From: Tetradesmus obliquus
Taxonomy: Eukaryota; Chlorophyta; Chlorophyceae; Sphaeropleales; Scenedesmaceae
Reading direction: 5' to 3'
Assembly: GCA_030272155.1 (NCBI GenBank)
Contig: CP126203.1
Location: 2,356,001-2,420,000 of the forward strand
Length of the DNA stretch: 64,000 nucleotides
In this document: piece after piece, positions 1 to 64,000 of the stretch
How positions within the stretch are numbered: position 1 is the stretch's first letter
How the letters are laid out: each line of letters opens with the position of its first letter
Made by a program: the position numbers and the translations under genes
The notes under the pieces: generated by a model
The model's database searches: none
What the model was told of the DNA's origin: nothing
Seen by the model: the letters and a program-made list of their open reading frames with translations, nothing else

Positions 1-121
1 GCGCACAGGCCACATTACAGGGTAGTGTTCAGCACTGCGCAACATCAGCGTGTACAATGTGAATGATCTTGAAACCCTGAACTCTTGCCCTGGAACCCAA
101 AAAAATACCGTGCTCCTGCAG

Positions 122-866
122 GCGCTGAGCTTCACTGGTGACCTGTCAAACAGAGACATCAAGCCGCAGCAGCACACCTCACCCCTGACAGCAGAGCAGC
201 AGCTGCGCCTTGCACGCCGCAGATCCGCGCTGCTGTCAATGCCCATTGCGAGCCCTCCAGCCGCCGCCAGCGGCCGCAACAGCAGCAGCAGCAGCAGCAG
301 CGGCGCCGGCGGTGGGGGTCTGTTTGGGTGGATGGATGCAGCCACGCAACCTTGGACCCCCACTGGCAGGCCTGATGCAGAGCCTCTGAGTGCTAAGCAG
401 GTGGGCGTATGTACTACGGTAGTACCGTGCATTATGCAGCATTGCAGACAGGTGTTCTGTCACATGCCTTGTCTTCGCATGGCCATACCAGGATGATGCA
501 GGGCAAGGTAGTTGGGCATTTCGCTGCAGCACGTGTAGCACCACGCGCTGCAGCTGTAGTTATAACTTGGTGGGTAGGTGAGAAAGCCTTCAAGCACTGC
601 ACTTGATCTGGTGGTAGTGGTGCGGCTGCTGCTGCTGCTGTAGGCCGAGTTCACAAGCCAGTTCAACATGCAAGTTGCCCTAGCATGCTTAGCTGCATGT
701 CGAGGCGCAGGCATGCAATATTGTGCATGTCACAGTCCATTGTTGGGCGGTTGCAACAACCCGCACAATGCCGTCTGTGCCGGTTGCCCTTGAGCCGATC
801 CAGGGCGTTGGTTGACCAGGATATCACAAGTCTGCCCACGTATCTCTGCATGCGCCCCTCTGCTGC

Positions 867-907
<41 letters not shown>

Positions 908-1374
908 CAGGTGCAACAGGAGCGCGCCGCCGTGCAGCAGCTGCAGCAGCTGCTGCTCCAGCAGCTGGTGCGGCTGCCCACATCTGCAGCACACGACGAG
1001 GAGCTGCTGCAGCAAGCGGCAGAGATAGCAGCCAGCAGCAGTAGCAGCAGTAGCGGCAGCAAAACTTCTGGCGGCGGCAGCAGCAGCAGCAGCAGCAGCA
1101 GCAATCTGAGCGTGCCGATTGCAGCCGGGGAGCTGCCATTACTTGATCAATCAACACTGCCACAGCAGCAGCAGCAGCAGCAGCAGTGGAGGGCCAGTGC
1201 TGCCGGGCATGCCAGCAGCACAGCAGCCGCAAGTGCAACAGCGGATGCAGCAGCAGTGGCGGCCAGCCCTCGCCTGCAGACTGCTGTGAGGGCCAGGCTA
1301 GAGCAGAAGCTGCTGCTGCGGGAGGCTGTGGGTGTGCTGATTGTGTATGATGAGTTCCTGGCACGGAACTTCTG
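122..1374 (+). CDS. SET-domain protein methyltransferase, Rubisco-LSMT-like C-terminal domain (5' truncated)
   Basis: Two exons are visible: about 122-400, then 911-1374 ending in TGA. Intron 401-910 starts GTGGGC and ends in a long (CTG)n run closing with CTGCAG, and both junctions are phase 0. The last exon has LVRLPTSAAHDEELLQ and later LQTAVRARLEQKLLLREAV. This pair resembles the substrate-binding domain that follows the SET domain in Rubisco large-subunit methyltransferase and its relatives (a YPT..EDE..L motif, then a RLGEK..L-type helix). The SET domain itself would lie to the left, outside the window. Between the two motifs are long Ser, Gln and Ala runs, so the domain is inflated by CAG-type repeats. 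Family known: such enzymes methylate lysines of plastid or cytosolic proteins. The assignment rests on two short motifs. The left exon border (acceptor AG at 120-121) is a guess, and upstream exons are missing. Confidence 0.45.
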
Positions 1375-1425
1375 ACTGATGTCATGTCATACGGAATGAT
1401 GAATGCCTGGCACGAAACTTCTGTG
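1342..1425 (+). repeat. Echo of the methyltransferase 3' terminus
   Basis: The last coding bases and stop (1346-1374, containing TTCCTGGCACGGAACTTCTG) are followed about 53 bp later by a diverged copy (1396-1425, containing TGCCTGGCACGAAACTTCTG). This is a short direct duplication across the end of the coding sequence, the same type of event seen at other genes in the window. Confidence 0.6.
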
Positions 1426-4305
1426 TATGATAGCAGACAGCATTGGTATGATTTTATGGCAGCATGCTGTTGATGATGAGTTCACATTGACAGCGTGCTA
1501 GTGATGGTATGTTGTCATTGGGCAGAATGCTATTGGTGAGGATAGCACGCGGCTTCTGGTTGCTGTGCAGGAGCGTGCTGGAGGCTCATCAACAATGTGG
1601 TGCTGCTTCGCAGGTTGCATTGTCATCATCATCATGTTACTTACAGGTTGCATTGTGAGCTGCTCAGCAACTAGCTGACTGCAAAAAGGGTCCATTGCAG
1701 CTGGGGTTGCAGGCGGCACTGTACAGCTGTGAAGCTGTATACTGTGCGGCGTGGAGGCAATGGCGTCCTTGCTACGGCTTGTCTGGTGATAGCACTTCCC
1801 CTGCCATAGTGTTGTCTGTCTACTCCAACACTGGCAATGAGTATGTACTGGGCATGCTTTGTGCAGCCGTGTGCTGAGTCCGGTAACGCTGGCGGTTGGT
1901 CTGTTGTTGCTACGGCAGGCCATGTTGTGGTGGTTGTTCACAACGACCCTGCATTGGTGTGCGGCTGATGCCGCACAGGTGAATTGTCTTTGCCTCGGGC
2001 ACGGTGCTGCAGAGCATCATGCTCTACCATCTTGGTAGAAGCTGTTCACCAAGCTTGTTGTCTAGCACTGCCGCTGTCGAACCTTGGGTTCTTTGGGACT
2101 CGAGCCTCCGAACTTGATTGTGCAGCGCTCAAGCAACAACAGTGACACAGTGCAACGTATCAAATACTTTGCAGGCAGTTACAGCACGTGAAAGCAGCAG
2201 TTTCCAACCTGAGCACCACCACCACCAGCAGTAGCACCCAAGCTAAAAGGCGCACACCGCTAGTTGGCCAAGTGTGTGCAAGTTGTTGCTGTGTCTAGGC
2301 ACCCTTAACCCTAGAGACCACTGTATCAACCCTGTTGCCATCACACACAAAGTCCACAAATGAATCTAAGCACACACTCGATGCACACCGTGTGTGCCGA
2401 GGCAAGTCTTTGCTTGACAACAAACACACTGAGCTGACCTCACTCAGCAGCAGGTACAGCAGACGCACGCAACCCCTCCACATACACAACGCCGTACTTG
2501 TCAAAACCTGAGGCGGCCATGCCATGGTGTTCAAGTTCCTATCCAGGGCCGTGCACGCTCAGATACGTAGCAGCAGCAGCAGCAGCTGATGGTGCTCTCC
2601 TGGGAATCAGCGCCCCAACACCAAGTGCAGCACTCATTTTCACAGCAGCATCTGATGGCGTCGCCACGGCTAGCACACCTAGTTGCATTGAAGCTCCCTT
2701 AGAAGCAGCACCACAGGCGGTCACTACAGGCCCCCGCTACATCTGCATCACAACAGACCGCTGGACCGCTCAAATGCACCCCATTTGACTCCCTCCGTCA
2801 ACACCAGCTCGCGACAGATGGCAGGCAATCAGCTGCCATCTCACACCCAAAACAGATGCAGCACCTGACCCTGCCTGATCAACAAGCAAAGGCCTTGCTG
2901 TGAGCGCGGTGCGCGTGCTGACGGTACCATGAATGTCCAACTCGACAAGACATTTTTCCTTCTCCAACAGTCAAGTTGGTTCAGCAGCAGCGAGCAGCAG
3001 GGGACAAGCAGGAGCCCTGCAGTGCATCCCATATCTCCTTCCGGTGTCGACAGCACCACCAGAGCCTCACACAAGAGATGCCTGCATAGCCATATAACGA
3101 ATCTGCTGAGTAGTGTCTCGTTGGCAAGCTGCATAATACCATGCAACTCAAACATATGTCGTCGGCGTGCAGGAAGGGAAGCAGAGCAGCATTGCACGGC
3201 AGCGCTGTGACTGCCTCCACAGTGCACACAACAGCCACTGCTTCCGGCATGTTCAGCCTTTGAATGCGGATGAAATGCAGAAGCACAGATGCTCTCGCAG
3301 CAGCAGCTGGAAGCTCAGAGACTCTAAAGGTTGCAGTCAAACATCAACATCCATGCCTCCAATGCGGCGCCAGCGCGCAAGTTTATCTATCATGATTAGC
3401 TACGAGCAAGAGATACTGTGTAAGCAACACGCGGACCATGCAATCAGTGCATCAGACAAGAGCCAGTGTGCGTGCATTGTTTGAATCAGGCATGCGTTTC
3501 AACTCGCTCTGTATGCCGCTGCTGTGCTGACTTGACCACATCTGGCTGTGGTCAAGTCGATGTCATGAGATGCTAGAACCAAACCACCAAACCACAAAAG
3601 AAAGCCTCCAGCATGAACATTAGCAGCCGCTTCGGGTGTGCTGACTGAACATGCACGCGGCAAGTCAGTGCAGAGCCAAAACCAGGCGCTGACAACTGAC
3701 AGGCTGCGACGTGCACTGCAATCAGGCACAGCCGCAGCGCACGCTCCTCAATGCAAAAGAGATGTTGCCCGAATCCTGCAATGCATCAAACCTGCTGTGA
3801 TTAGATGCCACCCGCGCAGCTCACAGCAGCACTACTGCCACACCCAACAAATCAAGCAATCGGCGCATGCATGCGGTCACAAACTGCGGCCCCTCAACAT
3901 GCATGCAACTCAAAACCAGTGTGCGAGCCCGGCAACGGCTAACAACACACATGTAAAACCCTTTTGCACTTAAGTTTTGTGGGATCGTGGTCCCACCACA
4001 TCCGCCACCACCTGAACACCATCATGCAACACAGCGGCCATAGCGCTCGCCTGGATGCTCCCCCCAAAAGTTGGCTCTCACTGATGCAGGTGCTGCAAGT
4101 GCTGAGACAGAGACGTCAAAACTCTACATTTGCCAGCAGCCAGCCTGCTGCCAGCAGCATATAGCTTACGGCAGGGCGACTGCTGAGGGTTCACAACCAG
4201 CTTAACAATCCAGGCACTGGCAGAAGCATGCATGCCCACCATACTGATGCGACAACCGAGTCAGATCCGAGCGAGCAGTTGTCGCCTGCTGCTCTCCCAC
4301 GGCCG
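1426..4305. other. No gene recognised; repeat-rich intergenic DNA
   Basis: Open frames here are short and none resembles a known family. Beyond about 2100 the + strand becomes CA-rich, as introns of minus-strand genes are elsewhere in the window. An undetected minus-strand multi-exon gene is therefore possible, for example around 2980-3340 where a minus frame stays open for 119 codons. Confidence 0.4.
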
Positions 4306-4702
4306 CTCACAGCAACTGCTGGAACGGAGCAGCACAGGAGGTGACCAGCCGCACAGCAATCACGGTAGCGCAGTAGAACAGCACATGACCAGCTGCACAG
4401 CAACTACTGTAGCGGAATAGAACAAATGTGACCAGCTGCACAGCAACTACTGTAGCGGAGTAGAACAGAACGTGACCAGCTGCACAGCAACTACTGTAGC
4501 GGACTAGAACAGAACGTAACCGCACAGCAACTGCTACAGCGGACTAGGACAGAACGTAACCAGCCGCACAGCAACTGCTGTAGCGGCCTAGGACAGAACG
4601 TAACCAGCCGCCAGCAGCTGTTGTAGCGGACCAAGACAGAACGTAACCAGCCGCACACCAACTGCTGTAGCGGAGTAGCACAGGAAGTAACCAGCCTCAC
4701 AA
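4306..4702. repeat. Minisatellite, about 44-bp unit, roughly nine copies
   Basis: The core GCACAGCAACTACTGTAGCG recurs at 4395, 4438 and 4482 and then in diverged form to about 4700. Each copy carries a following AGAACAGAACGTAACC-type tail. Spacing is 43-45 bp. Copies in the middle are most alike and the edges are diverged, as expected for unequal exchange. Confidence 0.85.
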
Positions 4703-7700
4703 AGCACAAGAATGATTGGGCACTGCTCTCCCAGTAATGTATGGGCTGCTGCACAGGCACCACATGACGTGCATCATGTTGCAGCTACTCTTGAAAGGAG
4801 TATGCATTTGGCCTTGCTGTGCTGCACAGGAAGCAAGAGCCGGCAAGCCTGCAAGTCCACGTCAGCTGCGAGGAAGCATATGTAGCACATACACATACAC
4901 GCACGCTGCACTGCTGCCAGCCGCAAGCTGCGCAAATCTGAGCATCACAGAAAGATATTTCTGTGGTTCCAGCTATGGGCGAAGCCCATTTCTGAACAGC
5001 AATTTAATGTGATGCGGACTCATCTGCACCTGCTATGCTTCCACATCACATCTGGTCAGCAACAGCATGGCACGTAACAGACCAGAACGCCCCCAAAATG
5101 AAATGCTGCAGCAGAGGCCAAAGTAAAGCAGCAACCACACACGCCAGCACGCAACACACAACGAAAGTAAGTAACACAGTCATAGTCCGACGCGTTCAAA
5201 TATGGATTGGAGTAGCAGACAGCAACACATGTCGTAACACTGCTGCGTGACCGTGTCATGTGACAGTGTTATGTGACACAGGGAGTGAGGCGGTGACTCA
5301 GCAGCACTGAGATCGCTGAAGTCCCCTGCGGACATTGTTTGGGAAACCATGGGCACAACGGCACCACTGGAAGAGGGGACACCCCAACACATCGACCACA
5401 ACACGGTGGCAGCCCAGAATGCTCACATGCAGCCATGCCTGACGTCTGTCCAAAGCACTGCCACCGCGTGTATCAAGCGCAAACATACTATGCGTAAGAC
5501 ACGTGTCTCCGGGGCATGCATGGTATGCCTGCGAACTGTGCGCAGTGTGCAGCAGTCAACCTGGCATAGCCGGCGAGGGGCACACGCAGTGTAGGTGTAT
5601 GCAATGCACGCTCAGCTTCGCGCAGCAGTATGCAGGCAGTATGGCAGGTGTTTGCACACACGTGATTCTGCCTTGCCCACGTACAAAGCATCATGCACAG
5701 CAAGTTGGGCGAGAAAACACCCACACACCCAAACACACACACAGACACAGACAGAGAGAGAGAGAGAGTGGCAGAGAGAGAGAGGGAGAGAGAGACCCGT
5801 GTGCAGCACACACTGAAATGCCGAGTGAAGCTGGCACATATGACGCAACACAGCCAAAACAGCCACGTGCAATGTATGGCATGCAAAAGCTGCTGACACT
5901 GAAACAGCCGAGGGTGACCTGGCCTGGCATGTTGGTCTGAAGCTGGCACGCTGAATCCAACTCATCCAACACCGACATCAGCACGGCACAACGCATGTTG
6001 GCGGCGTGCTTTCCATTGCAATTCACCCAAAGGAATGCTTTCCTCATAGTAGCCAGCTGCCTCGGCAGACAAGCCGGTGCAGCAGCACTGTGCACCAGGC
6101 ATGCAGCACTTGGCTCAATTCAAGTGACACTAGGCCAGGATCTTAGAGACGCCCAGGTAGGGGTGTTTGCGGCAGTCTGTCCACACAGGCAACAAGCGTA
6201 CTCAAGGTGCTTGTGCGCATGTGCACTTGACATACCAACACCGCAAGGACATCAGAACACCTGGCTTCAAAAACACCAGAGAGCAGCACAGCATGGTGCA
6301 AAGCTGAGCCGCATGCAATGCATTGTCGTTGTCTTGCATAGCCGCAAAGGCTACATTTCAAAGGAGAATCCAGCAGTCAAAGAATCGACTGCCACGCGCC
6401 ACACACTGCCTGACAACTGCTGTACGTATGCTGAGCGCAGCGTGTAGAGCAAGGAGTGGTGTCAGCAACAGTGCGCAGCAGGCGCGGCGTATCACGTGGC
6501 GTATCAAATCATGCGGTCCCCTATCATACCATGGTGCAGCATATGTTTGCAAACACCCTCAGCCTTCCCAGCAGCAGCCTCAGCTGCTGTTGTTGAAGCC
6601 GTTGAGACAGAGCAGGGACGGAGCCGGGACTTGCGGCACAACTGTGCACATGTAGGCACACATGTGCCCGTGTGCCGCTCTCACTGCCCTCACCGCAACA
6701 TGGTACCAGCACCAGCGCATGCAGAATTCAAGATCGCACAAAGCGCAACGGCTGCCGCTTCAGGTCAATTGAAGAGTTGGGCCGAGGGCAGAGCACCAGG
6801 CATTGACTCAACGACAGTGCTTGCAGGAAGCTTCCAGCAGCCGCTGCCTGCTCAGCTTTCACGCCATCAGAACAACAGGGTGCAGCCTTGCGTAACGTGC
6901 AAGCTTCATACCGTCGGCTGTCCAACACAAAGCGCAAAGCTAGTCCACTGTGTGCAATCACAGTGCAGCACAGGCCATCGCAAGTCATACAAAGCAATTG
7001 CCGCACTTCCTGTATCTGAAGGGAAGCAGACGATTGACAGGGCAGTGCAAGCTGAACATCCTTCCGAAATGCTGCAAGCAACAAGGCGATGCAGCTATCA
7101 TGGCAAGGTTTCAAACACCACAGTATGTAACTAAATAATGTGGTTCACGGTCTTAATGACCATCCAGCGGTCAGCACCTACAGCACCTCTGCTCTGACTC
7201 CTTACAATACTGGCAGTGCGACTGTAGACATGGTCATTTGCAATGTACGCCAGCAGCATGGGCATCTGCAGTACACTGGACACTTTGATACAGTACAATG
7301 CAGTGCAGTGCAGTACGCAGCACCACGACAATGCAGAACACAGATGCAGTATCTCACCACATTGACGAGCCACCATCTATTTGCACCCCTGTTGGCTGCT
7401 GGGTCCAAGCATCGCCAGCACACCTGCAAAACATAGCCAGGTACACGGTCACAATGCTTCCTGCAAGCTTTTCCGTGGCACGCGAGTTTCCTGCAACTCC
7501 GCGGCGTGCGCGCCAGCTGCTGCTTAGGTGCTGCAGCTGCTGTGCTCGCACGGCGGCACCAGCTGATGGCTGCGGCGAAGCTGCCACCCACTGTGTCGCC
7601 CTGCCGCTGCTGCTGGCGCTGCAGCGCAGCGTTCACAAAACACTAGCATACGGGCACTGCTGCTGCTGTGCAGCATGCTCAATGCTGGTGCAGCAGCTGC

Positions 7701-7819
7701 TGCTCCGCAGGACTTGCACTGCCACCGCTACCAATTAATGCTGCTGCGGCTGCCCATGATGCGCAGCGGCACAGCACCAGTGGGATCCAGGGAGCCTCAG
7801 CTACTGCTGCTGCTGCCGC
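4703..7819. other. No gene recognised; CA-rich intergenic DNA
   Basis: Several overlapping frames of 60-210 codons exist on both strands, but none shows a recognisable domain. They look like by-products of low-complexity CAG/CA-rich sequence. The + strand CA bias continues, so part of this could be introns of an unidentified minus-strand gene. Confidence 0.35.
5718..5797. repeat. (CA)n / (GA)n microsatellite
   Basis: A run of ACAC units passes directly into AGAG units (about 5718-5797) with few interruptions. Confidence 0.9.
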
Positions 7820-8016
7820 TGCCCCTGATGCCCAGCAACAGCAATAGCAGCAGCAGTGGTGCTGAAGCACCAGCGGCATGCGGGGTGCCTCTGCTACTGC
7901 TGCTGCTATTGCTACTGCCCCTGATGCCCAGCAACAGCAATAGCAGCAGCAGTGGTGCTGAAGCACCAGCGGCATGCGGGGTGCCTCTGCTACTGCTGCT
8001 GCTATTGCTACTGCTG
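7820..8016. repeat. 96-bp tandem duplication beside the first cyclin gene
   Basis: CTGATGCCCAGCAACAGCAA starts at 7825 and again at 7921, and the 96 bases between are almost the same in both copies. A third partial copy lies to the left. The array ends just outside the stop codon of the minus-strand cyclin, so it is in its 3' flank or UTR. Confidence 0.85.
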
Positions 8017-8024
8017 CTGCTGCT

Positions 8025-9284
8025 TCACCAGCTCCTCTCCACACGGGCATCTCCTGTGCTGACCACCGGCTGTATTGCTGCCACGCTGCAGACCTGCGGC
8101 CCGCAGTACTTGACTGTCACTGCGTACGGCCTGCCGAGCTTGAGTGCTGTGCTCAGCGTCGCGTGCAGCGCGCACATGTACTCCATGGGCCTTGCAACCT
8201 CCTCTGCACTGCGCTGAGTCAGCTGCTGCAGCTCATCGACTGACAGTGGGATGCCCAGCAGCACATGGGCATAGCCGTATGCTGCTGCTGCCAGCAGGCT
8301 GGGCTGCACTGGCAGCAGCTGGTACTCGAGCAGGGCTACCTCAGAGAGGTAGCTCACCATACAGTAGAGCTGGTCAAGCTGCTTGCAGGACAGCTGCGCT
8401 GCTGCAGGGCTGCCGCAGAGCCGCTGCATGATGCAATGCTTGAAGGCCTTTGGAGTGACGATGGCAGCAAGCCTGAAGTCGACTGCTGCCAGCACTGCCT
8501 GCTCCAGCACCACCAGCAGCTGCTTGCTTGCAGGAACTGCACCCAGTGGCACGCCGTTCCTGCCCAGCACCAGCTGCGAGAAGAAGCGGCTTGCAGGAAC
8601 GCGGCTCTGCTCGTACTTTGCTGCTGCCCACAGGCATGCGATGCCTGTTGGCTGCAGCAGGTGAAGCGGAGCTGGGCGTGCTGCTAAGTAGCGGTCCAGT
8701 AGGGCTACTGCCAAGAACAAGCTGTCATTGTCGAGGCCTAGGCTGGCTGCTGCTGCTACCATATTGTCCACGACGCTTGCTCGCTGCCCTGCTGTGATGC
8801 CCGTGCTGGCTTGCGTGCTGCTGAGGTAGGTATAGCAGAAGTGCGACTCGCACTGCAAGTAGTGCAGCACAGCAGCAGGGCAGCAGCGCCAGGCGTTGGT
8901 CGTAAGGTATACAGCAGACTCGTGCACCAGGCATATCTGTCATGTTCGGACTACAAGGTCGTGTAGACACAGTAAAAACGACCTTTCATGCTGCTCTGTG
9001 CATCAGTACCATGACAATACGAAGGGAGTCATCCCCTGCTGCGAAGTGTGCGAATATCACCTGCTGCTCGTACATAGCAGCCTCGGTGCCATGCAGCTCA
9101 GAACCTGCTGTGCGTTGACTGCTTGAAGGCTGCGAAGGCAGATCTGCACGGGAAAAGTGTCGGCAGGTCAGCGAGCAGCAGTGGAGGGCAGCGATCGACG
9201 GCAGCACTGCTGGCGGAAACTTAACGCACCTTCAATGTGCTGAACCCATACTCCAGATTCGCTTGCGCTGCTGCTGCAGCTCAT
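8025..9284 (-). CDS. Cyclin, A/B-type-like (first paralogue)
   Basis: Model of three exons, complement(8025-8852, 9061-9143, 9230-9284), 321 residues. The ATG is at 9284; introns run GTGATA..TTGCAG and GTGCGT..GTGCAG. The last exon holds both cyclin folds. The N-terminal box has ITAGQRASVVDNMV and SLFLAVALLDRYLAARP followed by KYE. The C-terminal box has LSEVALLEYQLLPVQPSLLA, close to the Y-L-E-LSLLEY signature of A/B cyclins. Cyclins bind and activate cyclin-dependent kinases and set cell-cycle timing. The N-terminal region is very short (about 50 residues) and shows no clear destruction box. The gene is paralogous to the cyclin at 17434-19346 and has the same phase-0 intron just before the first box. 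The first two exons are assigned by splice consensus, phase and analogy to the paralogue, and are less certain than the last. Confidence 0.8.
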
Positions 9285-10799
9285 ACAGTCCTGCGGACAA
9301 AGTAGGGGGGTGTCTCGTGTCATCATGCCACTCATCTTAAAAAACGAGTGCGCTCAGCTACAGCGCTGGATGTGCCAAATTAATTTGAACCAAAGTATTG
9401 TTACTGGGCGCAAACAGCATATGGCTGCTAAGCTGACGTTTCGGTCACCGGGCGTGCATTGACGAGTGAGCATCAGCCACTCTATCGAAGCAAGTCCCCC
9501 GCTGAAAACTTACCATGCGGCTTCTTTGACTACTGGTGGTACTCTGACATTCCATGTGCTGCTGATCGCAGCGCCCCGAATCGCCTCTTGCCAGCTGCTG
9601 TGGCTGGCTCGCGCTAGCACACATCGCTATCTTGAAAACTAGATAAGATTATATTAACAGCAGTTTCTGTGACAAGTAGTGTAGAATCGGCGAGTGCATA
9701 TATATAGACCAGAGGATAGAACACAGGGTTGTTGCTGCAACGCAAAAGCCCGCATAAAGAACAACTGTAGTAAGCTTCTTAACACCTCAGACCACTCGCA
9801 GTCGGCCGAGCACAAGGGGTTGTTGGCTTGGCAGCCCAACAGGGTTTCAGTAATGTTATGGAATCATCAGCACGAGTACTTGACCTTGCCAGGTTGTTCA
9901 AGACCAATCTTTTCCTTCTTTTGTTTGTCGTCACAGCCGAAATGCCTATGCATGTCCAAATTCAGCAACGACAATGTTAAGTCACTCCAGCCTTCGCATG
10001 TGAAGCGACTCCACACGCGGCATGCATTTTAGCCAAGCACGTCTCTCAATGAAATTCAACGTTTAACACGATCCGAAGCGTTCGTGGGCTTGATGCTCAG
10101 TGTCATCACGACCTGCTGCACTCGTCATCAAGGACTTTATGATGACCTTCCATTTGCGGCTGCAACGCGCCTCGTGGTTTTGTTTATGTATGTGTACGTC
10201 CTTTATTGCAGGCGCTTCTTTCCGTCCCATGCAAACGTGCCGCAGCTAAAGGGCCGGGCACTTCTGTATGAAGGTCGCTGCAGCTGCATACCTTGCAAGC
10301 AGCCAGCACTACGGGTAGAGGTGTTTGAACGCAGCTATCACCCCTCATATCCTCTTTGTGCGGGATAAGGTAGGGATGACGGCACCAGGGTGAGAAGAGG
10401 GCGGGGTAAAGGGTGTGGTAATGTGGGTGTGACAGGTGACGCATGCCATGCGTGTCAGAGGAACCACATGTATTCTTTGTGATACCTGACAGCGGGCATG
10501 TCAAGGGACGAATTCATACAGTGAATGCATGGCTATTCACCTTCCAGCACTGCTGGACGAGGATACCCCGCGCAGGTGATCTCCTGATGCTTCAAGTGAG
10601 CTGTGAAGAAGCCACAGCTGCAGCAGCAGTCCGGCAGCATGACATCATGCGTTAGACATGCCTGTTAACATCGAGTTTTCAGAGTGATTTAGCATGTAAA
10701 GCAGATGGAAGTACCTGTGACAGCAATCAGCAGAATATGGACGGGCGTCTTCTGATCCAGCATGGCTTGAAAGCGCGTACTTCTGCATTCACCTCGGCT
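9285..10799. other. Intergenic region upstream of the first cyclin; orphan TATA motif
   Basis: This stretch is richer in A/T than its surroundings. A strong TATATATAG lies at 9699-9707 (+ strand reading), but no coding frame follows that I can identify, nor any snRNA or tRNA. The first few hundred bases should contain the promoter of the minus-strand cyclin. Confidence 0.35.
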
Positions 10800-13700
10800 T
10801 TTTGAAAGCCAGAAGCCATACACGTTCGTCTCTTACACGTGTCAATGCTGCTGCATCAAGATTCACAACGCACAGCACAGCTGCTGTGGGCCAGCTGCAT
10901 ATGCAGGCATGCCTGCCACTGTCATTATCATGTTACCCATCAAGCCATAGCATCAACGCCATCGGCCCCGCGCCCCAATGGATCGGCAACAGAAAGGATA
11001 CCTGACACTATCACAGCAGCAAAGGCAGGTGCACGCAGCTGGTTGCAGATCATGACTCAGCAGCTACCATCCACACTCCTGCTTCTTTCATTGCAGCAGT
11101 GTGATTGCAGCATATCGTGGTGCACTGATGCCACCAGTGCTTGCCTCGCATACTGTAACTGTAGGGCACAACACAGCTGTGTTCCTGTTGTGTGACACAC
11201 AAATTGTGAATCTTGATGCACCAACGCCGCGGTGCCAGCCAGCCTGCTTGCATGCAGCAGCAATGCATCCCAGGCAGCTGCATTCCTGCAAGCCGCAGCC
11301 CTGCTTGCTGCAACATAAAAAAAGGTTTCAACGTGCTTGAGCAGTGCGCGTCTGCACATACCTAGCGCCCAGCACAACATCAATGCTGAATACCACGTAG
11401 TATACTACTGGGCAACAACAGCACAGGCTTAACATGTGCAGCCGAGTGTCCATGTTTGAGCTGCAGCTCCTGCAGGGAGGCACTGCATGCCAGCCAGAAA
11501 CTGCATGTACAGCAAGGCTGTGGGCTTGCACCTGCAGGTTGACTGCTTGCTGTCGAACCGCAACTGCTGACTAAACAAAGAACAAGAACCAGCCGCTGAA
11601 GCACATGCAACATGCACTCAACCCCATCACATCCATGCCATTGCGCGACCTCCCCATCAGTAGATCCATCTCCCGTGAATCGTGTCACAGAGACTGGACA
11701 CTGGCTAGCGCCGCACACAGGCTCTGTTCTGCAACTGTCTCGAGCAGCACCGCACCACGACAGCAACACAGCATCTAGACATTCACATGGTTCTGGGGCA
11801 GCAGCAGGCCCATGTGCAGCTGCGACAGGTCAGCACTGTCCTGCAAGCACCACCATTGAGGTTGGTGTGTACCAGCGCCAATTCTGGCATGCTGCGGCAC
11901 GAATATTGGCTGTCCAACTGCTGCTGCCTGTGGCCAAATGACAGCGTTGGATGGTGCAGTGCGATGCATACACACATGGTGCGGCATGCAGCCTTGTGCA
12001 AAAAAATGGGTGTGGCAATTATGGGCTCCTGCTGTTGCAAAAACCTCAAAGGCCCAACAAGCGTCAATCGTGTGTGTTGTGGGTTCTGCACGCGTGTCTG
12101 CTGTGGGTTCTGCAAACGTGTGCATCAGCAACAAAGACCAGATGCTGATGTGTTCAGGATTGTGGAGCATCTGCCACACCAGCAAACAGACTGGCGATGC
12201 TGCAGCCTCTCAGCATGTCACGCCCAAATCCAGCACACATGGGACAAACAACGCGGTCGCTGACAGAGAGTTTGTGTGTGGTAAGCATGTAAGTATCCTG
12301 AGCACGCTCAATCAAAATGGTTGTGTGGAACAAGGTGTGCAGCAGCCAAACAGACTCGTGCAACCCAACAGAAGAACGTCAGCACGCTGAGCAGTACCTA
12401 CTGCTGCAGTTTGGTGCGGGCGTCCTTCAGTCGTGTGCAGAGGTACAGGCACGTGCAAAGCATCAGCAAGCTACTGATTTTGACGCACCATCCACACGCC
12501 AAACACTCTGTTTCTAAACACTTGACTTGTCTGCTTTCCAATCCCCCACTGCAGCGAGGCAGTAGGCTAAACTGTTCCTGCAAGCCAGTGCATGGCTCAC
12601 AGCTGCTGCACATGTTTGTAACACCAGCACCAGGATTAAAAAATATCTGACAGCTGAGAGGCATGCGGCCTCTCATAGGCGCAGAGAGACCCAGCACACG
12701 CTGTCAAAACACTCAACAGCACCCTCCACGAGCTCTTGGCATGTACTGCTGATAGTAAACAAGTCACTGGGTACCAGCTGCCTTCAGCACGCCAGCAAAA
12801 CAGCCTGCTGCTGCCTTTGCAAGCCAAAGAAGTGACAAGAAACACACCCATTACGTTCCCAGATCAGACGTGTTTATGCAAGGACCGCCTGCACCAGCAG
12901 TAGTAACGCGCGTCTTCCCCAGTGTGTTCCCAACCAACGCTACCCGACAGACCAAGCACAGCAAGCAACGCAAGCGGAAGATAAGTCAAGTGTGTGCCAC
13001 ACACAGCTGTGAGGTGCAGGACAGATATGTTGTGCCCAGTAGCTGTAATGGATAAGGGCAAAGTGTGATCGCAGGTCCTGCAAGGCATCTGTAGGAGCAC
13101 CAGTCCAGCAGTCCTCGCTTCTGTTGCGGGCTCAGTGCATACAGCACCCTGGTGTTTGAAAAATGGTGAACGCTCCCTGCCGACCTCACAACCAACTTCG
13201 AAGCCTACAGCCGTGGCGGAACATGCCGCAACATGGCCAAACAACAACAAACAACGACAGTGCTGCGCATGATGATATGCTGTGCTGCGTGGAAGCCTGA
13301 CAAACCGTCAGGAAATGACACCAGAGCCAGGCTGGAGTTTATGATCACTGCAGATCAGCACGCTCACCACAAACACATCAATCCTGCAAACTGGTTGCTG
13401 CAGAGCCCGTACCTAAACCCATCCCCGTGCCTTGCCCATTTCCCGCTCAAAAGGCAACACTCCATCCAGATTCAGCACAGGCTGCTGCAACCTGCGCAGT
13501 CAATCGCCATCTACAGCTGTATAAAGCACCTGTTAGCACACCAACGAGCAGTAGTCAGCGCCATAGGACTCGCAAGGAAGCCATAACACAGCCCTTTGCC
13601 CCGCATGCTGTTGTGACACACACAGACACACACACACAAGCGCACAGGAGCTGCTCCCTGCCCCGGCTAGCTGCTCTTGCAGACCACGCAACAGGCATGA

Positions 13701-16700
13701 GAACCTGCATGAACCTCTCCAGCGAAGAGGAGTCAAACCTGCTCCATCCTGCGCTACCTCGATTCTGCACACACTCACCAGCCCAAACAGCACAGCAAGA
13801 AGTGCTGACAAGTCCTGCAAACAAACCACAGATCCTAGCACCCCAGGATTACTCACCCCCTGCCAAACCCTACAACCCTCAAACATGCACAACCAGACCA
13901 TGCAACTGAAGATGACACTGAAGAAGAAGCGAATGCAGCATGCAACACAAGGCTGGCAGTTGCCTCGGGTGGATGTAGGTGTGATAAGAAACGCCTGCTG
14001 CCGCAGATACAATGCTCAGAGACACCTAGAACCGATCCAGGCAGCTGCAACAGGCTGCATACCATGCCACTGTGACGCCCCAGAGCTCCTGCTGCTGCTG
14101 CTGCCGCTATACAACCAGACATCAAACATCAGGGATACCACCTCTCAGAGTGAGGTGGTTGAAGCAGGCGGGTGCTACATTGCTACTTCACAAACACAGC
14201 CCGTCCATCCCGCGGACCTGAAACAACTGCAGTCAGCTGTCAAGGTGCCAACTGCCACCCTTGTGCACCCCGCACGGTGGTTGAAAGATGCGCCCGCTGC
14301 TGTAGTCGTTTGATTGTGGCCAGCAGGGCCACCTGGCCTGTGCACACATGCGTTGGTGTCGAACACAACGCAGCATCAACCAAACCCAACATCACAACCT
14401 GGTAGAGTGCGTCAACCTTTGATAATAGCAGCTGCCGCTGCTGCGACAGATACGCTGCCACTGCACAGACAGGCAGGGCAGCAACGTCTGGTCTGATCGG
14501 TCCTGCCGGCAGTACAAGTTTATGTGATGCTATCTATGTGCGCTGGAAACCCACGCAGTGCTGAAGCCAAACGACGTTCTTCTCAAGCAATACTACTCCT
14601 GCACTCCTGGCGCCTCGCAACGCCTGCTGCAACAAAGTTGCAACGAGGCACTGCATGATGAGATGCATGCCCAAAAGTATTGCTGCATGGAGGACAACAG
14701 TCTTCACAAACCTGAACACAGGAAACAGACTAAAGGGGCAAACATCTACAACAACAACGGCACACACATTGAATCTGAAAACCTGAGGCACAAAGCATGA
14801 TCAAGAGGGAGAACAGCAGTATTGGTACATACAGCCAGAGCGAAACTGAGCAAGCGTTGAGAAGTGTCAGCAGTACACGCATTGCAGTGAAACACACTGC
14901 CAGTGATTGCTGCCGTGACAGACACACGAGCGATCCAGGCGACGCCAACCACAGCTGCACAAACAGCAAACCAAAGTGCGCACAATGCAGGGGATACAAT
15001 CGCATACTTCACACTGCCCAGTGCAGCTGAACTGACGGTCAGTGTGAGGCTGGCCTGAAAGCAAATGCTGTTGCTGTACTGCGAATGCAGGTAGTGCAAA
15101 GCATTGCTGCATTCAAGTGTGATCTTTTGAGACTGCTCAGCAGTAACCCAAGTAGCTGCAGCAGCAAGCATGCAAGGGAGCATAGCCTGGCAACATGCAA
15201 CAACACCGCTGTGCAGACTGTACAACTTGACTGAGCGCCAAAACCGCCGCAGAAGCGTCAAGGATACAGCAAGCGGGATCAACATAAAGACTGCAGTGTG
15301 CGCTGCCCCTGCCAGCAAAATGCGCAGGACTGCAAGCTGCCTATGCGATACACTGCGCAGCGCAGCAGACAGGTTGCTGCTGCCCCATATACATGCGTTA
15401 CGCCAGAAAAGGCCACCCACAATGCACAGAGTCCTTGCAAAAGCGCCCACATGTGCAGCCGCCTGCACCCACTCGGGGTGCTGTTGCTGCTGCCAGGCAT
15501 TGCACCGTGCGCCGATCAATACAACATGCACATGCGTAACACTGCGCGGGTGATCGCCTGACACAGTACCAAAGCTCAGGAGAAGCACGCTGCAGCTGTA
15601 AAAACACTGATCGCAAGCAAGGGAGGCAAGTAATAGTGGTGCAAAAGGCACAACACCAGACATATAGCAGATCACAGCAAGTATTGCTGCACTCTACCAG
15701 TCAGCGAGGGTGGCAGACACAGAACTGTACAAGCCTGCATGCACAAGTAAAAGAGTCGAGGCGCAGCAGTCAACCGAAACGCACAGACCTGACCCAATCA
15801 GTGCTATGGTGCAACAGCTTGCACAGAAAGAAGTAGCAGTGCTGAAACGCTAGCAGCAACATCAAGTGGGCAACACAGCAACGTCAACTCTTCCTAAGCA
15901 GTGCTTCGTGACCTGCCAGCAAACAGTATCCAACACATTGCAGGCAGCCAGGACAGAAACCAGACCAAAAACATGTGCTGCTCCTGGCAATGCCTGCTGC
16001 TGACAATATGTAGGCGCACACCGTATGCTGCAGAATGCAGTTGGGTTTGCAAAAGTGGTCAAGCAACAGCCTACGGATTGCACACGGGCAATGCATAAAC
16101 CATGCATGCTCAACACCAAACAGCAACATGCAACACCTCTTACCAGCCGTCAACTGGTGCTTCCTGAACATGCAACAGCATATGCAACAGACTGCAGCTG
16201 TGCATGTAGAGCACCGCAAATGCCTGCCGCCTGCAGATTGCAGGCGATGCATGCAAACAGTTCTCACTCCAGCTCAGTTGTTGCCTTAGTATGTGCTGCA
16301 ATGAGAGCAACAACCGCTGCAGCATCACGGAACAGCACTGGGCTGTACCTGAAATACGCCCCACAAATAGCACAACAGCACAAGTACAGCTTTGTAGGTA
16401 ACACACGTGTGTTTGGTCCACCCCGCAAAACTGTGACACACCCCTTGGCACAAGCACCACAAACAAGCAGCTGTGCCTATTGTGCCTGCCATTGCCGAGC
16501 ATGCAAGCTCAGACGCACATGGCTGCTGCATGCATGGGCTGAAAAAACAGCATGTGATTTGAAAGGCTTCAAACCTGCCGTGCAAGACCCCACCTTACAA
16601 CAACACATGTTGCGTGGACCACAAACCTCCGTCGGTTGCAACAGCTTTGTCGCCTGGACCTGCATAGCAAGCCTGCCTCACAAATCCTTCTGCTGCTCGC

Positions 16701-17034
16701 CTGATGCAACAGTGGCGACCCAACCATAACAACCGACAGCAACAACATCGATTTGTGTAGTAGTAAGATTGCCGCCTGTATCGCAAGATAACAACAGACA
16801 ACATACACATCTGTGTGCCAGCACAAGGTGCTGCTTTGCTCTGTCATGACCCATGGTGTGCCGCATGAGTGCAGAGTACAAGTAAAGCCGCACTCCCCTG
16901 CAAGTGTTCCCTCCACTTCCAAGCACTCAACAGGCATCAGGCAAAACTGCAGCCGCTGCTGCCGACAATTGCCACCAGCAGGCTGCTGTGTAAGCCAAGC
17001 TGCTGCAGCAAGCTACACCAGCAAGGTGTCTGCA
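10800..17034. other. CA-rich, gene-poor stretch between the two cyclins
   Basis: Apart from the candidate exon at 14746-15675, no coding sequence is recognisable. Around 13630-13830 a minus frame has exon-like borders (a GTGAGTGTG donor and a TTTGCAG acceptor), hinting at more exons of a long minus-strand gene. A block at 10937-10968 (CCATAGCATCAACGCCATCG and flanks) reappears almost unchanged at 43363-43396, so it is a dispersed repeat. Confidence 0.35.
14746..15675 (-). CDS. Possible exon(s) of an unidentified polytopic membrane protein
   Basis: A minus-strand frame stays open for 309 codons in a region otherwise broken up by stops. It is rich in hydrophobic stretches of about 20 residues separated by short basic links (for example after SLTLLRRFWRSVK and around PALCALWFAVCAAVVG), as in multi-spanning membrane proteins. 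Surrounding DNA from about 10.8 to 17 kb is CA-rich on the + strand, which elsewhere here marks introns of minus-strand genes, so further exons probably exist but I could not join them. I recognise no family. The frame may include an intron read through, and the ends given are only those of the open frame. Confidence 0.3.
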   Translation of the reverse strand: MICYMSGVVPFAPLLLASLACDQCFYSCSVLLLSFGTVSGDHPRSVTHVHVVLIGARCNAWQQQQHPEWVQAAAHVGAFARTLCIVGGLFWRNACIWGSSNLSAALRSVSHRQLAVLRILLAGAAHTAVFMLIPLAVSLTLLRRFWRSVKLYSLHSGVVACCQAMLPCMLAAAATWVTAEQSQKITLECSNALHYLHSQYSNSICFQASLTLTVSSAALGSVKYAIVSPALCALWFAVCAAVVGVAWIARVSVTAAITGSVFHCNACTADTSQRLLSFALAVCTNTAVLPLDHALCLRFSDSMCVPLLL

Positions 17035-17083
17035 TTATAACATAACACAACATAACGTAACAACATAACATAACATGAAAAGG
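17035..17083. repeat. ATAAC/ATAACA short tandem repeat
   Basis: Imperfect AACATAACA units cover this short AT-rich island. Confidence 0.8.
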
Positions 17084-17433
17084 TCAACCAGTGCTGATGC
17101 CCTGCAACGCTACTCACACTGCAGTCCCCCAAACCATCCACGCAGACGCTCCCAACGGCCCATCACCACAGCAGTTATGCTCGCCACCTCTGCAACACTT
17201 CGTCAGCACACCACCTCACACCACATCCTGTGCCAGATCACCACACAACTCCTGCCTAGTTACGGCTGCTGCTGCTGCAGCTGCTCTGCAAAATTTACCC
17301 AAACGAGCCTTGAAACTGAACATGGCGCCCAAACCCAGCTGGCATAAGCGGGCAGCTGCTCCCCCTGTCCCATATAAACCTCCTGCAGTAACTTCTTACT
17401 GCTGCTGCAGCTTCTTACTGCTGCTGCAGCTTC

Positions 17434-19346
17434 TTACTGCTGCTGCTGCTGCCCATGCTCAGGCTTGACCTTATGAGCCACCAGTGTCACTCGAGGGTCG
17501 TCCCTGGACACAATGGGTGGCACACTGCAGCCCACGCCGCAGGCATCGTCACCGCAGTACTTGCGCGTCACTGCATACGGGTGGCCGCTCTGCAGAGCTT
17601 GCCACAGCGAGCAATGCAGTGCCACCAGCACTTGCATTGGCTCCAGCAGCTGCCTAGTGCAGAAGCCAGTGACCTGTGCTAGCACTGAGTCGTCCAGGGG
17701 AAGGCCAAGCAGCATGTGTGCTACTGCTAGTGCAGCAGCAGCAATCTGCTGCGGCAGCAGCGGCAGCAGGTTGTACTCCAGCAAGGCCACCTCACAGAGG
17801 TAGCTCACACAGCAGTACAGCAGCTGACTGTACTGCCGAGCGTGTGCTGCCGCCGGCTGGGGGCTCGTGAGCAGTGCCGAAATGAATGCACGCTTGCTGG
17901 CTGCTGCAGTGGGGATCATGGCGACGCGGAAGTCCAGCTGCTGAAGCACGGTCATCTCAAGCTTGTTCAGCAGCTGTACTGCTCGCTCTCTGCAGCCCGC
18001 TGGCTCGCCATCTAAGGCACCAGCCGGCTGCTGCTGCTGCTGCTGCTGCTGCATGTAGCTGCAGTGGCTGCTGCCGGCCAGGGCAGCAGCTTGCTGCTCA
18101 ACATGCTGCTGCTGCTGCTGGTGTGGCAGCTGTGCCAGCATGGGTGCCTCTGCCATGCTAAAATGCATTGCGCTGCTGACGTTGCTGCTGCAGCTGCTGC
18201 TGCTGCACTCGTCGCAGCAGCACTCGCCGCCAGCATCTGCTGCTGCTGCTGCTGGCGGCGGCGGCCGGGGTGTCAGCATCAGCTGAGAGAAGCATGCTGC
18301 TGGCGGCACCTGGCATCCCTCATACTTGCCTGCAATGCGCAAGCAAGCAATGGCTGTTGGCTGCAGCAGCTGCAGCTCTGTGGGCCGGCCTGCTGAGTAG
18401 CGATCCAGCAGCTCCACTGCCAGGAACAAGCTGTCATTGTCAAGCCCTAGGCTTGCTGCTGCTGCCACCATGTTGTCCACAACGCTGGCCCGCTGTTGCG
18501 GGGTAATGCCGGTGGCAACTTGCGTGCTGCTCAGGTAAGTGCAGCAGAAGCCACGCGGGCTGGGCTGCTGCTGGCCCGGGGCACCAGCTGTGCTGCACAT
18601 GGCCTCCTGCAGGCAGCAGCACAGCAGAGATGGAGATGAGTTGAATATAACGTAAAGGATACACCTGTGAAAGCCTGGAATATAATTTTGATTGTATGTA
18701 TGAGGCGTGTTAGAAGGCAGTGGCAGCAAAGCACCTGCAGCCTGGCACTCTGGCACGTGTGACACATCCCAGCCAGCAGTGGCTGCTGCTGCTGCTGCGT
18801 GATGGCTCACCTGCTGGGCCTGCTGCGACTGAGCGGCTTCAAGAAAGCCTTTGTTACATTGAAAATTGTCAGGAGCTCCGAAGTTTAGGCAGCCTGCGGC
18901 AAGAGTTTTGTCAGTGGTGGTGACTCGCGTGCAGCTGGTGACACAATTGGCCAGCGCCACAGGCTGCATCGATCGCCAGCTTTGCTCACCGTTTCCATTC
19001 TGTGTCACATATACGCTCTGATCAGGACGCCAGGTGATGGCGTGGCTGCCGCTGAAGTTATCGCCCAGTGTATCCTGCAATCGCCGAACCAAGGCAGCGT
19101 ATCAGCAGATAGCCCGCTGATTCTGTGGTTGAAACTGACTTTGAATGGATCCAAAGGTAACGCGTGCCGATCTGTGGTTCGTCACTGGCCCAACGTGCTG
19201 TCAGCGACCTACGACACCTAGAGGCTGCGTGGTACCTGCTCTATTTCATCCAAACAGCTCACCTGCCGCACATAGTCCATACAGTCCATCGCATCTGGCG
19301 TCTCGCACGTCTCTGAGCACTCCAGGCTCTCAGGTTCCAGCTGCAT
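17434..19346 (-). CDS. Cyclin, A/B-type-like (second paralogue)
   Basis: Model of three exons, complement(17434-18606, 18811-19074, 19263-19346), 506 residues, all introns phase 0 (GTGAGC..TTGCAG and GTGAGC..CTGCAG). The ATG at 19346 opens an acidic N-terminus (MQLEPESLE). The N-terminal cyclin box has ITPQQRASVVDNMV, SLFLAVELLDRYSAGRP and AGKYEG. The C-terminal box has LNKLEMTVLQQLDFRVAMIP and LCEVALLEYNLLPLLP. Between the boxes sits an insert of about 100 residues rich in Ser, Gln, His and Cys that the 8025-9284 paralogue lacks; it includes polyQ from (CTG)n on the + strand. The 204-bp intron 18607-18810 has no stop and a length divisible by three, so retention would keep the frame. Role by family: CDK activation in the cell cycle. 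Confidence 0.82.
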
Positions 19347-19407
19347 CACACGCACAGCGGCCCTCTCCACGCACTCCGTGGCACATCTAAAATGCTAGTT
19401 AGCTACG

Positions 19408-19420
19408 ATATAGGATTATA
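19408..19420 (-). promoter_or_regulatory. Possible TATA element of the second cyclin
   Basis: Read on the minus strand, TATAATCCTATAT lies 62-74 bases upstream of the proposed ATG. The position is plausible, but nothing else supports it. Confidence 0.3.
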
Positions 19421-20604
19421 AGCAGAGACTGATGATCTTGTCTTCGTCGCAACACTCCACGCTGTCGTCTTTTGAAACCAGCAGCCGTAGATCGCCCCTA
19501 ACGTTGAAATTTTCAATGTATACACCTCACACAACACCTCAGGCTTAACCAAAGGGACAGCGTCGTCTGTTGTTGTGGTGGCGATGCGTGTTGTTGTTCG
19601 CGGGTTAACGAGTTGACCGCGCTGGCCGCAGAAGATGCACTTGTTATACAGTCTTTAAACATTTTTGGTGCTTTTAGTGTTTTTTACAGCTGCTTTGGTC
19701 TTACCCTACAGCCAAATGGCAGCGTCCTGCTAGACAGAATCTGACAAGATTTTCGCCTCCTGTAATCTACAGTAGATTCTGGTCGGGCTGGGTCAAGTGC
19801 AGCAGCGTCTGCAATGAAGGCTCAAAGCGGTGATATAAGTGTCCAGAAAAATTGTGATGTGAGCAAAGGTGTCCACTGTAGTCGACACATCCCCTGGCTC
19901 TTGCAGCAGTGCCCCCAGGGCACCGTGCAGTGACTGCAGCTACTGTCTGCCGCCAACTTAGCCTCCAAAAAAAATATCGGGGGCGTGCCAAGGTATGGAT
20001 AAACTGTTTTTGCGGTTTAGAGTCTGACAACCCAGAAACCATGCCTGACTGTTAGGGACTGGCGCACACTGGCAATCACTGCCAGCTGCAGCCGGCAGCA
20101 AGTGCTCCAAGCAAACCTCTGATCGCAGGCGCTCCATGCACTTCATACAGACTCTGCATAATAACATTCACACACTTTCTGGCCTGCCACTGGCCCTGAG
20201 GCTGGGATGAGCCCGGCCTGAGGCGGCCTCTTGATGGACTCTGAAGGCGGAAGGAGCACACGCCGTGCTTCACAATGGTACGTGTGAAGTTTCCGCGTAA
20301 ATGTTGCACTCGAAGCTACAGCCTGACAGTGCCAGGCGCTAGCTGGGCCAGCTGCAGCCCTGTGGGTGCAACCTTGGCTGGCAGCGCTGCTAGCGTGCTA
20401 GGTGTGTCTCTGCCTTTTCAGGCTCTGTATTTCTCTATCTGCCCAACGAACCTGCCTAATCAATCTGTCACGCTTGTTGTGCCGGCACCAGCTCAACAAA
20501 CGCATGCAGGCAGCATGCAGGCAGCCGTCCATGCTCAGTAGCCGCTACGGCGTAACAGCCAAGCTGAGCAGATACTGCTTGCGATATTCCTCAACCATGC
20601 TGCG
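19421..20604. other. Intergenic region between second cyclin and IFT54
   Basis: No coding sequence is recognisable. It should contain the 5' control region of the cyclin and the 3' end of IFT54. Confidence 0.5.
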
Positions 20605-23600
20605 TCAGCGGTTGCCTGCCACCACCATGTGCAGCAGCTTGTTCATCTGCTCATCGCCATGCAGCACTTGGGACTTCAATGCCAAGATGCGCTCCTTTGC
20701 CGATTTGACTGCTGCTGCCTTGTCAGCAATCTGCGCTTCCAGGCCTGACAGGTCCTGTGCTGCTTTGGTCTCCTCTGCTAGCCGCTCCTGGTACACGCGG
20801 CGCTCAGTGACCCAGAACCTGCAGCAGCATCAGGCGGCGCCAGCAGCAGCAGCATCAGGCGGCGCCAGCAGCTGCAGATGCACATCATTACACATGCCTG
20901 TGTGCTGCACGTGTCACGGGACGCTGCAGTTGACGCCATAGACGATGGGGTCCATCAACCACCATATTCACCATCATGTTCTTCATGGTTGTGTCTGCAT
21001 GGTTGCAGCTACACATCCTGCAGCGCAGCACGCCATGTGCAGCACGGTCCACACGTAGCGGCGCGTCAGTGCCAGCCCTGTCTGTTCCCCTCTGGCCCGG
21101 GTGCATGTAGGCCATACACAAGTCTGTGCGTTAGTAGTCGCCACCACCACGTAGTGCGCCAAAGCGCGCAAGCGTCCAGAAACCTCCAGTTTCAGCAGTC
21201 AGCAGCAGCCCACCTGTACTCCTTGCTCATGCTCTCAACATCCTCATGCAGGAACTCCATGCTGCGCGCAAGCGGCAGCGCCACCTGGCACAGCTTCTGC
21301 ACGCTGTCTGCCAGCCCAGCCAGGTCCCCAGGCTTGCTGCCAGCGCTGCCGCCTGGCCCTCCAGACACAGGCTTGGCCTGGCGGCGCAGGATGATGCCGG
21401 TGCCGCTGTCTGCCTGGTCATCGCCTGCAGCTGCTGCCGCATCAGCGCTGGCTTTCTGCACATGGGACAGCAGGCGGCATCAATAAGACGCTGGTCATGG
21501 ATTGTACTGGACGCAGGACCACGCTTTCAGGAGAAGCAAACATGTTGGAACAGTTGGTGCGTCGCGGCAGGTGATGCGCGGATACGGGTACAGCTTGTGA
21601 CTCCGTGATGATTATGCTTGGGTGAAGGCAGAATACGGTCACTACGCGCACTGCAGACACATTGAACACCAGCAGCCTCTCTCAAGGCAGCACGTGCATT
21701 GTGTACCATGGCATGCTGTGTCATTCAATGATCCGCACCTGCAGCTGCTGCTCTGCATCCAAGATATCCTTCACGAGCACGCCCCTGACACCTTCAGCAG
21801 CAGCCGCTGCGCTGCCAGCTGCTGCCCCGCCCCTCGCTGCTGCAAAGGCAGGCAATGCTGGCACTGCCGCATCCATGCCCTCATCATCATCATCATCATC
21901 ATCATCATCTGAGCCGCCTGCAGCGCTGCCGCCCGCTCCCCCAACAGACCCTGCAGTCACTCGTGAGCGTCTGCTGAGGCTGCCGACGTCTTCAAAGATA
22001 GGGATGGGGGTGCGTGCTGCTGCTGCTCCTGCTGCAGATGCCCCAGAGCCAGGCCTGTCAGGCTGGGGTGCCAGGCGGCCAGCTGAGAGGGAGCCTGGCC
22101 GTGCACCAGGCTTCACAGCGCTGCAATGGCATTGTAAGCAAGCAGATATGTTTAGGCGACAAACCTCACAAAACGAGCCGAGCCAAGCCGCATTCAAAAG
22201 CAGGGAAGTGGCTGCTCGCCTGAAGAGCAGACGCTGCGTCCCAGGTTGCTGCTTGCTGCATCAATCTGCATTTGCTGCTGCGCACAGGGCCAGATGAAGA
22301 ACCACCATGCAGAGTGAGGCAAAGAAACTGCGGCTTTTGCGCTGCCAGCTCACCTGCTGGGTGACTGCACCCTGGGAGGTGCCTTCTTTGCTGACATGGG
22401 CCTGCTGCTGCCGTTAGTGCCTGGCCTCGGCAGCTCCAGCTCCCCAATCTGGTGCTGCTGCCGTGCAGACGATGCTGGGCCTGGGCTGCCGGTTGCCTGG
22501 CTGCTGGGACTTTGCAGGGGCGGCGGCTGCCGCCGGCCGCTGCTGCTGCTGCTCTTGGAGATCTGTGGCGGACCGCCAGCGTCTGCAGGTGGCACAGTAT
22601 TTGCAGCTATTTGCAGCAACAACCATCTGCAAATATATGGCATGCGTTTACTGGCGTACCTGTTATTCACATACGCCGGACCAAAACCGAGGTTGCTGTA
22701 CAGTGCTCAATGGCAAGGTCGTACACTAGTTGAGCATGTCATCCACAGTCACTGCGCACATCGCACCTGTGGGGGCAGCTGCTGCCTGCTGTGCTGGCTG
22801 CGGCATCTGCTCTTGCTGCTGCTTGTTCGCTGCCTCCCTAGATAGGCGCCTGCTGACAGGGCGCTCCTGTGCTGCTGCCTCTTGCTGCTGCTGCATCAGT
22901 TGCTGTTGCTGCATCTGTTGTTGATGCTCTTCCTCGGCAACAACCTCCTTATATGTGCGCCTGCAACAATGCCAGAGCAAGATTTGTCATGCAATTTAAA
23001 CACCTTCACTTATGCAATAGTGAACAGCATGTATCACATATTGAACAGCTGCTGAAAGCATGTTTCTACACCCATGAGTGCCTTTCCAGGTGTTGAGGCC
23101 GCTAACCTGTCTTCTGATGACTGCTGTGTGAGCTGCCGCTGCTGGCCGGCTGTAGATGCCTCCCTGCTGCGCTGAGATGTGCTGCCAGGCTGCCCGCCAC
23201 CTGCCAGCACCCTCTGCAACAGCAGCAAGAGGGCGGCAACCAAACGTACATCATTGGCAAGGGGGTAGCAACAACAATGTCAGCCTGCTGGGCCTACACA
23301 TCACGTCAGATGCTGCCATGTTATTGCAGCGTGTACTACGATTGCACAGTAGCACTGTAGGACATGCAGCATAGTGTGCCCACCTGCACTGCATCTGCTG
23401 CACTGCCCATGCGTGCCGCTGTGCCCAGCATTTGCAGGAAGAGGTTGGTGTTCTCTGGTTCCAGCCCAGCCACAATCTGCAGCAGCCATCACAGTTGTGC
23501 ATGGTTGGTTTTGCAGATACAACACTCGGCTGCGGCACGGCGCATGCTGCCAATGCCAGCTGCCGTCGTTCAGCAGGACAGCACATGCAGTCTCTCACAG

Positions 23601-24433
23601 ACGCAGCAAGCAGGCACCAGTGCTGGCAGCATATGCGAACGCTGTTGTGTCAGAAGCACATGCAGACTGCAGTGTGTTTGCTTTTAATGCTTGCTTGTGG
23701 TAGCCAAACGACTGCCGTTTGCTGCCGCTGGTGCTGCTCTGTTGCTAGTTTCTGCTGCAGGCTGGCTTGCACTGTTATGTTGATGCAGGGGCTGCACACC
23801 TTCAGGGGCTTGGCAGGGACTGGCTCATTCAGTGCCATGCTGACAACTGCAATGATTTTTGTGAGGTACGCCACCTTGCCTTCCTTGTCCTGCAAGCATG
23901 CAGGAGATTGAACATGTAGTGCAGCAGCATCCTGAGCATGCGACCGCACAGCTGCTGCCTGCATGCAAATAAAGCTGACGGATCAGGCTTTGACTGGCAG
24001 GTTGTGATGAGCCCAAGCACATGGCATGATACTGGCTGCTGCTGTCAGACTTTGCAGCAACGCGGCCAAAATGTAACTGCCATCAGTGTTGGCAACCCTC
24101 TGAGTGTGTTGCCATGGGCAACACACCTGGATGGCATGGGCATCCAGCTCTGGGCCGGAGAACAAGCCAGGTGCAAATCCTGTCTTTGATTGAACCTGCA
24201 AGCAGCAGCCAACGGCAGCCCAGACCAATAATCAGATAAAATAACAACATTAAATGATTCTGTGTGTGTATCTATCTGCTGTGGTTTGCACTTACAGCAG
24301 AGATGACATCGTGCAGGAAGCGAAATGGAGGCTTGCTCAGCAGCTTGTCTGTGAGCTTGGGCTTTTCCACCAGAGGGTCCTCCGCTGATTGCAGAACCTG
24401 CTGAGTCAACGCCCAGGTCTGCTGCTCAGACAT
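20605..24433 (-). CDS. IFT54: Intraflagellar transport protein IFT54 (TRAF3IP1/MIP-T3 family)
   Basis: Ten exons with all phases closing: complement(20605-20818, 21214-21455, 21739-22120, 22354-22582, 22767-22960, 23107-23213, 23384-23476, 23800-23889, 24127-24195, 24296-24433), 585 residues. IFT54 is an IFT-B subunit with an N-terminal calponin-homology-like domain that binds tubulin and a C-terminal coiled coil that contacts IFT20. Seen here: [19 protein letters not shown] (exon 1), [19 protein letters not shown] (exon 2), [16 protein letters not shown] (exon 3) and [15 protein letters not shown] (exon 4), which together are the conserved N-terminal domain. A low-complexity middle follows with Gln runs and nine consecutive Asp (GAT codons near 21881-21911). 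The conserved [20 protein letters not shown] and [19 protein letters not shown] come before a final coiled coil ending at MVVAGNR. The length is typical for the family. The alga therefore very probably builds cilia at some stage. Confidence 0.95.
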
Positions 24434-24825
24434 CTTCGCTGCGTTGATGTTGTGGATCAGAACGTGGAACGCAGTGACGTGAACAGATGGCTGACCAAGT
24501 CTTTGACTAGCCCTGTCACATCGATGAACACAGTGGGAAAGAGACACAAATACCAAAAATGATTAAGAATATCACATGGCTTTAAAAAAACCCAGACGCG
24601 CATCGAAACAGGTGTAACCGTTAGTGTGATTGTCAAATTGTCGATTTCGTGGGGTGCACTCATTTGCGGATGAACGAGTTCGGATACGAACAAAAGTTAT
24701 CGTCGGCGTGCGTTTGCATACACTCAAATCACCCACCACCACAGTGAGAACAGCTACCGGAAGACCTGCTGCTCCTCAACAACACGCACATGTAGCCCCA
24801 TACACCCCATCTGTTTCTTATTGTC
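24434..24825. promoter_or_regulatory. Divergent promoter region shared by IFT54 and the CEP295-like gene
   Basis: Only 392 bp separate the two start codons, which point away from each other. The sequence is AT-richer than the flanking exons, with A/T runs near 24543-24595. I found no clear TATA box or X-box-like element. A shared control region is an inference from the layout. Confidence 0.55.
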
Positions 24826-27758
24826 ATGACGGGTAGCACCTACGCTTTAAGCTACGATGAGCAGCAGCAAGCCAAAGCTCGCCTGCTGGCAGCAGCGCGC
24901 CTGCAGCGCCTGCTGCAGGTGCGCAGCCAAGACAGGCAGCTAGCGCGTGCCAAGTCCAGGGCATTTCAGCAGCTGTGTGTATCTTCTGCTCAGGCGCTGC
25001 AGGACCAGTTGGTGCAGCTGTTGACGCAGCAGCGCAATGCAGAACTAGCTCTGCTGCAAGAGCAGTATGAAGCAGCACTTGCAGGAATTGCCTCAGCCCA
25101 GCGAGAGGCTGCGCTCAGCACACAACAGCAGGAGCAGCAGCGCAAAGCAAGGCGTTTGCTGTACCTGCAGCGCCAGCAGGAGGCGCAGCAGCGCTTTGCT
25201 GCTGCACTTGCTCGTGTGCAGAACGCACGTGAAGCAGAGCTGCAGGCAGTGCTTGACAAAGTGCAGCGCAGGCAGAACATCATGCAGACACACAGGCAGC
25301 TTGCGCGGGACTTCACAGAGCAACAGAAGCAGCAGGCAGCAGCTGAAGCACAGCAGCAGGCTGAGCTCAACCTGCAGGAGGAGCAGCGGCGGCGACAAAA
25401 CCAAGTCAGCAAGATTGACTTTAGGTACAGCAGGCTGCACGAGATGGGTGTGCCTCAGCTGGTGACCAACCACAAAGAGCTGCAAGAGAACAAGGCACTG
25501 GACGCTGCTACACAGGCACAGTCAGAGGCTGCCAGGTGAATCATGGAGCACACACTTTCCTGGAGCAGCATGTATTCTGCTCTGTTGGTTGCTGCCTTGC
25601 GTGCCTTTCTCTTGACAAATCAGTTGGCCATGCCAGCTGCGGTGTGGTGAGCTGTGCAACGATTCAGCAATTGGACAGTGGATGTATGAACCTTCAAGCC
25701 AGTAGTGTCACCACCATAAGCCGCGTATGCACTTCAATCTTATATTTTGTTATGTTCTGTCGCCGTGCTGTTGCTGCTCCCACTCCCTGCCCACAGGTCA
25801 GAGGAGGACCAGGCTAGGCGGCAGCAGCAGCTGCAGGAGAATGCACGCAAGGCAGCAGACCGCGGTGTCAGCGCGCAGATGCTCCTGCAAGCAGAACGCA
25901 ACAGGCAGCGCATGGAGCAGGCCCTGCAGGAGATGGAAAGCAACGAAATCCAGCAGCGGCAGCAGGACCTAGCCGCAGGCAGGACCAATGCAGCACCGCT
26001 GCTGCGCAAGTGGCAGCAGCAGCGGCGCAAGGCGCAGGCTCGCAAAGCGTTTGAGCAGGACTTCTTGCCTGGCCCTGCAGCAGAGGCCAGGATGCAGCAG
26101 GGACTGCCGAGTTTCCTCACTGCTGAGCCACCACCCAAACAGGATGCAGCAGCAGCAGCCCAGGCTGATGAGGAGGAGTGCTCACCAGCGGTGCAGGCTG
26201 CTGCTGCTGACCGTGCGCTGAAGCTTGTAGCTGAACTGGAGCGGCAGCGCAAAGCAGAGGCAGCAGCAGCATCCCTGGAAGCGCGGGAGCAGCAGAGACA
26301 GCAGCTGCAGTGGCAGCGGCGGCAGCAGCAGCAGCAGCAGCAGGCTGCAGCAGCGACCAGGACGTCCAGTGCAGCTTCGAGCGAGATTGATGTGCCAGTG
26401 CAAGTGGAGGACTTGATCACATACATCCCACCCGCAAGCCAGGGTGGCACGTCTGTGTCAAGTGCCGCCGCAGCAGCAGCAGAAAGGCAGGCGGCCGCAG
26501 CTCTTGCAGCCGCTGATGCAGCTGCAGCTGCTTTAGACAAGAGCGAGGAGACAGCCAGTCGCACTAGCACAGAGCTGGAGCGGTCACTTGCAACAGCAGC
26601 AGCCATGGTGGCAGATGAGTCAGCTTCTGCCTCTGTTGACACAACTTCGCAAGAAGAGGAATCAACTGCTGCACTTGCAGCAGTAGCAGCAGCACAGAAA
26701 GCACGGCAGCAGCAGCAGCAGCGTAGCAGCCAGGACTCCCTGGCTGCCATCATGCAGGCAGCTGACGAGGTGCTGCGGCAGCTGCCAGCAGAGATGCAGG
26801 CAGCAGCGGCTGCACGTGCAGCAGCTGCAGCAGGCCCTGTACTGCCTTTAGCATCAGGACGTCCTGAGCCCACCACATCAGCATCAGCAACACCTGCAAG
26901 GGTGGCTGGTGCAACCGCCAGTCCTGCTGCAGCAGTGGCAACGCCACAGTCAGCTGGCAGCAGCAGCGTCAGCGAGGGTGCCAGCAGCCGTGACAGGGCC
27001 AGCACAACCGGCAGCTCCACTGATGCTGCTGCTATCCTGCAGGAGCTGCAAGCACTGCAAGAGGAGCTGGGGGTGCAGGTGGGTTGTGTGTTTGCAGCTG
27101 CTGCTGCTCAGCAGCTGCTACATGGCAGTACTGCCTGCCTGCAGCCCTGAGACGTATTTAGGTTGAACAGCCAGTGCAAATGTCATGCGCAATGGGCCTG
27201 CAGCCATCGTGTATCAGTTGTCATTGCAATGCTGCTGTGCAGGTGTTGGGGTCGTCAACAATCAGCAGTGACCTCGAGCGCCTGGCTGAGTTTGACCAGC
27301 AGGTGGAGCAGCTGCTGCAGCAGCAGCAGCAGCAGCAGCAAGAGCTACCGGCAGCACGGCCTGCTACAACACGCATGTCTGCAGCACGCGCAGACCAACG
27401 TGCTGCAGCTGGTGCTGGCGAAGGTGTGCACTCAACACCAGCTGCGCATGCTGCCATGCGGCAGCAAGCCCTGCAGCAGCGGCAGGTGCCAGCGCTGGCA
27501 GCACCTGCTGCTGCTGCTGCTGTTGACCTGGCGGCACTGGATGTCAGTTCAAGCATCGAGACAGACCCAGGCAGGAATGACTTGGAGGTGAGGACCATCA
27601 AGCTGTGTGTTACCATGTTTGTCACTTCACCTGCTGCTGTCTGGCCCGCTGCTATAAAATGTTTGCGTCGGTTGTGTCCATCATCATGTTGGCTACCCGT
27701 GTTCTGCGCCACCCGAGCAGTACCATTGTGGTAATGTTGCGACTGCCACCTGGCCGTG

Positions 27759-27793
<35 letters not shown>

Positions 27794-30700
27794 TCCACAG
27801 GCTTTGATTGAGCGCATCCTTGCCCCAGACTACCCTAGCAGTCTTCTGGAGCCCCTGGCAGGCCCTCAGCCTTCTGTTGACAGCCCGACGCACCCTGCAG
27901 GCAGATCAGGCCGCAGGGCCGCAGCGGCAGCAGCAGCACGCCAGCAGCAGCAGCAGCAGCAGGGTGCGGCGGCTGCCGCACCAAATCTGAGTGAGCAATG
28001 GGCATCTGCTGACTTGGCTGCAGGGCTGCGAGAGGTCCAGCAGGAGCTCAAGCAGCTAGGGCTGCCAAGTGTTAGCCTCAGCAGCATGCACAGCAGCATC
28101 GGCACAGGCAGCACAGCGCAGCTGCTGCAGGAGCTAGGTGGCCTAACAGCTGGCGGACAGCAGCTGCAGCAGCAGGTTGGCGGCTTGCTTGACGCCAGCA
28201 GCAGCAGTGAGACGCTGCCGACCACCATATTTGGTGCTGCTGGCGGCGGCAGGGCTGCCGGTGGTGCTGCTGGTGGTGCTGCTGGTGTGGGCACCAGCAG
28301 TATGCAGCTGCAGCGTCAGTTGCAGCAGCTGCAGCAGCAGCTGCAAACTGGCTTGGTTAGCAGCTCGAGCACATCGCTGCCTACTACGCTTGCAGGAGCC
28401 ACAGCAGCAGCAGCAATGCAGCCAGGTCCAGCAGCAGCAGCATCAGCAGCAGCGGCACAAGGTGTGCTGCTTGATATGAGCTGGAGCCTCTCCACCACCA
28501 CAGAAGGGGATGAGGAGCAGCTGCTGCAGAACCTCGCTGACCTGGCAGCAGCAGCTGAACAGCAGCAGCGACAGCAGCAGCAGCGGCAGCAGCAGCCAGG
28601 TGCGGCTGCTGCAGCAGTGCCAGGCAGCTACCTGTTGAGCAGTGCAACCTCGCTGCCTTCAACCTTGTTCCAGCAGCAGAGGGCGTCTGCTGCTAGCACT
28701 GGGCCCCCAGCAGCTGCAGCAGCAGTGCCAGAGGCTGCATCGACTGATGCTGTCTCCTTGCCATCAACACTCCGAGCATGGCTGCCTGAGAGTGGTGCTG
28801 CAGCAGGGACCCAGGCTGGCACAGCCCCAGCCCCAGCAGCAGCAGCAGCTCGTGATGATCAGTACATGATGCTGCAGGAGCTGCTGTCCCTGCGCGACAG
28901 CAGTGCAGCAGGCAGCCAGTCAGGTGACCTGGCAGCAGCAGGGCTGCGCAGCACCAGCAGCATGGGCAGCAGCAGCATGAGCAGCATGATCGATGACGAG
29001 CTTGATCAGCTGCTGCAGCAGGCGCTGGCTGGTATGGGAGCAGCAGCAGGTGCTGGCGGCACCGCAGGGCTTGGCAGTGGTGCTGCGGCAGGCCAGCAGC
29101 AGCAGCGGCGGCAGCAGGCAGCAGGCCTGACGGACACGGCCCTAGAAGCGATGCTTGGGCCGGCTGGTATGGCGGCACAGGGTCGTGGTATGCTTGCAGC
29201 AGCAGCAGCAGCAGCTGGTGGTGCTGGAGTAGCTGGCAGCACAGCTTCCTTTTCTACCATGCTGCCCAGCACCATCATGGCAGCGCTGCCATCCGATGTA
29301 CGTGCTGCAGCAGGTGCTGCTGCTGCTGCTCCAGGCTTTGGTGGCGACAGGGGAGGCGGGCCGCCTGCAGCACCTGCACCTGCTGACAGCAGCAGCAGCG
29401 GCAGCAGCGGCGGCAGCAGCGGGAGTGCTGGGTCGGCTGCTGCTGCCAGGGCTGGCCGCAGCATGTCGCCTTCCAGTGTAGAGGCACGCCAGGCGTTACG
29501 CATGGCTAAGCAGAGCTCAAGACAGCATGCTGCTGCTGCTGGCGCGCCAAGCAGTGTTAGTGGCATCTCTATCCCTAGCACCATGCCGGCAGCAGCAGCA
29601 GCAGCAGCAGGAGGGTGGGCAGGGAATGCACCACCACCTCCTCCCAGTAACATCAGCACTGACATCTCACTGCCCAGCACACTGCTCCACGGCATGCAGC
29701 AGCAGCAGCAGCGCAGCAGAGACAGCAGAGCAGCAGCTGCTGCCCAGTCAGGCTGGAACCCTAGCGCCGGCGGCAGCAGCAGCAGCAGCATCAGCTCACT
29801 AATGCTGCAAGCTCAGGAGCGCGCCATGCAGGTTGCAGCAGGAGGCAGCTCAAGTGGCAGCGGCACTGGCGGCAGCAGCAGCGTGTCTCTGCCCAGCACA
29901 GTTGCTGGCCAGATTGGTGCGGCTGCTGGTGGAGATGCTGGCGGCAGGGGCGTGCACAGCAGCAGTAGCAGCAGCAGAGCTGGCAGCGGCAGCAGCAGCA
30001 GCAGTGGCGGGACGAGGGGTGTAGTAGCAGCACCAGCAGCTGCAGCTGCAGGTGCAGATGCAGTAGGGTCTACAACTCAGCAGCAGCAGCAGCAGCAGAG
30101 TGCTGTTCTTGGCTGGTTGGGTAAGGCAGGTCGAGTGCTGGACACAATTGAGGAGGAAGTGAGTGCAGCAGTGACTGCAAGTGCCTCCAGCCCTGCTACC
30201 ACTGCCACCACCACTGCTGCTGCTGCTGCATCCCTGAGCACTGCTTCAGAGGCGCAGATGTTACCCAGACAGCGGCAGCTGCCACGCCCGCAGCAGCAAC
30301 ACACAGCAGCTGCTGCAGGGCCAAGCAGAGCAGCAGCAGCAGCAGCAGCTGGGCCTGGCAGCAGCAGCAGCCCCTCTAACACCACCATCAGCAGCCCTGG
30401 CAGCTCTGTTGCTGGCAGCAGCAGCATTGGTGACGACGCAGGCGGCTACACAGCAGCAGCAGCGGCAGCAGCTACTAGTCAAGATGATGTGCTGAGCAGT
30501 GACAGCTTCTCAGACGTCGTGTCAGGCCTCATGCAGCACATCGACTCCACCCTGGCTTCTCTTGCTGGCGCCAGCAGCACCAGCAGCCTTATGCTCACAG
30601 AGCCGCAGGCAGATGCATTTGGCTATGTTGCAGGCGCTGCAGCCAGAGCAGCAGCAGGGCCAGCCAGTGGGGCGCCCAGGGCTGATGCTGCTGGTGCAGC

Positions 30701-31975
30701 AGCCAGGCCAGCAGCAGCAGCAGCAGTGGGCTCTGGAGTCAGGCAGGGTCTGCAGCAGCCTGACAGTGCTGCTCCCAGGGTGACTGCATCCAGTAGAGCC
30801 CAGCAGCAGCAGCAGCAGCAGCAGCGGCAGTCACTTGCAGTCTCGCTTGGCAGCACGCAAGCTGGCAGCAGTGGCAGCGGCAGCAGGAGCAGCAGCTTAG
30901 GGGGTGCGGGTGCAGGCCCAGCAGCGGGGCTTGGGGGGAGCCTGGGCCTAAGCCTGAGTGGTGCTGGCAGCAGCACCACTGGCAGCAGCACTAAGCGCTA
31001 CATCCAGCAAGCGCTGGCTGGCCTGACACCACTATCGCCCAGCAGCAGCAGCTCTGATGCTGCCGTCGCAGATACAGGCACCAGCAGGCTTCGCACAGCA
31101 GCAGGAGCTGAGGCGGCAGCAGCTGAGTCTCCTGTAGGGGTGGAGGCCACAGCAAGCAGGGCAGCAGCAGGGAGAGAGGCTGGGGCTAGAGGTAGTGCTG
31201 GTGCTGGCAGAGCAAGGAGCAGTGCAGCTTCGGCAGCTGCAGGTGCTGTTTCTGCAGGGCAGGGCAGTACTGCATCAGAAGCCCAGCAGCAACAGCAGCA
31301 GCAGCAGCAGCAGGATGCTTCCATCGCTGAGCTGCTGCTTGCATCAGCAGGTACGTCATCGTCCGGTGACACTGAGCAGTTGCTGAGTAGCTTCTTGGCT
31401 GCTGCATCTTCTGGCAGCAGCAGCGGGGGCGCCAGCACTGAGCAGCAGCAGCGCCGCGCGCCTGCGCAAGCAGCCTCTGCGGGTGAGCCATCTGCTAGGC
31501 CAACAGCAGCAGCAACAGCAGCAGCGGATGAAGATGACGAAGCAAGTGTCACTTCAAGGCGTCCACCACAGCCTTACCCCGCCAGGCGACAGGCGAATGC
31601 GCCATGGGGCTCAGCAGGTGGATCGGCAAGTACTGCCGCTGCTGCTGCTGCTACAAGAGCTGCAGCCCCAGTCGCGGTTGCAAGCGGAGCAGGAGTTGCA
31701 AGTCGGGATGTGCTGCTGCAGCAAGCGCAGGACCTGCAGCAGCAGCTAGCAGCAGCAGCAGCCAGTGCTGCTGCTAGCGCAGCATCTCCCAGCTCTGCCA
31801 GCTTGAGCTCCCTGAGCACGCTATCAAACGGCAGCAGCAGCAGCAGCAGCGCTGCTGCAGCTGCTGCTGCTGCTCGTGCGAGCAGCGGCACTCGCAGCCA
31901 GCAGCCGCATTCTGCATCCTCTCCGGCGGGTGCTGCTGTGGCGGCAGGCGGCAGCAGTGCATCTGCAGGAGGTTC

Positions 31976-32031
<56 letters not shown>

Positions 32032-32135
32032 CTGTGACGGTGTCCAGCGGCCTGTCTGCGCTGCTGGCAGACATTCTGGCTGAGGACCCTGAGCTAGCTC
32101 AGCAGGTCAGCTCAGCCAGCCTCACACGCATGTGA
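24826..32135 (+). CDS. CEP295: CEP295/Ana1-like centriole protein with a very long repeat-rich C-terminal region
   Basis: Four exons with closing phases: 24826-25535, 25797-27078, 27243-27587, 27801-32135; 2,223 residues. The N-terminal 600 residues are coiled coil and resemble the conserved part of animal CEP295 in order: RLQRLLQVRSQDRQLA; LLQEQYEAALAGIASAQREA; after the first intron a region with RKAADRGVSAQMLL; and LRKWQQQRRKAQARKAFEQD, matching the basic/FED stretch that closes the conserved block. CEP295 and fly Ana1 act in centriole-to-centrosome conversion and centriole elongation. The last exon (1,445 codons) is Ala/Ser/Gln/Gly-rich, probably disordered, with polyQ tracts and eight copies of an LPSTL-type motif. 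The end reads LAEDPELAQQVSSASLTRM. Its divergent neighbour is IFT54, which fits a ciliary role. The family call rests on my memory of the animal proteins; the exon model is solid. Confidence 0.7.
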
Positions 32136-32680
32136 GCATGTACAAGCGAGCTGGATATACAATGACAGGGAAGGCAGTATGTGTTGCGCACTGTGTGTAT
32201 GCGGTTGTGTGGCTATGGCTGAGGATCCTGAGCTAGCTCAGCAGGTCAGCTCAGCCAGCCTCACACGCATGTGAGCATGATGTACAACAAGGCCTCTGAT
32301 GTTGGCCCTATGGCAACAGTAGCCCCGCACTGTCCAGAGCTGGTATGATAGCTCAATCTACAACGGCAAGGGAGGGTTTTATTTGTTGCGCATTGTGTAT
32401 ATGCTGTTGTGTGGCTATGGCTGAGGATCTGAGCTGGCTCAGCGGGTCAGCTCATCCAGCTTCACACGCATGTGAGCATGTACAAGCAGGCCACCACTGA
32501 TGTTGGCCCTGTGGCAACAGTAGCCTGCCCTGTCCAGAGCTGGTATGATAGCTCAATTCACAATGGCAAGGGAGGTTTTTTATGTTGCGCAGTGTGTATA
32601 TGCTGTTGTGTGGCTATGGCTGAGGATCTGAGCTGGCTCAGCAGGTCAGCTCATCCAGCCTCACACGCTTGTGAGGCGGT
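32080..32680 (+). repeat. Four tandem copies of the CEP295-like gene's coding terminus
   Basis: GCTGAGGACCCTGAGCTAGC, the start of the last 18 codons, lies at about 32080 in the gene. Copies follow at about 32217, 32420 and 32617, each running through a CACACGC(A/T)TGTGAG end and into shared 3' flanking sequence (TGTTGTGTGGCTATGGCTGA before each later copy). Spacing is about 137, 203 and 197 bp. Copies 3 and 4 carry a one-base deletion (GGATCTGAG). They probably lie in the 3' UTR. Confidence 0.9.
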
Positions 32681-32753
32681 GATCACGAGTTGTGCGTTAC
32701 ATGACGTATTATGCAGCCCAACGCTGGCAATGGCATGCTGACTAGCATGTACA

Positions 32754-32758
32754 TGTAA
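32754..32758 (+). terminator. TGTAA polyadenylation signal candidate
   Basis: TGTAA is the usual green-algal poly(A) signal. This is the first good one after the CEP295-like stop and lies beyond all four terminal repeats, so they would be transcribed. Confidence 0.45.
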
Positions 32759-33400
32759 CATCTCTGGCATGAGACAACCTACACAATGCCATGTACATAG
32801 CATACAAGCGCGTGTGCACGATATGCTACATCAGATACAAGCGGCCCAAGAGCATGCATTAGGCAAGTGCGGACTGCACAGGGCATGCATTAGGCAAGTG
32901 CGGACTGCACAGGGCATGTGCATTTATGCATCGCCTTCAGGCAGATGTGGGTGGCTTTGTAATTAAGTGCTGGCACCACCACAGGTAGGTAAAATTATTG
33001 TAACATTCACCGAACCAGCAGCGCTGCAGCTGACAGGGTTTGTCAGTTGCAGCCACTTACAGCCCCTGCTGAGCCTGCTGTGCACACAAGGTCACATGCT
33101 TGGTGCTGCAGGCTGGCTGATGCTGTAGTCGTCATACGATGCGTCGACATGCTAAAGAAAGGGATTTAACACTACCAACACTCAGAGATACACCGTATCA
33201 TACATTGTATACACACAGCTGTGCTGTACAACTGGCCTAGGTCGCACTTCAGCCTACGTACTACTAGTAGTGCACATGCATGCTGCCATATGGCAGCTGC
33301 TGCTAGCAGCAAGTACAGACTTGCATCCAGCTCGACTGTCAGCCACGCACACCTACTACTGTCAAACGGTTTGACTCAACCCCACCCTTGCAGATTTTGT
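32759..33400. other. Intergenic; nothing recognised
   Basis: A 30-bp direct repeat (GGCAAGTGCGGACTGCACAG at 32863 and 32892) is present. No coding sequence is recognisable. Confidence 0.5.
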
Positions 33401-33735
33401 GGCCAGCCTGGGTGCTGCTGGCACTGCCAGCTAAGGTACGCCTTGCAGCCATATACCATATGCAAATATGCACGCAGAATGGAGAAGCCCCGTCCCCAAA
33501 CCAAAGCAGCTGGCATCTCCCTCGAGGCTGTGTGCTTCACAGCAGCTTGCACGCAGTCTCGCATGCCTTGCCAAGCAACCGTAACACTCAGCAGGAAACT
33601 CAACTGTGCAGCAAGCAGCTTGCAACAAGGTAGCTCTTACAGCAGCCTGGGCGCAGTCTGGTGCGCCTTGCAGCCGTAGCACTCAGGGAAGCAGCCGATT
33701 GCACTGTTGAGCTTCACCATGTTGAACACCGCCAT
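33400..33735 (-). repeat. Echo of the last permease exon (3' flank)
   Basis: A diverged copy of the 3' half of the last exon of the 33999-42403 gene lies at about 33621-33720: on the minus strand it still reads as a cysteine-bearing tail (FPECYGCKA) followed by a stop. Smaller scraps of the same segment occur near 33406-33440 and 33943-33970. Confidence 0.75.
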
Positions 33736-33998
33736 GGAGCAGGTGCATGCAGCGGCCCAAATGCAAGCTGCCGCCTGGCATGCTGAGGGTTCAGGGCACA
33801 GCAGTGCTGCAGTGACACAAACATCATGATATCACGCCACAGCACACTACATGCACGCCTTGCAGCTGTAGCACGCAGCAGCAAGCAGCCCCAAATTGAA
33901 GCTGCTCAATGCAGCCGTTACAGCAGTTGCAAGGCAGCCTGTGGTGCCTTGCAGCCGCAGCAATCAGCAAGGCAAGCAGCCTTGCAACGAAGTAGCTC

Positions 33999-34217
33999 TT
34001 ACAGCAGCTTGGGCGCAGTCTGGTACGCCTTGCAGCCGTAGCACTTAGGGAAGAAGCCGAATGTGTTGTTCAGCTTCACCAGGTTGAGCACTGCCATTGA
34101 GGAGGTGCAGGCGCACAGCACAACGCCGTATAAAGCCAGTGCAATGTCGAGTGCATAGATAGTCCTCCAGCCCACAACCTTGAACAGGGTCCTGCAGGGG
34201 CCAAGAAGGCGAGGGGT

Positions 34218-34262
<45 letters not shown>

Positions 34263-37200
34263 TCAGTCTTGATTGAAGTTCGATGTTGAGTGCGTGGATT
34301 GTCCTCCAGCCCACAACCTTGAAGAGGGTCCTGCAGATACACACGAGCGCAGCGCAGCGGCAGCAGGATAAGCCTGGATTAAAGTGCAATGTTGAGTGCA
34401 TGGATTGTCCTCCAGCCCACAAGGGTCCTGCAGATACACACGAGCGCAGCGCAGCGGCAGCAGGATCCGGATTTCAAACTTCTTTTGCATGCCCTGTTCA
34501 CTGATGCGCTCAGCGCAGCTACAGTAACTGCCCTGTGTCAGATGCACGTTTAAGATGTAGCGACAGCTTGGACCAGGGGCGGAAACGCTGCAGCTCACCT
34601 GGCCACCAGATGCAGGAGCAGCAAGTGCAACATCTGCTGAATGAATGAATGAGCTACGCGTGGTGTGTCAATACTCGCCACTCGCGTAAGTCAACGGAGG
34701 GTGTGTGACGATGAGGAAACCCCATGCGCCTTCACACCTCGTACCATACATCTGCTGCGTCATGTGCTCATCAATGCCGCAGCAGCACTTTCACTTGAAT
34801 GTGATGATGCTGCTGCTCACCTGGCCAGCTGGTACGGGCACTTGTCACGGTTCTACCGGTCAACGGTCAACTCGGCCTCAACTCAGGTCAGCCGAGCTGA
34901 GTTGCGTTCACAGCTCACCTGGCCAGCTGGTAGCGGCACTTGTCACGGTTCTACTGGTCAACGTCAACTCAGCCTCAACTCAAGTCAGCCGAGCTGAGTT
35001 GAGTTCGCAGCTCACCTGGCCAGCTGGTAAGGGCACTTGTCACGGTTCTACTGGTCAACGGTCAACCAGCCTCAACTCAGGTCAGCCGAGCTGAGTTGCG
35101 TTCACAGCTCACCTGGCCAGCTGGTAGGGGCACTTGGCATGGTTCTACTGGTCAACGGTCAACCAGCCTCAACTCAGGTCAGCCGAGCTGAGTTGCGTTC
35201 ACAGCTCACCTGGCCAGCTGGTAGGGGCACTTGTCACGGTTCTCCTGGTGGCGGTAGTGCATCGTGAATGCAATGCACGGCATCGTGTAGTACATTAGGG
35301 GGGAGGTCAGCCCAGTCATCAGCGTGTTGATGGCCGAGTAGAATGGGAAGCACACAGCAAACAGGTAGACGGCGAGCACTGCAGCAGCAGCAGCAGCAGC
35401 AGGAACGGCAGGCACGGCAGCAGCAGCAGCAGCAAAGACAAGGCAATGAGTGAGTTGAAACGCTGTAGGAAGGAAAGCACACAGCAGACAGGTACACTGC
35501 CAGCTCTGTTGCAGCAGTGCCAGGACAGGGGCCGGAAGACGCATAAGAAGACGCACAAGAAGTTTGTCACTCAGCAGGTTGAACCGGGTTCAAACCAGCA
35601 TGCGTTTGGCACGAATGTACTGGACAGCATACCTGGCGAGGTAGAAGTTTGATGACATGCATGCTGAAGGTGCTGGCTAGGTTTGGTTTGGCAAGTTGGC
35701 TCAAGTTAGAGAAGCTGCATCACATCGTGGTGCACACAGCATGTTCCTGGCTTGCAGCAGTTATTTTAAAAGGGGCACTAGTGAAAAAGCAGACCAATGA
35801 TGCTAGCAGGAACTGTTGATCACTCACGGTATGGCAGGCGTGAGGTGAGCCGTATCCACAGCGCCTTCTCATGCGTGCCCACCATCTTCTCCCACATGAA
35901 GCCAAAGGCTGCAGGAACAGGCACAAAATGAACAAAACAAAAGGCAGCAGGCGGGGTTCAAAGCGGTCAGCATCAGAGTGTGCGTGCCCACCATCTTCTC
36001 CCACATGAAGCCAAAGGCTGCAGGAAACAATGCCAAAAACAAAAAATGCAGGCGGGCAGAGGCGCAGCAACGCAGTTGCATTCAAAACAGCCGTGATGCA
36101 TCAGCTTGAGAAGCGCATGACAGCGAGTCAACTACCTTGAGGGTTCCTGCTGTCACGCCACGCATACGCAACATTGCATGCATGCCCCAACACATGCTGA
36201 GTCGAGCTGTCTACATGGTGAGCTGAACGTATTGCAGCAACAAGAATGAACGCTGGCATTGTCCCTGTGTGCCCACCTGTCATCCACAGCACCCAGGCCT
36301 GCACATTGTGCTGCAGCAGGAAAAGGAAGCAACAGCAGCAGAAAATTTGTTGAACAAGAGTGATGAGTTGTGCACCTTCTATTTACATACGCAAGCTGCC
36401 AGTATTATAGACTGGCAGGAGCATGTGCATTTCCTAAAGGCAGCGTCAAATGCCACGGTACTTCCACAAGTGTGCAATCAACGGTTTGAAGTAACACTGT
36501 TGTGTGCTGCTGCACTTTTGTGCTGCTGCACTGCACAACAGCCACACAGCAGTCTGCTTGCCCAGAAGTAACACTTTGAAGTAACACTTTGAAGTAACAC
36601 TTTGAAGTAACACTTTTGTGTGCTGCTGTACTGCTGGGCGCCTCACCAGGATCATGAGCCACACAGCAGCCTGCTTTCTTCTTGTGCTGCAGTTGCCTCT
36701 CAACACTCACTAGGATCATCTGTCAGACTGCAAGACACTTGCTGTTCCCGGTAACAACTCACCAGGATCATCGAACCACATGCAATGCATGACATCAAAC
36801 AGCCACACAGCTCGCAGCATCCTCAGGATGTGAGTCACAGAAGCTTGCTGTTCCATGCAGCAACTCACCAGGATCATGAGCCACACAGCAGTCTGCTTGC
36901 CCAGAGACAGAGGTGCCAGCTGGAACCTGCATGCACCGCATGAATGAATGAATGAGCTACGCGTGGTGTGTTTACCCTTAACACCCGCGTAAGTCAAGGA
37001 AGGGGACGTGTCAGCACCGCACAGCAGAATGTAACCTCTCTGTCGACAACACAGCACACATGACACGTACTGCTTCAGCGCATGCTGCCGCTTTGATGAC
37101 CCTTCCTTTGTCGGCAATCGGCCGGCGGCAATTTAATTCTAAGGCAATAAACCTGCCCCGAAGGATAATGTGTCCATCACCAGCACAGTCATGGTTGCCC

Positions 37201-37451
37201 AAAGCGGCAACAGTGCTAACTGCAGAGTCGCTGCATTGGCTTTGTGCATAATGGCAGTTGCCCAAAACTGGTCAATGGCTAAAGCACACCATCGAATGGA
37301 CACCCAAGCGCTCAGTGCAGACAACAGTAGCATGACAAATTTGCGCAGAGGGTGGTGCCAGCCACTCACCAGTTGCCGGCGGTGGCAATGCCCGACTTGG
37401 CAAAGGCCAGGTTGAGCACAATGCCAGGGGGCACCTGCACATGCAACACAT

Positions 37452-37537
<86 letters not shown>

Positions 37538-37846
37538 CAGTGTCACACAGTGTAAAACCTTGGAACGTAAGCGCGCAGACCTGCTCAGCAAACCTTGGCA
37601 AGCTGCGCTGGACAAGTACAGTGCATGCGTGTACATGGCCATGGGGTGACGCGCTGTGGTGTAAGAGGGCAGCTGCTGTACTACAAGAAGACAGTACATC
37701 TCACCACAATCACAGTTACAATATTATTCTATATTTTGCCGCCGCCACTCACGATCATCAGGAAGAGCGGGAAGAAGCCGAGGACGTACGACTTGAAGTA
37801 CTTGCGGGGGTGCTGCATGGCCTCAATCGTCTCACTGAAGACTGCA

Positions 37847-37891
<45 letters not shown>

Positions 37892-39371
37892 CAGCATTAC
37901 CAATACTGTACTGCAATGAAGGCAAGACATATCATGGACAAAGTCTATGAGCGTCTTACTATTCTTTGGTCGCCGTGTGCACACCAGCAGCTGGTGTGTT
38001 CCACATTGCTTGTGTAGAGAAATGGTGGCTGAAGCATTCTTCACTATGTGTGGGCAGCTGCCAGCAGCACAGTACATACGGGAACATCCTGCTGTGGTAG
38101 CAAACAAGAGCTGACAATGCCATATACATTATATAACGGTTACATTGGTTGAATGTGATGCTGGTCAACTGTGCCGCTCACTGTTGTGGTGGTCCAGGAT
38201 GGCAAAGACGATAGCCAGGCCGTTGAAGAAAGTCTGCACGGCAGCAGAGGAAGCAACACCAGACCTTCGGAACTGATGCGGAATGCGACTGACAAGGGCC
38301 ATCTAATGTATAACGGGGCATGGCTGCAGTGCTGTATACAGCAGCACTGTTGCTGCAAAAGCGCTGTTTGACTCGCTGCTTCCGCTCAACTCACTGCAAG
38401 AAAGCAGCCACGGCCCATGAGCGGCCCAACTGCCACCCCAGAGGAATAGTCCTATTAATATTCCTCCTCCTTTGGGCCAATCCAACTTATCTACTCAGCC
38501 AAGTTGAAAGTCCAACAAACAAATATCGGTAGGTTGTTGCTGCTGCCCTGCTATTTTCACCTGGAATGAGCTCATGCCGCCTGCCTCTGGAACCAGCCTG
38601 GCAGCTGGGGCCTCAGAAAAGCCCTTTGTGTGGGCCAGGTAGAGCCCAAACACGCTCGTGTACAGCGTGCCTAGCACGCCAATCTGCATGCAGCCACATA
38701 TGGGCAGGCATGAGCAGGTGGATTGATGGGCTGTAAGTTGTTGTAGGCGGCCAGGTAGATTTCAATTACTCTTGTGCACAGCATGCCTAGCACACCAATC
38801 TGCATGCAGCAATGTGTTTACGCAGGGGCATCAATGATCAGGTGAGGGTTTGGCAGTGGGGTGTGAGCAAAGCCCTTGGTGTGGGCCAGGTAGAGCCCAA
38901 ACACGCTCGTGTACAGCGTGCCTAGCACGCCAATCTGCATGCAACACAGGGGCAGGCATGAGCAGGTGAACAATGGCTGCACGTTGTAGTGGGCGGCCAG
39001 GTAGAGTCCAAACACGCTTGTGTACAGCGTGCCTAGCACGCCAATCTGCATTCACGTGCACACATACATACACACATTGTCAAGTGCCGCTTGCCCAGTG
39101 GGCAAAAACAATGTATGTGCATGCGCAGTATGGTTTGGCGCAATTAGCAGGTGTGTTTTTGTGTGAGATGCGGGAGGGAAGCATTGACCACCACAAATGC
39201 TTTCTGGCAAGCGACCCAAGGGTGACTGAGTTCAAACCTCACTTTGAAAAAAGTTAACAATGTCTGTAACAGGTACTCACCACGAGGATGACACGCATCT
39301 TCCTGAAGGATGGGATGAGGCCAAACGGCAGCAGCGTGGCGCCAAAGATGATCGTGTACGTTCTGCAGGAT

Positions 39372-39437
<66 letters not shown>

Positions 39438-39510
39438 TCTTTAACAGCAGCTTGGCCCCAAAGATGATCGTGTAAGTCCTGCGAGGACGCAGCAGCAGAC
39501 GCAAGACAGT

Positions 39511-39553
<43 letters not shown>

Positions 39554-40591
39554 GCGGCAATGCTGTTTTTGCAGAGTAGTAGGTGGCTATGTAAGTGCCG
39601 AAGGAGCTGTGTGCTGGTGGCTGCGGTCTTTGCCGTTGTTTAGGTGCACAGCCCTTTACAAGCAGGGTGATGACAAGTATCTTGATAGTACAGTGTGTCC
39701 TCCGATCCAAACCTGATGCAGAGTGATGGGCAATTTCATAAGCATGTATGTCTTAAATCCGAGCACCACACACACTCCACACCGTTGCGGCTCACCTCAG
39801 GCTGTGGCTCTGGTCGATGGAGTAGTAGTTGGTGGCACTGGCAAGGATCTGCGCGACACCCACACCAAACCTGCATGCAACAAGCAGCGCCGCGTTGCAG
39901 TTGGGCTGTCCTTAGTTGCAGAGGTGAAGATCATTGGCAAGGGATGCAGCGGTTTTCTGCACAAGATATAGAGGGGTTGCATGGTGTGTTCATGCAGCAT
40001 ACGCCACCACAGACACTTGGTAAATTAGGAAGCTGCAAGCAGCTCAGCTCGGGCTGTCACTCTGAGGTTCAATCCCAATCATCTGCACAGCAATGCATGT
40101 CACATTGCTGTTTGCATGAGTGCAGTGAGCCAAGCAGCTGCAGCATGCAGAGCTAATGAGCATTCGTTAAAGACAGGCAGAGGTCCCCAGTTCAAGACCC
40201 ACTCACCACATGGCAAACATCATGCACAGCACCTGCAAAAAGCAGAACAGGGACGCAACATGGTCATGCCAGTCAGTGCCAGATGCTATGAGGTGAGGGA
40301 TCCCGATTAAAAGCAACAAGCTGCTGATGCTGCAGCACCGCACAGAGACAACTAAGCATGTGTGGGTTGGGCTGGTGATTCCACTCTGAATTTGAATGTG
40401 GTCGAACACTAAGCATGTGGTCGAACGGCAATCATAATCAGGCCCTGGCTCAGGTGAATGCAGTGCACTGGCACCACGTTGCTGTTTCGAGGTTCAAGTG
40501 CCCGGCCAGCAGCAGCGGCATCTACACCAGAAAAGTACCAGGTGCTTTTTCAGCATGCGTGCTGTACAACATGTGCAGTGTATGAGCTCCT

Positions 40592-40627
<36 letters not shown>

Positions 40628-40726
40628 CCCACCAGCTTGCCGCCTACTGGCCCCAGGTAGTAGCCCAGCAGCTCCTGCATCTGTGTCTTGTGCTTGCGCA
40701 TGTGAGGCCTGCAGAGCAGCAGGAAC

Positions 40727-40768
<42 letters not shown>

Positions 40769-41042
40769 GAGGGGGAGGGTGAGCAGGGTGGGAGCGTTGG
40801 TTGCGCACATAACGTGTGCAAGCGCAAATGCGAAGCACACTTGCCAGGCGGGCAGTACAGCTAGAAGGACCTGTGTGCAAACGGAAGGACAGCACGTGTA
40901 ACAGGGTGCCGCTGCTACTGCTGCTGCCGCTGCTGTTGCTGTTGTTGCGGCTGCAGTTGTCATCACTTACTTGTCCGGGTCATCGAACCACTTGCCCTGC
41001 TCAATGAGCTGCTTCTTGCGGTCATAGTACATCGCCTGGGTG

Positions 41043-41073
<31 letters not shown>

Positions 41074-41427
41074 CGGCAGCAGCAAGGGTGGCAGCAGCAA
41101 TGGCAGCACAGCAAGGATAGGAGTGTCAGGCACATCCTCACGGAAGCGGTGGTGCTACCACTTTTGAATGTGCCACGTGCATCATAAACCGCAGCAGCAG
41201 CAGCAGCAACAGCAGCAATGCTGGTGCGTTCGTTGTGCCACGACTGTCAACAGACCGCCAGTGGTGTGCAGTGCCGTGCCCCGATCCTCCAGAGCTCACC
41301 TTGAGCTGCCAGATGGTGTAGAAGCCGATGATTGTGCCCCACAAAATGATAAGGGCACCAGGGATGAGGCCTGTCTTGTGCCAGGCATTGGGAGTGGTCA
41401 TCATCACCTGCAGGCAAAAACCAGCAG

Positions 41428-41466
<39 letters not shown>

Positions 41467-41470
41467 CAGT

Positions 41471-41508
<38 letters not shown>

Positions 41509-41515
41509 TAGCAGT

Positions 41516-41550
<35 letters not shown>

Positions 41551-42403
41551 CAGCAGCAGCAGCAGTAGCAGCAGCAGCAACATCAGCAGTCTTTCGTGCT
41601 GGCAATGGCTTGCAGGCCGCTGGGGTATGCTGTGTTCAATCTCAACATCACCTGGCAGCAAACCAAGAACATAGTTTGTTTGCACAGCAAAAAGGCAGGC
41701 GTTATCAAACACTTGTTGCTGTCACAGCAGCCGGGCTGCAGCACTGTACTATAGCACCACATTGACCCCATGCAGTGCTGCCAGCCGCACCTGGCCGATG
41801 CAGCCAGCAGCCAGCAGCCATGCATCAAAAAAGGTGTGGCCCTCCGTGCCCAGCCTGACCACAAAGTGGCCCCAGCTTTCTCCGCTGCCCCTGCTCCAGT
41901 CAGGGTACTGCCTGATCTCTGCATTGTTCCTGTTCAGCAGCAGGTCTGCAACAGCGAGAAAGATAAAATAAAAACTAAAATGGTTATACAGGTGAGATTG
42001 TGCTTAGGTCGGGAACTGCCCGCGCACGCACATGGCTTACTGGGAACGGCGGTTCTCCGCTGTGACCTAAAAAACGTCTTGTCGATCGTTTGATGCCATT
42101 CTAGTATTCAATGGTATAAGATGACAAACAATCAAGTTGCGTTGGTTGGAAAGCCGGCGCTATTGTGGCATGTCTGGAACCAACAGCCCTATCCTTAAGG
42201 CTGCTGCTTTCTTCATCTACAAAGGCCGCAGACGATCATGCACCAGAGTAATTTATCAACGTCAAATGATAAAATAGTCGTGGGGCATTCTTACCCATGT
42301 CCATGTCTACTGCTTCAATCCTTTGCACTGCACCCCAGCTGGCATCCTTGGTGCTGCCACTGTCGCTGATGGCGACATCGAGATCAGCGTCTTTCAAAGC
42401 CAT
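33999..42403 (-). CDS. AUX1/LAX-type auxin/amino-acid permease (paralogue A)
   Basis: Seventeen exons, 519 residues: complement(33999-34191, 35210-35378, 35828-35908, 36277-36310, 36869-36926, 37370-37434, 37753-37841, 38182-38233, 38561-38683, 39281-39362, 39796-39870, 40207-40232, 40633-40708, 40971-41035, 41300-41407, 41791-41945, 42295-42403). AUX1/LAX proteins are 10-11-helix proton symporters of the AAAP family that import auxin in plants. Family marks: TYTIIFGATLLPFGLIPSFR (plants: TWTYIFGA..IPSF); AMQHPRKYFKSYVLGFFPLF; AVWLMIL then HNVQAWVLWM and AFGFMWEKMVGTH (plants: FVWEKVIGMH); LFAVCFPFYSAINTLMTGL (plants: IFPFFGPINS); and the C-terminal VGWRT..NTFGFFPKCYGCKA (plants: FGLFAKCYQC). 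The substrate in an alga is unknown; other amphipathic amino-acid-like acids are possible. Introns carry (CTG)n at acceptors and many exon-edge echoes. Confidence 0.88.
34277..34465 (-). repeat. Two echoes of the acceptor and 5' end of the last permease exon
   Basis: The true acceptor and first about 60 coding bases (34130-34197) recur at 34281-34343 and 34390-34438, each with CTGCAG followed by a GGACCCTCTTCAAGG-like start (the second copy is shortened). The copies themselves share a CACGAGCGCAGCGCAGCGGC tail. Confidence 0.85.
34814..35224 (-). repeat. Five-copy 97-bp array built on a 5' splice site
   Basis: GCTCACCTGGCCAGCTGGTA starts at 34814, 34913, 35010, 35107 and 35204. The copy at 35204 is the real end of the exon encoding CPYQLA plus its GTGAGC donor. 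The other four repeat this donor, about 30 coding bases, and the following intron with its GAGTTGAGGCTGA-type sequence. Units are nearly identical, so the array is young. Confidence 0.93.
35984..36026 (-). repeat. Echo of the FGFMWEKMVGTH exon start (paralogue A)
   Basis: The acceptor CTGCAG and first 30 coding bases of exon 35828-35908 recur about 109 bp upstream in the gene's direction, followed by an unrelated ACTCTGATGCTGACC tail without a donor. Confidence 0.85.
36524..36800 (-). repeat. Echoes of the LMIL exon end (paralogue A)
   Basis: Parts of exon 36869-36926 with its GTGAGT donor (plus-strand CACCAGGATCATGAGCCACA) recur near 36646-36670 and 36764-36782. A piece of its middle (CAGCCACACAGCAGTCTGCT) lies near 36540. 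GAAGTAACACTTT also repeats four times at 36567-36613. Confidence 0.75.
37452..37534. repeat. (CAG)27 tract in a permease intron
   Basis: Pure CAG on the + strand, that is CTG on the transcribed sense strand, just upstream of the acceptor at 37435. Confidence 0.97.
38742..39053 (-). repeat. Three extra copies of a membrane-segment exon start (paralogue A)
   Basis: The exon used in the model starts at 38683 with IGVLGTLYTSVFGLYLAHTK. Upstream copies start at about 38934 and 39050 (both open, same frame, IGVLGTLYTSVFGLYLA intact) and about 38798 (decayed). Each has its own TGCAG acceptor. Only the 38683 copy has the downstream part and a GTGAAA donor. Confidence 0.9.
39374..39435. repeat. (CAG)20 tract in a permease intron
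   Basis: Pure CAG on the + strand directly upstream, in the gene's sense, of the acceptor at 39363. An echo of the following exon's start lies beyond it at 39448-39487. Confidence 0.95.
39448..39487 (-). repeat. Echo of the TYTIIFGA exon start (paralogue A)
   Basis: Plus-strand CCAAAGATGATCGTGTAAGT at about 39459 copies CCAAAGATGATCGTGTACGT of the real exon (39341-39360). Its acceptor has decayed to CGCAGG. Confidence 0.75.
41427..41580. repeat. Long imperfect CAG/TAG tract in a permease intron
   Basis: About 150 bases of CAG with scattered TAG interruptions next to the acceptor at 41408. Confidence 0.95.
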
Positions 42404-42601
42404 TGTTGTTTGTAGATTTACGTACCAGAATTATTTTGATCTAATGGCTTGATGAGCTGGTGGAGGGTTGGAGAGAGGTTGCTGCGGAGGCGGACCCTTG
42501 AATGCGCGTACTTGCAGTATCGTCAACCAGACGATCACCGGCAAGCGTCTGAACTGATATGATAATACCTTTTATGTGGCAAGCAAGCAAACTGGCTGCT
42601 G

Positions 42602-42676
42602 AGAATCTGGAACGATGACAAGCATTCCAAGGCAATGGTCCCGAGAACGGTCTTGGAACGTCCTCGTGAAAGCAGT
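42602..42676 (-). promoter_or_regulatory. Conserved upstream block, paralogue A
   Basis: Plus strand has GGAACGATGACAAGCATTCC and then GAACGGTCTTGGAACGTCC, 199-273 bp upstream of the ATG. An almost matching block sits at the same distance before paralogue B. Conservation in otherwise diverged flanks suggests a functional promoter element. Confidence 0.6.
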
Positions 42677-44752
42677 ACTGCACCGGCAGGACGAACTTCA
42701 GTCGTGAAGTCGATCAGGCTGTCACCGACATTCCAACTCGTGAACCGTTCCTAACAAGGATATCAAAACCTTCGATGTGTTTAGGAGTTGCTGCTGTGTA
42801 CAGCAGGAGAGTAAGACCCTTGAAACGTTGGACTGCAGCGGCTGCTGTTGTTCCTGCATCAAGCAGGAGCCTGCCTATGCTGCACAGCATGCAGGACTGT
42901 AGGGGCTGCAGCAGCTTCCTTTTTTCTCATTTTCTGCTGACGGGCAAACAGCTAGCCAGGAAAGTACAGATTCAGGCACGCCCTAGCTACTATGTAAAAG
43001 AACGAATTTATGTGCGTGGGCAGCATGCATGGACTGCAGCACCAATTGCAGTTGCAACTGCATGCTGTTGACACATTTTGAACGAGTGGTTCAAGGATCT
43101 TGGCTACAGCAAGCGCAGTGTGATGCACCTGTCATGTTTCCTCATGTTAAAGGCTTGGTGTCAGCCAGCATTTGCAAAGCCGCGCCACACGCATCCTGTG
43201 CAGCGGTGTACAGCTGTACTTTGAGGCAGCATGCTGTGTTTCATCATCATCACGCCGCGACGCGCCGCGCCGCGCCGCAGGGTCGAGGTCCAGGTCGCTG
43301 TCACTAGGGCGCCCACCGCCCCTGCCCCCTCTCCCTCTACTCTGGGACAGGGATAATCATGCCACCAAGCCATGGCATCAATGCCATCGGCCCCGCATGC
43401 TGTGTTTGAGTCATATGATGGGTCGTCCTGTTCAACACAAGTACTGTTGGCGCTGTATAGATTAGCAGAACAGCTTGCAGCTACTACTTGGTGCCAGCAA
43501 TTAATGCTGGGTTGGAGTTAACATTGTCGCCCGCTGTGTGTCCAGACCTTCAGCATCAGGCACTGGTGATAACACCACTCGATGCGCATGGCCATGATCT
43601 CTCGCTACCAATGTTTTGAGAGAGGATACTTACATGTGGGTCCTGGCACCATTCACAACAGGTTGAACACAAGGTCAGAGACCAAAAAAGAGAGTGAGCA
43701 CCGTAAAACACAATGCACACCCTTGAGCACCAATGCCAATGCCACGCTTTGTCAACACCATCAGCGTGCAACTTGTTCAACTCATGGTCATTCTGACAGC
43801 CCTTGCAGCCACCTAGCCAGCACTTCAGTTCAACAAAAGTTGTGCTGCTGTTCAGTTCAAGCAGCAGTGCAATTCAGCACTGCAATGGTAGCGTGCAGCC
43901 GCGGTGCCTGAGGCATGTGACCGCCAAGCAAGCCGCAACAACAATGCCAAGTTTGACGTGCGTGCGCTGCAAGAAATGGCAGGACAGAGCAGCGCTGCAG
44001 CGCCAGAGCCACGTCATGGCAGGGCTGCAATTAGCGCAGGAAACTCTGGGCAAGCTTGCAAACAGTGTCAGAAGTTCCTGACATGTATGACAGGTCAATC
44101 ATGAGGCCAGCAGCAGCGATGGTCAAGTGGCGCATTCTACACATCAAGCACATACTGCATCAAGTTTGAGTGCGGATAACCCTGAACAGCAATGCCATGC
44201 ACAAGCCTTTGTTGACTGCCTAGAACCATCAGTGAGCGGATGCTGTCACATATGCATTGAAATGCTATCTACAACGATTTGAGTGGGCTGGCAGACACCA
44301 AAGCAGGCTGCAAAGCATCTCTACCTCCAATATTTGGCAGCAGAGGAAGCACATACATCCATGTGCACCTGGGCCTCCTGTTTCGCTCTGGCAGCAGTAC
44401 GCGCCGACTATCAACTACACAGCCCAGATGCAGCACAATTCAAAGCAGACATGCATGCCACCCTCAATGCAACTGCAGACAGCAAAATCCCGGTTGCCAA
44501 GCAGTATGATTGCCCGGCCTGGCAAGAGCCACACCAACCCCTATGCGCCCCCCTGCTGTGACTCTGCCACCAGGCAAACAGACACGCACAACTCAAATTA
44601 TCCCCAGCAGACGGCGTGCCGCATACGCTGTAATGTCAACATGTCATTCTCGGTGACTGTGCCTTCTTTTGATCCAACGCCAGACAAACACGCATGCACA
44701 GCACAGGACAGTGCTTAATCTCAACCCCCAGCCATGCATAAACTGCTCAAGC
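42677..44752. other. Intergenic region between the two permease genes
   Basis: No coding sequence is recognisable; frames of up to 150 codons have no domain. A dispersed repeat (GGCATCAATGCCATCGGCCC, about 43373) is shared with 10945-10968. A very GC-rich patch lies at 43255-43330. Confidence 0.45.
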
Positions 44753-47097
44753 TCAGAGCAGCTTGGGTACTGCTGGCAGATACGCCTTGCAGCCGTAGCA
44801 CTCAGGAAAAAACCCAAACGTGTTGCTCAGCTTCACCAGGTTTAGGATAGCCATGGAGGATGTGCAAGCGCACAGCACGATGCCATACAGAGCCAGGGCA
44901 ATGTCAAGCAGCATGATGGTCCTCCAGCCCACAACCTTGAAGATGGTCCTGCGGAGATGCAGCAGCAGCAGCAGCAGCAGCCAGCTGAGCAAAGTGGCAT
45001 AAGATGGCTGCAGTGCAGTGCTTGACATTGCTTGGACTCCAAACAGATGCTGTTGCATGTACATGACAACTATTGCCTCAGCCTGCACAATGTGGTCTTC
45101 CACGCCTGAGCAAGGCACAGGAACTTCAAACCCTGCTGTGTCAGAACAGCCTCATGTTTGTCCTCAACCGAGCTCAGCTCAGCTCAGCCACAACGAGTTG
45201 AGCTCGCAGCTCACCTTGCTAGCTGGTAGGGGCACTTGTCGCGGTTTTCTTGGTGGCGGTAGTGAATCAAGAAGGTAATGCATGGGATGGTGTAGTAGAT
45301 GAGAGGGGAGGTCAGCCCAGTCATCAGGGAGTTGATTGCGGAGTAGAAGGGGAAGCAGATCGCAAACAGGTAGACGGCGAGCACTGCAGCAGCAGCAGCA
45401 GCAGCAGTAGCAGCAGCAGTGCCGTCAGGTTAAGAGCGGTGCCGCCTTCACTGCAGACTGGTGTTAACATTCTTGCATCATGCCACACACACATGATGGC
45501 CGTCTGTGTCTTGCCTGCTGTACATGCTACCGATGTTTCAGGGGACGCTGACATGACGGTGCTATGCTTAATACTTAGGGCGGTTTGTGTGTTGTGCTTG
45601 CCCCATATCAGGCAGTGTTGCCAGTGCTTGTTGTAAAGTGGCCGGGCTCCAAAGAACAAACAGAAGTCAGCGGGCATTAGCCAACAGGCAGCAGGCAACA
45701 GGCAGCAAAGCTAGGCACTCACGGTAGGGCAGGCGGGAGGTGAGCCGTATCCACAGTGCCTTCTCGTGCGTGCCTACCATCTTCTCCCACATGAAGCCAA
45801 AGGCTGCAGGAACAGGCGAAAAACGAAACATGAGGCAGCAGACGGGATGCAAAGCGGTCAGCATCAGAGTGTGCGTGCCCACCATCTTCTCCCACATGAA
45901 GCCAAAGGCTGCAGGAAAACAATTACAGGCAGTCATGAAAGAAACATGAGGCAGCAGGCGGGGTGCAAAGCGGTCAGCATCACAGTGTGAGTGCCCACCA
46001 TCTTCTCCCACATGCCGCTACAAAATTAGCAGGAGCACGGTAATAGCGCAGCTGCAGCGCGGTTGCAATCAGGACAGCCATATTGCATGATGCAGCCAGT
46101 CACAAATGCAAGAAGAGCAAGGCAGTCAGCCACAAATTTCCCCGTGCTGCCCTGTGGCGCTGCTGCCGTACATGTTTGCAATACCCCACAGTCTACCAGC
46201 TACCGCTCCCAACTTGCAGAGCTATACAGTCAGCAGTTTCAGGAACCATGATGCCATGAACAGCATTGTCACTGTCCCTATGTGCCCACCTGTCATCCAC
46301 AGCACCCAGGCTTGCACGTTGTGCTGCAGCAGCAAAACGGAGCAACAGCAGCAGCAGGCAGATATGAATCACAAGTGAGGCTGTGTGCAAAGCACGTGCT
46401 GTGGCATGTCGCTGCAGCTGCTGTGCAGCAATGCCTTGGGAGCTGTAATTTCACCGGTAGGAAACTAACATTGGCAGATGCATCAAGCAAGAAAGGTAGC
46501 TGCAGGTGTGCACCAAACTCCAAGCACGCCATGCATTTGTGCTGCAGTTGTCCCTCAAAAAATCGCTGGGATCATCTGCCAGGCTGCAAGCAGATAGATA
46601 CTTGCTGCTCCCTGTCACAACTCACCAGAGTCACCAGCTGCATGCAATACACGACATCAAACAGCCACCCAGCTTGCAGCAGTCTCAAAAAACTTGCTGT
46701 TGCCTGTCACCACTCACCAAGATCATCAGCCACACTGCAATCTTCTTGGGCACGGACAGCGGGGCCAGCTGGAACCTGCATGCACAGCAGCACATCGCCA
46801 AGTTTTTTTGGCAGCAGGTTTCAGACTGGCTACGCAAGTTTATCAGCGCTGCTCCACGATCAATGCTGCTTGAATAAGCGTACTTGAGTGCCGGCTGACC
46901 AGCTGCCACCAGCGTGCTATTCTAGATGCATGTGATACTCAGCAGCAGCACCACATGCATGCAGTGGAGTGACAACTCCGCGCAGAATACTGTGATTATT
47001 GTGCCAGCCACTCACCAGTTGCCGGCGGTGGCAATGCCCGATTTGGCAAAGGCCAGGTTGAGCACAATGCCGGGAGGCACCTGCACAGGCAACACAT

Positions 47098-47128
<31 letters not shown>

Positions 47129-47492
47129 GCGGCAGCATGGTGGTTGAGTGGCAGGTTTGATGAAGCCAGCAGGAACTGGAGCTTGCGCCCTGTGCCCCGT
47201 CAGCCTTGCTTGAGCAGATGCAACGCAGGGCTTGCTGCTGCTTTTCTTAAGCCTGCAGGATTCTGGCAGAAGGGCCCTGCATGCTGTTGTTCACAGTAAT
47301 CAAAAAGAGTGATAACACATAAAAGTGCTGCACCAGATGCAGAAGCCAGCAGTTGTGGCTGCTAAATGCAGTACAATCAGCGTTTTGAAGATAACTCACG
47401 ATCATGAAGAAGAGCGGGAAGAAGCCCAGCACGTACGACTTGAAGTACTTGCGGGGGTGCTGCATGGCCTCAATCGTCTCGCCAAAGACTGC

Positions 47493-47531
<39 letters not shown>

Positions 47532-50500
47532 TGGCGGTAGCACAGTGCTTGCTCGCAGATCAACGCTGGCCTGCAGCGGACAGCAGTAAGTGCTGACTGC
47601 AGTACTTTCAGCTGTGACAGCACTAGACGCCAGCTCATGCAACACATGTGCATCATGTGGTTTTCAAAGCAGGTATGTGCAGCATTCATTGAGGCACATA
47701 TAACCGACACTCACTGTTGTGGTGGTCCAGGATTGCGAAGATGATGGCCATGCCATTAGAAAAGGTCTGGAAGGCAATCATACACAACATAGAATACTGC
47801 GCATTGTAGAACTGTAGTGTGCCACTCACTGTTGTGATGGTCCAGGATGGCAAAGATGATGGCCATGCCATTGAAGAAGGTTTGGAAGGACTGCACCCCG
47901 CTAGGCTCTGGGAGCAGCTTGGCTGATGGAGCTTCTGCAAAGCCCTTGTGCGCGGCCAGGTAGAGCCCAAACATGCTCGTGTACAGCGTGCCTAGCACGC
48001 CAATCTGCAAACAGCAACATGTGTACACAAGGGCAGAAAGGGGCAGGTGAGGGTTAGGCGCTGAGTGTTGGACAAAGCCCTTGTGGGCGGCAAGGTAGAG
48101 CCCAAACATGCTCGTGTACAGCGTGCCTAGTACACCAATCTGCATGTGCGCAAACGTATGGGCAGGAGCAGGTAGGGGCTCGTAACTGAAGCGTGCTTGA
48201 TCATACCCCAGGAGGGTGGAGTCAAGCACTGGAGCAAGATACGATCAGCGCTTTTGAAATAGGTTTGGGGGAGGTCTAGCTGTCGAGCAATTGGCATGAC
48301 GCTGCGTCAATGATGTCAACTAGGAACCAGCTGGCTTGCTGAGTTACCACGTGACAACTTAAGTAGTGTGATTGTTATGTGACGCAAATGCAACAGTTAC
48401 TTACCACAAGGATCAGCCGCATCTTCCTGAAGGATGGGATGAGGCCGAAGGGCAGCAGCGTGGCGCCAAAAATGATCGTGTACGTCCTGCAGGATTGGCA
48501 GCAGCAACACACAGATGGCAGCAGCAGCAGCAGCAGCAGCACTGTTTGCACACACGAGGTTGCAATGAAGCCACTGCTACGTCGACAGGCAGCACCGCTG
48601 CAAACACAGCGGGAAAAGGGCAGCAGCAGAGCTGGAAAGACTGAGGGTGAGTTGTGTGCTGCAGGCGGTGGCCTTGGATGATTAAAGCAGCAGCGCTGTG
48701 CTCAGCACGTTTGCCTAGTAAAGTTATGACATTTTGCAGGCTGCGTACCTCAGGCTGTGAATCAGCTAGATGGTGTAGTAATTGGTGGATGATGTTCAGA
48801 TGGACCGGGCTTAGAACGACAATCCTGGCTGCAAATCCTCAACAATGAAAGTCACTATCCTGCTCCCACCTCAGGCTGTGGCTTTGGTCAATGGAGTAGT
48901 AGTTGGTGGAGGAAGCCAGGATCTGCGCAACACCTAGCCCAAACCTGCATGCACATGTGCAGCATGCAGGACAGACCAGGAGAGGGAGCAGCAACACACA
49001 GTCCTGTCAGCAGCCCGAGCAGCTACAGAATGCTTTGCCTGCCTGCACGCTCTGCTGACAGCAGGGTATACTGCTGATTTTGTTGTGCTTGTCCATGTGC
49101 AGCACACAAGGAAGAGGAAGAGCATCACTTCAGTCAGCTGCCTGAATGGCTGCAGATTGCTTTGCTGCTTGCATGGGCTGCTGGCAGCAGGTCAATCATG
49201 TTTAAGTCAGAGTGCAGCAGCGTGTGTGAGCGCAGCGCCGCTCTTGCTGCAAGCAAACAAACAGCCATGCTCACCAGGAGAAGAACATCATGCACATGAC
49301 GACCTTGCCTCCTGTTGGTCCGAGGTAAAAGCCAAGCAGCTCCTGCATCTGCGTCTTGTGCTTGCGCATGTGGGGCCTGCGGGCAGAGACCAACAAGCAT
49401 AGCAATTGGTGCTTTTCAAGTGCCAGCAGTAAGTACTACTCATATGTCCTTCTGGATGGAATGCATGGGAGCAGGGCAATGACCATGGCACGCCATGCTT
49501 GCAGCCAACAGCATGGCAGGTGTACTTTGCATACAAGCAGCAATCAATCCTGCAGCAGAACAGGCTGCGCTCGGCATGTTGTTGCTGCTGCTGCTTCGGG
49601 TGCTGCTGCTGCTGCCTGCCCTGCTCACTTGTCCGGGTCATCAAACCACTTGCCCTGCTCAATGAGCTGCTTCTTGCGATCATAGTACATCGCCTGGGGT
49701 GGCGGTGGCAGCAGCAGCAGCAGCACCAGCAGCAAGGGCAGGAGTGTCAGTAGCAGCCACTTCATCGCCCCAGCTGCATCTTGAAGCAGCTGTCTATGAA
49801 GTGCATATGCATGTCTGCATAGCTGAAAGCCAACATCACTCACGCCCTCTTATTGTTTTGGCCTGTATGACATTGCGCTGGGTTTGTTTGGCCACAGCTG
49901 TTGGACATCTGTTTTCCCGGAAAACTGTGGGCCACGGCTGTTGGCGACCTCTGTTTACCTTGAGCTGCCACATGGTGTAGAAGCCGATGATCGTGCCCCA
50001 CACAATGATAAGGGCACCGGGGATGAGGCCGGTCTTGTGCCAGGCATTGGGTGTGGTCATCATCACCTGCAGGCAACAAGCAACAGCAGCAGCAGCAGCA
50101 GTAGTTGATTAACGCACGTCAAATCCTCTGATCGACAGCTCATAATCTGATGCTGATCTTGACCAATGATTGAGTGCATGCATGCATTGCTGTGAGCCCT
50201 GTGTGGCGCTCACACACAGCTATTGATCACAAACTCTGTGCTGCCAGCTGTAGCAGCAGCAGTTGTATGGCACAACAGCTGTCGTGTTCTACACATAATG
50301 TGTGCAGTGCAGCGCACCTGGCCGATGCAGCCAGCAGCCAGAAGCCAGGCATCGAAAAAGGTGTGGCCCTCTGTGCCAAGCCTGAGCACAAAGTGGCTCC
50401 AGCTCTCGCCGCTGCCCCTGCTCCAGTCAGGGTACTGCCTGATCTCTGCATTGTTCCTGTTCAGCAGCAGGTCTGCAGGAAAGCAGGTAGCAGCACCGCA

Positions 50501-50936
50501 GAGCAGCTACAGGTTTGTGAACAACTGATAATCACGAAGGAAGAAGTGGGCCCTGTTGTGCCTGCTGTGGCAGGAACGGAATGACGGTTCCATGCTAAAG
50601 CCCGAACCTCGCTGCAGCACGGCGGCAGTGCACGCTTGATTTCGACATTAACCAGAGATAAATTAGATAAACTTCAAATGGCATTTTTTGCGCTAGCGTG
50701 CAAACAGAACTTGGAACTGTAATGCCTGTCTCTCGTAATCACCTAGGCCGATCATGAAGAAGGCCGCACAAACAACAGTATGTAAAGATTTCAAATATTA
50801 TCTATCTTCAAGGTGGCTCACCCATGTCCATGTCCACCGCCTCGAGCTTTTGTACATTCTGGTCGTGGGAGTAGTCATCTTTGCTGGCGACGACGTCACT
50901 GATCGCCACGTCCATATCAGCGTCCGGCAAGCCCAT
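44753..50936 (-). CDS. AUX1/LAX-type auxin/amino-acid permease (paralogue B)
   Basis: Fifteen exons, 522 residues: complement(44753-44948, 45215-45383, 45723-45803, 46290-46323, 46718-46775, 47016-47080, 47400-47488, 47830-48004, 48405-48486, 48870-48944, 49275-49376, 49629-49693, 49959-50066, 50318-50472, 50822-50936). Most exon lengths and all phases match paralogue A; two introns of A are absent (A 38182-38233 plus 38561-38683 equals one 175-nt exon here; A 40207-40232 plus 40633-40708 equals one 102-nt exon). The soluble N-terminus (MGLPDADMDVAISDVV) is short and acidic. Family marks are as in A, including HPRKYFKSYVLGFFPLFFMI, AFGFMWEKMVGTHEKALWIR, LFAICFPFYSAINSLMTGL and NTFGFFPECYGCKA before the stop. 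It probably lies in the plasma membrane as a proton-coupled importer; this is inferred from the family, and the substrate is unknown. The gene lies 2.3 kb from A in the same orientation, so the pair is a tandem duplication. Confidence 0.88.
45870..46015 (-). repeat. Two echoes of the FGFMWEKMVGTH exon start (paralogue B)
   Basis: Plus-strand GTGCCCACCATCTTCTCCCA recurs at about 45877 and 45989 beyond the real exon (45723-45803). The first copy keeps the CTGCAG acceptor; the second is cut off before it. Tails (AAAGCGGTCAGCATCA) are shared with the echo in paralogue A, so this duplication is older than the gene duplication or was exchanged by conversion. Confidence 0.88.
47711..47776 (-). repeat. 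Extra copy of the NGMAIIFAILDHHN exon (paralogue B)
   Basis: A second complete exon-like unit with its own acceptor (CTTCCAG) and GTGAGT donor lies 118 bp downstream, in the gene's sense, of the fused exon 47830-48004. It encodes TFSNGMAIIFAILDHHN. Confidence 0.85.
48083..48146 (-). repeat. In-frame echo of the IGVLGTLYTS exon start (paralogue B)
   Basis: An alternative acceptor precedes 48139, exactly 135 bp (45 codons) upstream of the modelled exon start at 48004, with an open frame between. Its use would insert a second IGVLGTLYTSMFGLYLA segment. Confidence 0.85.
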
Positions 50937-51098
50937 GGTGACAACGTTTTGTATTAGTTGAGCAGGTTGCGGCGGCAACAGGAGGATGGTGCCGGGAACG
51001 CTGGCGGGCCTGCTTGCCAATGACCGAACAGTGCGCCACAGTGATGCGCCAGCCGTATGCGAGTTGAGCGGGCTTCTGTAAAAGTCATAAAAGGGCCC

Positions 51099-51108
51099 TA
51101 TATATAAA
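51099..51108 (-). promoter_or_regulatory. TATA box of permease paralogue B
   Basis: TTTATATATA on the minus strand, 163 bp upstream of the ATG, inside a short AT-rich patch. Confidence 0.55.
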
Positions 51109-51131
51109 CCTGCGAAATGGCGCCGCAGGGT

Positions 51132-51202
51132 TGGATTCGGAACAATGACAACCATTCCATAACAAGGTTTTAGAACGGTCGTGGAACGTCCACGTGACAA
51201 CG
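51132..51202 (-). promoter_or_regulatory. Conserved upstream block, paralogue B
   Basis: Plus strand has GGAACAATGACAACCATTCC and GAACGGTCGTGGAACGTCC, matching the block at 42602-42676 with few changes and at the same distance (about 200-265 bp) from the ATG. Confidence 0.6.
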
Positions 51203-51224
51203 TCAAGCCTATGCGTCAACGGAA

Positions 51225-51242
51225 GGGGGGGGGGGGGGGGGG
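51225..51242. repeat. G18 homopolymer
   Basis: Eighteen consecutive G on the + strand. It could form a quadruplex or reflect assembly slippage. Confidence 0.95.
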
Positions 51243-51389
51243 TCGCGAGTACTTTATCTAGAAAACGACCAACGTTTTTCACTATTTAGATGTTTTTTGC
51301 TCTTGCACACTTGCATGGGCGCTTCTGCCCGACTGGTACCGGTACCACTCATATATGAGTGAGGGACAACACTGTGGGAAGGCAGAATG

Positions 51390-51478
51390 CCTACAACTTG
51401 CTTACAACCGGCTTACAACCACATGTTGTAAGCCAAGTTGTAAGCACGAGTTGTAAGGACTTACAACATATTGTAAAG
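51390..51478. repeat. TTACAAC motif cluster, left
   Basis: GCTTACAACC-type motifs occur in forward orientation and then inverted (GTTGTAAGC) in an 89-bp patch with dyad character. The same motif cluster is found at 55127-55274. Confidence 0.85.
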
Positions 51479-52058
51479 TACTGCACCTGCTTGCCTCATA
51501 ACATGCTCAAACTGGGCTGTGTGACGCTCCTGACAACAGAAAAACATGTTTAATATACGTAGTTATGTTTTTGTTCAGTGAGCTGGACCGCTGCACAATC
51601 TGGCCATGCCTGACCAGCACCTGCTGCTGCTGCTGCTGCTGCTGCCAGTTGATCCACTGGCGCACAAATAACTATTTCGAACATATGCTATTCAACACCA
51701 GTCTGATAGTGTTGTTCAGAAATAAAACTAAGCATGCGTGGATGAGCGGCCCGGTGGGGGCCCCCACTACAGGGGGCCATGGCACACTAGGGCTACAGGC
51801 CACTATGTCGCAGTAAGGGTCACTAACTGGCAATATGTGGCTCTATGTGGCACTAACTGCATTATGCAGCACTATATCGGTATCATGCTGCCGCTGCAGG
51901 TACCCAGCTGGGTAGGTGCAGATACACCACACGCCATGTGAACCCCCGGGTTCGAAGGGGAGACCTGTCGTGTCATGTCAGTCATTTGTTATATTTTAAA
52001 TGATCTGGCAGCGATCATAGCTTCTATGATGGTTCAATGCCGTCGTTGCTCTTTACAT

Positions 52059-53349
52059 CTACTACTAGAAAAAAAAACGGTCCGTCCGTCAGTCAGAAGC
52101 CTGGCTTAGGACCTGGCCCTTGAACCCCAGGGCGATCGGATAATGTGCAGAGGACGCAAACGAGAGTGCGACAGCAACAGATAAAAGTTAGTGTAGACAT
52201 GTGAAGTCGTTTCGAAGCCGTGGGCTGGGTGCAGCGGTGTTCTGTTGCGGGGTGCTACTGCAAAACATCACGGGCTACAGCAGGAACAGCAGGCAGTGAA
52301 GCAACGATATCTGGGAAGCGATGGCGTGAGAATATTACTTTCAGCGAAAGGCGAACGGGATAGGGATGATCATGGGTGGCTGCTAAGATTGCAGGTGTTG
52401 CAGTTGCTGCCCTGAGGACAGCACCAGCAAGCACGGGTGCCTCCCATCATTACTAGATAGGAGTGACGTAGTCACGGGAAACTGCTAGTCTACTACTAGA
52501 AAAAAAAACGGTCCGTCCGTCAGTCAGAAGCCTGGCTTAGGACCTGGCCCTTGAACCCCAGGGCGATCGGATAATGTGCAGAGGACGCAAACGAGAGTGC
52601 GACAGCAACAGATAAAAGTTAGTGTAGACATGTGAAGTCGTTTCGAAGCCGTGGGCTGGGTGCAGCGGTGTTCTGTTGCGGGGTGCTACTGCAAAACATC
52701 ACGGGCTACAGCAGGAACAGCAGGCAGTAGCAACGATATCTGGGAAGCGATGGCGTGAGAATATTACTTTCAGCGAAAGGCGAACGGGATAGGGATGATC
52801 ATGGGTGGCTGCTAAGATTGCAGGTGTTGCAGTTGCTGCCCTGAGGACAGCACCAGCAAGCACGGGTGCCTCCCATCATTACTAGATAGGAGTGACGTAG
52901 TCACGGGAAACTGCTAGTCTACTACTAGAAAAAAAAACGGTCCGTCCGTCAGTCAGAAGCCTGGCTTAGGACCTGGCCCTTGAACCCCAGGGCGATCGGA
53001 TAATGTGCAGAGGACGCAAACGAGAGTGCGACAGCAACAGATAAAAGTTAGTGTAGACATGTGAAGTCGTTTCGAAGCCGTGGGCTGGGTGCAGCGGTGT
53101 TCTGTTGCGGGGTGCTACTGCAAAACATCACGGGCTACAGCAGGAACAGCAGGCAGTGAAGCAACGATATCTGGGAAGCGATGGCGTGAGAATATTACTT
53201 TCAGCGAAAGGCGAACGGGATAGGGATGATCATGGGTGGCTGCTAAGATTGCAGGTGTTGCAGTTGCTGCCCTGAGGACAGCACCAGCAAGCACGGGTGC
53301 CTCCCATCATTACTAGATAGGAGTGACGTAGTCACGGGAAACTGCTAGT
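52059..53349. repeat. Three tandem copies of a 430-bp unit
   Basis: Units begin CTACTACTAGAAAAAAAAAC at 52059, 52490 and 52919 (lengths 431, 429 and 431). They are almost identical; copy 2 lacks two bases at GGCAGT(GA)AGCAACG. No open frame of note runs through them and the base composition is balanced, without CAG runs, unlike most of the window. They end about 10 bp before a TATA-like GATTATATTC that precedes the small + gene. Function unknown. Confidence 0.97.
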
Positions 53350-53688
53350 ACGGATTATATTCAGCTTGTTTGGTGCTACGTACGTGGGCGAGACACATCA
53401 GTATTGCTGCCTCCCCGAAGGCATTTCTCCGTCAGCGTCTCTTTATCACTCTTGGCGAAGCGACAAACATGGGTTTGTTTATCGATCAACGCAGTGTGTT
53501 GGGCAGATCAAGCAGCAGCACGTTACGCAGCAACTGCACGCTGTTTCACAGGCACCAAGCGAGGCGCCTGCACTACGCTGCAGCGAATCAGCTTACAATT
53601 GGTGCTGGTGCCTTTTAGATGGCCATGTATGTCAGATCTGGGCTGATCTGGCACAGCACCACGTGCTGCTGAAGCTGCAGTAGCAGCA

Positions 53689-54709
53689 GTGCTGATCCGG
53701 CACAGCAGCACCAGCTGCTGCTGCAGCAACAGCATCCTGCAGGATGCAGCTGCAGGAGTCAACAGCAGTGCTTTGCAGAATCAGGTGGGTTGCCGTGGTC
53801 ATGCACATTTCAGCACTTTCAAAACATTCTGGTGGCGGTGTGGGATATATGTGCTTGTCTGTGATCTGCAGTGGCAGCCGCATGACACCTCCTGCTCACA
53901 CACGTGCAAAAGGACGAATTCATATGGCTCCAGGATGCCAAAGGACCGTGGTAGGTGCATAGCTGCCGCACCTTCAAGCAAAGCTGGACCAGAAGACGCC
54001 TGCCCAAGTCTCCTGGTGCACGTGTTGCAGGCATTGCCTTGCAACTGTTGCCTGGCTGCGACCGTGTCTGCTGCTGCGCCTGGTCCGCAGATGACATTGA
54101 TGACGCTGCTCTAGCTGTCACCAAGGATGCCTTATACTTCCTGCACGAGAACGGCTGCATCAGCTTTGGTGTGCTGCCAGGTGGGTGATTAGCAACTGGC
54201 AGTGTACTACCTGCTGTGTCAGCTGTGCAGGCATGTGCCATGACTTGCTCAGCAGCATGTGGCGCAACCACAGCTCAGTAGAACCAAATTCAACACGCAG
54301 CTGTTGCCCTTCGTGAGAAACTGCAGCGACACTTTTTGCTGCCCTGTTGCACTACAACATGTAAAATGACAAAGTTATACTGCGAGCATGAGTGTGCCAA
54401 ACATGTTGCTGCCGTTGCTGTCTCATTTCCTGGCTTGGTCAGGCTGCAGGTGCCATAATTTGTTGAAGCAAGTGTAGCAAGAGCAGCACCAGGCCCGGCA
54501 AAGGAGGTTGCTTCTTGTGTTCTTAGCACACGAATGCAGCATGTGCCACATGCAGGCAGCCTGCAGGTGCAAGCTGGCATGAGGGATATGAGGAAGATCA
54601 GGCCAGCGAAGGGTCCAAGGCATCCGGCAAAGAACACCAGAGCGGTGGCAGTGGCAGCAGCAGTGACGAGAGCAAAGGCAAGAGCAGCAATGAGCCGAAG
54701 TCAGACTAG
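53689..54709 (+). CDS. Small protein with SWIRM-like segment and acidic tail (5' end unresolved)
   Basis: The exons 53872-53950, 54091-54180 and 54567-54709 join in phase; an earlier exon ends at 53784 in the same frame, but its start is unclear (the frame is closed by TAG at 53681). The product reads ..RMPKDRDDIDDAALAVTKDAL YFLHENGCISFGVLPG.. and ends in an acidic Ser/Lys/Gly tail (..DESKGKSSNEPKSD). The stretch before the tail resembles the last helices of SWIRM domains (V..FL..HGYINFGV in LSD1-type histone demethylases), but no amine-oxidase part follows. It could be a truncated or captured fragment, or a small chromatin protein. It lies between two TTACAAC clusters and just after the 430-bp array. 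Confidence 0.4.
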
Positions 54710-55061
54710 GCACAATCGTGGAGTGTGTGGTGTTGAGGCGGCCTGTGCGGCGTGATCAGCATTGTTGTTGATGTTTACGCACAAATTGTTACACCTTGTT
54801 GTTGTGCAGCAGTTGTGCTTGTGTGTTTTTGCACAAGTTGCACAGCAGATGAAAGTCACTTCTATAAAGCGTTTGATTGCATACGCCTTGTACAGAGTTG
54901 CGCAGTGTTTATCGGTATGTGTGGTGGCACTTACACTTGCTCACTAAGTCGGTGCATGGTGCATGCATGCATATGCGCTGCGTGGCTCATGCTGTCCGGC
55001 ATGTGGCCAGCCACTGGCCATGTATTACCTGCTGTCAGAGGACCACATGACTGATTTTGCA

Positions 55062-55066
55062 TGTAA
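55062..55066 (+). terminator. TGTAA poly(A) signal candidate for the SWIRM-like gene
   Basis: TGTAA lies about 350 bases after the stop. Distance and lack of other support keep this weak. Confidence 0.25.
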
Positions 55067-55126
55067 ATGCGATATTATTCAGTGGCACAGCACATCATAT
55101 TCACAAAATTTGTAACACTGTACCAT

Positions 55127-55274
55127 GCTTACAACTTGCTTACAACTGATGTTTACAACATATTTACAAGTCCCACTTTTATACAACCTGCTTACAACTT
55201 TCAGTGTACAACCCGCTTACAACCGGCTTACAACCGGCTTACAACAACGCTTGTGGTTGTAAGCGAGTTGTAAA
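55127..55274. repeat. TTACAAC motif cluster, right
   Basis: About eight CTTACAAC/TTTACAA motifs, including GGCTTACAACC in direct triplicate near 55212-55243, and an inverted copy GGTTGTAAGCG at 55255-55265. Confidence 0.85.
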
Positions 55275-55494
55275 AATCTGTACTGGTGGCAGTGCAAGCC
55301 CGGCAGCTCTGCTGTGGCACACTGTAAATATGGACAGTCTACACTGTCATAGTGTCACGGTGACAGCTGTCAAATGCGTTTGGATCATATGCTCCAAGGA
55401 TATGCTTGCAAGCAGCACTGGGATCGCCACGCCTATGTCACAACGCCCACCTGCAGGACAACCGCCACGACATATTTGTTACACAAGGGAACCA

Positions 55495-55499
55495 TTACA
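55495..55499 (-). terminator. TGTAA poly(A) signal of the lipase gene
   Basis: Minus-strand TGTAA about 23 bases after the lipase stop; a second lies at 55479-55483. Position and motif fit algal usage. Confidence 0.55.
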
Positions 55500-55521
55500 C
55501 ACTTTGTACCGCCTACCAATC

Positions 55522-57788
55522 TCAATGCATGCCGGATATAGCAGCTGCAGCAGCTGCTATCAGGACACCCAGCACACCACTTGCACTTACTCTTAAGCTC
55601 GACACCCCTGCAGCACTGCTGCTGCCCTCGGCAGCAGCTGCTGCAGCCAGCACAGCATCTGATTCGTTTGCTAGTGTGCCTTTGCCTGGCTCTGCTGCAT
55701 GCAGATCATAGTTTGTTGCCACCATCAGCCTGTCTTGGGGGCACTTGGTCAGGTCAATCGCTTTGTCCTTCAGCACGCACTGATACGTAGCGTTCACATA
55801 CTCCTGCGAGCAGCAGTAGCAACATCAGCGGCAGTGGCGGACGCAGCAAACGTCAGCAAAATTCGCTCATATGCATGCGCATGGCTGTTGATTGCAACAT
55901 CAGCGCTGCCGGCATGTGCTGTGCACAGCAGCAGCTACGCATGCGTTGCTGCCATGCTTGAGGTTGCTTCCTCTGCCAGATGAACCTGTCAGCGGCTCCC
56001 TGAGCAGGCAAGGGTGCTGTTTGCACCCTTGAAACATCCAAGCAGTGCTGGCACCACAGCAACAGCTGATGCCCGCGTTACTGTTTTCTCAACGCATGTA
56101 TGTGCCACGACTCACGTCTGTCCAGTGGTCAGTGACAACACACTTTGGCTCGCACTCTGTCTCAGTAGCCGGCACAATGCAGCTGCCCCTTGTGGCGTTC
56201 AAGCCCACTGGAGTGCCAATGTGCCGATAGCCTGCAGCATGAGCACGACCATGACATAGCAGCAGGACAGGCAGATATGGAACAGGGAACAACGTCTGCC
56301 TTGGGAGGCGTTTTAGCCCACAGGAGTGCTGATATACCGATAGCCTGCAGCATGTGCGGCTACAGAGACAGCAGCAGGACATGCATGTTCAACAGAAGTG
56401 TCATTGGTACACATAGCAGAACTTGTCCAGCTGCATCAGGGTGTGTGGCAGGGCAGGCTGTGCGTTTCTGCAGCCTCAACTTGCTGTTGTTGGTGCTGCA
56501 TGAATAACAGGCTTGATGTGGCAGAACAAGCACTTTCTAGTGGGCGCTTGTCGTGCCGAAGTTTGCAGAAATGTTGCACCCACTTAGCATAGTGATGGGT
56601 ACACGCGCAACAGGGTCATTCTGCAGGCACCAGAGGCAGCAAAGGGACAGATTAATTCAAGCAAGCAACCACACCTGTGCTTGGCAACAAAAGCCATGCC
56701 AGCACACGACTGAGACGAGAATGCACTGTTCGCGAATTGAGCAACGTCCAATGCTGCATGCTGCTTGCTGCTTGGTGCACATTGCTGAACAGCGCTTCAT
56801 GTCTCCCAGCATCCCAGTGGCGTTTGGATGCATTTGGCAGCCTGCAACAGAACTGCAATACAGTACTGCATCCAGGATCTTGCTGCAGCGGCTCACGTTG
56901 TTGACCATACGGAATGTGCGATCCTTCAGTTTGTACTCTGTGTCATACCTGCAGGACAGCAGCAGCTGCATTTGTAGCTGCGTCACTCGAGGAAACATGT
57001 GCTTGCAGCATCGGGCAGACAACATAAAGGTCAGACTTGCAGCAGCAGCATGCATACAAGCGCATCACACCAAAGCTGTGCAAAGCACTGCTGCGCCAGC
57101 AAAGCATTAAAATTACCCCTGGTTATAACCAACGCGTACCCTGCCCATGTTTAAATTCACTGTGAGGACAAATCACTTCCACAGTCACCAAGCAGTCTCA
57201 ATCACTCCACAGTGCACACCGCCGCAGCCCCGCTGACACAGCTACAGCCGCAGCCGCAACTTACAGCAGCTTGTACCAGTCCCTGCCTCTTGCAGAGCAG
57301 CGAACAGCAAGCGAAATACAGCAAACATTACACCACAGCTGCTGCAGCCGCCGCCGCCACTCACAGCGTCTGCCAACCCCTGCGTCTCACACAGCTGCAA
57401 ACAAGAAACAAAATACCGCAGTACACCTCAGCCACTACAGCAGCAGCCGCCACTCACAGCTTCTGCCAGTCCCTGTCTCCCACGCGTGGGGACCCCAGGG
57501 TGTACAACACCGGCTGGTAGCCTTCTTTTGCAAAGTCAGCAGCAGCCAGCGTGGCCAGCGCAGCACCCAACGAGTGTCCAGACACCCACAGCTGCAGGGA
57601 GGCAGGAAAAACGTGATGTCACGTCAGCATGGCCCACAGTGGTGAGCATGCTGGTGCCGTGCCTACTACTGAACAGCACCAACACACATGATCTGCATGT
57701 GCACATTGCTGGGTTTTGTACGCTGGTGATGGTCCGTGCGGCGCTGCAACTTGCCGTGCTAGCGCAGACTGTGTTGGGGCCAGCTGCT

Positions 57789-57825
<37 letters not shown>

Positions 57826-58262
57826 CTCACCACAGGCTTTGACGCGCTGTCATCAGCAGCAGTTGCATTCCTGCTGCTATTGAGCCTTGCCGCGCGCAGC
57901 TGAGCAAAGTGCTCCATGTGCCCCTTCACACAGACCAGCGTGGCCTTGCGCACGTAGTAGTAGGCGTCAGTGAAGCCATCATGCAGCTGCAGCCAGCGCA
58001 GCAGGTGTACACAGCGCAAGCAGTCGTCGACATTGGAATGAGACTGTAGTAATTCATTTGAAGATAAAGACTGGGCTAAATCACCATGTTTGGAGAGCAC
58101 TGCGTGTGCTTCATTCTGTAGTTGCAGGCAGCTGCTGCTGAATTGTGCAGGCCAGCGCTGCTGTGTGGGGTTATGGCGCAACGTGCATATCAGGGTGCTG
58201 TCTGCCTGCACGCCCTGTTGCTCTGCCTAGCACTGCAGCGCTGCCACTTGATGCACTGCCTT

Positions 58263-58321
<59 letters not shown>

Positions 58322-58368
58322 GCGGCCCACCTGCACGCCCCTGCCCCCAAACATCCTGCATGCTCATG

Positions 58369-58406
<38 letters not shown>

Positions 58407-59860
58407 CGTTGCTGTTGCTGCTGCTGCTGCCGCGGCCCACCTGCCCCCAAACATCCTGCATGCTCATGTGCTGCTGCTGTTGCTGTTGCAGCTGCTGCGG
58501 GTGCTGCTGTTGCTGTAGGTGCATACTGCTGCTGCTGCCGCTGCCCACCTGCACGCCCCTGCCCCCAAACATCCTGTTGCGTTCCGGGTGGAACGAGCCT
58601 ATGATGTCCATGTCAGTGGCGGCATCAGCCTTGCTGGACGTGCCCCTGCAGGCACAAACAACATCACAAAGCTCTACAATATGTCACAAGTTCTGCCTGC
58701 TTGAAAGTGTTAGCTGCACCCAAACATGCCTATGATGTCAGTGTCAGTGGCGGCATCAGCCTTGCTGGACGTGCCCCTGCAGGCAACATCACAAAGCTGT
58801 ACAACATGTCATCAGTTCTGCCTGCTTGACAGTGAGCCGCCGCATCCAAAACATGCCTAAGATGTCCATGTGGCGGCATCAGCCTTGCTGGACGTGTTCC
58901 AGCAGCCGCAAACAACATCACAAAGCAACTATGTCACAAGTTCTGCCTGCTTGTCAGTGAGCTGGCGCATCCAAACATGCCTATGATGTCAGTGTCAGTG
59001 GCGGCATCAGCCTTGCTGGACGTGCCCCTGCAGGCACACCCGCAATAACCACTTCCTTACAAAAGCAAAACCTGACCTCAAAGTAACTTGTTAGGTGGTT
59101 GGTACTTTTCCTCTGGAGGAGTTGCTGCGGCCAACAGCAGCTGTACGTCACTTACTTGGCATATGGCAGGGAGCTGGCAGTGGGAGGCGCGGCTGCTTGT
59201 AGCGCGAAAAGCACGTGACAAGCACTGCTACAGCAACATCCCAACAGCATCCAAGATGCATCAACCTGTTACAACTGCATGCTGTTGCGTTGACTCAAGC
59301 ATAGCACTGTACATCTTGTATCCATCTGATGCAGCATGCCGCACCTGAACACCACAAACACGTTGCCCTTTTCATCCCGCATGCAGACACCTGCACCCAA
59401 AACAGAGGAAGCACATATGCACGCAGGTCAGCACGTAAAACTGCCATTTTACATATCCGCACGCAGGTCAACACGCAATGCACGCATGCACCTGCAGGGC
59501 AGCCGTACCAACCTTCTGTGTCCACTTCGTGCCGTTTGCTGACTGCACTGAGGAAGGTGGCGTTGCTGATGCCGTATGCTTCCGCCCAGGTGGAAAAGGC
59601 AGAGCCCACCTGCAGCGGCAGCAGCAGCAGCAGCAGCAGCAGGCGCAGTGCACAGGCGCTTGTTGAATTGATCCAGGCGGCAGCAGGTGCAATGCTGTTG
59701 CCACATGCTTCGGACTAGGTGGAGAAGGCAGACCCCACCCTGAGGCAGCAGCAGCAGCGGCAGTGCACATGCGCAGTTATTTGGTCCAGGCGGCAGCACG
59801 GTGCAATGCTGATGCCATATGCCTCCGCCCTAGTAAAGAAGGCAGACCCCACCTACGGCC

Positions 59861-59896
<36 letters not shown>

Positions 59897-60801
59897 GCGG
59901 CGGCGGCGGCCGCCTGCTGGGCTCACATAGTTGTGCCTTGCCCCTGTTACTGTGTTGTCCAGCAATGCACTGGGTCTTGTGAGCCAAACAAATGCCTGAT
60001 TTGATTTGATTGCCGTAGCAGCTGTGACTATCTGCACACTGCTACATTGTTATCTGCTGAGTTTGAGCACAGATGTCCTGCAAGCACAGCTTTGTCCTGC
60101 AAGCTCACCAGCGTGTCATTGTCTGGCAGAGCCCATGCGTCAGGGTACACTGCCTTGCTCAGCGCGGCCATGACAAACGCGTTAGCAGCATTGAACTTGC
60201 TGCTCTTGACCAGCAGCTGGTCAAAACTGCACACAGGCTTGGCTTTGATGCCGCAGGCTGCCTCTGGGTTGCTTGCGTTGAAAGGGGCAGCAATGCAGCT
60301 GCCATTGCAGCAGGTGAGGCGGTTGTCGATACCTGACATAAGGGGCAGAGCAGCAGAGCAGCAGGATAGCGTTAGTTGGCTCGAGCTGTCCTGTGCAATG
60401 AAACTTACATGCAGGCCCGTGCAGTGGTTCAGCATCACAAAAGGGCGTGCTGTCACTGGTGCACCAGCAGCATTCTGGCAGCAGCTCAATGGCATGCAGT
60501 GATGGCTGTTTGCAGGCTTTGTTTCAAGCCTTCTGGATGTGGCTGATCTGGTTGTTGAATGGATTTTGCAGAAAACGACGAGTTCCCTAGAACTGCTGCA
60601 GTACAGAGTAGGTGCTGTTCAGCTGCAACATGACACATCAGATGATGGCTGCAGTCACCGGCACTCACATGTATTGCCCCAAGACTGGCAGCAGATGGCG
60701 CCTTCCCTATTGCCGCATGTCCTAGGGTCCTTTTTGGCATGGCTGACACATGACAGGCCCAACAGTAGCACTAGCAGCAGGCTGCCTCCCAGCTGCTGCA
60801 T
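55522..60801 (-). CDS. Secreted class-3 lipase, probably GPI-anchored
   Basis: Exons: complement(55522-55803, 56116-56231, 56584-56620, 56897-56948, 57458-57591, 57831-57986, 58549-58645, 59345-59390, 59513-59609, 60109-60332, about 60409-60474, 60669-60801). All junctions are in phase except the first intron, where the join between 60669 and 60474 would create a stop, so a border or small exon is missed. A signal peptide starts at the ATG (GSLLLVLLLGLSCVSHA), followed by a Cys-rich segment. Lipase marks: VFVVFR GTSSKADAATD (the RGT strand), LHDGFTDAYYYV, the nucleophile elbow LWVSGHSLGAALATLAAADF, LYTLGSPRVGDRDW, VNN NDPVARVPITML with the acidic residue, and YRHIG with the His. So Ser, Asp and His are all present. 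The C-terminus ends in a hydrophobic stretch (GVLGVLIAAAAAAI) with no charged tail, like a GPI signal. Known role of the family: hydrolysis of acylglycerols; here probably at the cell surface or wall. Confidence 0.85.
56318..56345 (-). repeat. Echo of the YRHIG exon start (lipase)
   Basis: The acceptor CTGCAG with GCTATCGGTATATCAGCACT, upstream of the real exon start at 56231 by about 110 bp. The copy has acquired an in-frame stop shortly after. Confidence 0.8.
57240..57400 (-). repeat. Echoes of the GHSLG exon end (lipase)
   Basis: The exon end with donor (plus CACTCACAGCTTCTGCCAGT at 57451) recurs as CACTCACAGCGTCTGCCAAC at about 57358 and, more diverged, near 57265. Confidence 0.7.
58259..58320. 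repeat. (CTG)20 tract in a lipase intron
   Basis: Pure CTG on the + strand; a second shorter run is at 58372-58407. Confidence 0.95.
58325..58468 (-). repeat. Two echoes of the FGGRGVQ exon end (lipase)
   Basis: CCCCTGCCCCCAAACATCCTG of the real exon (about 58555) recurs at about 58340 and, shortened, at about 58444, each preceded by a CCCACCTGC donor-like end. Confidence 0.85.
58731..59034 (-). repeat. Three echoes of the GTSSKADAAT exon start (lipase)
   Basis: Plus-strand GGCGGCATCAGCCTTGCTGG recurs at about 58750, 58872 and 58997 beyond the real one at 58618, at about 122-132-bp spacing. Copies 1 and 3 keep the CTGCAGG acceptor; the middle one has decayed. Confidence 0.93.
59700..59862 (-). 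repeat. Two echoes of the VGSAFSTWAEAYGIS exon start (lipase)
   Basis: Copies at about 59712-59741 and 59811-59855 preserve GAAGGCAGACCCCACC and, in the second, the reading of AEAYGIS. Confidence 0.85.
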
Positions 60802-62436
60802 GGGTTTGCTTCTGCTCCTGCTGCTAATGAGGGTGCTGCTGCAGATGCTGCTGTCACTGTAGTACTACACTGATGCAACAGTGCCTGGGTGACCTGATCG
60901 TGCCTTCCAAACCTTGCTGCTGATATTTCCGGTGTACTGTATTGTTTGTGTGAGCAATGCGTGGCAAGCTCAACCTCTGGCTGGCTAGAGACGTGCTGCC
61001 GGGCTCAGTCACTGCTGACTCTGTTGGGCTGAACAGTTGCGAAGTGACGCTCTACGCCAGCTTCCGACAGCCCAGCATTAAAATACGTTGAGATTTGATC
61101 ACCGATCGAACTGGTGCTATAGCAGAGGATGTTGCAAGCGTGCAGGTTGCGTGAGCGTATCTTAGAGCGACGCTTCGTTCTGCAGGTGTTGACTGCGGTG
61201 CAAATGTAGTACGGACGCACATCAGCCCCATTGTGTGCCCTAGCCACTAGTCGAAGGGTTCAGGGGACTTGTTGGTTGTGGGTAAGCAGCAAGTAAGAAC
61301 TGCCAGGGGTTACACCTCCAACTGTTGTCACGCCAGCACAGCCCCTTAGCACGAAACCCCGCAACATTGCAACAAGAAAGAGACGCATAATACCACAGGC
61401 GGCTTCAGCACCGTTCGGGCTGCAGCTCTCACACACCATGTTCACCAGGAACATGGGTACCCATCAAAGGCTCACTATGTTACACAAGCACAGCTACCAT
61501 TGCACTGTACCTGGCCCAGATGAAAACATTTTGCATCAAATGTCACTCCACTTTCTGTCCCTGCAACCCTGCTGGCTCGACATCAAGAGTATCCGAGCAA
61601 ACATCCACTCTGAGTCAGATCAGCCTGCCCTGACGAGCACCACCTATCTGCCGTATTTATGATCCACTTAGATAAGATACAACCTTGTTTATGACGACTC
61701 TTCTGCGCTGAAGCGAGGGCTGAAGCAGGGCTGAACAAAGGGCAGCAGTAGCTTGAACTCGAGAAGACGAGCCTGGACCCGAGCGGCTGCAGGAGCAGCC
61801 TTGTTGCGCCTTAAACTTGCTGCAGCAGTCCCTTATGGGTGAGTGTCTCTCTTGGCACATAAGCCTGGCTCTGATCAGGAGGTGTGGCCGAGCAGTATTA
61901 ATTGCTGACAGCAAGCAGTAACACCTGTGCAACGCAGCGCTGCTAGGCACGCAGCAATGATGGGCGTGCATGCCATTCACTTGTGAATTCTGGGGAATGC
62001 GCAAATGTTTAGGCATGAATGTCTGCTGTCAGAGGTCAGCACTACTGCAGCATTGTTGCATTAGGACAATTGCTGTACAGCTGCTTGCAAGTGGTGTTAG
62101 GGGAAGCTTCATGCATGTTTATGCCGCCTATTGCAATGATGCAGCTGTGTGACACAGGAGTGCCAAAGCCAGCAATAATATCTTACTTCAGCCAACACCC
62201 TTGCAAGCAGCAGCTTGAGGTGTTAGCATGGCGTGCGCTGCCAGGCTAGTCGCTGTGTGCTGCTGGCGCTACGCCTGCTGATGTACAGCAAGGCGTGCAT
62301 TCAATACAATGAATTTAGTCTTGCATTGCTGTCACCTTGCCTAGCCCTCATGTCACCTCAGCGTACACCTGTGCTTAGGCGTTTACACCTGCAGCTGTGT
62401 TCAACCCTCACATCCCCCTTTGCCCCTGTTTCTTGT
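60802..62436. other. Intergenic; nothing recognised
   Basis: Contains the promoter side of the lipase gene (right side of 60801). Frames on both strands are short and without known domains. Confidence 0.45.
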
Positions 62437-62439
62437 GCC

Positions 62440-62795
62440 CGACATGTCAATCTGTCCGATGTTGTTGCGCATAACGGCAGCACCCAGCCCTGCAAACACC
62501 CTCATCTTGTACGACATCTCCTCTCTCATCCAGCCCTGCTCTTACACTTTTGTGGTTTATGGCAGCCGGGCCCATTACTAACAGGGCGGTGTGCCGCCTG
62601 CCATGCTGCAACACAGACCTGGCAAGACGCCTCATCTTGCATGACACCCCCTCGCCCCATCCAGCCCTGGATCAAAATTGTGTCAAACTGACGGCAGCCG
62701 AACTTGTTGTTACACTGGCTTTGCTGCAATGCAGACATGTCAAGCCCCCTCGTCTTCTATGACATCTCCTCGCCCATCCAGCCCCGCTCCTATGC
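62440..62795 (+). repeat. Echoes of the GST-like gene start
   Basis: The first coding part (CTATGACATCTCCTCGCCCATCCAGCCCCGC, from 62757) has diverged copies at about 62508 (TACGACATCTCCTCTCTCAT) and about 62636 (TTGCATGACACCCCCTCGCC), spaced about 125 bp, with GACATGTCAA preserved before the first copy. Confidence 0.85.
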
Positions 62796-63555
62796 GCCCA
62801 ACCCCTCCAAGTCCCGCCTCGCCCTCAGCTTCAAACAGCTGCCTTTCAAAACCACCTGGGTTGACATCCCGGACATACCTGAAGTCCGCAAGGGGCTTGA
62901 TTGCGCAGCTGTCCGCAAGCACCATGATGGCTCCGAATACTTCACACTGCCGATGCTACAAGACCCAGCCTCCGGCAGAGTCATCGGCGACTCATTCGAC
63001 ATTGCAGTATATCTGGAAGATACGTTTCCGCAGTCCGGCGGCTGCTTGTTCCCGCCAGATTCCACCCGCACAGGGCTCGATTACGAGAGCCCGCACAAGG
63101 ACTCGTCATTCCTGGTGCCGCTGTCGCCGCAGCAAGGCGGCAAGCATGCGGATTATGCGCGGTTCAACTGGCACGTGGATGCAAGCTTCACTGCCTATGT
63201 AGGCCTTGTGGGTGAGTTCCTGCCCTTCAACCCTCAGTCAGCAGACAGAGTGCGGCAGATCTTCCTGCAGCGGGGCTGGAGCGGGGTCTCCCTCTCTGCC
63301 GAGCACCGGCAGCAGCTGCTGGCAGGGTGCAAAGCAGGCCTGCAGTCGCTCGCAGAGTGCTTCATGGTGAACAGCAGCGGGCCGTATCTAGAGGGCAGCA
63401 GCGCAAGCTATGCTGACTTCATTGTCGGCGGCTGGCTCAACATGTTTTCTGAGACGATGCCGGCAGAGGAGTGGCGGGAGTTCCGGAGCTGGTATGGCGG
63501 CGCGTTTGCGCGGCTGCATGACGCATTGCAGCAGAGCTACTACGAATGCAAGTAG
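62737..63555 (+). CDS. Glutathione S-transferase-like protein (etherase/Ure2-type N-domain)
   Basis: Intronless, 272 residues, from ATG 62737 (the frame is open further upstream but that part belongs to the echo array and has no ATG). The N-terminal thioredoxin-like half has MSSPLVFYDISSPIQPRSYA, then SKSRLALSFKQLPFKTTWVD, FTLPMLQDPASGRVIGDSFD and IAVYLEDTFP. These match the GST pattern of a Cys/Ser-free N-terminus seen in bacterial and fungal GST-like enzymes: K-x-R-x-A-L, a cis-Pro (LPML), then a D-S/IAxYL glutathione-binding turn. The C-terminal helical half ends SSASYADFIVGGWLNMFSE, the usual YADF domain-II signature. GSTs conjugate or reduce with glutathione in the cytosol; the substrate is unknown. 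Confidence 0.82.
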   Translation: MSSPLVFYDISSPIQPRSYAPNPSKSRLALSFKQLPFKTTWVDIPDIPEVRKGLDCAAVRKHHDGSEYFTLPMLQDPASGRVIGDSFDIAVYLEDTFPQSGGCLFPPDSTRTGLDYESPHKDSSFLVPLSPQQGGKHADYARFNWHVDASFTAYVGLVGEFLPFNPQSADRVRQIFLQRGWSGVSLSAEHRQQLLAGCKAGLQSLAECFMVNSSGPYLEGSSASYADFIVGGWLNMFSETMPAEEWREFRSWYGGAFARLHDALQQSYYECK

Positions 63556-63776
63556 AGGGTGGGCGAGAGAGGGTGACGTGCTTGCCGCAAGCGGCTTCTG
63601 CAGTTGCTGGCAGCTTCCCTGTCTTTTTGTTTGCGCTTTTGAGTGAGATGGTGTTCAAGCAAAGAAGTGCAGCTCAGATGCTGAATGCGCTACCGGTAGG
63701 CAGGGACTCCTGTTCTTTGTTTGTTGGCATGAAGAGTCCCCAAACCCATCGCCATTCACCAGAGACGTGCCGCTTT

Positions 63777-63781
63777 TGTAA
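63777..63781 (+). terminator. TGTAA poly(A) signal of the GST-like gene
   Basis: TGTAA about 220 bases after the stop, in a T-rich context. Confidence 0.5.
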
Positions 63782-64000
63782 AGGCAGAGTGTACTGCAGC
63801 TGTACAGCAGTAGCTTATGTGCAACTTAGATGTTTTGGACAGCGGCGCTGTGCAGCATTTTGATTGGTTGATGGTGCAGCGGAGATTTTGGGCCTCCCTC
63901 GTGGGTGCATTTTGGTTGGACATAGCATGCCAAGAGTGAGTGACTGGGGACAGCAGCAGCAGCTGTTGTGTCCTGTGATTGCACTGCTGCCAACTGTTGT
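63782..64000. other. Right edge, nothing recognised
   Basis: Short non-coding tail after the GST-like gene. Confidence 0.5.

Follow-up and report, generated by a model that had tools for sequence, protein, structure and literature searches.

Local tandem copies of exon-edge stretches in genes of Tetradesmus obliquus

Several genes in a 64-kb stretch of the Tetradesmus obliquus genome (hereafter the window) carry, in an intron or flank, short copies of their own exon edges or coding ends, which we call echoes. Do these copies arise from a process tied to the exon edge, or from local duplications of which those at exon edges are tolerated and stay recognisable? A first-pass annotation of this DNA had placed duplication endpoints near exon edges and tentatively invoked either CTGCAG/(CTG)n at acceptors or selection for spare splice sites. 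We confirm that the pattern is real: local copies of exon-edge stretches, of roughly 90-160 bases, are common in T. obliquus genes. What is supported of that account is a local tandem duplication process that acts repeatedly and throughout the genome, is still turning over, and over-represents exon edges; the edge endpoints, the tie to CTGCAG/(CTG)n, and the selection for spare splice sites are not supported. Already known were green-algal tandem repeats near intron-exon junctions (with units of at most 50 bp) and a case of tandem duplication spanning such a junction.

Local direct repeats in the window and across the genome

Self-comparison of the window, with simple repeats masked, yielded 44 local direct repeat pairs, against 0, 0, and 1 in three order-5 Markov shuffles of the same sequence. 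Local direct repeats were also found at 18 of 20 random 10-kb loci of T. obliquus and at none of the Markov shuffles of these loci. The copies are direct, as expected of tandem duplication (254 direct local pairs vs 1 inverted). Loci L001-L008 were excluded from the counts, as were gene models with fewer than 300 or 450 coding bases, exons shorter than 30 or 45 bp, and simple-repeat windows. Spacing has a sharp mode, with 95 of the 191 repeat families at 90-159 bp and only 5 at 60-89 bp, which fits the 95-135 bp that had been given for most copies at first. Planted duplications (8% divergence per copy) were recovered at a rate of 0.90-0.98 between 60 and 120 bp. A distinct class below 60 bp came from an ungapped spacing search with planted controls, used instead of a gapped BLAST histogram that probably misses spacings under about 55 bp because they merge into the main diagonal.

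Three echo arrays, searched genome-wide with simple repeats and very common words ignored, matched only their own locus and, for one array, one paralogue; for these three, similar intron sequence was not found at many unrelated sites, as would be the case for introner-like elements. Since the copies are local, direct, and, in these three arrays, locus-specific, they look like local tandem duplications and not like mobile introns. Copies abut in the arrays. In 43 two-copy families the copies are separated by a spacer of some size that has no match; degraded homology largely accounts for 17 of these spacers and partly for 2, and none was detected in the remaining 24; one of the latter, at 47938, has degraded homology by eye, just below the threshold. 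The analyses of spacers, median spacing, coding/noncoding pairs, and identity classes cover families with spacings of 60-320 bp. A near-identical array lies in the window at 52058-53349, and young events retaining both boundaries are few.

Echoes in the genes of the window

The CEP295-like, permease, lipase, and GST-like genes of the first-pass annotation do carry echoes (Table 1): repeats are present where the CEP295-like gene ends (32077-32675), in both permeases, in the lipase gene (58597-59038 and 59564-59853), and upstream of the GST-like start (62493-62792). The name CEP295-like is that of the annotation, the open frame (27735-32135) being without a Pfam match; its gene-end array matches the genome at its own locus only. 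The joined lipase exons match Lipase_3.

Table 1. Genes and exon-edge echoes in the window
Feature	Position	Strand	Basis or remark
CEP295-like 3' coding end including stop codon (original copy)	32077..32140	+	repeat family; open frame 27735-32135
Three gene-end echoes downstream of CEP295-like stop (32216-32279, 32418-32487, 32617-32675)	32216..32675	+	identity 98%, 92%, 92%
Permease 1, tandem paralogue of permease 2	33999..42404	-	exons by homology, some edges approximate
Two echoes, acceptor edge of permease 1 last exon (33999-34191)	34277..34466	-	self-comparison
Four echoes at 97-98 bp spacing, donor edge of permease 1 exon 35210-35378	34815..35152	-	no genome match beyond this locus and permease 2
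Weaker echo, acceptor edge of permease 1 exon 35210-35378	35466..35504	-	exon-edge comparison
Echo, acceptor edge of permease 1 exon 35828-35908	35981..36026	-	46/46 identical; common to permease 2
Echoes, donor edge of permease 1 exon 36869-36926	36540..36780	-	
Three echoes, permease 1 exon ending about 38683 (IGVLGTLYTS)	38749..39054	-	
Echo, acceptor edge of permease 1 exon 39281-39362	39445..39487	-	
Permease 2, 15 exons, annotated OEZ86_009140 (Aa_trans)	44753..50936	-	annotated protein placed
Two echoes, acceptor edge of permease 2 exon 45723-45803	45871..46014	-	
Echo, donor edge of permease 2 exon 47830-48004	47708..47774	-	
Echo, acceptor edge of permease 2 exon 47830-48004	48073..48144	-	
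Echo, donor edge of permease 2 exon 48870-48944	48749..48788	-	
Three echoes, lipase exon acceptor edge (predicted edge 58645, copy 58597-58656)	58728..59038	-	self-comparison repeats
Echoes, lipase exon acceptor edge (predicted edge 59609)	59649..59853	-	self-comparison repeats
Echo upstream of GST-like start region (62741-62792)	62493..62544	+	repeat family; GST domains matched

The annotated protein from the same assembly (P0001, OEZ86_009140) fits permease 2 exactly in 15 exons with GT-AG introns only, and it leaves out the echoes, a single copy being used at each site. Tandem exon duplication with mutually exclusive splicing would have whole exons duplicated and both copies in use; this comparison covers the one annotated protein. 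An echo stands in the adjoining intron at 4 of 28 exon edges in permease 2 and at 7 of 32 in permease 1, where edges are partly approximate. At the same threshold, two echo positions are common to the paralogues, two are private to permease 2, and five to permease 1, which shows turnover between the paralogues. Permease introns with an echo are longer by about one unit (median 441 bp, n=10, vs 333 bp, n=20, for those without; P=0.0002). The 20 permease repeat pairs were sorted manually into nine families, every one of which has a copy touching an exon, where tolerated placements predict 43%; from that share, P is about 0.0005 with equal visibility of all copies and 0.04 with threefold visibility of those touching exons.

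Extent, spacing, and decay of the units

Outside the permeases, exons were labelled by an ab initio model that uses curated splice signals and sets a lower limit on the length of exons and introns; it labels 33% of bases coding (the published coding share of T. obliquus strain UTEX393 is 15.7%; PMC5966456). It took the place of a self-trained model that had strayed into CAG repeats. A noncoding intron-side copy lies within 300 bp of 45 of 583 junctions; with every kind of copy counted out to 600 bp, the figure is 101 of 583. Detectable copies at splice junctions number 97 on exon sides and 32 on intron sides (635 edges); half of the intron-side repeats (16/32) have an exon-side copy, and 20 of the 97 exon-side copies have an intron-side one, an asymmetry that is what unequal decay predicts.

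For the echo-edge analyses one noncoding intron-side echo within 300 bp was taken per edge (45 edges), and its gapped homology on the intron side exceeded the 95% control level in 35 cases. The identity of the next 30 bases was 0.76 exon-ward and 0.74 intron-ward (64 pairs, gapped, P=0.43). Because gapped similarity runs about equally into exon and intron, the units do not end at splice sites, and duplication endpoints at exon edges are not supported. Ungapped profiles had given the appearance of homology halting at the splice motif, which gapped alignment overturned. Nor are the 25-70 coding bases first described for a unit a fixed length; the copy rate declines smoothly into the exon across about 100 bp. 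No tie to sequence motifs was found in comparison with random windows: a simple tract is present in 20 of 104 units (0.19 vs 0.20), and CTGCAG in 0.40 of units vs 0.38.

The exon bias depends on the spacing of the copies. Families without predicted coding sequence make up 3 of 50 at 90-120 bp (13.8 expected) and 4 of 45 at 120-160 bp (10.5 expected), and with a stricter exon set there are 4 (15.5 expected) and 7 (12.5 expected), respectively. No exon bias is found at 12-60 bp (18 of 37 coding-free, 16.5 expected) or at 160-260 bp (8 of 38, 8.5 expected). An earlier view that the spacing mode is independent of exons, drawn from medians (117.5 bp for noncoding-only pairs vs 116.5 bp), was reversed for 90-160 bp by classing families on their whole span.

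The echoes themselves fit neutral decay: their nonsynonymous/synonymous ratio is 0.42 (95% interval 0.31-0.56; 47 edges), for a neutral-echo expectation of 0.5. Copies differ by at least 5% in most listed families, often with indels.

Readings of the exon bias and relation to known systems

We lean, with rather modest confidence, towards frequent local direct tandem duplication in T. obliquus genes, mostly of 90-160 bp, with the echoes as decaying copies of tolerated edge-spanning events. A unit spanning an exon edge, or a coding start or stop, would leave the frame intact while the outer splice-site copy is used, and the event would therefore be tolerated, its inner copy persisting as an echo in the intron or flank. 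The exon copy would then be held by purifying selection, the echo and the intron part being free to mutate and to gather many indels; exon-edge copies should therefore outlast intron-only copies in recognisability, and the visible repeat would dwindle to the exon edge and splice motif. Such duplications may arise by staggered-break fill-in followed by end joining, by analogy with the small tandem duplications of mammalian cells, which the available text of PMC8355091 attributes to fill-in by CST and Pol alpha-primase at 3' overhangs. Those of T. obliquus are likewise direct and short, and size is said there to depend on the break ends; compared by sequence pattern, they differ in being exon-linked and of 90-160 bp, whereas the human insertions are below 100 bp. 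The cause of the size preference we can only infer.

Unequal decay, with purifying selection holding one copy fixed, accounts for some of the edge bias. Coding-noncoding and noncoding-only families stand at 46:22 (2.1), and simulations of uniform duplication with decay put this ratio lower, at 0.35 to 1.25 (12 runs, 11 different settings), identity falling below the observed in the runs that came closest. Exon-free families are in no shortage at 12-60 or 160-260 bp and clearly short at 90-160 bp, which plain decay does not predict. Nor is it established that the bias shifts as copies age, be it between pairs of at least 95% and lower identity (P=0.27) or between whole and partial units (P=0.15). 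The 24 spacers in which no homology was detected also speak against the favoured reading.

This size dependence speaks for another reading, in which exon-intron and coding-flank boundaries are the preferred origin of a distinct 90-160 bp duplication process, apart from tandem repeats of other sizes, with phased nucleosomes, transcription, or R-loops at boundaries as example causes. The permease families, all touching an exon, and the pairs at 90-95% identity (13 of 16 with a coding-containing and a noncoding copy, 1 of 16 noncoding only) point the same way. We nevertheless regard it as unlikely, if a serious contender: the 12 pairs of at least 95% identity lack a noncoding deficit (5 of 12 noncoding, null 0.45), the two-sided similarity places endpoints away from the edge, and the random loci alone give 17 edge-noncoding pairs vs 14.6 expected (P=0.28), though noncoding-only pairs are 19 vs 30.2. 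Moreover, the 260-600 bp class is borderline too under the stricter exon set (P=0.048), the exon labels outside the permeases are ab initio with a coding share above the published one, and such a process has no known mechanism.

Retention of echoes by selection, as spare splice sites or alternative exons, seems improbable to us. Some echoes have both splice motifs intact, and the permease 2 copy at 48073-48144 differs from its exon, by eye, only synonymously; yet the substitutions follow the neutral-echo pattern, conservation of GT and AG in echoes is about that of exon positions, and no echo is used by the permease 2 protein as annotated. It is very improbable that the echoes are traces of introns being created when exonic AGGT segments duplicate in tandem. 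That mechanism is known (PMC2891723, PMC4974935) and would also place exon copies in introns, but the 35 of 45 tested echoes that include intron sequence past the splice site imply that the intron predates the duplication, and echo-bearing introns resemble ordinary introns plus about one unit. The likeness is that local tandem duplication carries exon sequence and splice sites into the intron; unlike the exonic sequence duplicated in that model, most T. obliquus units span an existing exon-intron boundary. An assembly artefact is hardly credible, since misassembly could have given the near-identical array a wrong copy number but does not create the divergence and indels of most families, and the pattern recurs at 18 of 20 random loci.

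Local tandem duplication as we favour it has partial precedents. In the potato RdRp gene, the available text of PMC4974935 describes a tandem duplication that crosses an intron-exon boundary and made a new intron, together with an 83-bp tandem duplication within an intron. The T. obliquus duplications cross such boundaries as well, but at many junctions instead of in one gene and mostly with no sign of a new intron. In Chlamydomonas and Volvox, tandem repeats are concentrated in introns and near exon junctions (PMC3887541); the survey covered units of up to 50 bp, their exon content is not addressed in the available text of the survey, and the T. obliquus mode is at 90-160 bp.

If our estimates are true, about 1 in 13 (noncoding copies only) to 1 in 6 (any copy) splice junctions have a local copy, and T. 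obliquus would provide many natural experiments on duplicated splice sites, including intron lengthening, splice-site competition, and the possible origin of duplication-born introns from such intermediates. An exon-tied unit of 90-160 bp, if true, would connect a mutation process with gene structure, and a process with a preferred origin at boundaries, if true, would mean ongoing intron lengthening and a supply of real splice-site copies.

Local direct repeats and their spacing

Self-comparison of the window, which occupies positions 2,356,001-2,420,000 within a contig of 5,023,913 bases in a genome of 17 contigs (104.66 Mb), returned 44 local direct repeat pairs once simple repeats were masked, and repeats in the CEP295-like, both permease, lipase and GST-like genes named by the first-pass annotation are among them. 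Local direct repeats are also found in 18 of 20 random 10-kb loci, and order-5 Markov shuffles of these loci gave none. In the 264-kb sample formed by the window and the loci, local repeats with a spacing of 40-500 bp take up about 12% of the sequence, and direct pairs outnumber inverted ones by 254 to 1. We call echoes the decaying copies of exon edges, or of gene starts and stops, in the adjoining intron or flank. In a genome-wide search that passes over simple repeats and very common words, three echo arrays had no match outside their own loci, apart from the match of one array to the paralogous permease.

The ungapped search for spacings of 12-600 bp gave 191 families: 37 below 60 bp, 5 at 60-89 bp, 95 at 90-159 bp, 38 at 160-259 bp, and 16 above. 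Detection does not account for the dearth below 90 bp, since planted two-copy duplications of 60, 80, 100, and 120 bp were recovered at similar rates (0.90, 0.95, 0.97, and 0.98 at 8% divergence per copy; 0.20, 0.27, 0.22, and 0.23 at 15%). Small tandem duplications are known products of 3'-overhang breaks that CST and Pol alpha-primase fill in before the ends are joined (PMC8355091). Such fill-in and joining could be the source of the echoes, a proposal that would suit the direct, locus-specific units seen here but leaves their 90-bp lower limit unexplained.

The window holds other repeated sequences. An intergenic 431-bp unit is present in three copies, about 99% identical and much younger than most arrays here. 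The motif CTTACAAC and its complement GTTGTAAG form intergenic clusters of repeated copies, some of them inverted. Another sequence, about 78 bp long and with at least 39 further genome sites at 88-97% identity, terminates in GGTTCAATCCC, which resembles a tRNA B box, so the sequence may be a tRNA-derived SINE.

Positions of the features discussed (window coordinates, except for the random locus L012)
Feature	Position	Strand	Identifier
Permease 1 gene	33999..42404	-	
Permease 2 gene	44753..50936	-	OEZ86_009140
Region of the apparent exon-splitting intron, permease 1	38234-38569		
Continuous exon, permease 2	47830-48004		
Introns of permease 2	44949-50821		
Candidate SINE	40000-40078		
Cluster of CTTACAAC and GTTGTAAG	51395-51465		
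Cluster of CTTACAAC and GTTGTAAG	55120-55275		
431-bp unit, three copies	52058-53349		
ZIP transporter gene	L012:700-1850		

Copies at exon edges

Exons outside the permeases come from a gene model trained on the sample, which recovered the permease exons well and called 33% of bases coding; the published fraction for strain UTEX393 is 15.7% (PMC5966456), so many weak predicted exons are probably false. All eight echo-bearing random-locus gene models tried, picked from 15 for resembling known families, had Pfam matches. The share of exons with an echo grows with coding score per base (bottom quarter, 13 of 86 exons; top quarter, 29 of 87); by total coding score there is no steady rise in copied exon-edge windows (0.13, 0.17, 0.20, 0.14).

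When an edge is counted as copied if its adjoining 30 exon bases have a copy of at least 25/30 within 600 bp, copies in predicted coding sequence included, 50 of 295 donor and 51 of 288 acceptor edges qualify, as do 9 of 29 stop and 4 of 26 start edges. If the count is limited to noncoding copies on the intron side, at most 300 bp away, 26 donor and 19 acceptor edges remain. Among 635 donor and acceptor edges, a total that still includes masked windows, 97 exon sides have a copy within 300 bp versus 32 intron sides. The permease exons rest on more than the gene model, and the step there is the same as in the sample, with 10 of 56 windows copied at 15 bp into the exon versus 2 of 41 at 15 bp into the intron. 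In a random-locus ZIP transporter gene (Pfam Zip), one intron consists mostly of about seven 140-bp copies, derived from the end of the preceding exon and its donor site.

An earlier proposal placed the endpoints of the units near exon edges. Homology does appear to end at the splice motif in ungapped comparison, but with gaps allowed it runs equally both ways, which does not support the proposal: 35 of 45 echoes have intron-side homology exceeding the 95% control level, and identity over the next 30 bases is 0.76 exon-ward and 0.74 intron-ward (64 pairs), or, for 16 pairs of echoes compared with each other, 0.79 and 0.74, versus 0.58 at random. The units therefore cross the edge without ending there. 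Gaps per base reach 0.05 in intron parts versus 0.005-0.016 in exon parts, the latter figure being biased low because echoes were detected without gaps.

In a survey that covered plants and green algae, tandem repeats with units of up to 50 bp were more numerous close to the intron-exon junctions of Chlamydomonas and Volvox (PMC3887541); potato offers a known case of a duplication that crosses an intron-exon boundary (PMC4974935), and tandem duplication has been proposed as a route of intron gain in Drosophila (PMC2891723). Among the titles and abstract openings listed by searches of an open-licence library, which lacks most subscription papers, none described genome-wide exon-edge copies.

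Biased origin or longer survival

Exon edges may be favoured when duplications arise, or their copies may merely survive longer. Survival must contribute, since decay is slower for a pair in which one copy is frozen. The null for pair classes came from placing 104 families at random, 86 of them from random loci. Edge-noncoding families number 26 versus 17.6 expected over all 104, and 17 versus 14.6 in the random loci, where the excess in this class alone does not reach significance (P=0.28). Coding-noncoding families number 20 versus 10.5 (17 versus 8.9 in random loci), and noncoding-only families 22 versus 38.7 (19 versus 30.2).

Several observations bear on a bias at birth. First, simulations in which duplication was uniform, exons were under purifying selection and all other sequence decayed freely (12 runs, 11 settings) produced 0.35-1.25 coding-noncoding families per noncoding-only family versus 2.1 observed, and in the runs nearest to 2.1 the events were older, and the identity lower, than observed. 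Second, exon-free families number 3 of 50 at 90-120 bp (13.8 expected) and 4 of 45 at 120-160 bp (10.5 expected), with no shortage at 12-60 or 160-260 bp; a stricter exon set gives P <0.002 and 0.024, respectively, and a borderline 0.048 at 260-600 bp. This size dependence of the exon bias is not predicted by plain survival. Third, all nine permease families (20 repeat pairs, grouped by hand) include an exon-touching copy, versus 43% of tolerated placements. Fourth, one observation speaks against such a bias: noncoding pairs are not in deficit among the 12 pairs at least 95% identical, the difference from older pairs not being significant (P=0.27). Weighing the evidence for and against, we regard exon edges as possible, but rather unlikely, targeted sites of duplication origin.

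Fate of echoes in the permease genes and beyond

Exons and their noncoding echoes differ by 91 synonymous and 89 nonsynonymous changes (47 edges), a ratio of 0.42 (0.31-0.56), where neutrality predicts 0.5 if the exon changes at synonymous sites only; for copies predicted to be coding the ratio is 0.23. The annotated permease 2 protein can be placed exactly in 15 exons with only GT-AG introns allowed, and every echo found in the gene is omitted from it. This annotated protein, a 522-residue hypothetical protein of T. obliquus, a green alga of the Scenedesmaceae, is matched with 100% identity and coverage by a protein spliced from the window, which at 523 residues is one residue longer. Among permease 2 introns, 11 of 14 acceptors end in TGCAG, some after long CTG tracts; the usual acceptor context is a polypyrimidine tract.

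The median length of echo-bearing permease introns is 441 bp (n=10) versus 333 bp for those without an echo (n=20), a surplus of about one unit. Permease 1 apparently has an intron splitting an exon left continuous in permease 2, which appears to be a gain or loss between the tandem paralogues. At the threshold used, the paralogues have 2 echo positions in common and 7 private to one of them, and this mixture shows that the echoes turn over.
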